A DNA stretch of 64,000 bases from Apostichopus japonicus (lineage: Eukaryota; Echinodermata; Holothuroidea; Aspidochirotida; Stichopodidae). This document shows, one piece after another, positions 1 through 64,000 of the stretch (the first letter of the stretch is position 1; every line of letters begins with the position of its first letter). The notes below the pieces were generated by a model that was given only the letters and a program-made list of their open reading frames with translations, was not told where the DNA came from and made no database searches. A program made the position numbers and the translations under genes. The stretch lies in the NCBI RefSeq assembly GCF_037975245.1, contig NC_092562.1, forward strand, positions 22,275,054 to 22,339,053, in the 5' to 3' direction.

Positions 1-117
1 TATCAAAAGATTAGTTTACATTATGTTATTCTAGGTTTTACTCAAAATAAAATAAAACTGTTAGCAAACTGCTTATCCTCTGAAGAGCCTGTGTAAGAGC
101 ATGTGTAAAAGTAAGTT

Positions 118-308
118 GGCCTGACGTTTGATCCTAGCAGGATCTTCTTCAGAGGCTAAATGTCTACTAATCCCATTACATCTACCTCTTTGTGCTCACC
201 TTGCTCGTTAACCTATCTGTTTTATGTGCATGTTTGTGTCCATTCTGTTACGGTTTCTTGTCATTTTAGCCTCTGAAGAAGATCCTGCTAGAATCGAAAC
301 GTCAGGCC
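118..308. repeat. Inverted repeat (hairpin) at the left edge
   Basis: 118-160 and 265-308 are imperfect reverse complements (core AGGATCTTCTTCAGAGGC) around a loop of about 105 bases. A related stretch with GAAACGTTCAGGC lies near 11385-11410, with a partner near 28515, suggesting a dispersed family. Confidence 0.7.
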
Positions 309-978
309 AACTAGGTTTTACTAGCCAGATACCTGGGGATGGATGCACTGGCCCCTTATATCGCTTTATCTGCTCACCAATAAACACCGTGAAAATAGCT
401 TTGCTAGATTTGAAATAATGCAAGATGATGTTGTTTCTACAATTCTGTGACAATCGCAAACAGATGTTGTTACCCGCAAGAAAATTGTTTAAATAAAGAA
501 AGATTTGCTTTAGATGACTTGCTTAAATATATTGTTTTTCATAGCTGCAGAAAATTCCTCTTGCATTAATTTCTGCTGGAAATGAAGAATGCTATTAGTT
601 TAAAAGAACTCCATCGATAATAATGAAGGAGAATATGGATGCTAACAAGAACTATGTACAAATTCTAATGTTAATGAAAGCAACACTTGGCTCATATGAG
701 CTATGTATAAAGGTATTACTCGATTAGTAAATGAACTACAAAAAAGTTTGAACAGAGATAAGAGTTAGTTCTCTGTTCAGGACCCATTGTCAACTATGAA
801 ACTTAAATGGTTAATAGAAACATCTTGACCATGCTGGTATTAGTAATACATAAATTAGTCATAGAAAGCTCTATAAAACCAGATCGTCTTTAAAAACTAT
901 AAATATATGGTTTTTTAAAAAGGTATTATTAGCACTGTCACTCCCAAAGTGTTTATCATCAAATATAGATTTTTTTAC
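309..978. other. Left-edge non-coding sequence
   Basis: It should be intron 17 or downstream sequence of the minus gene. I searched by eye for the expected phosphatase exons (AAQGP, DFWRMVW) on the minus strand and found nothing. Confidence 0.5.
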
Positions 979-1727
979 CATAACAAAACTAGCATTGTAG
1001 TAGTCGGAATGTTTGATAGAATCAAACACAAGTCTAACCCTAGAAGAATCATCTGCAAAGTAATATTTATTGACAATGAATGTAAAGACTTTGAATTAAC
1101 ATAGGAAGCACATCAAAGCTAGAAACAGAACACTCTGAAACAAAGTATAGCTTAACAACAGTAAGGCTACACTATTACATATGCAAGTGTGCATTTACCT
1201 GCAAGAGTGGGTGAAGGGAGGGAAGACAGAAGGACGATAAAGTAGTTTGGAGAAGTGATATGGGTGAGGGAGGGAGGGAGGGAGACAGAGAATGGGATGG
1301 AAGGGGGAAACCCTGCAACAAGAGCAAAGTTGAAAGTAAATATGGAGATGATGAATGTACAACACAGTTTTTGTTAGATTTGTGGGACATTCCTTGATCT
1401 AGACATCACACCACAAAAGCTACAATCTTCTCAGTCACTATAAAAACAATTAGTAAATAATGAATGGTCAACTGTCAATAAACTTCTTTACATCAATTTT
1501 ATTGAAAAGTTAGTTCATAAAGAATGGGAGAACAAACCTTAGAATGGTTTAGTTTCAGGTACGTCAAGTGCTGAACAAAGCAGATAAATTTATTGCTACT
1601 ACTGACAACGAGAAGATGTGATAACAATATTAAACTTACAAGGTAGAACATCTGGGTTACGTCCTTTATAAACATTTTGCTTCTTCACAGCTTCTGTCCA
1701 GGGTTCAAGCTGACCCTGTGGTAAAGT
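979..1727 (-). CDS. Paralogue exons 16-17: start of phosphatase domain D1
   Basis: Exon 16 (1727-1640) reads [20 protein letters not shown], then KGRNPDVLP; exon 17 (1052-979) reads [20 protein letters not shown], then ASFVM. These match the opening of PTP D1, with the substrate loop as YDSSRV instead of YDHSRV. Splice borders are intact (GTAAGT and GTAAAA donors). No match to the following exons (AAQGP, DFWRMVW) was found to the left. Confidence 0.83.
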
Positions 1728-3895
1728 CTGAATGTTGAAATAAAATGTTAAAATGCAGACACATAGACTGTTCTAATAAAAAGAAAAATCCTCATGCTAC
1801 AGTAGGTTAGTAACAAATTAACAATCTACCTTATGATGATATTGCAAACCGCCCTGTTCCTTACTTAATTTATTTTAATAGAACTTACTCGTATTGGTCG
1901 TAACGCATTATTCTTTACATGTAAAGTTGGTATCACCCAAGTGACCTTCAGCAGACTATTGGGATACATCTTTGTAGATATTTTAAGAAACATGATTTGG
2001 TATATTGTTGCTATGATGCTGAAGTGTAGGAATGAAGGTGCATAAGGTGCAAAAATGGGGGCAATTGAGACAATTTTATAACATGTTTTGTGCAGCAATA
2101 GAATATCTGATTTAAGAGGCTTGGATTCCAGTGACAGACACTTTGGCAGCCTTTTCGTAAAAGTCTATCTGGTCTTTGTATGAAAAATTAAAGGTTAAAT
2201 GACTGGCCAAAATCAAACAGAAATACATGTTTGTGCATACAGTATATGAATTATGTTTACCCCTCATTTTGTGCATGGTTAATGGTATCAAAAATGAAAT
2301 GTAAACAAACTGCAGCCTATTTAGAGTAATTCTACAGTATTAAATAAATGAACTAATTGTACCAAGGAAAGATGTTCTGGCTTTCACATTTTCTATTATC
2401 ATTACTGTCAATTGCGAAGTTATATGTAATAGTACTACAATCTCCTACCATGAATTCCATTTCCAGTGCATTCCTTCCACCAAGTCTCCTTTGATGAATG
2501 TATTCTGGGAGCTCTGAGACCTTGAAAGGAACTGGAGCCTTTTCCTGGTTATACAAAGCGTGACTGTAATTTAACTCGTCTGGCATATCCTCATAGATCA
2601 CTTTGTCAAGATCCTGAGAGACAGGAGGCTCAGGTAGAGCAGTATTTTGTTTAGGTAATCCAGTTACTTCATAGTCATAACTGCTTTCAACCTTTGAATC
2701 CGGCAGGGTCCGAGGGAGCTGGTCTAACTGTATCCCACTAGAAGCTTGGTTCTGTACTGGTTCATATGACAAAGCATCTGCATTAGATGTTTGTTGTTCA
2801 TTGACATATACAGTGCTTCTTGAAAGACCTACAGAAAGAGAATCAAGTGTTGTAATCAGTCCTAACCATAGTCACTAAATTTCAAGTTTCTCAACATTTG
2901 CCTCAGTAGAAAAAGTACACTGACTCGATTCGACCGTAATTTGAACTGGTCTGTTAAAAAACTGCCGTGCATACATTGCACAGAACATGAAATTAATGGA
3001 TTAGAAGCAATCTACCCAATTACCACTATGAAAGATGAAAATATTTATTTAAAGACATTTACAGAGGTTGACAAATAATTGTTTGAAGTAATGGTAGCAA
3101 CAGTCACAGTTATGTCCATATACATAGTTCTATATAATGCACTGAAAGCTTAAAACTAAGTGTTAGACATACCTTCATTTTCGTAGTTCACGTCTGCTTT
3201 GTTACTTTGTCTCTTTTCACTGTCCGTTTGAGTTGATTTCCTGCAAGTTAGGAAACAAAAATGTGTAACGCTGTTCACCTCTCAAGTGACAGATCACAAC
3301 CAGACTTTCACCCTAAACTAGTTACATATAAACCACTTTTCGAATGTTGTTTAATAACTGATAGACATGCATAAAACATGGTCTAAGTTACTAAAAGCTG
3401 AGTTTCTCTGCAACTTGTTAGTATCTTAAAAACTAAACATGGTATCAAAAGTTCTGTTCTCAGTAACTCTAAGTATCTCTGGTGAAATCTGGCTTTCATG
3501 CCTTGTTTACCTGATCTCCTGGTTGGAAATAATACTTGAATGAATTGGTACACATTTATGCACTATGTGCAACTACAACCAATCAACCACCAAACCAACT
3601 GTCACTCAAACAAGTAAAGACGAAAAGGTAAGACAAGAACATGAAGACCTTCAGAAATACATTCAGACAAACTGTTTTACTGACCATAGGAATTTCTGCA
3701 GTGTTGCCTAAACATGTCAAGTTTTACAAGGTCTATCATGAGCTAAGAATAATTTAAACTCACCTTCTGAATATTACAACTACTGCAAGGGACACTGCTA
3801 GGATGATGATAAACAAAATGACAGTTAGTGCAACCACCAGACCTGTTGAAAACAAACATTTTCAACAAAGTATGTATCAGTCATACGAGTGGTTT

Positions 3896-3943
<48 letters not shown>

Positions 3944-6900
3944 TTCTTGTAAATCAACAAATTCTCTTATCTCTTTACCTTTCAAATTTCTCTCATTATG
4001 TTTTAATATTGAGAAAGAAGTATCAAAATATAAAAAGGTCATAGATTATTACTGAAGAACAGATATATTTTTAACATATATTTGTCTGACGTTTCAAGTC
4101 AAACTAAATTTGTGCTTTCAGAAGCATTTGTTTCTTTTTTTGTGTGTGCAAAACTAAACAAGTAGAACCTTGGGTTAGTCGCTCAGTCTGAATGTGTACA
4201 TGCTAATTAAGTTCATATGGTATGGCAGTATAACGAAACATTGTCAACACTCATTGCTCAGACTGATATCAAATTTATAAGTGATATTGTACTGTAAATA
4301 TGTCACTCAAAGGACAATACACTTGAAATTAGTCAAAGTAGGTAAGACAAATCGGTCTATATATAGCAGTATGAAGTTTAAGAAATTGAACATTTTTGAG
4401 ATGGGAAATGCTAATCCAACCACACAATATCCTCTCCATATGTAAAATAAAACTGAATAGTGTCCAAGCAACATTGAACATTGTCTCAACAGATTATATT
4501 GCTTGACTTCTCCACGTCAACTTGCTTGTTTGTTTTGGGGTGGGAGATTCTATCCACCCGCCTCCCTGTAAAGAGGCAAGAGAAGAGGGAGGGTGTGAGG
4601 GCAGGAATTATCAATTGAAAGTAAGATCATATTTGTTATCAACTGCTCTTGCTTTGTTGGTCTCAAAATGTTTTCTTCCTTCTCATACTAATGTTGTTTT
4701 TTGTGTGTTGTTTTGGTGCAGCTAAAAAAACTAAATAGTTAGCAATGCAGAGTGGCAGACAGATGTACTGTATGTTAACATGTGAAATAACAGCCTTTGT
4801 TATTGAAATAACTTTTCATACTCAAAAAGAAATACCTAACAACAGCTATTGCTCTTTTGTTTTGTCCGTAAGAAATATATATGAAATAGCAATGACTATC
4901 AATGTCTTTATCTGATAATGAATCATGTAATTATGTACGATGTAGATGTTACAAACTGATGCGCAAAGATATGAAATATGGCTACAAAAGGTGTCACCAT
5001 TTCACTTACTTGAACTGTACTCTAACACAATAGTCTATAAAATATCCATGATAATCAGGAAATGCAAAGAACTGTAAATGCAGTCATAGAAATAGACAGC
5101 ACAACATTTTACTGAAGAAGGAATCTAAACATTCCACTTGTGCAAAAATGCCAAGGTAATGTGACCCGTCTAGAGTTAGAACAGATTTTCTGTTGAAGAA
5201 CAGATTTTCTGTTGTAAATCTGTTGAAGAGAGCTTTTCTGATACTCACACATACTGTACCACAAGTTTGTATGGAAAGAGACTTACAGTACTATTCAAAG
5301 AAGAATGAAACATCTGTTGAATTGCTTCCTCTATTGTCTATGTCACTGACAAACCTAACTGTACTAACTGTACCAGTAGTACTACTGTAAAACATGCTAC
5401 AGTTTCCTGGAGGTAAGGCACACTACCTTATCCAAGACTGTATTGTTTGCTTAAAAGTATCTAAGGGAAGCAGTGTTTATTCATAACTTTTTTGATCTAA
5501 GCAAAAGGTTAGAAACTTGACATTAGCTATACTAACGTGTATGTGTGTGTTTGCATTGAATTCATTGCATTCACCCTTTTCTGAAAAGAGATTCTTTGAC
5601 TAATCAAAGCCTGAATGTAAGCTTTGCTAACCATCTTATTTCATGCTGTTGTCATGCAGCTAAAAAGCACACTGTAACAATACTAAACCATTGCTCTCAA
5701 ATACATTTATAAAATACTGCAAAATCTCTTTTTAGACCTCTAAAGAATAACTGTTTCATTAAATTTAGAGAAAAAGTGATGTTATAAAATTAATTTCCAA
5801 ATGGGTAGACTAAACTTTCTCAACTTTTGTTTTCACCTCTTTAATTAATAAACAATAATATGAAATTAACGTCATGGGCAACAGAGTATCAAACTTGGAT
5901 TTGTTACGGTTTAGGCAACAGTTAACAAATACTAGGAAAGATAGAAGGTAAAGAAAGGATTATACCCAAACAAGGCGCAGCTTTCAAAAGTTTCTAAGCA
6001 ACTTTGTAACTTTTATTCACTGGTTTTTGACAATTGACATTCGTTTCATAATCTGTAAACTGTTTGAGTTTTAGAAGTTGTTCATTATCTACCAATTGCA
6101 ACAAAATCATCTTCAAGTTTCAAATTGATCATCATATACTTGTTTAGACACCATTTTGAAGAAGAAGAAGCATGACCATGAGATACCTGTAGTGCCTTAC
6201 ATACCTTTTGCATCTGGTGTTCCTGCCAAGTCCTCCACAATTGATATTACCTCACTAGTCTCACTGAAATCACTCTCGGTGTCTATTGTGAAGGTAACCA
6301 AGAAAGTGTAATTGCCTTTCTTCAGGTTTTCGAGGATAGCCCAGCGAATATCACCTTCTATTGTTTTGTGAAGTTGAGGATTCCCATCAATGCCAACTTC
6401 CTCCACATAGATGTTGAAGAATGAAATACCAGTGGTGCAAACGATATCCTCAGGAATCTATCGAAATCCAAACCATCACGAAGAACAATCGTAGTATTAA
6501 GTGTCAGTGAAGCGATTAAGGACAAATCTACTATCAATACATCACACATTTTCGGAAGTTGTAATAAATTGATGTTGAGCACTGTCTACTTATAGTAAAA
6601 CTTACCACATCATGATAACATTCGCTAAGCATTCGTTCAACCCACATCCTACCATTCACATTAGGATTATAAACAGACATTTTTCTAAATCACAGTTTTA
6701 CGACAATTGATGTACGTTTCACAATCTGTAAATGGTTTAGTTTTAAAAATTGTTCTTTATCTACAAATTGTGACTGCAAATTTCAAATTGATTATCAATA
6801 GACAACATTTTGTAAAATGAAATATGTCAATGATATACCTGTAGTGGCTGCATACCCACATCCACAAACTTTATATATATCAAAATACAGAGTTTTCATA

Positions 6901-9900
6901 TTTGTTGATATTTTCGTGAATGCATCCTACAACTGCATGAAATCCAGACAATTGAGCTTAAATGTAGTTGCTCTTCTTTACACTATTTCCATCATTTATA
7001 CATAGAGGAAATAAGCATGTTTATCAAAACAAAATTACATTTTGAAGAAATTCTTAATGCAGAGAACACTGACAGCCAAGCAGATACACTTCAAATGTTC
7101 ACATTTGACTTATACATCAAATTGAAGATCGTAAACTTATAAAAACAGCATTTTAACGTTAACTAGCTGGATGACATCACATACTACCAAATGTGATTCA
7201 CTTAATAGAGTAAGGGAAGGTTTGAGTATGCCAAAATAGGTTAACATTTATGATCAAACAACCTCCAGCCTGGCAAAACATCTTTTGATGTGGTTTTCAA
7301 TGAACATTGTGCAACGTTTTGCTCTTCATTATACATAGTTACGTTGTCTGCCACAAGAAAAGACTTGGAATTGAAACTAAAATAATTTATTCATCACATT
7401 TTGACATACTCACTTGCTGCATAATTAGTCCCAATAATAATTCAGATAGTGACATGAAACTGCAATAAATGTTAATTTTGCACTGCGGGAAAACCCATCT
7501 AGCTGAGGTCTTTATAGGAATATGCAAAGGGTGTACTGATATATTTAAAACAAATTTACAAACCTGCCAAGAAACATTGACAGCATTGCTTATGACATCA
7601 AGATAAGCAACAACATCAACTGGGCTGATTTCTGCAACTAAAAATTATATATCAAAGAGTGTTATACACCATCAACTCCATGCTGGAGACTGACTCACTT
7701 TTCATTAACTCTATATATCACATATTTATACCATCTCATGGATCATCTTTACCCTTTTGATTATATATTCATATTGATTTTTTTTAACACCAGGCATCCA
7801 GTTCCATTTTTATAACTCATATATTTGTACTTCTTTGTGGTCAAAGTTCTAATGGAAATTGATTAATTTCATTTTCTACGACATTATATTGCATTAAAAT
7901 ATTTGATTTTTATTCTTCATCACAACCACCAATAAGTACCCTCACATTTTTTTGCCATAGCTTTATAAATATCAGAGACTGCCTAGCTTACACGATAGCA
8001 CATGTTTAATGAGACATACGTGGAGCCTAATCAATATGTAAAACAACAGTTGTCATATCACCACAGATATTCAAATTTGCAATGCATGTATTAGGAGGTT
8101 AGTACTTACCATCACAATGAGTTCTGAAGCTGACCTCTGGACTTCTGGGGCCTTCACCATTCTCACCCTCCCTGACAGCAGCTACACTAAACACATACAG
8201 TGTATCACTGTCAAGATTCACAGCAGTAAATGTTAAAGAGGTGTCATTGATAGGTCCTGCTATCCATTCCTTGGTTGACATTTTCCTATGTAAGCCACTA
8301 TGGGAGGCTCACCCATATCTTTGACTGCATCCCAGGCGCTCCACTGGATTGCAATAAGAGACACATTAGCATGAAGAAGACTGGGTGGAGAAGTCAAAAC
8401 AGGAAGTACTGGGGAAGACAATAGATAAATAAGTAGGGCTCCAAAGCTGTTCAGATAATACTGTTAACAATGGATTGTACAATAAGAGGGAATAATTGAA
8501 CAAGCCGAGAAATCATGGAAAATGAGAGGGCTGGGCAGTTTATAGTCTAACTTGTAGGCAATAGCCATACTTGAAAAAAAAAATATTTGTGATAAGGAAT
8601 ATAACAGACCTAGGTGTCTCATCTTGCCAATCGATAGAACAAACAAAACAATTGTCAGTCTGTGCATGTTTATACAGATGCATTTAGTTGCAATATACTT
8701 TACCAAAAAAAAATGCAATTTTGATATCCACTGACTCAATGGAGATGAACTTTGCTCTCCTCTGAAAACAATAAGCTTTTCATATTCACTCAATATAAGG
8801 TTGTATCCTGATAATCAGTGTAAGATCCACCCAAGTATCCTTCTTTGAGATACCAAGTTAGATGCCAGTGTCACACTCTCATATATGCATAATTTCCACT
8901 TCTCTGTCAAATTTCTAGCGATGGAATTTTAGTGTGTCTTTGTTTGAACTTTGCTTTGTAAATTCAAATTTATTCATGGATAACTGAATTGTAAAGCATA
9001 ATTGTCCTCAAGATCAGTTTATTAAAGCAGATCAGCAGTTTGCAGTGATTACAATTCTATCTTACAGCAGCAGAAATTGATCAAAAGAGAATAAATTATA
9101 TCATAACATTCATTGGATTTGTAACAGTTTTATATTCTCAAATTGGGGCAGATAGTTCATGATGAGCATTACTACTTACCATACTCATTCACTGTAGTAC
9201 CCAGGACAGCTACAATTTCATCTTCATGATCAACGATCAGACAGAAGACTTTGTCTCTATCAGTTACATTATCTGTTCTAAACTGTCCTGTATACACATC
9301 TCCAACGGAAAAGACAGTTAGTTCTTGAATACCATTGCTCACTAGGTGGGCTTCCTCTCTCGATAAATGTAATGACAAACCAGCACGAAGACGTCCAGAA
9401 CCCCGAAGAACACAACTCACATCAGTACTTGCTCCGGGATTAATCTTAGATGAAGTGGCTTCCTCAAAGCCTTGAAAGAAGAAAAAAAGACATGGAAAGT
9501 AAAGTTAGCTTTATCTCATCGATCAAAACCTGACTGGGAGAGCTTGAATGATTTGTAGGTCATAAAAGACAATTTCTGTCAATAGTTGTTTCCAACTGAT
9601 ACTCCAAGTGTTTCATAGTCTCTTGCCTGCCACTGCACGGCTAAATTATCACTTGAGAAGTACAATGTATACTAACTTGCACATGTACAGATCTGCTCAT
9701 AAAATAACATGATGCATAATTTTCTACATCCTGACTTGCTTTTACAACATCGCTACATACATAAAACACAAGTATTGCTAAAACTTGAGCACTTTATACA
9801 CAGGAAGGAAAACTCCAGCTGATCAACTGACCTACTAGACACTGGGATGCATCCACCCACTGAGGCTTACACTGACCACAGCATTGACCATTCAGCTTGT

Positions 9901-12900
9901 TACAGGCTTCCTCAGCACAATGACACTCCTCCTGACACAACTGACCAAAGTAGTCTCCCTGGCATTCTGCATAAATTAACAAAATAATGAGAAATATGTG
10001 GCTTACCTTTACTTGACTTACTAGAAACAATAGTAATCTCCATAGAATGTTATATGAAGTAGATCCTTCACATATTGCCTGTAACACACCTTGACAAGTC
10101 ACACTCGCGGGGAGCACGATATATCCTGGACCACAATGCTGGTTAGGGCATTCTCCTGTCAGATGATCACATTGGACACCATTTCTACAGTTACAAATTG
10201 ATGTACAGTTAGGACCATAGTACCCAACTGGACAAACATCTGGAACTGTTAGGTAAAGGAAAGAAAGATCTTCATCAGGTTAACTGGCACATGATTTTGC
10301 TTTACAATTTATATTTCTCTTGGTAGGCCGAAGTGAAAGTGGGCATATGCATGATTATATGATTGAAAATAATCACAGACAAAAGTTAGAATCTCTGATT
10401 TTATGTTGTGAAGATGTAACAGCTAGAAAGCCGTAATAATGGACATAAATACGGTTAACCAAGGAACTTTTCATATGGAATGATCATGTTAATTGCGAAG
10501 GCCATTTGGATCTACAACAGACTGAGGTCCTTGTAACCAACATTAAACTACCCGTTAATTTGGGTATGACGAGATACCCAGACGTCGAAAACTGCTTTAG
10601 TGAGGTATAAGCTACATACATTTGTTGTGCGAGTTAAAACGTGATACAGGTGGACCAGTTTTGAGGTATGCATTAATATTTATAGTGATTTGACACCTGG
10701 TAGACTATAATGATGCAATTAAAACAAATGCCAATGCAGATACAACTAAACATGGTCCATAATCGACAAGCGTTATTATTTTTTCATTGTCAAGTGTAAT
10801 TTGCTACTTTGTGAGAGAAGTGATATTATGACACCTTTCCGTCCATGTATATCAAATCTACAACAGGAAATTGCCACGCTCTGTCCTACTTGATAGAATC
10901 ATTATTCAATACCAAATAAATGTTACAAAAAAAGCAATGACTGAAACATCAATGAGATTTTTTTCTGATAATATTTATGATTACAAACTTATGATACCTT
11001 TGGTAACTTACTTTGGCAGTTGAAGCCTCCCCAGCCTGACTCACAGCTTCCACTGCATGAACCAGTAAATCTATCACATGCACCATCACAATTACATTCT
11101 TGAAGACAGCTGGCACCAAATTTGGAAGGATCACAAGCTGTATTTTTGAGCAGATAAGATCAGAATGAGAACTTATATGGAAGCACATATTTTCAAACTC
11201 AACATGGAACAAAGTGAGCTGGGAAGAAACTTCGTTAAAACCCTTCATCTTTAGCAGCGTATTTCGTCCTATCATCTCATATCAACTGTTCTGTCATTTT
11301 TCGCTCCTTTCATTAGTCATTATTCCACTTTAGTTTGTATCATATTTGTCTATATGATCTGTTTTGCCTTTGAATAAATCTTGCTAGGGTTGAAACGTTC
11401 AGGCTTTCTAACTTTTATCTGAGAACAGAAGTGTAAGAACAGATGCCTGAAGATATACATCAGTAGTTCAAGATTTTCCAAGCCAGGGCAAGGTACCACA
11501 TGATAGACCCTACTGTAAACTGGATATCAACATTTATAAATGTGACAGCTTGGCATGGATTAATACTTAAAGCCAACCACTGTATGTTCAGTAATCAAGC
11601 TAGATAAAACAGTTGAGCGATTATAACCGAATGACACGCTTTATAAAGATATGAACTAGTTACTTCAGCACGAATCAACACAATACTTGCCTATAGCATT
11701 GTTCAGAATTCATTGCAGAATGTTATTATCATGTAAAGAATGTCACTGTCACAACTTATTCAGGGGCGTACATTAACCATTTTTCAAAAGGAATATGTAT
11801 AAATTAGGGACCGCATAAATTTAATGCGAAGCGACTGGAGTGGCTGTTCGAACAACGTTGAAAAATGCTTTTTCAAAAAGAGGAATTTTCCGCAAAGTTC
11901 TGTTTAGTGTATTTGAAGCCCTAGAGGTCCAAGGGCACCCCACTCCTATATTTATAACCTGAGCCTACCTGTAAGACAGTCAAGGCCTTTCCATCCAGCA
12001 CCACAGCTGCAGCCATATGGATCCAAGAGACAAAACTGTAGACCTTCACAATCTTCAGAGGTACACCGAAACTCACAGCTCAGACCAAACTGATGATCAC
12101 TACATGCTGTGCAAAACAATAGGTGATGACACAACAAAGGAAAGTTCAGTTTTGCGAAAAGTTCCGTTTATTTGTGTAACTTATAAAGTAAGAGATAACT
12201 ACGATCAAACTAATTACTCAATTGATGTTAAGTACATACAGTACCGAATAGAATATCAAACCTACAAGCTTGGTGTAATGTTGTAACCTTCACATTCTTA
12301 GCACAGCGAATACACAAATTATTGGTAACACGTTTAAGACAGATAACATAATACACCGAGGATGAACTGAACAAAATATTATCTACAACATGACATGATA
12401 AGTGGTAAAAAAAATATGATTTAAACAATGTATTCTTTAACACTTCCATAGGAAACACATTTCACAATAATATTATTGCAAAGTACAAAGAAACCTAGGT
12501 CAATTCCCACCATGGCTGCACCTTGTACATTTCACTACCATGATAGCCTACCTCAACAATGAGATTAGTTATCAGGGCATTTCAGTTTATCACAACATAG
12601 GTTACAAGCACGTCAGAACAAAAGCTAAATACAACAGACTAATACCATTACTGATCATATAATTAACGAGGAAAGATTACTTGTCAATCAAAGAATACAA
12701 GTAAACAAGACATAGTCATAAACAAACCTGTCAGACAGTTTGCTCCCATGAATCCCGGAGGACAGATACATCTCCCTGTCTCATCATCACAAACTCCTCC
12801 ATTGTAACAATTGTCGCAGACACCATAGCATGTAGGAGGGGCCCAGTGATTGGATGGACAGCCTAAGGAAGATGTATTGTATCAAGCATTTACTTAAGAC

Positions 12901-15316
12901 AGTAAAATATAATTTAATCATCTAGAACATGGTCATATGTTACACACCAGCGATATAGTTTCTTTTATATCTAATTGTACTCGCATCGACTATTTTATAC
13001 ATTTTAACTACAGTGTATGAGAGACGTCCAATTTCTAATAGACAAAGGGAGCGATTTCCAATGAACAAAGGTCAATTTGCAGAGAGAACGATCGCCGTAG
13101 GATTGCAGTCGAGTATTTGGTATAACCAAAAGATTTTGGTGAGAACTATGGACACGTCTAGATGGTTTATATAAGATAGAGCTCGTAGCAAGGACACAAA
13201 AATAAGAAGTGCCTGAAAAATAACTCTGCTCTATGGACAACCAGTGAAGTTGGTTATGGGGGGTTATGTTTATATCTTTGGGCATCCATAGTTATTAGTC
13301 CAGTAGCTGAATTCGCTGTAGCTTCATTAATAAGGTATGTGGTAACCCACAAAGCAAGGAATTACAATATATATCTGTCAGAGATTACGTTTTACAGGTC
13401 TACCCATAACAATGAACACACATCAAACAGTGATCAGCTATTGTGTACTTTGAGCTTCTATTGATCAATGAGAAGAAATTTAGTAAAATCAGAATTGGAA
13501 TGTAGGAAACATCATGAAAGATACCCAGTGACTCTGACTTGTTGAGAACTAAATGGTGGTTTGCAATTATTGTTATTAATATGAAAATACTATAAAGCCT
13601 AAATATTTATAACTTTACCGCGATTCCAATAAGCTTATATGTATTTTTTAATCAACCATGGCAACGTTTTTCAACAATAACTGACACCAAACAAGCTAGA
13701 GAGGTTTTTGACCTGAAATGTTGACAATGTATGCAACTGTAATAGGGGTTTCTTTTTCACCGCTTTTTTACTTCTGCAACGAAACGATCCAACCTATTTG
13801 ACATGTCTTTCGCAAATTGCATTTTCTTCCATAACTTTGACTCAGCTTTCGATGATCTCAAAAATTAATACTACTGTATTCAAGGTACACACCAATATTG
13901 ATAATAATATGCATTTCTCGACTGCAGGATGCCCCAAACCCACAAGTTATTGTACTTACTTCTGACAATCAATCTCTTCAGACCGTGACGTGAGTCTCGT
14001 CTTTGTAAACCACCGCTGAGGGTTTGGTAGAGTCCTTCATCCTTACTCTTACTGATGTTTAATTTGAAGTTGAGAATCAGGTTCATTCCAGTGAAATCAT
14101 AGTTGGGATTTGCAAGTATATTAATCAGATTATTTCTCTGCCATCTGTCTACATCTTGCATTCCAGCCATTCTAATTTGTACACCTCTGTCATCCATGTT
14201 TACAGTCTGCGTGACTAAACCATCCTCTGGGTAAGTATAAGCTGTATAAACAGAAGATCATTAGTACACAGTAGAACTGTGATGACAAAGGTGTTATAAC
14301 ATTTCTTAATGGTGGTTGATTTGGAGGGCACCGATCTTAAGAGACGGTCATTGGGGATGCTACCAGTTCTAAGGCAAATGCAGATGTACGATGTACTGTA
14401 CGTACGTAATGTGTAGGTGACAGGTAATGAGAGGAAAGAAGCAAAATATGATATAGTTTAATTTTAATTTAATTTGAATTTTAGATTATTGATAGTAGAA
14501 GAAAATGTCTCATTTGGACCTACATATACAGACATAAAACTTGGTACCAAAGGAGAAATATTTTGATCGCTGTGTCATATTCCTTGGATAAATGCTACAT
14601 ACCGTTTTATGCACCTCATAAGTGAATTTGAGGAGGAAGATTAACAAGTAATTATATAATGATTGACAAGAGAAACAAATTATAGCCACTGAGCAACAAT
14701 TTATGGAACATTTACTTTCTAAATAACTTGATGCAACATGATATGAGGTGGCAATCTTCGCCCACACCCTCCCTTTTATTGTGTCATTTCTGGTTTCTGT
14801 ACACTGAAGCCATACTAATTTGTAACCAAAAATATTCACAACCCCCCAAAATGCTACAAAGAATTGGTTGACTACATTATTCCCTGCTGCATAAACCAAT
14901 GTGTACCAAGAGTTATACTCACAATCTGAGTTCATGAGAATGTTGGACACAGTGCTGTCTGCTCTTCCAGATCTGGTAGCATCACACGAAAATGTTCCGT
15001 AGGCCAAAGCATCTGTAGTGCTACCACCAAAATTAAGGGTCACCTTGTACACAGCGCTGCCAGGTGGATACATAGCACCCTGTTGCGTGACAGGCATGGG
15101 TGGGGCTGGATTATTATTAACACCGTTCCTATTAGTTCTTGTCTCTAACACTCTTCTGGAAGAAACCACAGCGTCTCTATCCAGGGAACTCAGGTAGCAA
15201 TAATACTGAGGAGAAGGATTCCTCGATTCAGCTTGAAAAGGATGCGTGGTCACCATGGTGATGGGAATTCTTTCTGAAATTATACAAACACAAAAGAAAG
15301 CTAAAGTAATTTGGAG

Positions 15317-15384
<68 letters not shown>

Positions 15385-15397
15385 ATATATATATATC

Positions 15398-15473
<76 letters not shown>

Positions 15474-15711
15474 ATGTAAATATTTATATTTAACATTAGT
15501 TTTAGTTTGTTAATTTGTTATGCATTTATTCATTTTAATACTACTGTGTAGTAACTACACAATGTAACTATGCACCAACCCTTTGGTTCATTTACCACCA
15601 CAGTACTTAACTGCCTGGCCCTGCCAGCACCCAGCATTTAAATTCAAACTTACCCAATGCATTTGCAACAAAGATGGAAATCAATATCTGTAGTAACTTG
15701 ATGCAAATCAT
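979..15711 (-). CDS. Paralogous Tie-like receptor phosphatase, frameshifted in exon 10, open at left edge (possible pseudogene)
   Basis: Exons by homology, in coding order: 15711-15654, 15273-14923, 14241-13960, 12862-12728, 12106-11969, 11137-11012, 10245-10090, 9966-9832, 9470-9180, 8408-8110, 7637-7564, 6457-6205, 3842-3764, 3240-3173, 2828-2449, 1727-1640, 1052-979. Phases match the plus-strand gene throughout, and exon lengths are equal or differ by whole codons, except exon 10, which is 10 bases short. That shift gives a stop at 8262-8260, so the predicted product is about 606 residues: signal, Ig-like pair, EGF x5, Ig and half of the first FN3, presumably secreted. Exons 11-17 remain open and cleanly spliced, so decay is recent, or the deletion is an allele or assembly fault. 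D1 begins in exons 16-17. The catalytic exons are not in the 978 bases to the left. Confidence 0.8.
1200..1310. repeat. Purine-rich tract with G-quadruplex motif
   Basis: The plus strand is almost all A and G. Four GGG runs with one-base loops lie at 1268-1282, a canonical G-quadruplex pattern. It is in intron 16 of the minus gene, so the transcript would carry the C-rich strand. Confidence 0.8.
2449..2828 (-). CDS. Paralogue exon 15: tyrosine-rich juxtamembrane segment
   Basis: It has 127 codons with several tyrosine motifs: VYVNEQ (Grb2-type YxN), LSYEPV (fits the ITIM pattern), SSYDYEV, VIYEDM (PI3K-type YxxM), LNYSHAL. The end, [20 protein letters not shown] and ALEMEFM, is the wedge helix before D1, so a phosphatase domain is expected next. 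It is 38 codons longer than the plus-strand exon 15 and does not align with it except at the wedge helix. Motif functions are predictions from pattern only. Confidence 0.8.
3173..3842 (-). CDS. Paralogue exons 13-14: transmembrane helix and stop-transfer
   Basis: Exon 13 (3842-3764) is almost all hydrophobic ([20 protein letters not shown]), followed by RRK. Exon 14 (3240-3173) continues [20 protein letters not shown]. Exon 13 lacks the linker of its plus partner and shares only hydrophobicity with it. Exon 14 has the same length (68 bases) but few identical residues. A (TA)n tract lies about 60 bases upstream of the exon 13 acceptor. Confidence 0.78.
3900..3942. repeat. (TA)n microsatellite next to the transmembrane exon
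   Basis: About 20 TA units lie roughly 60 bases upstream of the minus-gene exon 13 acceptor, where branch point and polypyrimidine signals are expected. Confidence 0.95.
6205..7637 (-). CDS. Paralogue exons 11-12: second FN3 domain
   Basis: Exon 11 (7637-7564) is nearly identical to its partner. Exon 12 (6457-6205) has one extra codon (KTIEGD against KRIGD) and ends six codons earlier at a new donor, GTATGT, so the Thr/Pro linker is missing. Both lie after the premature stop but remain open in the original frame. Confidence 0.78.
8110..8408 (-). pseudogene. Paralogue exon 10: FN3 domain broken by a 10-base deletion
   Basis: Compared with the plus copy, ten bases (CCCTTACTAT) are missing at the junction near 8287/8288, inside the FN3 strand that reads AYIPYYRKI in the intact gene. 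The frame then reads [11 protein letters not shown] and stops at TAG (8262-8260). After the gap the exon again matches the plus copy to its GTAAGT donor, so the lesion is a single event. A short AT microhomology lies at both ends of the missing segment. Confidence 0.82.
9180..9470 (-). CDS. Paralogue exon 9: third Ig-like domain
   Basis: It has 291 bases, the same as the plus copy, and an open frame. The Cys pair (DVSCVLRG and KVFCLIVD) and the NVTD sequon are kept. Confidence 0.8.
9832..12862 (-). CDS. Paralogue exons 4-8: five EGF-like modules
   Basis: Five phase 1-1 cassettes at 12862-12728, 12106-11969, 11137-11012, 10245-10090 and 9966-9832 have exactly the lengths of the plus-strand cassettes. 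All module cysteines I checked are kept, including the Tie-like [18 protein letters not shown]. This part shows no sign of relaxed constraint. Confidence 0.88.
13000..13290 (-). mobile_element. Non-LTR retrotransposon C-terminal relic in intron 3 of the minus gene
   Basis: The frame contains [18 protein letters not shown] and [11 protein letters not shown], the usual closing motifs of CR1/L2-type (jockey superfamily) ORF2. The plus-strand gene keeps only a shorter piece of the same insertion near 26720-26790 ([10 protein letters not shown]) with a GCGCTGTATAAAT tail at about 26907. The insertion therefore predates the inverted duplication. Confidence 0.7.
13960..15273 (-). CDS. Paralogue exons 2-3: N-terminal Ig-like pair
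   Basis: Exon 2 (15273-14923) is two codons shorter than its partner because of a gap in the Asn-rich loop ([12 protein letters not shown]). Exon 3 (14241-13960) has the same length as the plus copy. Both Ig cysteines of exon 2 are kept. Substitutions are spread evenly and the frame is open. Confidence 0.8.
15320..15470. repeat. Long (TA)n tract in intron 1 of the minus gene
   Basis: About 150 bases of nearly pure TA with a short (GT)5 interruption at 15421-15430 lie 50 bases upstream of the exon 2 acceptor. It is absent from the other arm. Confidence 0.95.
15654..15711 (-). CDS. Paralogue exon 1: signal peptide
   Basis: It encodes [19 protein letters not shown] and ends in phase 1 at GTAAG. 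It differs from the plus copy by Cys to Ser, Ile to Val and one extra codon before the donor. The start codon and the overlapping five-codon upstream ORF are kept. Confidence 0.85.
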
Positions 15712-17312
15712 TTTTTTGAGGCATTCCTTGCACGATACAATTAAAAAATGAACAACTCAATGATTTCTACAAATTAGCCAGCACATAAGGAAGTTCCTGT
15801 GTCACAGTCATCGAACTTGACAGCTAACACCTCGAAATCAGTGGACCTCTTGCTTCAGTACCCTTGAATACAGTTGAACTGCCTAACATAACAGTTGCAG
15901 GTGTTGATTATCACGAGGCATTGAAATATCAAAGAAAGAAACATAAAAGCACCACGCTGAGGGGAAAACACTCTGAAGACTGAAATCGGTACCTTTTGTC
16001 ATTTCTTTTTTCTTTTTTTTTATGACAAACAGGTTACCATATGCGAAATATCAAAAAAGCAACCTACTTAAGGTTAACTATGTATAGACGTTAATGGACA
16101 AGAAAATACAAGCCACCCTCATTGGTTAAACATAAGTCTGCTCTCAAAGTTATAATATATGCTCTCCTTTCCACGTAGCAACAGTTATATACCTTCCCAA
16201 CACATTGAACAAGTATAATGTAAGAACAAAATTTGCCCGCTAGCTAAGACAAACACATACATATATAGGCAAATTGGTAAAAAAAAAACCTACTATGTAA
16301 ACTCGTGCTTAAGAATTATCAAAGATATTTGTACATAGACCAAACCCTGCTGTCTTAAAATTCAACCATGTTGGAACGTTTGCAGCAGTCCAGTCGTGAC
16401 GTTACAGAAATTACATGACCTTGGTGAAACTGTCCTTTTGATGTAGCTTTTTCTAAAATCCAATTGCAATGCTTTGAAAGAGTCTTCTTCATTTCCTTTA
16501 TTCTTCTCATTATCATTTAGTAAGCACCATATATTAAGATTTGACCTTACAATACAGGGTGATATAAAACAGTTAGGTTTCTTCTTCTGTTCTAAAAAAT
16601 CAGTACCACAGAACCTCAATATTTGTTCCCTATCCAAACCTTCAAATGACGAAATTTGTCAAAATGACGTGATGTAGACTGATCTACGATAGCTCGGTAC
16701 TGTCATGTATGGATTATACTTGTAATCTGACATACCGCCCTCTACTAATATTGTTCTTACAGCCTGGAGAGGGGGTGACTAACAACAGTCTGATCTTAAG
16801 AGTCTTGTTAACCTTTTGTGACATATTTTGGTAATTGTTTGTTTTCCATAGCAATTAAATCTTAACTCAACTTGAAGTAGGGTAGCGTGATTTCAAATGT
16901 ACTGTAGTTCTAACAACTGAAAAGTCATAATAATGTTACATTGCAGAGCTCGGTCGGACCCATTACTATCTGGTAACACTTTTCATTAAGCTTTATCACC
17001 TCAACTGTTTTTGTTCTTCAATGTATAAAAGTACATAATATACCCAGATTAAACTTTCAAGATCTTTCTTTTCGCTAATTTTACAGTTGCATTTATACAC
17101 AGGTTAATATTTGTAACCCATTTAAGGTCCGACAAATAAACTTAATTTTATGTAGGCTGTATCATAACAGGCATAGAACGGTACCAATATTTGCAAACAT
17201 ACCTCTACAATGTGTTAGTTCAACGTCTTAAATGTACCATAAGAGAACCCAAAATGCTACACATGCAATGTAATGGGTCATTATAACAGCCAATCAATGA
17301 AAGTAACGTTTT
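15712..17312 (-). promoter_or_regulatory. 5' flank of the minus-strand gene (left arm)
   Basis: It is homologous to 23065-24691 and so presumably holds a duplicated promoter and 5' UTR, because similarity continues well above the start codons. I see no clear TATA box or coding sequence. A T-rich stretch lies near 16000-16020. Confidence 0.4.
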
Positions 17313-18597
17313 GATCATTAACTGGCCGGGTTTTCGATCGTTTTAATGTGACCTTTTGACATTGACCTGTAAAAATCGAGCTACACAAAATGTATGGTCA
17401 ACAATTCAATTTTACCCTGATTGAAGTAGATGCACAAAAGAAAAGTATTTTCACCGCTTCATATCATACGGTAATTTTCCCCTCACTTTAAGCTATATAT
17501 TTACTTCCCAACGTAATACAATACATGGTCATATAGCATTCGTCAAGAGACACGTAGTAGATGCACAATTTGAGACGCTTCTTTCAAAAACCTATTCTCC
17601 AAATTTGTAGTTCCACAATTGTTTCTTTGCTGTTTTAATTAAGTTAATCACCAAGCTCATACAGTAAGATGATAGAAGTCATGGGGAGCTACCACTGTGG
17701 ACTAAACTACATAGACAAAATGTGCTAACCAAGATCCAAGACGTAAACAATACGTCACGGATATAGTAAAAAAAAACTGAAAATCTGAATATGCGTTCAC
17801 AAGTGCACAACAGTTCCGAGATATGCGCAAGTTTCGTGTTCGCCTAACACTGATAGCACAGTGACACTGCACTCAGCTTGTAGAAACAACTCAAGAAAAA
17901 CACAACTGCAAACGGTGGTAGTGTATGCTCTATACTGATCTATAACTCTCATTTTCTCATCTGTCACAGAGACATATGACATTCCTTAGTGTACAGATTA
18001 CATATAGAATACAATCTATACTTAGTATTACTTAGGATTACATAGGCTTAGTATTCTTAGGATTACTTACATAGTGACTTTCTATTTACCCAGTATCATA
18101 GGTATAGTAAATATTAACTATAGGCTACCCTGGATAAGGCTTTGGCTAATATGATTCACATCCATATACCCTACATCCCGTCCCTTGAAGGATGCACCTA
18201 CCATATTACCATCAGTTTCAAGTGATAAAGCACAAGTGTCTCATTCCTGATTTTGTACAGTTGCACCTGGCTAATATCATTCTCCGATAGGATAGATCAG
18301 GTATCTACAATCAATACATATGGAGATCGTTGTCCTTTAAATAAACTAGTGATTCAACAGTACTCTCTAGATACCATGATACCATATACATACGCGATAA
18401 TGCAAAATAACCTGTAGCATAATATTATTGTGATATGCGTATGATTATTGTTCTCTGAAACAACAATCAAGGTATAGTGGATACTTATATCAAATTACCA
18501 GTATACCCCCCCCCCCAAAAGAAAACACATATATACTAATAAATACAACATCCAGCCCAATCCCTGGTGGTCTGTGTATACAGTGATATCTGAGCCG

Positions 18598-18846
18598 TAT
18601 GTATGTATCTTATGTATCTTAGATCCTCATGCAAGCAGGAACTCGCGAAGAAACCTCATTGGCTGATCAAAGCCGCAAGCTGACCGAAGTCAGTCTTTTA
18701 CATTCATGTTTAACGTCCATGGTTATGAATTGTCAATTGTCAACAACTCTGTAATTGGACGACATACATTAATCTTGGAATGACTCGAACTGGGAACCTT
18801 ATGATTGAAAGGCACCGGCGTTAACCACTGAGCTAACAGTCCGCAG
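18598..18846 (-). mobile_element. tRNA-derived SINE, family 2, in the spacer
   Basis: Same family as the copies at 35208, 36023 and 62767. The A-box-like TTAGCTCAGTGGTTAACGCC and B-box-like GGTTCCCAGTTCGAGTCA are the best preserved here. Confidence 0.78.
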
Positions 18847-19459
18847 GTGATAATTCTTGGTAATAGTTGGTAATAAATAGTTCTTCACCCAACACTCAAT
18901 GTTCCCTCATACCCATCAAGAGTTTCCATCATGATATATTCTTGGAATATATTGAACAATGTTGGTGATAACAGATATCCTTGCCGGACCACAACTCGGG
19001 TGTGGAACCAATCGCTGATTTCATCTCCCATTAAGACAGCACTAATTGTACTTTTCCTAACCGAGGTAATTTAGTCGATTTTTGCGGAGATTTTGTTGCT
19101 CGATAGGAGGAAAATGCAAGGACTTTTTTGAAAAAGAAGTTATTCATGTTTTGTTTGATGTCTTTTGTACCAATTTGTGATTTTTCACCTAACTCCCAAT
19201 ATTAACTTTCTTGTAACAGACTGTTGAGAAAGGTATTGTTTTCGCTAGATTGACATTTCTCCATACCCAATACACAGCGCAGAACAGTAACATGTTTGCT
19301 GTCTTCTGCGTTTCCCCCGTGACGTCACGAAAACTATTATGTAATAGTACTTGTTAACAATTTCTACCCCTTTGGAGATGGGAAATGGACGCGGTGTAGG
19401 GTTTTTCTTAACATTCGAATTGTTCAATTTTGCATTAATGAAAGTCATATCTATATCCA

Positions 19460-19840
19460 TTGACCTTTTTGCGCCAGATGGAGACTCTTCCTGAAAACGA
19501 AGATGTCATTGTAATTTCCCTTCCCGCGAAAATATATGATCAATTGCTCAACCCCCAATCCACGCTATTAATCGCTATTAAACAAGTTGTTATAATTCCA
19601 GGGAGAGAGGTAGGTATACAATGTAAAATGGTGAAAAAGATTACAGATTCACAGGCTTGCGAACATTTTTGCGCGATGAACCGATTTTTTTTTTCTAGGG
19701 AGTTCAGGCCCATTGGCCGTCACATTTTGTGCGTACATGTATACAATTTGTGTCTAGCAAGGAATCTGCAGTTTCTGTTAGCGATGCATTGCGATCTAAG
19801 AGAAACCCGAGCTGGAAAAACGTGCTTGGAGCAGGTCTAA
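19460..19840 (+). other. Unidentified 126-codon open frame in the spacer
   Basis: I do not recognise a family. The first part (METLPENEDVIVISLPAKIY and following) has protein-like composition and follows an AG; a possible donor is at ATG/GTGAAA near 19629. The later part is richer in Cys, Phe and Arg and looks random. It could be a lone exon, a gene relic or chance. Confidence 0.2.
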
Positions 19841-21550
19841 TTAGACACGCGAGTAAAATACAGACATAGTTGCACGCCCAGCTTTCTGTACCTACTGTCA
19901 GAGAGATCTCAACGTATTATTTAAGTTTTAAAACAATCCATACTAAACTAATTGATGGGATAATTTAGTCTCTATTCTCACTACTTTCACAATGCCACAG
20001 AGCTATTGCGGTTCGAAGATGTCACTCGCTTTACATTTCAGGATACCATTTCATAGAAAGGAATCCCATACAGTTGTTTTGTACGGAGAGCTACTAGCTA
20101 AATTAAAGTTTTTCCTCATTCACGTTGTATAATAATTCCTACACTTTGCTACGTTAAAACTTCAGCAAAGTTCTGCCGTACTCGCAAGTACAGTGTCCCG
20201 CCAAATGGTTCTCACGAGTTCCATTTCCCTTACGAATTCTGTCAAATGCTCTAACAAGTTATTTGGGAAGAAACCGATTCGGCGCAATACGTTTATTCAT
20301 ACCTTTCCTGATACCGATTCTACGCATTACTATCCAAATACTCAATTACTTGGTAATTCCTTTACCGATTATACTTCTGTAATTTTTGTGGTTTGACTGG
20401 TCCCAGTAGTGAACTGAACTATGCGTTGAAATGAAAGACACGTAAACAACACTGATTTTAGTACTTTATTTTCTTTTAAATCAAATCTTTGAATAAGTTG
20501 CTGCAGAAGAAAAAACAGAGGTGGGAAAGTCGTACTAAAATTCAAATACATTTGTAGGCTAGTGTCCATAGGTTCATATTAGTGTGTGATAGTACAGTTA
20601 ACACTAATTATAGTAGCAGTTTCGCTAAAATTCCCGGTATTCCCGGTGATACCGGTATTCGTCAACGGGATGGCAGTATCTGTTTTGGCTTATACCAACA
20701 CACCCTAGGGCTAGTGGTCTTCCCAACAAACAAACAAACGAATTACATAAATGTAAAATTGTGCGTTCTTACTTTATGAGGCATATTCAGGTTACAGATT
20801 AGTTTTATAATTAGGTCTGACATGAAAATTTGGGCTTATCACTGCTTAAAAATTGTTGCGTGTAAGTGGGGGGGGGGGTAAAAAGGGAAGGGTTGTGTAC
20901 ACGCCACCCCCTGGATATGAGCCCGGTACCGTGCTCATTATCTCCCGACTGTCGGCTAAATAAACGTTCCATTAGGCATATTTAACCGACGATCAGGTAT
21001 AATAAGCACCCTTCAATCGACAATTGGGTAAATAAGCATCTCTATTGAACCGACGATCAGGTGACTAAGCCCCATATCATAAGGGCTTTATCTACGCCAT
21101 TCTAGGCCTATCAAGGAACGACAATAATAAGATGGAAGGAACCATCCATGAGACCTTCTTTGTTCTGTGGTTGAAGGGACGACAGAAAAACAAGTGGCAT
21201 TGAGGGTTAGATTACTACAAAATATTTTTTTTTTAATAAATGGCTCATTTGTTAAATACATTTCTTTAATTTCTAAACATATAGCTTTACAATATATAAG
21301 TTACCAAAATCATAAGCATGCACATTTACATTTTTTGTTCTTTGACGAAACTCTGGGCACTTTTCGGGGCAATACCTTTATGAAAAGAAGAAAGGACATT
21401 ACAGTGATTGAGTATTGTCCATGTAAGACTATAGTGGTCCAAACTTTGTTCAATTTCTAAACTAGTTTTGTTTTGAGATCAGAACGTGAGCCGAGGGAAG
21501 GAAGCCATGATGAAAACAGTCAATAAAGTTCAGCATGCAGGTCCTCCAAA

Positions 21551-22458
21551 CAGGGACGTAGCTGAGGCCTGACGATTGAGGGGGGGGGGGGTGCAGTGGC
21601 CGAAAATCCAACTGCATGGGTTTGAAGCCAGAAAATTCCGACTGCTGTGTATTGAACCCCCGCCCCCACCCCAGCCCCGCGCTGCTCGTTAACGATACGG
21701 TCAGTGGCAGTCAGAGACCCCATCTTTCGCGACTGTACTTTTGTTCCGAACGTTTCCGAACATTTGTACCCACTGGCACTCACTTCACAAACTTATTAGC
21801 CACCCCCCCACCACCCCAACCAAATATTTGTGTGAAAATTCGGGCAATATGCTGATAACGTTTCGGGCACCTACTGAAAGAAAGAAAGATAATTTGCAAT
21901 GTGTTTTTCAATGGTTAAACTTATACTATTATTACTATTAACATTGTCACGACTTGCCCAATAATTATAACCAATATGGAAGGGTAATAACATGGAAATG
22001 ATTGTATGTTTTTGGCAGGCGATGTAAAAACCGATGCACGCCTATATGATATGCAAATTGACATGTGTAACGCGAGAAAAATTTTGGTTATATTTTTCGG
22101 GCAAGTCGTTAGGGGGGCCAAATCAAATTGGGCTCCTACGCATATGACGGTAGTTCTATTAGGCATTTTTGGAGTATTCAAATTATACGAAGTTTTGCAT
22201 GGTGGAGTATAAGAATCGCGAGATACAATTTCTCAAAGTGGCAAGAAAACGTGGAAAATATGACTGATTAAAGGTCAATTTTGACCGAAATTGTTAGGTC
22301 ATTCACAATCACAGGAATATATATAGAATAAACCTAGATAACTAGAGTGCGACAGTCGGAAACCCCGACTGTCGCAATCCAATTTTCCAAGTATCGTCAG
22401 TTTTACCAAGTTTGAGACACCCCCCCCCCCTCCATACACCCCTCTAGCGACGTCCCTG
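21551..22458. mobile_element. hAT-like MITE (908 bp) in the spacer
   Basis: The left end CAGGGACGTAGCTGAGG and the reverse complement of the right end, CAGGGACGTCGCTAGAGG, form terminal inverted repeats. They are flanked by 8-base near-duplicates CCTCCAAA (21543-21550) and TCTCCAAA (22459-22466). An 8-base target duplication with CAGGG termini is typical of non-autonomous hAT elements. No transposase is seen inside, only G-rich and C-rich runs. Confidence 0.75.
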
Positions 22459-23064
22459 TCTCCAAACTTAGAGAGCATTAAACTTTATGAAAACTTTTAA
22501 TTTGGCATGAAAGAAACTCACCGTTTACATCGCATATCATCACCTTCAGAGGAAAATGTGTTATTTTGGGAAACAATTGTACGCTAATGCTAAAGATTGT
22601 GTTCTACTACAGTGTGCAAACAGCTATGCTTGTCAATAACTTTACTCGAAGTACTAACACACATAAAATGACGTCTGCTACCTTTCATATTGTTATCTTG
22701 TTTGAGTTGAATTTCACCCAATTTTCTCTATAATTCACTAACACTTAAGTCACGACTTTCATACATCTTATTTGAATCTCTCCATGTTTGTAAAACACAG
22801 GGTGGCTGGTCTCATTGTCTTCTCGGTGCATGCAAATACTCCTTGTGACTAGTTTGAACATGACTAGCTTGCTATTGATACCTGTTCGGCAATCACACGG
22901 AATTGGGACCAATCAGTATACAAACTGTGTGTTGTGTTTGTGAAGTTGGTATAAGGCATGGACTGCACAAGGAATATATTCGTAACATATTATGCAAACT
23001 GATTATACAGACATCAAAATGAAGGAAGCTGTACAAATTTTAGCGATAGAGAAGTTCATTGCAG

Positions 23065-24691
23065 TACTTTCATTGATTGGATCATGTTTGGCTCTTAAAG
23101 ACCCATTAAATAACTCTTATGGAGCATGTAAGACGCTGAACTAACACATTGTAGTGGTATGTTTGCCAATATTGGTACTGTTCTATGCCTATTATGATGC
23201 AGTCTACATAAAATGAAGTTTACTTGTCGGACCTTAAACGGGTAACAAATATGATCCTGTGATTTACTACAAAGTTGAAATTCTAATCTGGGTAATCTAT
23301 GTACCACATTGAAGAAGCTAAATAAAAAAATGAGTCTATATAGCTTAATGTAAAATGTTGCTGGATGGTAATGAGTACCACGTAGCTGTGAATTGTAACA
23401 TCATGATACATCTTTTCAGTTGTTAAAAAGAGACTGGAACACAAGCTAGCCTACTTCATGTTGAGTTTAGATTCCGTTACTATGGAAAACATATAATTTA
23501 CAAAAAATTGTAATGAAAGTTACCTGTTACAATAGAATAGATGCCGGTATGCCAGATTACAATTAAGCTTAATCCACATATATGTATGACAGTACCGAGC
23601 CATCATAGATCCCTCGCCTATGGCGTCATTTTGACTATTTTAAAAGTGATTGGGAAGGTTTGGATAGTGAACAAATATTGGGGTTTTGTAGTACAGACTT
23701 TTCAGAAAAAAAGAAAAAAATGTTGATTAAGTTTTTGATGGTGATTGTTTTTGATTTTTACTTGTGAGGCGTGTTGTTATAGGGAGTAGATAGAGTTTGT
23801 ACAAAATTTTTGAAGGCCCTTTTTATGCCCTTTCCACTGTTTTATATCACCCTGTATATTATAAGGTCAAATCTTAATAAATTGTGCCTACTCAATGATA
23901 CTGAGAAGAAAGAAGGAAATGATGAAGACTCTTTCAAAGCATTGAAAATAGATGTTAGAAAGAGCTACATCACAAGGACAGTTTAAACAAGGTCATGTAA
24001 TATCTGTAACCTCACGAGTGGACTGCTTCAATCGTTCCATGGTTTAATCTTTAGACATCAGGGTTTGGTCTATGTACAAATATCTTTGAAAATTCTTGAA
24101 CACGAGTTTAAATAGTAGGTTTTTTTACCAATTTGCCTATATAGTGTGTTTGTCGTAGCTTTCGGGCAAATTTTTCCATACATTATACTTGTTCCACGTG
24201 TGGGAAGGTATGTAACTCTTGCTATGTTGAACGGAGGGCATATTGTTACTTTCAGAGTAGACTAATATTTTGCTAACGAGGGTGACCTGTACTTTCTTGT
24301 CTATTAACGTATAGGCTATATATATATATAGTGAACGTGAAGTAGGTTGCTTTTTGATATTTCGCATATTGTAACAGGTATGTCAAGAGAAAGAAAAAAA
24401 TGACAAAAGGGACCGATTCCGTCTTCAGAGTGTTTTCCCCTCAGCGTCTTCATGCTTTTATGTTTCTTTCTTTGGTATTTCAATGCCTCGTTATAATCAA
24501 CACCTGCAACTGTTTTGTTAGGCAGTTCAACTGTATTCAAGGGTACTGAAGCGAGAGGTCAATTGACTTTCGAGGAGTTAGCTATCAAGTTATATGGCTG
24601 CGACACAGAAACTTCCTTGTGTGCTGGCTAATTTGTAGAAATCATTAAGTTCATTTTTGAATTGTATCGTGCAAGGAATGCCAAAGAAAAA
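23065..24691 (+). promoter_or_regulatory. 5' flank of the plus-strand gene (right arm)
   Basis: It is the counterpart of 15712-17312 with several gaps. The transcription start cannot be fixed from sequence. A five-codon upstream ORF at 24679-24696 overlaps the start codon and is conserved in the paralogue. Confidence 0.4.
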
Positions 24692-24696
24692 ATGAT
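24679..24696 (+). promoter_or_regulatory. Upstream ORF overlapping the start codon
   Basis: ATG CCA AAG AAA AAA TGA: the stop overlaps the main ATG as ATGA, and the uORF start has G at -3. The minus-strand gene has ATG CCT CAA AAA AAA TGA in the same place (15724-15707). This arrangement allows termination-reinitiation if the 5' UTR includes it, which is not shown. Confidence 0.5.
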
Positions 24697-24746
24697 TTGC
24701 ATCAAGTTGCTACAGATATTGATTTGCATCTTTATTGCAAATGCAG
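24692..24746 (+). CDS. Exon 1: signal peptide
   Basis: The exon encodes [18 protein letters not shown], a short hydrophobic leader with a small residue before the probable cleavage point, ending in phase 1 at GTAAG. The ATG was chosen because it starts the leader and because the paralogue has the same start at 15711. The only other nearby ATG upstream (24679) is in another frame and stops over this start codon. Confidence 0.88.
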
Positions 24747-27700
24747 GTAAGTTTGAATTTAAATGCTGGGTGCTGGCAGGGCCAGGCAGTTAATTATGGG
24801 GTGGTCAATAAACCAAAGGGTTGGTGCATAGTTATTGTGTGGTTAGTCGTATTACACAGTAGTATTAAAAATGATTAAATGCATAAAAAATAAAAAATAA
24901 TGTTAAATATATTTATATAAAAGGATCACATTTATTTTAGTTTTCATTTGTTGTTTTGTATAATTTCAGAACGAATTCCCATCACCATGGTGACAACGCA
25001 TCCGTTTCAAGCTGAATCCAGGAATCCTTTTCCTGAGTATTATTGCTACTTGAGTTCCATGGATAAAGATGCTGTGGTTTCTTCCACAAGGGTGTTAGAG
25101 ACAAGAGCTAATAATGATAATAAAAATGTTAATAATAATCCAGCCCCACCCATGCCTGTCGTGCAACAGGGTGCTATGTATCCACCTGATAGCGCTGTGT
25201 ACAAGGTGACTCTTAATTTTGGGGGTACTTCTGCAAATGCTTTTGCCTACGGAACATTTTCCTGTGATGCTTCCAGATCTGGAAGAGCAGACAGCACTGT
25301 GTCCAACATTCTCATGAACTCAGAGTGTGAGTATTACTCTTGGTACACATGGTTTATGCAGCAGGGAATGATGTAGTCAACCAATTCTTTGTAGCATTTT
25401 GAAGGTTGTGCATTTTGTTTGTTCCAAATTAGTATGGCTTCAATGTACAGAAACCGGAAATGACAAAAAAGAGGGGCGAAGATTACCACCTAATATCATT
25501 TTGCATAAAGTTATTTAGAACGTACATGTTTCGATCAATTGTTGCTTAGTGGTTATAATTTTCCCTCTTGTCAATCATTATATAATTACTTGTTCATTTT
25601 CCTACTCAAATTTACTTCTCCAGTGCATAAAATGGTATGTAGTATTTTGTCTAAGGAATTTGACACAGTGATCAAAATATTTCTCCTTTGATAATTAGTT
25701 TTATGTCTGTATTTCTAGATCAATAAGAGACATTTTCAACTACTAGGCTGTCTGTAGATAATCCAAAATTCAAATTAAATTCAAATTAAACTGTAGTCTA
25801 TTTCCTTTCATTCCTCTCATTACCTGTCTCCTATTCATTTTGTACGTACACCGTACAGTACATCTAACTTTGCCTTAGAACTGGTAGCATCCCCAATGAC
25901 CGTCTCTTAAGGTCGGTGCCCTCCGAATCTACCACCATTCAGAAATGTCATAACACGTTTGTCCTCACAGTTCTACTGTGTACTAATGATCTTCTGTTTA
26001 TACAGCTTATACTTACCCAGAGGATGGTTTAGTTACGCAGACTGTAAACATGGATGACAGAGGTGTACAGATTAGAATGGATGGAGCACAAGATGTAAAC
26101 AGATGGCACAGAAATAATCTGATTGATATACTTGGAAATCGCAACTTCGATTTCACTGGAATGAACCTGATTCTCAACTTCAAGTTAAACATCAGTAAGA
26201 GCAAGGATGAAGGATTCTACCAAACCCTCAGTGGTTCTTTAAATAGACAAGACTCACGTCACGGTCTGAAGAGATTGATTGTCAGAAGTAAGTACAATAA
26301 CGTGTTGGTTTTGGACATTCTACAGTTGAGTAATGCATATTATTATCAGTTTATTGGTGTGAATTTTGAATAGTAGTAATTTTTATAATAATATCATCCA
26401 AAGCTGAGTCACAATTATGGGAGATAATGCATTTTGAGAAAAACTTGTCAAAAGGGTTGGACCCTTTCATTTCAGAAGTGATTGAGAAAATTTTTTTCAC
26501 AGAATTACAAAATATAATATTTAGTAAGGTACATTCTGAACATTTCTTTTCGAAAACCTCTGTAGCTCTTTTGGTGTCAGTTTATTTCACAAAAAGTTGC
26601 TATAGTTGATTAAAAAATACATGGTAGCTTAGTTGTGCCCAGTGAAGTTAAAAATATTTATAGGCTTGATAGTATTTTCATATTAATATTAATAATAATA
26701 ATTGCAAAGGGATCACCATTTAGTTCTCAATTAGCCAGATTCCCTGTGAACTCGCTCCCTCTGTCTATTAGAAATTCGATTTCTGTAGTTTAAGGTCCAA
26801 GTTATTATGTTTCTTTTTAATCAGGTTTTCTTAATATGTTATAGTGTAATCTTAGCTGTTTTGTAAGAAAAGGTTAAGATCGTTGCTCTTACAGAGTTGT
26901 ATTTGGCGCTGTATAAATTATGTATTCTTATTATTTGTTCTTAGTAGACTGTACCAGGGTAGAACTTAATAGCTGGTTTGTAACAAGTGACCATTTTCTA
27001 GATGTTTTCATTATATTTTACTGTTCTGTATAAAGTAAATGGTTTGTTACAATACATCTTTCTTAGGCTGTCCATCCAATCACTGGGCCCCTCCTACATG
27101 CTATGGTGTCTGTGACAATTGTTACAATGGAGGAATTTGTGATGATGAGACAGGGAGATGTATCTGTCCTCCGGGATTCATGGGAGCAAACTGTCTGACA
27201 GGTTTGTTTATGACTATGTCATGTTTACTTGTATTCTTTGATTGACAAGTTATCTTTCCTCGTTAATGATATGATCTGTAATGTCATGAGTCTGTTGTAT
27301 TTAGCTTTGGTTCTGATGTGCTTACGTTGCCTATGATGTGATGAAATGAAATTTCCTGATACCTAATCTCATTGTTGAGGCAGGCTATACCTGTCCCTCA
27401 TGGTAGTGAAATGTACAAGGTGTAGCCATGGTGCGAATTGACCTACTGTAGCTATCTTTGTACTTTGCAATAATATTATTGTGAAATGTCTTTCTATGGA
27501 AGTGTTAAAGATTACTTTCTGTTTAGATAATACTTTTTTTTTACCACTTATCATGTCATGTTGTAGATAATATTTTGTTCTGTTCATCCTCGGTGTATAA
27601 TGTTATCTGTCTTAAACGTGTTACCAATAATTTGTATATTCGCTGTGCTAAAAATGTGAAGGTTACACCATTACACCAAGCTTGTGGGTTTGATATTCTA

Positions 27701-30700
27701 TTCGGTACTGTATGTGCTTTGCATCAATACGGTAGTTAGTTTGATCGTAGTTAGCCTTTACTTTTTAAGTTACACAAATAAACGGAACTTTTGGCAAAAC
27801 TGAACTTTCCTTTGTTGTGTCATCACCTCTTCTTTTGCACAGCATGTAGTGATGATCAGTTTGGTCTGAGCTGTGAATTTCGATGTACCTCTGATGATTG
27901 TAAAGGTCTGCAATTTTGTCTCTTGGATCCATATGGCTGCAGGTGTGGTGCTGGATGGAAAGGCCTTGACTGTCTTACAGGTAGTCTCAGGGTTATACAT
28001 ATAGGAGTGGGGTGCCCCTTGGACCTCTAGGGCTTGAAATACACTAAACAGAACTTTACGAAAAAGTCCTCTTTTTGAAAAAGCATTCTGCAACGTTGTT
28101 CGAACAGCCACTCCAGTCGGTCCGCATTAAAATGAGGCGGTCCCATTCCATATTCTTTTTGAAAAAATGGTTAATGTACGCCCCTAAATAAGTTGTGACA
28201 GTGACATTCTTTACATGATAATAACATTCTGCAATGAATTCCGAACAATGCCATATAGGCAAGTATTGTGTTGAATCGTGCTGAAGTAACTAGTTCATAT
28301 TTTTATTAGGCGTGTCATTCGGTTATAACCGCTCAACTGTTTTATCTAGCTTGATTACTGACCATGCCAGGCTGTCACATTTATAAATGTTGATGTCCAG
28401 TTTACAGTAGGGTCTATCCTGTGGTACCTTGCCCTGGCTTGGAAAATCTTGAACTACTGATGTATATCTCCAGGAATCTGTTCTAACACTTCTGTTCTCA
28501 GATAAAAGTTAGAAAGCCTGAACGTTCCAATCCTAGCAAGATTTTCTTCAAAGGCAAAACAGATATAGACAAAAAGGATAGACGCTAAAGTGGAATAATG
28601 ACTAATGAAAGGAGTAGAAAATGACAGGACAGTGGATACGAGATAAAAGGTCAAAAAACGGTTCTCAAGATGAAAGGTTTAAGAAAATTTCTACCCAGCT
28701 CACTTTGTACCATGTTAAATTTGAAAAAAAAATAGGCTTCCAAATGACTCAATGATAAGTTCTTAAGTACATTCTGGTCTTATCTGCTCAAAAATACAGC
28801 CTGTGGATCTTCCAAATTTGGTGCCAGCTGTCTTCAAGAATGTAATTGTGATGGTACATGTGATAGGTTTACTGGTTCTTGCAGTGGAAGCTGTGAGTCA
28901 GGATGGGGAGGCTTCAACTGCCAAAGTAAGTTACGTAAGGTATCATATGTTTGTAAACATAAATATTATTGGAAAAACAAATTCTCATAGATGTTTCAGT
29001 CATTTCGTAACATTTATTTGGTATTGAATAATCATTCCATCAAGGAGGATAAAGCCTAGCAATTTCTTGTTGTAAATTTGATATACATGGGCGAAAAAGT
29101 GTCATAATATCACTTCTCTCCAAAGCAGGCGCGGCGGAACGGAAAAATTATTGGGAGGGGGGGGGGGGCTAATATGTGGAGACTATCTAAGCGGAGCGCC
29201 ACCATCGGTTGGCGCGGAGCGTACAAAATTTTTTTGGGTTTTTCAAACCCCCCAGATGACCGGAAACGGCACTTCCCGAATGTTTTATGCTGCGAATACC
29301 TAGCCCTAAAACATGGGCCTCAAGTCTGCAATTTCTCAGATTGCACGTAAAAATCTGTAAAAACATTGTAATTTTTATATTCGATGGTGTTTTAAGAGAG
29401 TAGCTATTACTCGACGTGTACTCGCAAAGACGTTTTTGAGTGTAGTAAATTACTACTTGCAATTAAATGCAATAATTACAAGGGCGTCGGAAGCTATTTT
29501 TGATTGGTACGGCGATTCAGAGTGTGGCCAACTATCTTAATTATCGGGGGACGTTTGGTAGGTTAAACTAATGGAGAAAATTTTGAAAATATGCCTCCCA
29601 GATTGCAGGAAATGGCACTTCCCGAGCTTGAAAACAAGACCCCTGCCATGCCAGAGTAGTCACATTTAGCCTATAGTTGCCGTCATTATTATTGAAAATT
29701 ATTGAAACATATACCTCCGAGATTTTTTTCCCCATTTTTTAGTCCTACTTTTTTTTTTGCGTCGTGAATATTGGTCCGGCGTTCGCCGGACCTGCCCGTA
29801 CCGGCTCCGACGCCCCTGAATTAAATAAATGTCATAAGAAAAAACAGAAAGCATTTCTTAATGTCAACAAATGGGTAATTCCAAAACCATGTGCAGTTGC
29901 CAACAAATTTCTATGACCTAGCACTGTCATCATGTCATGAATGCATGTACCCTATACAGTACAGGTGAAATGCTAATATTGTGTTTTTGTTCGTTTAATA
30001 ATTGATTGCGTTTAAACATAAAGCCATGTTCCACGCCTTGCGTAGTGTAAACGCAAATGTTGATGAGTGTAGCGTTTAGCTTATTACCCTCTTATTTAAA
30101 ACACTAATATTCGATAAGGCATGATACAGACAATCAATTATCATATTTAATTATTACACCTATATAGTATACGTGTGCATCGGACAGATCGACAAGTATG
30201 CATTAAAAAATGGGCAGATGCACGTTTCGGAGCCTTGGTAAATATTGGGGGGGGGGGGGCTTATCATGCATTTGCCCCCTCAACTTTTTCATTGGGGGGC
30301 TCAGCCCCCCCCCCCCCCCCCCCAAGCCCCCCCCCCCCCGGTTCCGCCGCCACTGCTCCAAAGTAGCCTAATAACACTTGACAATGAAAACTTAATAGCG
30401 CTTGTCGACTATGGATCATGTCCAGTTGTATCTGCAGTGATTTTTATTGTTTAATTGCATTATCAGAGTCCACCGGGTGTCAAATCACTAAAATTATTAA
30501 TGCATTCCTCATGACTGGTCCATCTGTATAACTCCAGATGGCCTTCTCAATTAACAGGATCATTCCATATGAATTGTTCATTGGTTAACCGTAATTATGT
30601 TCATTAATACGGCTTGTTAGCTGTTACATCTTCACAACATAAAATCAGAGATTTTAACCTTTGTCCGTGATTATATTCTGTTTCATCATGCATATGTCCT

Positions 30701-33700
30701 CTTTCACTTCAACCTACCCAGAGAAATATAAATTGTGCAGCAAAACCATATTCCAGTTAAGGTGATGTAGATCTTTCTTTTCTTCACTTAACAGTTCCAG
30801 ATGTTTGTCCAGTTGGGTACTATGGGCCTAACTGTACATCAATTTGTAACTGTAGAAATGGTGTCCAATGTGATACTCTGACAGGAGAATGTCCTAACCA
30901 GCAGTGTGGTCCAGGGTATGTGGTGCCCCCCGCGAGTGTGACTTGTCAAGGTGTGTTTCATGCAATATGTAAAGGATCTACTTCATATAACATTCTGTGG
31001 AGATTATTATTAATGTTTACAGCAAGTCAAGTAAAGGTTAGCCACATAAGTCTCATTTTTTTGTTAATTTATACAGAATGCCAGGGAGCCTACTTTGGTC
31101 AGTTGTGTCAGGAGGAGTGTCATTGTGCTGAGGAAGCTTGTAACAAGCTGAATGGTCAATGCTGTGGTCAGTGTAAGCCTCAGTGGGTGGATGCATCCCA
31201 GTGTCTAGTAGGTCAGTTGATCAGCTGGAGTTTTCATTCCTGTGTATAAAGTGCTCAAGTTTTTGCAATTCTTGTGTTTTATGCATGCAGTGATGTTGTA
31301 AAAGCAAGTCAGACGTGGAAAATTATGCATCATGTTATTTTATGAGCAGATCTTTACATATGCAAGTTAGTATATATTGTAGTTCTCAAGTGATAATTTA
31401 GCCATGCAGTGGAAGGCAAGAGACTATGAAACACTTGGAGTAGCAGTTGGAAACAACTATTGACAGAAATTGTCTTTAATGACCTACCAATCCTTCAAGC
31501 TTTCGAAGTCAGGTTTTGGTCGATGAGATGAATCTAACTTTACTTTGCATGTCTTTTTTTTTCTTTCAAGGCTTTGAAGAAGCCACTTCATCTAAGATAA
31601 ATCCTGGAACAAGTACTGATGTTATTTGTGTTCTTCAGGGTTCTAGTCTTCTGCGTGCTGGTTTATCGTTACATTTATCAAGAGAGGAAGCCCAACTAGT
31701 GAGCAATGGTATTCAAGAACTAACTGCCTTTTCCGTTGGAGATGTGTATACAGGAGAGTTTAGAGCAGATAATGTAACTGATAGAGACAAAGTCTTCTGT
31801 CTGGTCGTTGATCAAGAAGATGAAATTGTAGCTGTCCTGGGTACTACAGTGAATGAGTATGGTAAGTAGTAATGCACATCATGAACTATCTGCCCCAATT
31901 TAAAAATATAAAACTGTAACAAATCCAATGAATGTTATGATATAATTTATTCGCTTTTGATCAATTTCTGCTGCTGTATGATAGAATTGTAATCACCGCA
32001 AACTGTTGATCTGCTTTAATAAACTGATCTTGAGGACAAGCAAAGTTATCAAGTTATAAGTTATCAAGCAAAGTTCACACAAAGACACACTAAAATTCCA
32101 TAGCTAGAAATTTGACAAAGAAGTGGAAATTATGCATATATGAGAGTGTCACACTGGCATCTAACTTGGTATCTCAAAGAAGAATACTTGGGTGGATCTA
32201 CACTGATTATCAGGACACAATCTTATTGTTTTCAGAGGAGAGCAAAGTTCATCTCCATTTAGTCAGTAGATATCAAAATTGCATTTTTTGTAAAGTATAT
32301 TGTAACTAAATGCATCTGTATAAGCATGCACAGATTGAAAATTGTTTTGTTTGTTCTATCGATTGGCAAGATGAGACACCTAGTTCAGTTATATTCCTTG
32401 TCACAAATAATTTCTCCCAAGTATGACTATTGCCTACACATTGGACTACTTTAAACTGCCCATCTTTCTCATTTTCTATGATTTTTCGGCTTGTTCAATC
32501 ATTCCTCCATATTGTTACCATCCATTGTTAACCGTATTCATCTGAACAGTTTTTGAGCCCTTCTTATTTATCTATTGTCTTCCCCAGTTCTTCCTGTTTT
32601 GACTTCTCCACCCAGTCTTCTTCATGCTAATGTGTCTCTTATTGCAATCGAGTGGAGCGCCTGGGATGCAGTCAAAGATATGGGTGAGCCTCCCATAGTG
32701 GCTTACATCCCTTACTATAGGAAAATATCAACCAAGGAATGGATAGCAGGACCTATCAATAACACCTCTTTAACATTTACTGTTGTGAATCTTGACAGTG
32801 ATACACTGTATGTGTTTAGTGTAGCTGCTGTCAGGGAGGGTGAGAATGGTGAAGGCCCCAGAAGTCCAGAGGTCAGCTTCAGAACTCATTGTGATGGTAA
32901 GTACTAACCTCCTAATACTTGCATTGCAAATTTGAATATCTGTGGTGATATGACAACTGTTGTTTTACATATTGATTAGGCTCCAGGTATGTCTCATTAA
33001 ACATGTGCTATCGTGTAAGCTAGGCAGTCTCTGATATTTATAAAGCTATGGCAAAAAAATGTGAGGGTACTTATTGGTGGTTGTGATGAAGAATAAAAAT
33101 CATATATTTTAATGCAATATGATGTCGTAGAAAATGAAATTAATCAATTTCCATTAGAACTTTGACCACAAAGAAGTACAAATATATGAGTTATAAAAAT
33201 GGAACTGGATGCCTGGTGTTAAAAAAATCAATATGAATATATAATCAAAAGGGTAAAGATGATCCATGAGATGGTATAAATATGTGATATACAGAGTTAA
33301 TGAAAAGTGAGTCAGTCTCCAGCAGGGAGTTGATGGTGTATAACACTCTTTGATATTTAATTTTTAGTTGCAGAAATCAGCCCAGTTGATGTTGTTGCTT
33401 ATCTTGATGTCATAAGCAATGCTGTCAATGTTTCTTGGCAGGTTTGTAAATTTGTTTTAAATATATCAGTACACCGTTTTGCATATTTCTACAAAGACCT
33501 CAGCTAGATGGTTTGGCCCTCGGTGCAAAATTAACATTTTTGCAGTTTCATGTCACTTTCTGGATTAATATTAGGTTTAGTTACGCAGCAAGTGAGTATG
33601 TCAAAAAGTGATGAATAAATTATTTTAGTTTCAATTCCAAGTCGTTTTGTTGTGGCAGACAATGTACTATGTATAATGAATTTACCAGGCTGGAGGTTGT

Positions 33701-36700
33701 TTGATCATAAATTTAACATATTTTGGCATACTCAAACCTTCCCTTACTCCATGAAGTGAATCACAATTGGCACTCTGTGATGTCACACAGCTAGTTAATG
33801 TTAAAATGTTGTTTTTATAAGTTTATTATCTTCAATTTGATGGATTAGTCAAATGTGAACATTTGAAGTATCTGCTTGGCTGTCAGTGTTCTCTGTATTA
33901 AGAATTTCTTCAAAATGTAACACTTCTACTAACATATTATTTTCCTCTGTATATTAATCATGAAAATATTGTAAAGAAAAACAACTAAATTTTAGCTCAA
34001 TTGTCTGGATTTCATGCACTTGTAGGATGCATTCACGAAAATATCAACAAATTTGAAAACTCTGTATTTTTAAGTAAATAAAGTTTGTGGATGTGGGTAT
34101 GCAGCCAATACAGGTATATCATTGGCAAATTTCGTTTTAAAAAATGGTGTCTATTGATAATCAATTTGAAATTTGCAGTCACAATTTGTAGATAAAGAAC
34201 AATTTCTAAAACTAAACGATTTACATATTGTGAAACGTACATCAATTGTTGTAAAACTATGAATTAGAAAAATGTCTGTTAACTATCCTACTGTGAATGG
34301 TAGGATGTGGATTGAACGAATGCTTAGCAAATGTTATCATGATGTGATAAGTTTTACTATAAGTAGACAGTGCTCAACATCAATTTATTTCAACTTCCAA
34401 AAGTGTGTGATGTATTAATAGTTTTGTCCTTCATAGCTTCACTGACACTTAATACTGCGATTGTTCTTCGTGATGGTTTGGATTTCGATAGATTCCTGAG
34501 GATATCGTTTGCACCACTGGTATTTTATTCTTCAACATCTATGTGGAGGAAGTTGGCATTGCTGGGAATCCTAAACTACACAAAAGAATAGGTGATATTC
34601 GCTGGGCTATCCTCAAAAACCTGAAGAAAGGAAATTACACTTTCCTGGTTACCTTCACAATAGACACCGAGAGTGATTTCAGTGAGACTAGTGAGGTAAT
34701 ATCAATTGTGGAGGACTTGACAGGAACACCGGATGCAACCACTATTCCAGGCACTACAGGTATCTCATGGACATGCTTCTTCTTTTTTTCATAATGGTGT
34801 ATAGTATATAATGGGGGGCGTTGTGGTCAAGGTAGTGGACTGGTGATCTAAGGATTACAGGTTCAAGCCCTGACCAGATCATTGTGTTGTGTCCTTGGGC
34901 AAGGCACTTTATCTCCATTGCCTCTCTTCACCCAGGTGTATAAATGGGGACTTGCGAGGTAACTTGTAAATATAGTTGCGACGTGCGCCGGTTTGTGGCT
35001 GCACGCTATGGGAAGTCCCCTGTGGAACACGTGGTTGTGGTGCCCCAGGAGAGATTGATTGAATTGCTCACACTTTCGTGTGTAGGAGTGACAAGTTACC
35101 AATGACCATGGCTAAGTTGTCAAAGCGCTATGATCTCGATGTAGCAACGCTATATAAGTGTCTAATATGTATGTATGTATGATCAATTTGAAATTTAGAT
35201 AATGTCAAGATAATGTATGTGTTTTAGATCCTCCTGCAAGCAGGAACTTGCGAAGAAGCCATCATTGGCTTTATCAAAGCCGCAAGCTGACCAAAGTCAG
35301 TCTCTTAGATTCATATTTAACGTCCGTGATTATGAATTGTCAATAACTCTGTAACTGGACGTAATACGTTAATCTTGGAGTGAATCGAACTGGGGACATT
35401 ATTATGGAAAGGCACCGTCGTTAACCACTGACCTAAGGCTCCACTAATGAATAATGAACAACTTCTAAAACTCAAACAATTTACAGATTATGAAACGAAT
35501 GTCAATTGTCAGAAAAACTGTGAATGAAAGTCACAAACTTGCTTAGAATCTTTTGAAAGCTACAGCTTTGTTGTTTGAGTATGATCCTCTTCTCTACCCT
35601 TCTAGCTCTCCTAATATTTGTTAACTATTTGGTCATCCATTAATAATGAATGACTGTCTAATTTGGGGGCATTTTGTATAGTATGCTCATGTTTTGACAT
35701 TATCACTCTTTGGGAGGTACAGTAGTTGTCATGTTTGGTACAACAACTGATTCAATAAACAAATCAATTGGTGCATTGGAATAGACTTGATTGTGGGGTA
35801 AGACAACCAGTAACCAACATGAATGCGATTGCAGTGTAGTTCTGATGGTCCAAAAATATTACCAAATATATACTGTCATAAATTGCCCTTTTATATAGAT
35901 CACCAGCTTATCAAACCAAAGTTTTAAGTTTTCACAGTTAAATCAGAATGAAATTGAGTTAAACAGGATTTGTATTTCGTCATTCTCTAAGTTAAAGTAA
36001 TGTCACAAATTACTGTTGTGTTTGTATGTATGTATGTGTGCGTGTATGTATGTATTTTACATCCTCCTGCAAGCAGGAACTTGTGAAGAAGCCATCATTG
36101 GCTTATCAAAGTCGCAAGCTGACCAAAGTCAGTCTCTTACATTCATATTTAACGTCCATGATGATGAATTGTCAACAACTCTGTAACTGGATGACATACA
36201 TTAATCTTGGAGTGACTCGAACTCGGGACCTTATGATTGAAAGGCACCAGCATTAACCACTGAGCTAACATTCCTTATTTGACTTCAGATAATAATATTT
36301 GTGGAGAAAAAAAATGTAGGTAACCATGACGGTTTGTTTTTCTTGGTAGTCATAATTACATACAATACATTAAATAGCATTTTATTGGTACATTTCTTCA
36401 GGTTTTCTCACAACAGCAGGTGGTACAGACACAGGCGTTGTGATTCTCGTAGTAATTCTGATAGTAATCCTTGTCCTCGTGTCTGGAGTGGCAGTTTTCA
36501 TTATTATGAGGTAACTTTTACCAATAAAATATGCCCTATATATTCCTGCAAAGTTGATATTGTTGCCTTCTTTCTTAGTCAAGTACATTTTGTTCATTTC
36601 CAATAGTCAAGAACTTTTCTTTCTCCTGTCCGATATTCAACTTTATTTATGCTCAAGATATTTTTATCTGTATATATACATGATGACCTTTCATAACCAT

Positions 36701-39700
36701 ATTTCACTTATGTACTCTACAAGGCCCCTTGAAGTTCTCTTGTTATACTGTAAATAAATGAACAATTGAAATCTAACAGGGAAATTGTAAACAATGGAAA
36801 AAGAGCTTGCAAGAAAAGTGGGACTTGAACCAGTTTAGTGAAATCAGGATACAAGGCTTGAGTTTGCTCAAATGGACATGAAGCCACACCAGTCAGTGTC
36901 AAAAATGGTAACAGCCCTGATTCTTATATGCAAAGCAAGCTAGACTAGTTAGCAATAGTATGAGAGGTGTGGTAGGTCTTTGGTTTTCACTGATTCAGTT
37001 TGTTTCATCCATTCATTTCTGTCCTGCCAATAACATTTTACAGAATTATCTTACACCAAGCACACTGTGTATGCTACTGTTATATTTACTTGTTGTACCT
37101 TTTGTTGCATGGAAAATAGAAAGCGCAATACTTATTAAATAATTTTCCCTGAAGTTCTCAAGGTTTTTTCAATATAGAACTATACACACGTAAGAATGTG
37201 TACATTGGTAAAGAACATTAATTTAGACTTTGGGAAGAATAAAGAATTAAAGACATACGACTCTAGGCAATAGTAGTACTATACTGTTGAACCAATTGCA
37301 TTCAGCTGCTACAATGGAGGATCTAATTATTTAGCAGTATGTTGATGTTCTTATGTTTAGGTCAGTATCTAGTTTTCTCTTCAAAATTCTGTTGGTTTTC
37401 TTGCATGTTCTGTATCTTCAGAACAAAAAAATCACTTGTAGGAAGAATCAATGAAATATCCTTTCAAAACTTTGTTTTCAGAAAGAGAAAGTTAACTAGA
37501 GACAAGGAACAAAATTGCCATGCAAATGTGGGATACAACCAGAATGAAGGTGAGTCTTCAAAGTGATACTTTTCTGTTAATCATGGACAAAAGAGTATGA
37601 TTAACAAATAAATTAAATCGGAATAGTACCATTTTATTTTTTTGAACGGCATAAAATAATTCATTCATTAAATTGGCGTGGCAAACAATCGTCCATATTG
37701 GAGTAAACAGTGTGTAACTAGCAGTAAATAGTTTATTTAAAAGCTGCATGGAACAATTTATTCATTAAATTTGTGAGACACGAAATTGTCTCTTTATAGA
37801 ATAAACAGTGTGTAACCTGCTTATATAAGTAGCAGCCAATGGTTTTATTCATATAGATCTCTTAGTTAATAGGTAGTTAAAGGGAGTATGCAGTACAACT
37901 TTTGAGTATATTTGCATAATGTGACTTGAGGTGGCACAAAGGTATGCTACTGCCCAATCAAGGGAGGATAAAAATGATAAACAAACTTCTACTAAGCAAG
38001 CAGGAGTAAATAAATTGTAAAACTTCTAGATGGCCTGACCTGTTTTACTTCAGCAGAATATTATCCAAATTGAGGTACAATCAAGATATTAGAAATGATA
38101 TATTTTACAGGCATATTGACCGGTAACAATAAAGCATGGATGATAACATTTTAAAATTTTATCATAAAAGTAATGTGTTCTTGTTGTATTCCTGACTATA
38201 CCGCTATTTCGTGTAGGAGATCTCTGCATGGCCATCCTTGTAAATTTAAGAAGTATGTTGTTTTGTTTTTGTCCAAAGTAAACAAATAACTAACTATGTT
38301 GATGTATTTAAAGCTAACTTTTCAATGGTTAAATATTGTTAAGGTCAATAGGGCAGGATAGCCTTTGGCCAGCAGTACAAATAACACTAAATCAATTACA
38401 AGCCCTTAATTGGATCTACTTGTGTAAGTAAGGAATCCTGCTTCAGTGCTTTCAAATGTTTTGAGGTGATTCTTCTGCTGCCACAGTACCATCCATATCA
38501 TTTTATATCATAGTAAGCAATTGTTCATCCCTGCCAAATGCAACCCCCTCAACCTCCTAACTACCACTATAAAGACCCACACTTATCACTGTTGAAGGAA
38601 CTGGCTACCAAATATAGCCTTAAAACTCATTAACTTCTTCAATAGAGCTATGAAAAACACACTTAATGACATGCATCACCTCTTACTAATTCAACCAGAA
38701 ACGAATAATATGGGAACTGAATGAAATGGAGATAAAGCACATATCTTTCCCATAGTGAGTCTGCTAGTGTTCTGCTTAACTACAGGAGTTGTTTACAGGA
38801 AACTTGACAAACTCAAAAACCGCAGATTTTTCTCCAACCATTTCCTAAAATTTCTGTAAGGTATACATATGGATTTAGTAATGATGTAATTATATCTATC
38901 AAGAAGAAACCGATAATCATGAACATGACATTTTACATATATAAAAACAGCAGTTACAGAAGTTCATGAGAAAGGTGTCAGACAGGTAGCTCTAGGCAAG
39001 CACTCAAGTGTGATGACAAGCAAAGTTTCCTGCTCTTTACTTACCACCGAACGAATTGTTCATGGTGTTGTTCAAACCTTTGACAAAGCCTGTATGAGGA
39101 ATCTGTTGTACACAGCTGAATTTGTCATCACAAAAGCCATTGTGTATTGTCATGTTTATAGATAAGTACTATACATATCAGTATAAACAGATTGGTAAAC
39201 ACTTCCTTCAAGAAGTAACTTATAAACCATTCATGTGTAGAGGTAACCTTTGGTATATATTGCTGTTTCTTAGATTCCTGCACAGGAAGGTGTTATTTCC
39301 TTGTGATCAATTGTTAAGTCCGTCCTTGCAACATACCTGTAGTATGACTGTGATATAAATTTGATATCAAAAATGTCCTCATTACTATACTAATTGATTT
39401 CTTAAAAGCTTTCCCTATAAATACAAATTCTTGATTTTATTGCCAAACTTTGGTCATTATCAAAACAGAATTTTGAATAGCTTTCATTTCAAAGAAATTA
39501 AATTCTTTACTAGACTGGAGTAGATAAAATATAATTAAAATCACTGGATTACAGGGAGTGAGAGGATGTGGAGTTTTGGGGTGTGGGGTAGTAAAGACTG
39601 GAAAAGCAAAACAATGATCGAATTAATACCAATGTGAGATGGGGAAGTGATGGGATTTGGAGTTGGAGGTTGAAAGATGAGAAGAGGGAATATATGTTTC

Positions 39701-42700
39701 AACATACCTGACAACTTAACATTCATATAGGTGTTAGAGTGTATTGCACTTTATTTGTACAAAAAAATAAGAGCTACTGTACTGAGCTGAATCCTCTTCT
39801 TCTACTTTTTTGTTTTGTTCATAGTTACTCTTGAGTTAGAAAATGCTTACCAAGCAGTAGGAAGCAATGTAGTGAAACCAAACCAGGAAAAAGATCAGTT
39901 TCCGGTCAAAACTCTGGGAGATGAAACTGAATCAGAAGATGAGATTAAGGAGGGAGAAAAAACTCAAGAAAGTGATTCTGAAGATAAAGATCATGATAAT
40001 CTGCAGAAGCCTGATGCGGTCAGGGTGGATAGCCTGCAGCAGTATTTTAATCATAATCTTCAAGAGGGCAGGCTTGAACAGGAGTTCTCAGTGAGTGAAC
40101 ATGTTACAATCTAATTGCTAATGCTGCATAAAATTTAAATGATCTATCTATTGCATGACATATGAGGGCTTTAACTTTCATTAATGGATTTATCATAAGT
40201 AATGACTACAGTACATCACTCCTATGGACAATCCTGTCAGTTCAATGATGGGTAAGTATTTTTACTCATAATGAAAGTTACTATCTTCCAAAACCATTAT
40301 TATTGTTTTAATATATAAGTGTCCTACCTGGACATTCTCACACAATATGTCCTTCAAAATGGAGACTTTGCGACATTCCCTCAATGAAAATTCATTTGTC
40401 AATAAAAAATGTTGGAAGGGGGAATAAAAGCATTCTACATGGTCACCGCAGTTTTCTTATGTACATACATAAAAGTTTGTTAATTCAATAGATCCATGTT
40501 ACTACTCTCTATATTTTATTCATTTATCAGCTGCTCAAATCCAGTAAGCAGTATCCCTGGACTGTTGGTGAGAAGAAGGAAAACAGACAGAAAAATAGAT
40601 TCAGAAACATGTACACATGTAAGGCATGCATTATTTCCTCCCTTTACCAAAAAAAGTAAATAAATAAATTAAAAATAGATAATATTTATTATTGAGAGTT
40701 TAATTTAATAATTCATTATTATTAAAAGTCTACAAATACCAATTGCAAACCTTTTAGTACAAACATGATATTGTTTATATTATAGTTGGAATAAGAAAAA
40801 CCATACATAGTCCAGGACTGCAACTGATACTAAAATGGACTTGAAAATGTACAGTAAAAAAAAGAAAAATATTAAACCAGAGTTTAGGGTAAAATGGTTT
40901 ATTAAAATATTCTACCATAATTTCTCCCTACCCTTTAGATGATCATAGTCGAGTCATTTTGAAAACAATTGCTGAAGACGACCACTCGGACTACTACAAT
41001 GCTTCCCACATAATGGTAAGGAGGGGCATGACATTTCATGTATGGTATTATTTTGACTTTTCAGGATTGGCTCCTTTTTTTTCTTGATATGATACATAAC
41101 ATTATGAAATAGAAGACAGACAAAAAGGATTTGTCATATACTAGCAAGTATGTGCAAAATGTGCCAGATCTATATTTGATACTTATCTGTAGTTGAAATT
41201 TCAAATTGCATTTTGTAGAATCATTCAGGAGTGGATTTATCATTGGGAGACAAGGATCCAGGGCCCAGACATGTATGCAGCAATCCAAAGCATCAAACGC
41301 TGTAAGGAATGAATAGATAGTTGTGTATATTTATAACATGTTGAAGACTTTACTAGTGTGGGGTATGTTTTACTTGCCACAGCAAGTAACATAGTAGGAG
41401 ATCCCTAGAATCTGGTAGAAGGCATGCTGAAAATGTAATTTGTGGTAGTAGTTCAAATAGCTTATGAATACATAACTCATCTTATATCTACCCATGGATA
41501 GATAGTACTTTTAATTCTTTAGATAAATTTGTACATAGCATATGTGCCCATATAAAAATTGTATTACTTCGTACACAGCACAGTACTTGATTTGTAGCAG
41601 CTGTGCAAAAAAATTCATTAAGTGTTTGTAAAATCATGAAAATTTAAATAGTCATAGTGTGCTTCTATTTTCTTATAATAATATGTAGTCAACATGAACT
41701 TGTAAAGAGTTGTACTGATTTCATAGTCAGCACTGTGAAATAAAATTGAAACCAATATGGATATGTTGATGGAGAATCATCTACAATTTAAAGAAAGTTA
41801 GTAACCAAATGGTAATGTAAATTAAGAGATGACCTCAGCTGTTCACTTTAACATCTGGGACTGATCTTTCACATTGTGCATTTCTTTGCACCTTATCACG
41901 AGTCTTTTGCTAGTTTTTGTAGAGTTTAATTTTAGTATTTGGTCTTCTGTTTTGTCCCCTTAGACTCCTGATGAGAAGAAGCTATTTATCGCTGCTCAAG
42001 GTAAGACATGAGGATTACAGCTGAGTGAATCAAAAATACACTAGAACTACTTGACATGCAAATCATCTTTGTTGCACCGGCTAAAAATTTACATAACCCA
42101 GCAATCCTTCCTTAATATATAAGCTATGATGCATTTGACATTTTAGCTTCAAAGTTTATTTCTCAAGTCCTCTAAGTAGTATCCCGGCATGTTTATAGAA
42201 TTACATTGTGCTCATCTACTGTCTTGGTAGTGGGATCTTATTAAATCTGTTGTCTTTACATATAATATGGCATTGCCTGGATAATATTGCATCATATCAA
42301 ACTGTTCTTTCTAAGTAAAAAGAATGTCCTAGAAGGTTGGAGGAAGGATCTTTGCACTCTGTACAGATATGAATCTGCTGTGTACGAAATTTATGATGGC
42401 AGTCACCAACTATTGACACATTTATATTGTCCTCTTACACCTTACAGGTCCAAATACAGCTTCATTAAATGATTTTTGGAGAATGGTGTGGTCTAAAAAT
42501 GTCTCCACAATTGTTATGGTAACAAACCTGATTGAGAAAGGAAAGGTAACTTATATTTTTTTTTTCTCGTACCTTTATAGCATTACAAGCCATCACAACT
42601 TTGCCACTTAGGAAGAAAATATTTACTTTGTTGGGGAATTCTACTATGAAAACGATTTCTAAAGAAGCAATCAGGATCTGTTGCATTGTCAGCAACTTAC

Positions 42701-45700
42701 AATAGAGATTTAGGGTGTGAAGTATTTAATTGTTGTGGTGTTGACACTTACTAACAATACAAAGAAGTGACACTTCGATGAACTAGGAACTAAAATCTGG
42801 TCTGGTTTGTGACCTTTATATACTCAAATTAGGACACGGATCATGTGTTATTTATAAAACTCACACGTTTAAGTTTAAAAAGGGTAGTTTTAGTTGTGAA
42901 ATACTCCTTAAATATGACTTTTGCCAGTGTTTGGCACACACTACTACTTCATAAGTGCATTTAGTGGTGACTGTTAAATATGATGTAATGGTTTTTCACA
43001 CAGCTAATGGCATTAATCTGCCTATGCATAACATCTTCATCGTAATACAATTGAAAACAATCATATGTCAAGTAGAGAAAAAAATTATAGTATTATGGAA
43101 ACTCATTTGAAGTCCCTGAATTACATTTAAATCTAGTTTTCATTGGTAGCCAGGCAGACAGACTATGGTGACAATGTCTTCTAACATATTTTCATTTGCA
43201 GATGAATATTTTTCTGATTTTAGAATTAAAAAATATTATATTGGTGTTATAATTGAGTAGAACAAATATCATTTTTATGCAAAAGTTTCAAAGAAATTGT
43301 TACTGCTATGTGCAGTAGAGTACTTTTCTTTCACCAAAATAAACATAGTTTAGAATTTCATACCAATTGTTTCAGAATGAGAATATGTGCTTAGAATATC
43401 CCAATGTTTCTTCTGTTATGTGACATATCTTCTAGCTTTCTTGCCAGATTATGTTTATATACTACTATGATGTTTTTTTTTCTAACCATAGGATCGATGC
43501 TTGCAATACTGGCCCAACAAAGTTGGATCCAGTCAGAAATTTGGACATGTCCAAGTAACCTGGCAAGAAAGTACTGAATTTGCAGATTATGTGATCAGAA
43601 AACTGTTTGTTGTACAAGTGAGTAACCGTGCTCTTCATCTTCTATTAATGATTCTTACTGTATGCATATGGAGACAAAAACGGCTAAGAAATGGAACACT
43701 TTAGATATCACCTAGGAATTGAAATTTGATATTTTAAATTGAAGTAATGTACATAATACTGATTATCTTATCGCCCATCAAGTTTATTTGATTTCAGAGT
43801 GAAAGAAACAACCATTGTTGTATGAAACAAACTTTTACATCTAGCCTCCAGAGCTAATAATTCAATGAAGGTTTGCAACTGTTCACCTCATGGTAAATGG
43901 TGGTTTTACAATCTCATTATTTGTATGGTAAAATACACTCAAACTGTATTCTGGTATAAAAGGAATGTGATGATTAGAAGAAATGTGAGATGACCAGTTT
44001 GGAATTGTCCTCTTCAGGGTCAGATAAGCCCTCATATTAGGCTTCTCAGGTGAGATGGCAGATTGTAGTATTATTACATGTAACTATTCTTCTTTGTGCC
44101 AACAAGAAATGGATATTTTAGAAGTACCCTAACTGAAGCCAGCTAGGTTTCAATTATTGGATTAACTTTGCTTTTCCTTCTTCATACATGACGCTGCTAT
44201 TTGCACAGTTTGCATTACTCATATGTAATTGTCCAACTTGACCCCAATATTTGCAACTGGCAAAGCTGACAAAGCTGTTATGAATGGTGTAGCTCTGTTG
44301 TTTATTGGCTGATGAATATGTTGAAATATTTGATATTATTTTGCTCAAGTATTTATTCCCTTTGCAGACTATTGTTGTAATTGTGTGACTACCTAGTAGA
44401 GTGTGCGGTACTGTGGCACTACTATTATGTTATCTTTAATAACAGGTTCACTTTACTTCACTTCACCGTACTTTCGATCCAGCTAGAGTTCTACTGTGTA
44501 ATGTGACAGGAAACTGTCAGTACACTGCATTTTTTCTTAATTATTACAGATGAACATATGAGTTGATCAACTTGTGTCACATTTGTGTACCTCTCAGTAG
44601 TTTACTAATCGTCTTCAAAAGTTCCCCTGTGTAATGTGACATGTCAAGTACTATACCACATACACATATATAGCTTCAATGGCAATCTCTGTAGTTCAAA
44701 TCTATAGTAATATACCACATAGCTTCAATGACAATTTCTATAGTTCAAATCTATAGTAATATACCACATAGCTTCAAAGACAATCTGTGTAGTTCAAATC
44801 TATAGTACTATACCACATAGCTTCAATGACAATCTCTGTAGTTCATATCTATAGTAATATACCACATAGCTTCAATGACAATTTCTATAGTTCAAATCTA
44901 TAGTAATATACCACATAGCTTCAAAGACAATCTGTGTAGTTCAAATATATAGTACTATACCACATAGCTTCTATGACAATTTCTATAGTTCAAATCTATA
45001 GTAATATACCACATAGCTTCAATGACAGTATCTGAAGTAAATAGATCTATAGTACTATACCACATAGCTTCAATGACAATTTCTATAGTTCAAATCTATA
45101 GTACTATACCACATAGCTTCTATGACAATCTGTGTAGTTCAAATATATAGTACTATATCACATAGCTTCAATGACAATCTCTGTAGTTCAAATGCAGTGT
45201 CTCTAGTTAGTATTTGGTAATTAGGTGAACTGATATAGAAGAGTGTTTTTATTCATCAAAGTTTCTTTTATTGGTCTGCTATGACTTGTACCAATTATTG
45301 TCAAGATGCATTAAATTCTGCCTTCCTATGAGTCTAAGAGTTTAAATCATCTAGGAGCTATCTGTAGTAGCACAACGGTTCTATGAAAATTACATATCAA
45401 ACCGATCCACAAGCAACTTTAAGGTGTGCATACCTCGGTTGATGGAGCACTGCTGGGAAATGTAAACAGGAGGTTGCAGGTTCAAATCTGATTCTACTGT
45501 TGCCAATAATTTCTATGCTCTTCCAGCTTATGTTAGTTGGTATTTTACATGTCACTTTTGAAGAAACTTATTTCTTCTTGCATTTCCTTGCAGTTTGAAG
45601 AGTCTCGTGTGGTTCATCAATTTCACTTCATCTCCTGGCCTGACATGGGAACCCCTAAGCAACCAACCCCTTTAATTACATTCGCCCAACATGTCAAACA

Positions 45701-48700
45701 GATGCATGGTACTGAAGAGACAACACCAATGGTAGTCCACTGCAGGTGAGAAAAAAACCATGTTAAAGACATATATCTTTTAAAATAATAACTAATGAGC
45801 AAAATATTTAATTAGCATTTTGGTGTTGACTGTATCAATGGATGATGCTAATATCCATTATAAAAATCCTGAAACTACTGTTAAAGTTTTGCTTGCAATA
45901 TGGAGGAAAGGAGATTCTGTCTGAAAGTTACTGGGTCTTTCTTGAAACTTCTTACATACTTGGTTATCCCTCAGTCCCACTAAGAGGCACATATATTCAC
46001 ACCAGATAATAGGAAATCAGCAAGAAAAAAAAAACCCAGCTTAAATGAACTGCTTTAGCAATCAAGGTAAACAATTTGTTCCAAGATATTGACAAAATAA
46101 ATATTAGAGATTTCTCTTTGAACAAGGCAAATATTTAAAAAGTTCATACTGTACATCCATATTAATATAAAAAAAAATTGGAAATCATCTGGAAGGGATC
46201 TTACACACCTGTTATAGAGTCTTTACAATATCAAAAGAATAGGGTTGCCTTAGTAAGTTAAAGATAAATTTTGCACCAAATAGCATCTATATTACAATAC
46301 ACTATCCACCAAGGTTCCAACTTACAGGTTTGTAAGTTAGTACATTTATGGCATTGAAAGCTAAAGAGCACTAACTAGCTATGTACATCTTATAATGTAT
46401 GATAATAATTTCAATTTTCCTCTTTATTGTTGCTTTTTCTGGATATATTTTAATCATTTTGCATTGAATATGTAGGTCAGCTTGTTTGAAGATAATGTTA
46501 TTGGCATCAACTTCAAATTTATTTATGATTGTCGCTGCTCTTACAATAACTTCAAATGTCATGGAAGCAACTTTGTGAGATAGACACATATGAAAGGTTA
46601 TTATACCAAAATTTGACTGATGTTTTATTCTGTGGGATAAAATACCATTTCTTGTGTAAGCTCAAGTTAAATCACCATTATATAATAGTCCAACCTTAAC
46701 AACTTCTGAATGTTGGCATTTCACATGTTTTTTGTAATTCTTGATATATCACCTACATTTCTTTTCCATTATCCAAGCTATCTACATACTTGCATTAAAG
46801 TTAACATTTAAAGCATTCATTTTCCATGTGTTTCTCTTCCATTCAATTCTAGTGCTGGTGTTGGCAGAACAGGTACATTCATTGCCCTTTACAGTCTACT
46901 GGATGTTATTTTTACAGAGGAATATCTAAACGTCTTTAACTTTGTGGAGACGTTGAGAGAAAGCCGTATCAACATGGTACAGACATGGGTGAGCTGCAGT
47001 AAATATTGTTTTCAAATACCACTGAAGTAAAATACTCTCATAGATTTAAATAAATGTTAGGTTACGAATTGATAGGCTTCAAACAATATAGCATAAACTT
47101 TTACAAAACCATTTCACAAATTCAGGTCGCTATAGTGGTCAGATATTTACCTTGTAGGTATGTTTCAGTTGACGAAATTAGGATCAGAAACTTAAACACA
47201 TAAAGTATAAACAATGAATGAAAAAAGGAATAAACTAACTGTCCATTTACTTATTCATTTATTTATGGTTGTTTGCATACTGAGTTATACCTACAGTGTG
47301 TCATGGAATTTCTGTAATTCTATCTTTATCTTTTTGATGTACTGAAGGAAATGTTCAAGTCACATTTTTCTTTTTATTAATCTTAACCTCATTTAGATTA
47401 GTTTTGATAAATCATTGATTGATTTGCTATTCATTTATTTTATGATGTTGCTTTGACTACAGTATATTATTCTGTTTATTACTCTGTATCTTATATTTGT
47501 AATTCTTACTATAGTCCTGTGTAAAGTGTTTTGAGATATTCTTTTCTGTGAAGTGCTATATAAATTTATATATATATGATTAAAATATTATGATACCAAG
47601 ATATCAGATTTACCCAAATCTCTTCCCCCACCCCTTATAGAAGCAGTATGTATACCTCTACAAATGCCTGGTGGAAGCCTACCTTACCAATCAAACAGTA
47701 ACGACTAAACAGAAGATGACGCACCTCGCAGAAGACCTCAATCAGGAGGCGCCGAAGAAGGAATATGAGGTACGTAGGAAAAAGGAAAGGATCAACTGTT
47801 CCTTTTCAAGGGGATATAAAGTACGCATGTCAAGATGTTCCTTCGAGCACAATATTGAATCTGATTTTTCACCATTTATTCTTTAAATATGCCTTACAAA
47901 GTATACAAAGAGACTATAGTGGCACAACACTTGTTGTGTATCCCAAATTGGCAGCTTTTTGTTTTTTAATTTAGTTTTATTTACACACATTTAACTATCA
48001 AGTTGATGGCTTTTAGAATATCGTATCTGCATGATAGTGATAACTTGATATCAATCTCCTTATTCGCAATTTTGCAGGGACACATACATTGATACTTTAT
48101 GAAGAGATGCATCTTTTTTATTTCCCCTTTTTAATTCTTTATAAATAATTAATGTCACCTGCAGCTTTTGCAAGTCTTGGAGAAAGAAGATATGGTATAC
48201 ATTGATTACCTGAAGAAACAAGGTAAGCAGTACTATAAACCTTTCTGCATCTTGAAGTGATCTTTGCGCCAATCAATTTGGGAATAATTCTCTCTGAAAA
48301 TTAGTTAAATTTTTACATGTATTTGACTAATATTGCTATATATTTGTATCACTTTGTATTTTGTTTTTTGTTATGACAGCCAATGGAAGGAGACCCTTCT
48401 CTATCAGTGAAACAAGCTACAACCTAACGTTCTGCCTGGATGGCACTTTGCTGAAGGTATGCATACACTGAATGTCTATAGGACATTCTTCACTATGAGG
48501 AAATGTCCTGGTAAGATGGTACACTGGTATACTTAAAACGGGCCAGGAAAAGTTATCACAGTTTCAGACTGTCGAATACTGCAAGAATGATCAGGCTTGT
48601 TTTTAGGGTTTAGTAGTAATTTTTATCCTGCCCTATCTCTTCATCAGTTACAGCAAAGAACAGCATATGTACACAACTTGGTAGAACTACTGAACTAATA

Positions 48701-51700
48701 GATATGGTATTTCATGATGAAGATGTTTCTTAATTGCAACAATACTGCCATTCATAGAGGCTTGTGTGAGCTGGGAATATTTACTGTAGCACTTATACAT
48801 ACAAAGACTAGTATGGGATATATACTTTGGCTACTGGTAATTAGCATAGCAACAACTCACCCTTGTACATTTTGTCTCTTATAAGATAAACATTACCTAA
48901 CTGAGTGTGAGGTAGTGCCCATTAGGCTACCGATTATTTACGTAATGTGCATGTACTCTCTAGTATACTTTTGTTCTACTTGGCGTCCCATGTTCAGCGC
49001 TTGCGGTTTCGCTAAGTAAGCCCTGTTCGTTCTCTCCATATTCTATTCATTACGAAATCACCTTGCTTTACGTTCAACGGCAGCCATATTGTATATTACT
49101 ATTTTGTTCTCATTACCGTCATTTATTGAGAGATGTAGTTCATCAGTCAACATGTTAGAGTAGTTTACTCTTCTCTGGGACTAGATATTATCCACCGCCC
49201 TCTTACCATGCTTAAACATAACCCCCAATAAAGTTGCCACCACGTACAGAGAAGTACGGAATCTATTTGATTTGATTTGTTTTGTTTGTTCTTCCTTACT
49301 CTCTGTCATTACATGAGTAACCTTCAAGAATCTCAATAACTGTATATGATCTCCATTCGAAAAAAAAACAAAAAACTTTCAGAGTACTGTAATACTGCCA
49401 TTTATTTTCTGCAGTCTAACATGTATAACAAACTCCAATTTTACTTTGAACTAGCTGGTCGAATGCAAAGAGATGTGTTAAGTTTCATACATTTAGAACA
49501 ATTTATAGTTCAGTAAATGCTGTTATGTCATGCCAACTTCAATAAAGAAAAAATCTCATCTGCTTCCAATTTATTAATCATTTATCAAATCCTCCTTGAG
49601 CAGTGTCGGGGGAATTAAAAAAAAAAATAAAACTTTCAGGGTACTGAACTACTGCCATCTATTTTCTGCAGTCTTACATGTATAACAAACTCCAATTTTA
49701 CTTTGAACTAGCTGGTCGAATGCAAAGAGATGTGTTAAGTTTCATACATTTAGAACACTTTATATGATCAATAAATGCTGTTATGTCATGCCAACTTCAA
49801 TAAAGCAAAAATCTCATCTGCTTCCAATTTATTAATCATTTATCAAATCCTCCTTAAGCAGTGTCTGGGGAATTACTCACATAGGGTTAAGTAAACATAC
49901 ATGAATATTAAGTTAAACACAACAAACAGCAATGCTTTGGATGCAGGATAGGACACTAGACATTAATTACTGTACTATATAATGTATAAAACTGTTTCAT
50001 TTTCAATTCAACATTAGTTATATAATGTACAAAACTGTTACATTTTCTGTTACCTGTTAATTTCATGACCAGAGCTACAAAAAGAAGGATGCCTATGTAG
50101 CTACTAACTACCCACAAAATGGAGAAGTTGCAGGCTTTTGGAAACTTATCTATACCTGGAAGTGCCCTCTGATTGTTTCTTTGGACCAGCCAGATGACAA
50201 GGTTTGTGAATTTACATCTTTTTAAATAAGTTTCCCTGATTTGGCATATTTAGATTTGAGTTTTGATATGAAAAATCATAGCTACATTATCTGTTATTTA
50301 GATATCAAGTTCATTGGTACAATTTTAGCAGTAATAATAACATATTTTGTATCGATTATTAGAGTTTTAATTATTGTTATTAAATATAATTTTGTTTCTT
50401 CTCAGCCATGCTATTGGCCAGATAGTGGATCTGTGAAGTATTCTGTCTTTTCAATTGACTGTAAAGACACAGAAATCACACCAGATTTCACTATTCGTCG
50501 TTTCGAAGTCACACAGGGAAATGGAAAGGTTGGCATCTACTGCTTTTACAATTAATTTTGAGAGGAGTAGAGATAGGGTGTGAGTAGGGGGGGGGAGGGG
50601 GTTACCACATAAGAATAGGAAGCAGTATTAATAAGGAGTAGCTTGATACCACAACAACTCTTAATTAAGGTCAATTGAGAAAGTGACTCCATGACTTCTC
50701 CTGGACCTTGCTTCTAAGGTGATTATCTGCAAGGGTAAATCTGCAAGCCCCGCCCAACAGATCATGAGCCAATCAAATCACCCTCTTTTGTTTACGACCT
50801 TTACGACTAGGCTCACTTTCACTTTCACAGCTAGCCTGTCATAGGTCCCTGATCATCTTTCTATCATTCTTACTGCTGTAGCTTGTGAAATTGTGTCATT
50901 TCCTTCCATTGCAATGAATAAACAGGTGTTTTCAGACGTTTCCTCCATGGAATTGTAAAAAGTTGATGATAAGATTATAGGACTGCGTAAAATCTTGATC
51001 GAGCTGCATAAATGTGTAGACTATTTTCTTTACATTTGTGTAATGAACATGCTGACATGAACGTTCTCAGTGATTTTACGGTAAACAGTTTGCGTCATAA
51101 GGGCTACAGAAAATAAATTTCAGAACTTTCGATTGCGACAGCTTTCTCCATTAAACCCACTTGGTCAGAGTGCATTTAGAATGAGAAACATTGAATCTAC
51201 TTTGGAAGTTTGTTTTCCGAAATTCATCAGCAAACACATATTGAGACTTTAAAATCAATATGAAAATAAGTTACTTCAACATTTGAAAGTCGGGTTTAAT
51301 TGAGAATATTGTTTCAATTGAGCATGCAATGTAGTGACAAGTACGGTAGTACCATAATATTACTTGTTATTTAACTTAATTGAATTGCTATGATTATTTT
51401 GAACTTTTTTCCCTCCAGAATGCTGTCACTGTTCATCATTTACAATTGACATCTGGTCCGGCGAGAGGTGATTTTGATGCCTTCATGAAACTGATTAAGA
51501 GAGTTCAAAATCTTCAGATCATGGCTACCCTGGATGGACCCACTGTTGTACACTGTCTGTAAGTCAACAACTCTTGGTCTTCCTTGTAACCCTCCCTATT
51601 CAAAACCTTCACGTTTGCATTTCAAATTAGTCTACCACTGAATTATCTACAGTCTTGTATTAAGGCCTACATAGTTTTACATAGAGCTCTAGTATCAGTA

Positions 51701-52704
51701 TACTGGTGTTAATTACAGGTGGGCAAATCAAATTAAACAACATAGCTAGTATCAGTAAACTGGTGTTTATTACAGGTGGGCAGAACAAATTAACCTACCG
51801 AATCTTAAATAACTACACTCATTTCACATTCTTTACAAACATACCAGAATTGTATGCCCAGCAGAACAGTCGTTATAACATTGCCCATAGGTGAAAATTC
51901 AACATAGATTGAATAATTGTTTGATTCTGTATGTTTATGGGCTTTTTTTTTAAGTGTACTACAGATGATTTTAGGTGGCTTATTGATGCCTTAATTTGCA
52001 CAAGTTTGCTGAATTACATTCTATGTACATATATGAATAATGACCATCTAACTTTTTTCCTCCACTTTTGAAACATAATTTTGCTAAGCTCAACGACATG
52101 TTAGTGATCAGACCTTACACTACTTTATAGTCTTACCAAAGATGGATGTCAGAGGTACAAAAGTTCAGAGTTAAATGAAAGTTGATGCATTTGATTATAA
52201 CTTGTTATTTTTCAGGGACGACAGTGGGTTATGTGGGGTCTTTGTAGCCGTTCTGTTGGAGATTGAAAGATTCGAAGACACTGGAAATTTTGATGTTTTC
52301 AAAACAGTACGACAACTCAAAGAAACAAATGAAAGCATGCTCGACTCAGAGGTAGGGAATTTAGTTTTTATCTCTCAAGTTTGCCAACTGTTAATAATGT
52401 CCAAAAAATATGCAAACTTACAGTTTATGAAATATACAATATATCAACATGGTGTCATATACACAGCCCACTTAAGACAGTTTTGATCAAATTATCTGTC
52501 ACATTTAAGTCATGTTATATCCCCCAAACAGGGTGTCTAGCACTATCATGTTAACCCTATACCTTGAAACAATTTCATCTTAAGCTGTATGCATTGGGCA
52601 ATCGACAGTATTTTTATGTTTTTTCTTTTCAGATGGATTATGTTCTCTGTTACAAGATGCTTTATACTTACTTGCAGGGAAACAGCACTTACCAAAATAT
52701 TTGA
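24692..52704 (+). CDS. Receptor-type tyrosine phosphatase with Tie-like ectodomain (30 exons, complete)
   Basis: Exons read by eye: 24692-24746, 24970-25326, 26006-26287, 27067-27201, 27843-27980, 28800-28925, 30795-30950, 31077-31211, 31571-31861, 32588-32896, 33368-33441, 34492-34759, 36402-36510, 37482-37549, 39825-40090, 40531-40618, 40939-41015, 41964-42000, 42448-42545, 43492-43617, 45594-45745, 46853-46988, 47641-47769, 48165-48222, 48380-48456, 50073-50201, 50406-50528, 51419-51558, 52216-52351, 52633-52704. All have AG/GT borders and matching phases, giving 4347 nt including TGA (1448 residues). Order: signal peptide 1-18, Ig-like 19-137, Ig-like without Cys 138-231, five EGF modules 232-461, Ig-like 462-558, FN3 559-661 and 662-775, transmembrane 788-811, juxtamembrane tail, catalytic D1 about 905-1204, pseudophosphatase D2 1205-1448. 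The family removes phosphate from tyrosines at the plasma membrane. The ligand is unknown. I infer a membrane receptor whose Tie-like outside controls a phosphatase. The model is strong, but the transcript is not verified. Confidence 0.93.
24970..26287 (+). CDS. Exons 2-3: N-terminal Ig-like pair
   Basis: Exon 2 (24970-25326) has a Cys in a YYCYL context and a second in YGTFSCDA, the spacing of an Ig-like fold, with a Pro/Asn-rich loop between them. Exon 3 (26006-26287) ends in a KSKDEGFYQ strand like the DxGxYxC strand of Ig domains but with no cysteines, then LIVRS leading into the first EGF module. In Tie receptors two Ig domains also precede the EGF modules. The Ig assignment is by pattern only; the EGF boundary is secure. 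Confidence 0.7.
26720..26930 (+). mobile_element. Shortened LINE relic in intron 3 of the plus gene
   Basis: [10 protein letters not shown] at about 26745-26775 and the 3' tail TTTGGCGCTGTATAAAT are the remains of the same CR1/L2-like insertion seen in the left arm. Much of the upstream motif region is deleted. Confidence 0.6.
27067..31211 (+). CDS. Exons 4-8: five EGF-like modules, one per exon
   Basis: Each exon (27067-27201, 27843-27980, 28800-28925, 30795-30950, 31077-31211) is a phase 1-1 cassette carrying one Cys-rich module. Module 1 has [19 protein letters not shown]. Module 2 has [18 protein letters not shown], which closely resembles the second EGF module of Tie receptors. Modules 3 ([12 protein letters not shown]), 4 ([10 protein letters not shown]) and 5 ([12 protein letters not shown]) are of the laminin/MEGF style. 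Vertebrate Tie proteins have three such modules; five suggests exon-cassette expansion. The likely role is a rigid extracellular ligand-binding stalk. Confidence 0.9.
29126..30355. mobile_element. hAT-like MITE (1230 bp) in intron 6 of the plus gene
   Basis: The ends CAGGCGCGGCGGAACGG and (reverse complement) CAGTGGCGGCGGAACCGG are inverted repeats, flanked by a perfect 8-base duplication CTCCAAAG (29118-29125 and 30356-30363). The matching intron of the minus gene keeps the empty site near 10790-10830, which confirms insertion after the duplication. The interior has no transposase, and long G and C runs lie near both ends. Confidence 0.88.
29479..29818. mobile_element. Second MITE nested in the intron 6 element
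   Basis: CAAGGGCGTCGGAAGC at the left and GGCTCCGACGCCCCTG at the right are inverted repeats of hAT style. AATTAAAT occurs at 29819-29826 directly after the right end and at 29461-29468, ten bases before the left end. It is probably a target duplication with a short extra stretch. Confidence 0.5.
31571..31861 (+). CDS. Exon 9: third Ig-like domain
   Basis: One phase 1-1 exon encodes about 97 residues with a Cys pair (DVICVLQG and KVFCLVVD) about 60 residues apart, regular hydrophobic beta strands and an N-glycosylation sequon NVTD. In Tie receptors an Ig domain also sits between the EGF block and the FN3 repeats, so position and composition agree. The two arms are nearly identical here. Confidence 0.75.
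32588..34759 (+). CDS. Exons 10-12: two fibronectin type III domains
   Basis: Exon 10 (32588-32896) is a whole FN3 domain: proline-rich start, IEWSAWDAV tryptophan strand, YIPYYRKI strand and the [14 protein letters not shown] strand with the FN3 tyrosine. Exons 11-12 (33368-33441, 34492-34759) form a second FN3 with NVSWQ split at the junction, then FFNIYVEEV and [14 protein letters not shown]. The end carries a Thr/Pro-rich linker TTIPGTT to the membrane that is absent in the paralogue. Sequons include NVS and NNTS. Confidence 0.88.
34813..35180 (+). mobile_element. tRNA-derived SINE in intron 12
   Basis: The head has pol III promoter boxes: an A-box-like GTGGTCAAGGTAGTGGA and a B box GGTTCAAGCCC. 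The body ends in a CGCTATATAAG-type tail and a (GTAT)n repeat. The corresponding intron of the minus gene lacks it. Confidence 0.8.
35208..35445 (-). mobile_element. tRNA-derived SINE, family 2, minus orientation
   Basis: On the minus strand it starts with a tRNA-like head (A-box region with GTTAACG, then a degenerate B-box region) and ends in a GTATGT-type tail. The sequence GCAAGCAGGAACTTGCGAAG is shared with the copies at 18598, 36023 and 62767. It is absent from the left arm. Confidence 0.75.
36023..36276 (-). mobile_element. tRNA-derived SINE, family 2, upstream of the transmembrane exon
   Basis: It is about 125 bases upstream of exon 13. The head on the minus strand reads TTAGCTCAGTGGTTAATGC with a B-box-like GTCCCGAGTTCGAGTCA. 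The tail is (GTAT)n at 36023-36055. Confidence 0.78.
36402..37549 (+). CDS. Exons 13-14: transmembrane helix and basic stop-transfer
   Basis: Exon 13 (36402-36510) gives a short TTAGGTDTG linker followed by 24 residues rich in Val, Ile and Leu, a clear single-pass helix (788-811). Exon 14 (37482-37549) starts with RKRKLTRDK, the positive stop-transfer sequence that puts the C-terminus in the cytoplasm, and continues with VGYNQNE. Neither exon sequence resembles its counterpart in the paralogue beyond general character. Confidence 0.87.
39825..40090 (+). CDS. Exon 15: acidic juxtamembrane segment and PTP wedge helix
   Basis: The exon begins [12 protein letters not shown] and passes into a highly charged Glu/Asp/Ser/Lys stretch ([16 protein letters not shown] and following), which looks disordered and has casein-kinase-2-like acidic serines. 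The last 23 residues, [20 protein letters not shown] plus EFS, match the amphipathic helix that precedes D1 in receptor PTPs. Tyrosines are few compared with the paralogue. Confidence 0.85.
40531..47769 (+). CDS. Exons 16-23: catalytic phosphatase domain D1
   Basis: All diagnostic PTP motifs are present in order: KNRF and YDHSRVIL (substrate-recognition loop), [21 protein letters not shown], the WPD loop in FISWPDMG (Asp about 1082), the signature loop [10 protein letters not shown] with nucleophile Cys about 1115 and Arg about 1121, and the Q loop NMVQTWKQY. The signature loop is split by an intron between exons 21 and 22, inside the serine codon after the catalytic Cys. D1 therefore should be an active tyrosine phosphatase. 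Minor departures are KNRF instead of KNRY and YYNA instead of the commoner YINA. Confidence 0.95.
44651..45192. repeat. 49-base minisatellite in intron 20 of the plus gene
   Basis: About 10-11 imperfect copies of a unit containing CCACATAGCTTCAATGACAA and GTTCAAATCTATAGTA. It lies between the exon for the recognition region and the exon carrying the WPD loop of D1. Confidence 0.92.
45425..45500 (+). mobile_element. Possible tRNA-like SINE head in intron 20
   Basis: GGTTGATGGAGCACTGCTGG followed about 30 bases later by GGTTGCAGGTTCAAATCTG resembles a tRNA-derived promoter with A and B boxes. No matching body was recognised, so this is a fragment at best. Confidence 0.35.
47480..47580 (+). mobile_element. 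LINE or SINE 3' tail in intron 22
   Basis: GTGTAAAGTGTTTTGAGATA followed by GAAGTGCTATATAAATTTA and a TA tail is the characteristic 3' end of CR1/L2-type elements. No coding part was recognised before it. Confidence 0.5.
48165..52704 (+). CDS. Exons 24-30: degenerate second phosphatase domain D2
   Basis: The fold markers remain ([30 protein letters not shown], the paired HC of the signature loop), but catalysis should be lost. The WPD loop is replaced by TSGPARGD, and the signature loop reads HCLDDSGLCG, with Leu (about 1385) where the phosphate-binding Arg belongs. The Cys (about 1379) is kept. D2 inactivity is common in receptor PTPs, where D2 serves as a regulatory or docking partner. The protein ends soon after the last helix with NSTYQNI and TGA. 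Confidence 0.9.
49374..49875. repeat. Tandem duplication, 257-base period, intron 25
   Basis: Two copies start with AACTTTCAGRGTACTG at 49374 and 49631 and run to GGGGAATTA near 49618 and 49875, with few differences. They have no coding content. Confidence 0.9.
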
Positions 52705-53165
52705 GAAGAATATGACCTGTGGGATCAGATCCTGCATGAGAAATAGTTAAAATGCTGCAGAAAACTTAAATTTCACTGATTTTTATCTCAATCTGCATTA
52801 TCAATTGTTCTTTCATGTTCTTGTCTAGATTCTAGTGATTGACACATACACAGTATTATATTGTATTGCTGTCATTTTTTATTCGAGTTCTTGTGGATTT
52901 TATACTTTTTGTGTTGGTTTTTCTATACACTTGTGCTTTGTTTTTATTTTGAGATGTTCCTTATAGTCAGATGTCAGATATATAGTTGTGACATTGTGGG
53001 GTCTTTAGCTAGTATAATCAGAGCTCTGTGTTTTGATTCCCAACAACTGGTCATGAAGTAGCCAGTTTTTTTAACATTGCAGTACAGCTACTGTAACAGG
53101 AAGTTGCCTTAAGTTTTATATATATACTACATATTTTCTGTAAATAAAAAACTTGGAATTTCAAC
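52705..53165 (+). terminator. 3' UTR with poly(A) signal
   Basis: No open frame continues after the TGA. The first AATAAA in a plausible place is at 53143-53148, about 440 bases after the stop and just before the sequence changes to repeat-like DNA. It is the likely end of the plus-strand mRNA, but no transcript supports it here. Confidence 0.55.
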
Positions 53166-53287
53166 CATTCAGATGAGAATTAAGTAATGTGGGATTAATT
53201 GGTTATAAATGTACCCATTATGACTGCACTCATTAGTATAAAAATCTTGGCTAAATATAAAAATGTTATATCCATTATTAGTGACGT

Positions 53288-55797
53288 ACAGTATACATAT
53301 AGCAAAAAACATGCAACAGGAAATTAGCCTACGGTATGGCATGTTGCCCGTCATTCTGTATCAGTTATTAGTTTTGTAATATAATTAAATAATTCATCTT
53401 TGTCCTATAAATCAGCTACATTGTTAGTATGTTTTAATGTTTGTGATCACTACTGTAGCTTGACATCAGAAATGCATGCCACTGGCAATAAATTCAGGCC
53501 TACTGATTCAACTACTTACTAAGTTTGGCAGCTGCAATAAGCTAAATTTATCCTATAGCCTATTACAAGCCTACAGTTGGCCACTGCGTAATAAAATACA
53601 TATTGCCTACCTAACCGCACTGGATGGAATATCACGAACCGTTTGCACAACAATGTCGACAACGTTCGTTCTCATCCTTTCTATGGTTCGTCCTAAGTTG
53701 TTGCACGAACAGCATGTTATGAAGCTAAGCTAGCAATCGTACGTGATACGCATATAAAAAATTATTACACTGCTAATACACTGCGATAATGATATTTGTT
53801 TATAGGCCACTGCACATCTGGCTGTCTTACAAAATATGAAAGTTTATATTGTCCATTAGCTAAGTTCGTCAAATGTATTTAAGTCCAGACATTGGACAAT
53901 AAACAAGAATCATCCCACTGGAAAAATTGTAAAAGTGCACTATGTTTGTCTTTCTGATATATCATGCAAAAGAATATGTAAAAGAATTCAAACAGGAAAC
54001 AAAATCTGCTGATGATATGATATTATATGATGATGAAACTGGCAAAACATTGCACTAGATCGCATCTAAGGACCTTCATTTGTTCAAAATATCTCAAAGG
54101 GGAGCCAGGACCCTCCCCTTAAACCCCTCCCCCATATCAATCGCAAAAAGTGCTCCTCCCCTTTCAAATTTCTGTGCATCACATTTCTTTAGATTAAAAC
54201 ATACTTCAAATCTCTAAAGTTGCCCTCTATGTAAAACATAGGCTAGGAAAATAGCATATATGCCTGACCTTAAAATGTTAGGCACTAATGTTAGGTTTGC
54301 AACACACAGCAACAAAGATTGCAGTTATATACTTAGGTCTAGTACTAGTAGTACGTACAGGTACAGTAGTACTCTCACTCAGTAATACTAAAGAGGCCTA
54401 CTGTAGCTACAGTATATATGGAAAGCTATACATAGGCCTACCTGGCATACTTTATTTTTCAGATGACACATGTTTTGGTTACATTTGTGGTGATGGTCTC
54501 TTTGCTAAGGAATGCTTCATTTGCCATTGTTCCTTCACTTCTGTTTTGATATCGTCATAATATTTGATATTTTTTGATATCGTCATGTCAGTTTAGAAAC
54601 ATTTTGCATTCTGCTGTGAGACGGCTGCAAGGTTCTACAATATGCTTTGTACATACAGTATACAGGGTAATTGCTGGTCGTGTACGATGACAGGTGATCG
54701 TTGGTTGTGTGGAGTTTTGCAAGTTTGGCATTAGGTTTAATTCCAGTCGTTCTTTATAATCCATAGAGATCTGTTAGACAGAACAACAGGAATATCAATC
54801 TTGTTATGTGAAACGACTGGTAACATGAGACTATTGAACTCGGTTTTAAAAGTTAGTTTCTCTAATATACTGGTTTATTTTGTCTGAAAGAAAGGTTTCC
54901 AAATTTATTGATGAAAGTAAAAAAAAAGTGGCATTAGAATAGGGTAAATAAATAGGTTTACCAGGTACGAAAAAAGAAAAAAAGCAACGGTGAAAATGGG
55001 AAAAAGTGCCATGTCTGTGACAGGGAGGCGTTACGAAGGCCCAGAAGGTGCTGGCAGATCTACTGTAGCAACTTCCTTACAGCATTATCATAGTGTCCCC
55101 TATTACCAAACTGAGCAATGACAGTTTATTTACCATTTAAGAAATACACGATTTCAAAGCGAGTATATATGATTGAGAAATGAAGTCAAATTACACTTAT
55201 GATTGCAAGTAGAAGCCAAGTATCATAAATTACACAATTAAACAAATATCTTAAAAAGAGTCCGAGTATGATTTTAATTTAATGTGATTGATTACATTTT
55301 GTTGCATGGTTAGGTTTTCCTTATAAGTTGTTTGTGACCATCCCAGCTGGTATTGTATTATTGCACCCGTCTCCATTGGCTTCCAATCAGGACTCATATT
55401 AAATTCAAAATCCTTGTTTATGTGTACAAATGGTAACACTCACTGGTTCCATATTATCTCTCAGAACTCATTTTTCTGGCAACTTCAAACTTACTCAGAT
55501 TTTCGATCCTCATACGACAACCAGGCTACCTAATCTATATTCAAAGACACGGATAGTAACTAGTGATTGAGCTTTCCAGATACCTGCACCACGCTACGGA
55601 ATGATTTCTCATGAAACATCAGGGAGCCAAATCCATTCCAATCTTCAAGTCTCATCTTAAAATTAAGTTTCTTGGTTGATCATTTGTATTTTTTTTTCAT
55701 ATTTGGTGTGTAGTTTTTTCTCCATGTCTAGTGTATTCATGTTCTTTCTTATTTGTATTGCATTTTTTTATTTGGTTTTCAGCGCTGTGTTCACTGG
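53288..55797 (+). repeat. 2.5 kb direct repeat, copy 1
   Basis: It is nearly identical to 58209-60714. By eye I found a 5-base gap, a 1-base gap in a T run and two substitutions. It starts 584 bases after the stop codon of the receptor gene. No target duplication or inverted ends were seen. Near the right end is a retrotransposon C-terminal relic. Open frames inside (90 codons or fewer) resemble no known protein. Confidence 0.95.
55270..55700 (+). mobile_element. CR1/L2-like LINE C-terminal relic (copy 1)
   Basis: LHWLPIRTHIKFKILVYVYK, then frame breaks, and FQIPAPRYGM match the closing motifs of jockey-superfamily ORF2 proteins. It is disrupted by frameshifts and a stop. Confidence 0.65.
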
Positions 55798-56900
55798 AAA
55801 TGTATGATCCCTACTGTTTTGGGTCATATGAATATTTACAAAATACAGTATGCCTTAATCTTGATATGCCAATATCTTTGCAAGTGTAAATGTACACTTT
55901 AATTAATATGAACTTTGTTTGTATGTGAGTTATGTGAAGTAGATATTCCCTACTGTATTTGCCCTGGGAGAAGTTCCCAGAAATTGATGAGCTGCATGTG
56001 CTGTAAAAATCTTGAAAAGCTAGTGTTTGTCTTATAGGTACCTGCTAGAAAGTTTTCTACTCTGTTCTTAATTTGCTATTTGGCTCCACAAATTACCAAG
56101 CCTATAGGAATAGAAGTCAGCAATGGACCAAGTTAGTAATTTGTTTTATGTTTTACACCAAATTTAATGCTTTTAGAATGTTCACATAATTTTGATGTAG
56201 CTTAACTATATTAATGTTGCTCATGTTTTGTTTTTGCCTTAATTTTATGATAAATATATATTCTATATATGTGCCTTATAGCATACAGAGTGGCCATTCT
56301 GTGATGCAACATTCTGTAAGCTTCCAATCCATTCTTTAATTGGATAAACATTGCCAAATTTTATGACTTGATCAGTGTTTTGGGTATCCAGATCTTATCT
56401 TTCAACATGATTCATTCATTACTACCTTTACAACAGTATACTATACTATAGTACTATAACACTACACACCTATAGTGAGGAAAATGTAGTCACAATTAAG
56501 GGTGCCCCATGGGCATATGTAATGTTTTGATATACCATTTTTATTACACTTGTATAATTGCATTTAAGGTGCTTTCTTTCTTAGCTTATCAGCTATATAC
56601 CAGTTCATAATTATATCTACCGTTCATTATCTACATGTGACCAATTCTTTATTTTTCAGATTTGCATATACTTTTTTTAGCTTGCCAGGATAACTCTAAT
56701 TTGCCTTTCTCACTACACTTGTTAGTATATGTTTTCAACATAAATAAAACTGATTTTCCATGTTCGGTGCTTTCAGTCCAGATTTTGCATTTCATCAATT
56801 GTTTCTTAAGAAGTCTATTCTTCACATTTCTTGTAAGTAGTCTATTCTTAACCAGTATTTTATTTAATGTTACCTTATTTCTAAGCATTGCCTCATTTGC
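55798..56900. other. Non-coding sequence between the direct repeats
   Basis: It is AT-rich, with no coding signature and no repeat family recognised. Confidence 0.4.
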
Positions 56901-56909
56901 GAATACTTT

Positions 56910-57320
56910 CATGCATGTATTTCCATGGAATACATGCATGTATATATCCTTTGCATTGGTGCATGCAATGGATTTAAAAACATGCATCAAGCATGAATTG
57001 TTTCAAATCCGACACAAAAAACATGCTTTAAGCATGAACATGTATGAAACATTTCAAATACATGCTTCACACATGCCACAGTGCATGTGCACATATATTG
57101 TTTCAAACCCCACGCAAAAACATGCTTCAAGCATGTACATGTATAAAACATTGAGTAATACCTGCTTTAAGCACGTATTTGCTGGAGCATGTAATGTAGC
57201 TCATTAACATGCATGTATTTTTTTCAAATACATGCTTCACGCATGCCATAGTGCATGTAAGGAGGGCATTTACATACATGTATTTTTTCAAACCCTGCGC
57301 AAAAAACATGCATGTAAAGG
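56910..57320. repeat. Hairpin-rich ATGCATG repeat cluster
   Basis: Many short palindromes of the form ACATGCTTNAAGCATG, CATGCATG and TGCATGCA, spaced by TTTCAAAYNC. Repeated units contain AAAAACATGCTTTAAGCATG followed by ACATGTAT. Open frames across it on both strands are a by-product of the repeat. Confidence 0.8.
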
Positions 57321-57739
57321 GTACTATAAATTTGTGTAAGGGACGTCATATACTGATAAACTCTTTGGTTTCAAATTTCATTCACAATTGTTTCTCAATA
57401 ACGATGATTAATATTTGTTGAATTAAAGTGTTCTTCTTTTAGAAATAATATAAATCGTTTCTTCATCATTATATGTGTGGGGTGAAGAGGCATTCATGAA
57501 TGCATGGGACGGATAGGTTCCTAGTAAAGTCATTCAACCGATTGCTAGGGGTGGGGAGGGGGGCCGGAGCATTGGAAAGGACCTATACAAAACAGCTGTC
57601 AAACCAAATAATGTGAGGTGCATACAACTAATTTGCTTCATGATATAATTAAGGTAAAGAAGGTAATATTTAATCGCAAGGTTTGACCCTACGGTGTTGG
57701 GTGTACGGTCAAGTCAATTATGAGGAAAACTGAAATGCC

Positions 57740-58205
57740 TTCACTATAAATCTTCAAAACAATTTCATCAATTTAAGGCTTCACAGTAAATACCAATATG
57801 CAAATTTAAGCCATCAAAGCCTGTGCTATTTTTTTTGGCTAGATCTGATGCAGCCATACACCGAAGCCTTAGCGAAGCCATAGTGAAGGCATTCTTGGGG
57901 CAAATATAAGCCATCATTTATAAGCATTCGAAGCTTTAATGAAGCCTTAATGAAGCCTTCATTTTAGGCTTCAGGGCAAATTTATGCTAGCATTAAGGCT
58001 GCAGAGCGAATGCCTATTTAAAGCTTCAAAGTGAATACTTATATGCAAATTTAAGCCATCGAAGCCTTAGCTAATTTAAATTTTTCGGCTCTGGTGCAGC
58101 CTTAGCGAAGCCTTAGCGAAGGCATTCTTGGGGCAAATATAAGCCATCATTTATAAGCATTCGAAGCTTTAATGAAGCCTTAATGAATGCATTCATGTTT
58201 GGTAA
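57740..58205. repeat. GAAGCCTTA-rich tandem repeat
   Basis: A unit of roughly 245 bases occurs about twice; the stretches from GCAAATTTAAGCCATC to ATGAAGCCTTAATGAA recur. Inside it the 9-10 base motif GAAGCCTTA repeats many times. It directly abuts copy 2 of the 2.5 kb repeat. Confidence 0.8.
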
Positions 58206-58208
58206 GGG

Positions 58209-60714
58209 ACAGTATACATATAGCAAAAAACATGCAACAGGAAATTAGCCTACGGTATGGCATGTTGCCCGTCATTCTGTATCAGTTATTAGTTTTGTAA
58301 TTAAATAATTCATCTTTGTCCTATAAATCAGCTACATTGTTAGTATGTTTTAATGTTTGTGATCACTAATGTAGCTTGACATCAGAAATGCATGCCACTG
58401 GCAATAAATTCAGGCCTACTGATTCAACTACTTACTAAGTTTGGCAGCTGCAATAAGCTAAATTTATCCTATAGCCTATTACAAGCCTACAGTTGGCCAC
58501 TGCGTAATAAAATACATATTGCCTACCTAACCGCACTGGATGGAATATCACGAACCGTTTGCACAACAATGTCGACAACGTTCGTTCTCATCCTTTCTAT
58601 GGTTCGTCCTAAGTTGTTGCACGAACAGCATGTTATGAAGCTAAGCTAGCAATCGTACGTGATACGCATATAAAAAATTATTACACTGCTAATACACTGC
58701 GATAATGATATTTGTTTATAGGCCACTGCACATCTGGCTGTCTTACAAAATATGAAAGTTTATATTGTCCATTAGCTAAGTTCGTCAAATGTATTTAAGT
58801 CCAGACATTGGACAATAAACAAGAATCATCCCACTGGAAAAATTGTAAAAGTGCACTATGTTTGTCTTTCTGATATATCATGCAAAAGAATATGTAAAAG
58901 AATTCAAACAGGAAACAAAATCTGCTGATGATATGATATTATATGATGATGAAACTGGCAAAACATTGCACTAGATCGCATCTAAGGACCTTCATTTGTT
59001 CAAAATATCTCAAAGGGGAGCCAGGACCCTCCCCTTAGACCCCTCCCCCATATCAATCGCAAAAAGTGCTCCTCCCCTTTCAAATTTCTGTGCATCACAT
59101 TTCTTTAGATTAAAACATACTTCAAATCTCTAAAGTTGCCCTCTATGTAAAACATAGGCTAGGAAAATAGCATATATGCCTGACCTTAAAATGTTAGGCA
59201 CTAATGTTAGGTTTGCAACACACAGCAACAAAGATTGCAGTTATATACTTAGGTCTAGTACTAGTAGTACGTACAGGTACAGTAGTACTCTCACTCAGTA
59301 ATACTAAAGAGGCCTACTGTAGCTACAGTATATATGGAAAGCTATACATAGGCCTACCTGGCATACTTTATTTTTCAGATGACACATGTTTTGGTTACAT
59401 TTGTGGTGATGGTCTCTTTGCTAAGGAATGCTTCATTTGCCATTGTTCCTTCACTTCTGTTTTGATATCGTCATAATATTTGATATTTTTTGATATCGTC
59501 ATGTCAGTTTAGAAACATTTTGCATTCTGCTGTGAGACGGCTGCAAGGTTCTACAATATGCTTTGTACATACAGTATACAGGGTAATTGCTGGTCGTGTA
59601 CGATGACAGGTGATCGTTGGTTGTGTGGAGTTTTGCAAGTTTGGCATTAGGTTTAATTCCAGTCGTTCTTTATAATCCATAGAGATCTGTTAGACAGAAC
59701 AACAGGAATATCAATCTTGTTATGTGAAACGACTGGTAACATGAGACTATTGAACTCGGTTTTAAAAGTTAGTTTCTCTAATATACTGGTTTATTTTGTC
59801 TGAAAGAAAGGTTTCCAAATTTATTGATGAAAGTAAAAAAAAAGTGGCATTAGAATAGGGTAAATAAATAGGTTTACCAGGTACGAAAAAAGAAAAAAAG
59901 CAACGGTGAAAATGGGAAAAAGTGCCATGTCTGTGACAGGGAGGCGTTACGAAGGCCCAGAAGGTGCTGGCAGATCTACTGTAGCAACTTCCTTACAGCA
60001 TTATCATAGTGTCCCCTATTACCAAACTGAGCAATGACAGTTTATTTACCATTTAAGAAATACACGATTTCAAAGCGAGTATATATGATTGAGAAATGAA
60101 GTCAAATTACACTTATGATTGCAAGTAGAAGCCAAGTATCATAAATTACACAATTAAACAAATATCTTAAAAAGAGTCCGAGTATGATTTTAATTTAATG
60201 TGATTGATTACATTTTGTTGCATGGTTAGGTTTTCCTTATAAGTTGTTTGTGACCATCCCAGCTGGTATTGTATTATTGCACCCGTCTCCATTGGCTTCC
60301 AATCAGGACTCATATTAAATTCAAAATCCTTGTTTATGTGTACAAATGGTAACACTCACTGGTTCCATATTATCTCTCAGAACTCATTTTTCTGGCAACT
60401 TCAAACTTACTCAGATTTTCGATCCTCATACGACAACCAGGCTACCTAATCTATATTCAAAGACACGGATAGTAACTAGTGATTGAGCTTTCCAGATACC
60501 TGCACCACGCTACGGAATGATTTCTCATGAAACATCAGGGAGCCAAATCCATTCCAATCTTCAAGTCTCATCTTAAAATTAAGTTTCTTGGTTGATCATT
60601 TGTATTTTTTTTTCATATTTGGTGTGTAGTTTTTTCTCCATGTCTAGTGTATTCATGTTCTTTCTTATTTGTATTGCATTTTTTTTATTTGGTTTTCAGC
60701 GCTGTGTTCACTGG
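58209..60714 (+). repeat. 2.5 kb direct repeat, copy 2
   Basis: Partner of 53288-55797. Both copies start ACAGTATACATATAG and end GTTCACTGG, and the flanks differ. The copies are separated by 2.4 kb of unrelated repetitive sequence, so they do not form a simple tandem array. Confidence 0.95.
60186..60620 (+). mobile_element. CR1/L2-like LINE C-terminal relic (copy 2)
   Basis: It repeats the relic of copy 1 with the same breaks, so it was copied with the 2.5 kb unit and did not insert separately. Confidence 0.65.
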
Positions 60715-61459
60715 TGGGCGCTTTTGACATACATTTTGGTATTTTCCTGCAATTCATCAAAGTTGCAAAGTTGTGTAGTCTTCACAACTCTTGTCAAGCG
60801 CAGAAGTTATGTTTTTAATAAATTGTACCTTAAGGTAAGAAAAACAAAAGAAACAAAGCATAATTTTCATGTTTGTCTTTATTGCTTTAGACAATGACAT
60901 TTCCCAGGTAAAAATAATCTTGTATGGGTGAAAACATGCATATTAAAAACCACTGAAGACAAAAAGCCTATAAATAAATTTACAAAAGAGCACCATAACA
61001 GAAACAAAAAGATGATCAATAAAATGTTGAGCAAAGATCAAAGAGTTAAATTTGAAAATATTACAGTTCAAACATCGAACTTGATGTCAAGGGGATGTCA
61101 TGCACCCATATGCAGGGGAGAAAGTCATCTTGACTGTATTTTGTAAGAAGTTTTATAAGAGAAGCCCTAAGAATACAATTGCAAAACACTGAGTGGTTAC
61201 CCACTAAACTGACCTGTTTGACATAAGAATTATCTTCATTTTAAGCTGTATAATATAACATTGGCTTGTTTCTCAATAATACATATATATATCATATATG
61301 GATATCCTTTCTTCTGTACTTCATGTTACTACTCTTTTGCTTTTTAATCCATGAAAACCTACAAAGTTTGTGCCTAATTCCATGACGATTGGTGCAATTT
61401 TGCTTCATTAATGTAAAAGCTTGTTTCCAAGTACATTTTCTGTCCTACAACCACTTTGC

Positions 61460-61740
61460 AAGGTACCACCAGAGTGGTGAAGCCATGGTGTCACTGCATG
61501 GTACCACTAGAGTGGTGAAGTCATAGTGTCACTATGCATGGTACAATGTACCACTAGAGTGGTGAAGCCATAGTGTCACTTTGCATGGTACAATGGTACC
61601 ACTAGAGTGGTGAAGCCATGTGTCACTTTGCATGTACCACTAGAGTGGTGAAGTCATATTGCCACTTTGCATGGTACAATGGTACCACCAGAGTGGTGAA
61701 GCCATAGTGTCACTTTGCATGGGACCCATCAGAGTGAAGA
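61460..61740. repeat. Minisatellite with ACCACTAGAGTGGT core
   Basis: Six imperfect units of about 38-57 bases. Each has a near-palindromic ACCACTAGAGTGGT core followed by GAAGCCATAGTGTCACT and GCATGGTAC. Confidence 0.9.
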
Positions 61741-62634
61741 GGTCATCTCAAACTGGAGCTTTAAGTCATGATGTTAATAGCTGTATAGACATTAAGTTTG
61801 GAAATGAATAATTAAGTTAAAAGTCAAGGCACACTCGATAAGACAATTTCCTTATCAATAAATGTGTTCTTTTAATATACAAGTGAAAATCTCATTAAGC
61901 CCTAAAGTTAAAATTTTAGACAAATTTCAAGCATTATTACCATGGTTACAGACAATTATCTCAAACCACTAAGTAAAACAAGTAAAACCTAAACAGTTAG
62001 TATCCCTATTCAACTCCTGGTCGATACAGTTTTATTTTTTTAACCAAAATTTGAATGTTTTGCAACTTATTCTTGAATTATATTAAATATCATTGAGGCA
62101 AGTGATGTTTTCCTAAAGAACCTTGTAGCATTTCATTACTATGATCTAAACAATTCCAAATTGTTATGACAACCACTCAGTTTACTAGTACAACACTCCT
62201 CACCACCAGTATAAAGTATTTCTTCTAGTGCAATTAGGAGTCCTATATAAACGAGTCATCTATCCTGAGCGTGAGTCACCCATTCTCAAAGTGAAGAGAC
62301 TAGAGTGGATATTTGTGACCGTTCTTCAATGTATACACAGCAAAGTGACTCAACTCACTACAACTCCTGCAAGTAGTCCTCTTACCATTTAAAATCAACA
62401 ACTTCAGCCCAAATTCTTATGTGCAAAGAAAGTCAAGGGTCACAACCCCTGCTTTTAAAGCATTCTAGGCATAACTTAACATTTACACTATGCATTGATA
62501 TATCCTTTGAAGAGTAACAAGACCTTCTTGGGCTTTCATACATTGTCTCCATATAAATCACACTTCCCCATAGGTGCATGGCGGGAGTTGAAATGTTCAA
62601 ACACAACCACCCACATATTTGAATGGCAGGTGTT

Positions 62635-62745
62635 ATGTGCCACAGACACCCTGCCATCAATATGTGCCACAGACACCCTGCCATCAATATATGCCACAGA
62701 CACCCTGCCATCTATATGTGCCACAGACACCCTGCCATCTGTAGT
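62635..62745. repeat. 27-base minisatellite, four units
   Basis: The unit TGCCACAGACACCCTGCCATC plus six bases is repeated four times in phase, so open frames with ATDTLPSIC repeats cross it. There is no other evidence of coding. Confidence 0.92.
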
Positions 62746-62766
62746 ATTCTTCCCATCCATTAGCTG

Positions 62767-62995
62767 TGTATGTATTATTATTTTTTTACATCCTCCCGCA
62801 AGCAGGAACTTGCAAGGAAGCCTCATTGGCTTATCAAAGCTGCAAGCTGACCGAAGTCAGTCTCTTAGATTCATATTTAACGTCCATGATTATGAATTGT
62901 CCATTGTCAACAACTCTGTAACTGGACGACATACATTAATCTTGGAGTGACTCGAACCGGGGACCTTATGATTGGAAGGCACCGGCTTTAACCAT
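62767..62995 (-). mobile_element. tRNA-derived SINE, family 2, near the right edge
   Basis: It shares the GCAAGCAGGAACTTGC core and the ATTAATCTTGGAGTGACTCG stretch with the other three copies. The tRNA head is cut short after GGTTAAAGCC. It lies directly after the 27-base minisatellite. Confidence 0.75.
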
Positions 62996-64000
62996 CAAAA
63001 TATAGCTGTCATATATAACTGTCAGCTGTCATATATAGATACATGATTTTCATCTAAAAAGGCTTACAAGAATTTAAAGTGTTGTGGTTCTTCAGGGATA
63101 AAACCATCCCAAACCTTTGTACTTAAAACAGAAAAAGAACAAAGAGAAACTAAAGGAAACAAAATTAATTGCACCATGAATTGCTCGTTAAGTGCCATAC
63201 AATGCCATCGACAGACGTTGCAAGGTAATTAACAAGCAATAATTTAACCATTTCATCAAAATGACATCTTCATACATCTTCAAAGCTTATAAAATATTTA
63301 CACCTCTTAGCTATCTAAATAGTTAATTTAAATTCTCTACTTTTCATCTTATTTCAAACTTCACAGCCTCTATTAAGTAAATCTACAAATGGTCTTTGAC
63401 CGACAGAAAGAAAAGAATGTTGCATCATGGGTATTAGCAAAGGGACTTGATATTTTCTACATTTTAAACTGAAATTGGAGGAAGAAAGGGACTGTTAGGT
63501 TGGAAGGGGAGGGTGAAATGTTCCTTTTCATCACAAAAATGTTCTTGAAGTCTGGGAATGGTTCAAGTTTCCATAATATGAAAGCTTGAGGAATTAAACA
63601 TTGAGACTTCTTTCTTTTTATAACAGGCTCACCCATCTTGTGCTAAGATGATGAAATGTTCAGACAATAATTAAAAATTAAATTAAAATTTAAACTTAGT
63701 ACAAATGAATATGTAATATATTAATTTTTAAACAATTTGCAAGAATTTTCTTACAAACTGAGTTTATAAAATGTGCTTGCTGAGTGAACCATTGAAAAGC
63801 CTATAAATCTACTTATTTCATCAACCCTAGTACTTATTTCAATGTTCCCAAAATGATTGTTTCGTATTTTTTTTTTTTTTTTGTATTCCCAAAATGATTG
63901 TTTGTGCTTGCTTAGTGTATAGGTTACATACATATAGCCAGAATACAACATCAAAAAAAAAGTCCAGGTGACAGGTGAATACAACTAACGGCTGTCATAT

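Follow-up and report, generated by a model that had tools for sequence, protein, structure and literature searches.

A predicted receptor phosphatase with a Tie-type ectodomain block and its mirror-image sister gene

Vertebrate Tie receptor kinases have an ectodomain ordered Ig-Ig-EGFx3-Ig-FN3x3, and Tie receptors and receptor phosphatases represent the two ends of one phosphotyrosine switch. SpTie1/2 of the sea urchin have likewise been described as Tie receptor kinases. In mammals, Tie2 is regulated by VE-PTP (PTPRB) (PMC10086590, PMC11425269), and R3 receptors such as PTPRB combine FN3 repeats with one PTP domain (PMC5336234). The human receptor PTPs number 21 in 8 subgroups, and no word starting with EGF occurs in the searched passages of the review that covers them (PMC10815196). 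Our literature search returned no Tie- or EGF-bearing receptor phosphatase chimera in the titles and abstract openings among the matches listed. Predicted proteomes of invertebrates may include receptor phosphatases that carry EGF modules. If a phosphatase bears a Tie-type outside, this would suggest that the brake was built into the receptor itself during evolution. Both a Tie-2-like kinase and an F-like receptor phosphatase have been reported from coelomocytes of the starfish Asterias (PMC13409769); if the animal studied here is an echinoderm, coelomocytes would be the tissue of interest for the two genes described below, termed A and B. A precedent for the pair comes from CD300A and CD300C, reported to have outsides kept similar by gene conversion and divergent tails (PMC12447643).

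Gene B: ectodomain and phosphatase domains

The window, i.e. the whole 64,000-nt stretch of DNA analyzed, contains gene B on the plus strand at 24692-52704. The 30 exons of our model, with borders drawn by eye and then checked by script, agree with a preliminary description of this DNA in their ends and in forming a single phase-consistent gene. All 29 introns have GT-AG borders, phases agree across the whole model, and the coding length of 4347 nt (divisible by 3) specifies 1448 amino acids plus a stop. The only stop in the frame of the 30 exons is the terminal one, whereas 53 of the 60 alternative frames contain at least one. The predicted protein comprises a signal peptide, an Ig-like region, five EGF modules, FN3, one transmembrane segment, and two PTP domains, distributed over the exons as follows.

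24692..24746, plus strand: exon 1, start codon and signal peptide (model, hydropathy)
24970..25326, plus strand: exon 2, Ig-like module 1, assigned by position, with no significant family match (model, searches)
26006..26287, plus strand: exon 3, Ig-like module 2, second half aligning with Tie2 Ig2 (model, alignment)
27067..28925, plus strand: exons 4-6, EGF1-3, collinear with Tie2 EGF1-3 (PDB comparison)
30795..31211, plus strand: exons 7-8, two more EGF-like modules (model)
31571..31861, plus strand: exon 9, Ig-like module 3, by position only (model, searches)
32588..34759, plus strand: exons 10-12, FN3-1 (Pfam fn3) and FN3-2 (positional) (model, Pfam)
36402..36510, plus strand: exon 13, transmembrane segment (model, hydropathy)
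37482..40090, plus strand: exons 14-15, juxtamembrane region (model)
40531..47769, plus strand: exons 16-23, PTP D1 with WPD and [10 protein letters not shown] (model, Pfam, motifs)
48165..52704, plus strand: exons 24-30, degenerate PTP D2 (HCLDDSGLCG, without WPD) and stop (model, Pfam, motifs)

The hydropathy profile shows a signal-like N-terminus (window at residue 1) and one strong transmembrane segment at approximately residues 780-812. A weaker window (1.79, residue 1376) falls within D2, and the scan revealed no further transmembrane candidate in the ectodomain.

The part of the ectodomain with significant likeness to Tie extends from the second half of Ig-like module 2 through EGF1-3, the remainder being assigned by position. 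This block matched human Tie2 with an E-value of 6e-38, compared to 0.003 for the next PDB family, in a comparison where Tie2 is the sole Tie represented and no invertebrate Tie is included. EGF1-3 matched Tie2 with an E-value of 6.6e-37 (identities 21/43, 24/46, and 16/40) and contain a DPYGC motif at 27926. The alignment crosses the Ig2-EGF1 junction (RLIVR) into Ig2, where 7 of the 31 aligned residues are identical, too few for the identity of the ligand to be transferred from Tie2 to gene B. For the ectodomain, Tie2 scored 130 bits, the next EGF protein 27.9, and SCARF1, the only scavenger/MEGF-type protein in the PDB list, which contains no MEGF protein, 13.8; the lead of Tie2 is thus about 100 bits. 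Pfam EGF_2 was matched below its curated cut-off by the whole protein (7.5e-04) and above it by the EGF block alone (2.7e-05).

On the distinction between a Tie and a MEGF affinity, posed in the preliminary description, the ectodomain scores lean toward Tie2 over SCARF1, whereas the PDB searches gave no Tie-specific sequence signal for Ig1, Ig3, and the FN3 region. We also considered Ig3-FN3-FN3 as a Tie segment and found no support for it: the best matches were titin, DCC, LAR, and RPTP-mu, with the Tie2 FN3 structures at E 0.26-0.29. Of the three Ig modules proposed earlier, the second half of Ig2 was substantiated by extension of the Tie2 match, while Ig1 and Ig3 had no significant match, and none of the three Ig exons, taken singly, gave a significant match in PDB or Pfam. 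Likewise, the first of two proposed FN3 modules was recovered (Pfam fn3, 8.7e-06) and the second had no significant Pfam match.

The cytoplasmic part matched PF00102 twice (Y_phosphatase, E 8.5e-108 over two stretches), in agreement with the previously proposed transmembrane segment followed by D1-D2, and no kinase family was found among the Pfam matches of the protein. D1 retains both WPD (1080) and the CX5R motif (1114), from which we infer a predicted phosphatase activity; in D2, HCLDDSGLCG lacks the arginine and WPD is absent. The best matches of D1-D2 as a whole were PTPRA (408 bits), PTPRE (386), and LAR (376), and D1 alone scored higher against PTPRT/PTPRA (232/229 bits) than against PTPRB (185 bits). 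Taken together, the sequence evidence supports gene B as a predicted fusion of a Tie-type Ig2/EGF1-3 block with a tandem receptor phosphatase. The ectodomain may bind a putative angiopoietin-like ligand.

The mirror-image sister gene and the inverted-duplicate arms

Upstream of gene B, the minus strand carries its mirror-image sister, gene A (15711 to 979), which is cut by the window edge and does not appear in the preliminary description. Its presence turns the case into one of a putative receptor pair. The mapped parts of gene A and the two duplicated arms are located as follows.

6205..15711, minus strand: gene A exons 1-12, ectodomain (alignment to gene B)
2449..3842, minus strand: gene A exons 13-15, own transmembrane segment and Tyr-rich tail (alignment, hydropathy)
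979..1727, minus strand: gene A exons 16-17, start of PTP D1 (Pfam PF00102, E 1.9e-05)
5917..17245, minus strand: inverted-duplicate arm A, running from the 5' flank of gene A across its ectodomain exons into the first part of its intron 12
23114..35629, plus strand: inverted-duplicate arm B, running from the 5' flank of gene B across its ectodomain exons into the first part of its intron 12

The remainder of the gene A phosphatase was not found within the window. Exon 10 of gene A has a 10-bp deletion causing a frameshift, and is the one exception to the equality of exon lengths modulo 3 between the genes (16 of 17); all 16 remaining mapped exons have open frames and GT-AG borders. In our model, the donor sites of gene A exons 1 and 12 are displaced relative to those of gene B.

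The ectodomains of A and B are 90.4% identical over 637 aligned codons (exons 2-9, 11, and 12, leaving out exons 1 and 10), with a dS of 0.118 (bootstrap 95% 0.085-0.153) and a pairwise w, averaging both genes, of 0.41 (0.29-0.59) for the same exons. In contrast, the cytoplasmic parts are 35% identical over 156 aligned codons (exons 14-17), with a saturated dS of 1.65 (exons 14, 16, and 17; lower bound 0.84, upper bound set by the cap), and the transmembrane, juxtamembrane, and D1 exons share their phases at 28-44% identity. The cytoplasmic exons of gene A are old, which sets its inside and outside apart in age. At aligned positions the arm introns are 89% identical, a distance of 0.114 that is close to the ectodomain dS, and the 5' flank is 85% identical. 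Identity per kb ranges from 0.79 to 0.955 along the arms, with only 69% in the outermost block (23114-23719), and unmatched stretches in arm B include 29129-30358 and 34804-35450. The shared DNA runs out within intron 12, a short way ahead of the transmembrane exon; outside the arms, the similarity between A 5910-1 and B 35641-52704 is limited to four short alignments, each 16-26 bases long. The near-equality of the outsides and 5' flanks would be accounted for by inverted duplication or a conversion tract, 11-12 kb in length, over the promoter side and exons 1-12.

Alternative explanations and the paired-receptor reading

The architecture of gene B could be an artifact of two adjacent genes, or an assembly join, misread as one. 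In its favor, intron 12 (1.6 kb) contains an insertion as well as a single AATAAA at 35754. However, no stop closes the ectodomain unless reading continues into intron 12, where one follows soon after 34759; the phases agree on both sides of this intron, and gene A repeats the same order of Tie-type ectodomain, transmembrane segment, and PTP, which makes a false join in gene B unlikely. We regard this explanation as very improbable. Slightly less remote, yet still improbable, is convergence of a generic MEGF/scavenger-like EGF array on the Tie order, as the five EGF modules instead of three and the weak Ig modules could suggest; the score of Tie2 relative to SCARF1 and the other EGF proteins, and a match that is collinear over EGF1-3 and reaches into Ig2 via RLIVR, argue against it.

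Two explanations of the pair itself carry considerably more weight, although each falls short of an even chance. Gene A may be a dying duplicate, with gene B as the only working copy and the similarity a result of recent inverted duplication or conversion. The exon 10 frameshift implies that gene A may be dead, unless this exon is skipped or the deletion reflects an allele or an error, and the displaced donors point the same way. On the other hand, the 16 other mapped exons are open, the pairwise w is 0.41, though averaged over both genes, and skipping of exon 10 would preserve the frame since both flanking introns are in phase 1. With similar reservations we consider that gene A may originally have lacked this ectodomain, an inverted copy of the gene B ectodomain having been recently joined via intron 12 to a neighboring, different receptor phosphatase, or the reverse. 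The end of the shared DNA ahead of the transmembrane exon and the scarcity of alignments downstream are what such a graft would leave. However, the shared phases and 28-44% identity of the subsequent exons suggest that A and B are old paralogues, with outsides that were probably related before then, and the uneven identity along the arms is as expected from repeated conversion.

We therefore consider it reasonably probable that gene B encodes a single-pass receptor PTP with a Tie-type block, which is half of a head-to-head pair with a shared ligand and different outputs. As predicted from sequence, the anatomy of A and B is that of paired receptors, with the same outside and different insides. 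The inverted duplication or conversion tract would give both genes near-equal outsides; receptors A and B would both sense one ligand, as paired receptors do, and emit different cytoplasmic outputs; and receptor B would dephosphorylate partners near the ligand, possibly including a Tie-type kinase. The shared ligand and distinct outputs are what we infer from this anatomy, and the sister genes would make a well-defined, testable example of a single sensor with two cytoplasmic outputs.

That gene B may antagonize a Tie kinase is plausible. A crude six-frame motif scan, covering unspliced frames only, showed no kinase in the window; two IHRDL matches (54759 and 59675), which fall within the two copies of a duplication at 53-61 kb, lie beside stops and were rejected. 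More extended, and rather doubtful, is a palindromic locus of two receptor phosphatases with a common, conversion-homogenized Tie-type outside and separate insides. At a ligand shared with a true Tie kinase, they would compete with this kinase or dephosphorylate it locally, as a kinase-phosphatase paired system formed by exon shuffling through intron 12.

Comparison with known receptor systems

Similar to the Tie receptor kinases (vertebrate TEK/Tie2 and Tie1), gene B follows the order Ig, Ig, EGF, Ig, FN3, transmembrane segment, partly by position only, but a tandem phosphatase replaces the kinase. The module order previously equated with that of Tie kinases is Tie-like without being identical, with five EGF and two FN3 modules compared to three and three in vertebrate Tie. 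VE-PTP is a receptor phosphatase like gene B, for which a link to Tie is suggested by the ectodomain only; gene B differs in its tandem PTP domains, its EGF-bearing outside, and a D1 closer to PTPRT/PTPRA. With the tandem receptor PTPs (PTPRA/E, LAR, and R2B types), gene B shares a transmembrane segment followed by D1-D2, and its degenerate D2 resembles the inactive D2 frequent in classical receptor PTPs, whereas its Tie-type, EGF-bearing outside sets it apart. As a closely linked pair, genes A and B resemble CD300A/C and CEACAM1/3, for which near-identical outsides, divergent tails, and signs of conversion have been described (PMC12447643, PMC5112662). In contrast to these Ig-superfamily receptors with ITIM/ITAM-type signaling, genes A and B form an inverted pair in which both insides are apparently receptor phosphatases.

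Structure of gene B and its phosphatase half

The preliminary description proposed that a Tie-like outside and a tyrosine phosphatase inside are encoded by a single gene, which could antagonise a Tie kinase. To define this gene (gene B), exon borders were set by eye on the DNA and then checked by script. The features considered here are:

24692-52704, plus strand: gene B, 30 exons
15711 to 979, minus strand: gene A, its mirror-image sister, cut by the window edge

GT-AG ends are present at 29 of 29 gene B introns, and the coding frame of 4347 nt corresponds to 1448 residues and a stop. The frames used are open except for the terminal stop, with stops found in 53 of the 60 alternative frames of the exons. 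Pfam matched a tyrosine phosphatase in two stretches (E 8.5e-108) and one FN3 module; an EGF_2 match was under the cut-off for the whole protein and over it for the EGF block alone. Hydropathy analysis gave a single signal-like N-terminus and a single strong transmembrane stretch at approximately residues 780-812. Exon joins, open frames, Pfam matches and hydropathy thus confirm the proposed single gene.

The inside matched tandem receptor phosphatases, as had been anticipated. Among the best 60 of 244 matches, the tandem domains D1-D2 scored 408 bits with PTPRA, 386 with PTPRE and 376 with LAR, and single-domain D1 entries were led by PTPRT (232) and PTPRA (229), with PTPRB/VE-PTP at 185. D1 contains WPD at residue 1080, [10 protein letters not shown] at 1114 and, as its KNRY-type motif, KNRF at residue 944. 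In contrast, D2 contains HCLDDSGLCG at 1378, which lacks the P-loop arginine, and has no WPD. Judged by motifs kept in D1 and lost in D2, gene B therefore probably encodes an active phosphatase plus a pseudo-domain.

Two repeats lie in gene B introns: a 49-bp tandem array of 10.7 copies in intron 20 (44670-45193) and two copies of a 257-bp unit, 94% identical, in intron 25 (49360-49875). Reading through the exon 12 donor leads to a stop after about 11 residues (34759-34795), and an AATAAA lies at 35754 within intron 12; a soluble ectodomain isoform is thus possible. Downstream of gene B, 53270-55797 and 58191-60714 form a 2.5-kb direct duplication (99.4% identity), which may be either very recent or an assembly duplicate.

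Tie likeness of the ectodomain

The ectodomain was compared with Tie in PDB, a set without any invertebrate Tie. Human Tie2 was the top match (130 bits, E 6.6e-37), followed by a netrin receptor FN3 (29.7 bits) and another EGF protein (27.9), with SCARF1 much lower (13.8). A two-row profile built from genes B and A extended the match to Tie2 151-319, reaching into the second half of Ig2, with E 6e-38 against 0.003 for the next family. Gene B is identical to Tie2 at 21/43 positions in EGF1, 24/46 in EGF2, 16/40 in EGF3 and 7/31 in the aligned Ig2 half. The exons at the Ig1, Ig2 and Ig3 positions, searched singly, gave no significant match, structure modelling gave weak results for Ig1 and Ig2, and the match of the Ig3-FN3-FN3 part was not Tie-specific. 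For these reasons the predicted Tie homology is firm across one block (the second half of Ig2 and EGF1-3) and positional elsewhere, including Ig1, Ig3 and FN3. Vertebrate Tie has three EGF and three FN3 modules, whereas gene B has five and two, so that the proposed Tie module order does not hold in its counts.

Gene A and the inverted arms

Gene A, of the same type as gene B, was missed in the preliminary description. Seventeen exons were mapped, 16 of which have the same length modulo 3 as in gene B; the exception is exon 10 (FN3-1), whose frame is shifted by a 10-bp deletion. Skipping it would preserve the frame, since both flanking introns are phase 1. Gene A may work as a variant, may be a null allele or a recent pseudogene, or may owe its frameshift to an error in the sequence.

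The two ectodomains are 90.4% identical over 637 codons of exons 2-9, 11 and 12 (exons 1 and 10 uncounted), with dS 0.118 (bootstrap 0.085-0.153), dN 0.049 and w 0.29-0.59 (bootstrap). For the transmembrane exon (25 codons) identity is 44%, and for exons 14-17 (156 aligned codons) it is 35% with saturated dS; without the poorly aligned exon 15 and the transmembrane exon, dS is 1.65 (lower bound 0.84). Both Pfam and PDB confirmed that gene A contains the beginning of a PTP domain. On this comparison, gene A shares old homology with gene B in its transmembrane, juxtamembrane and D1 exons.

DNA self-comparison of the window located the arms, the inverted-duplicate halves around the ectodomain exons of each gene.

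Inverted arm matches (arm B against arm A)
23114-34803 against 17245-6145, inverted: main match
35451-35629 against 6088-5917, inverted: further match

Aligned exon positions are 94% identical, intron positions 89% and those of the 5' flank 85%, with per-kb values from 0.79 to 0.955 (bins with >100 aligned bases); at 23114-23719, the outermost block, identity is 69%. The match stops within intron 12, before the transmembrane exon is reached, and past the arms the comparison gave no more than four alignments, each 16 to 26 bases long (best E 1.6e-04). The intron distance of 0.114 equals the ectodomain dS, and protein selection cannot keep introns alike, so the ectodomain half has undergone recent copying or conversion, which spared the cytoplasmic half. 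Together the two arms make a palindrome around a 5.9-kb spacer, which would favour conversion.

Just past exon 12, the arm match is interrupted by 34804-35450 of arm B intron 12, without arm A counterpart. This stretch overlaps an interspersed repeat (about 35213-35436) with more copies near 18611-18836, 36046-36268 and 62766-62994. Its start resembles a tRNA-derived SINE by eye; ARAGORN found no tRNA. A long TA dinucleotide array occupies 15322-15489 in gene A intron 1, with none listed in arm B.

By-eye counts gave nine tyrosines in gene A exons 14-15 versus three in gene B. The gene A juxtamembrane tail (2449-3240, minus strand) contains YEN and YVN, which could recruit SH2 adaptors. A Pfam match to SIT, a SHP2-interacting adaptor, was sub-threshold in this tail (E 0.015).

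A putative receptor pair

The best reading of genes A and B is a receptor pair in which a common Tie-type outside would be wired to two insides. Expression may be shared through the common 5' flank. Upon ligand engagement or clustering, the gene B product would dephosphorylate its partners, and the gene A product would add a nine-tyrosine tail, with YEN/YVN possibly recruiting SH2 adaptors, and a phosphatase of its own.

We hypothesize, as the preliminary description did, that the gene B product opposes a Tie kinase. A crude motif scan saw no Tie kinase within the window. The hypothesis is encouraged by published accounts: VE-PTP regulates Tie2 in mammals (PMC10086590), the sea urchin Tie orthologue SpTie1/2 is a receptor kinase with expression in both coelomocytes and the axial organ (PMC12113024), and an F-like receptor phosphatase was reported together with a Tie-2-like kinase on starfish coelomocytes (PMC13409769).

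Among the literature matches listed for this type of chimera and for invertebrate Tie, none showed one. What would be new here is a receptor phosphatase carrying a Tie-type ectodomain block, within a palindromic receptor pair. Paired receptors are also found among the CEACAMs (PMC5112662). The outsides of genes A and B are alike, as are those of the paired receptors CD300A and CD300C, which are described as kept similar via gene conversion (PMC12447643).
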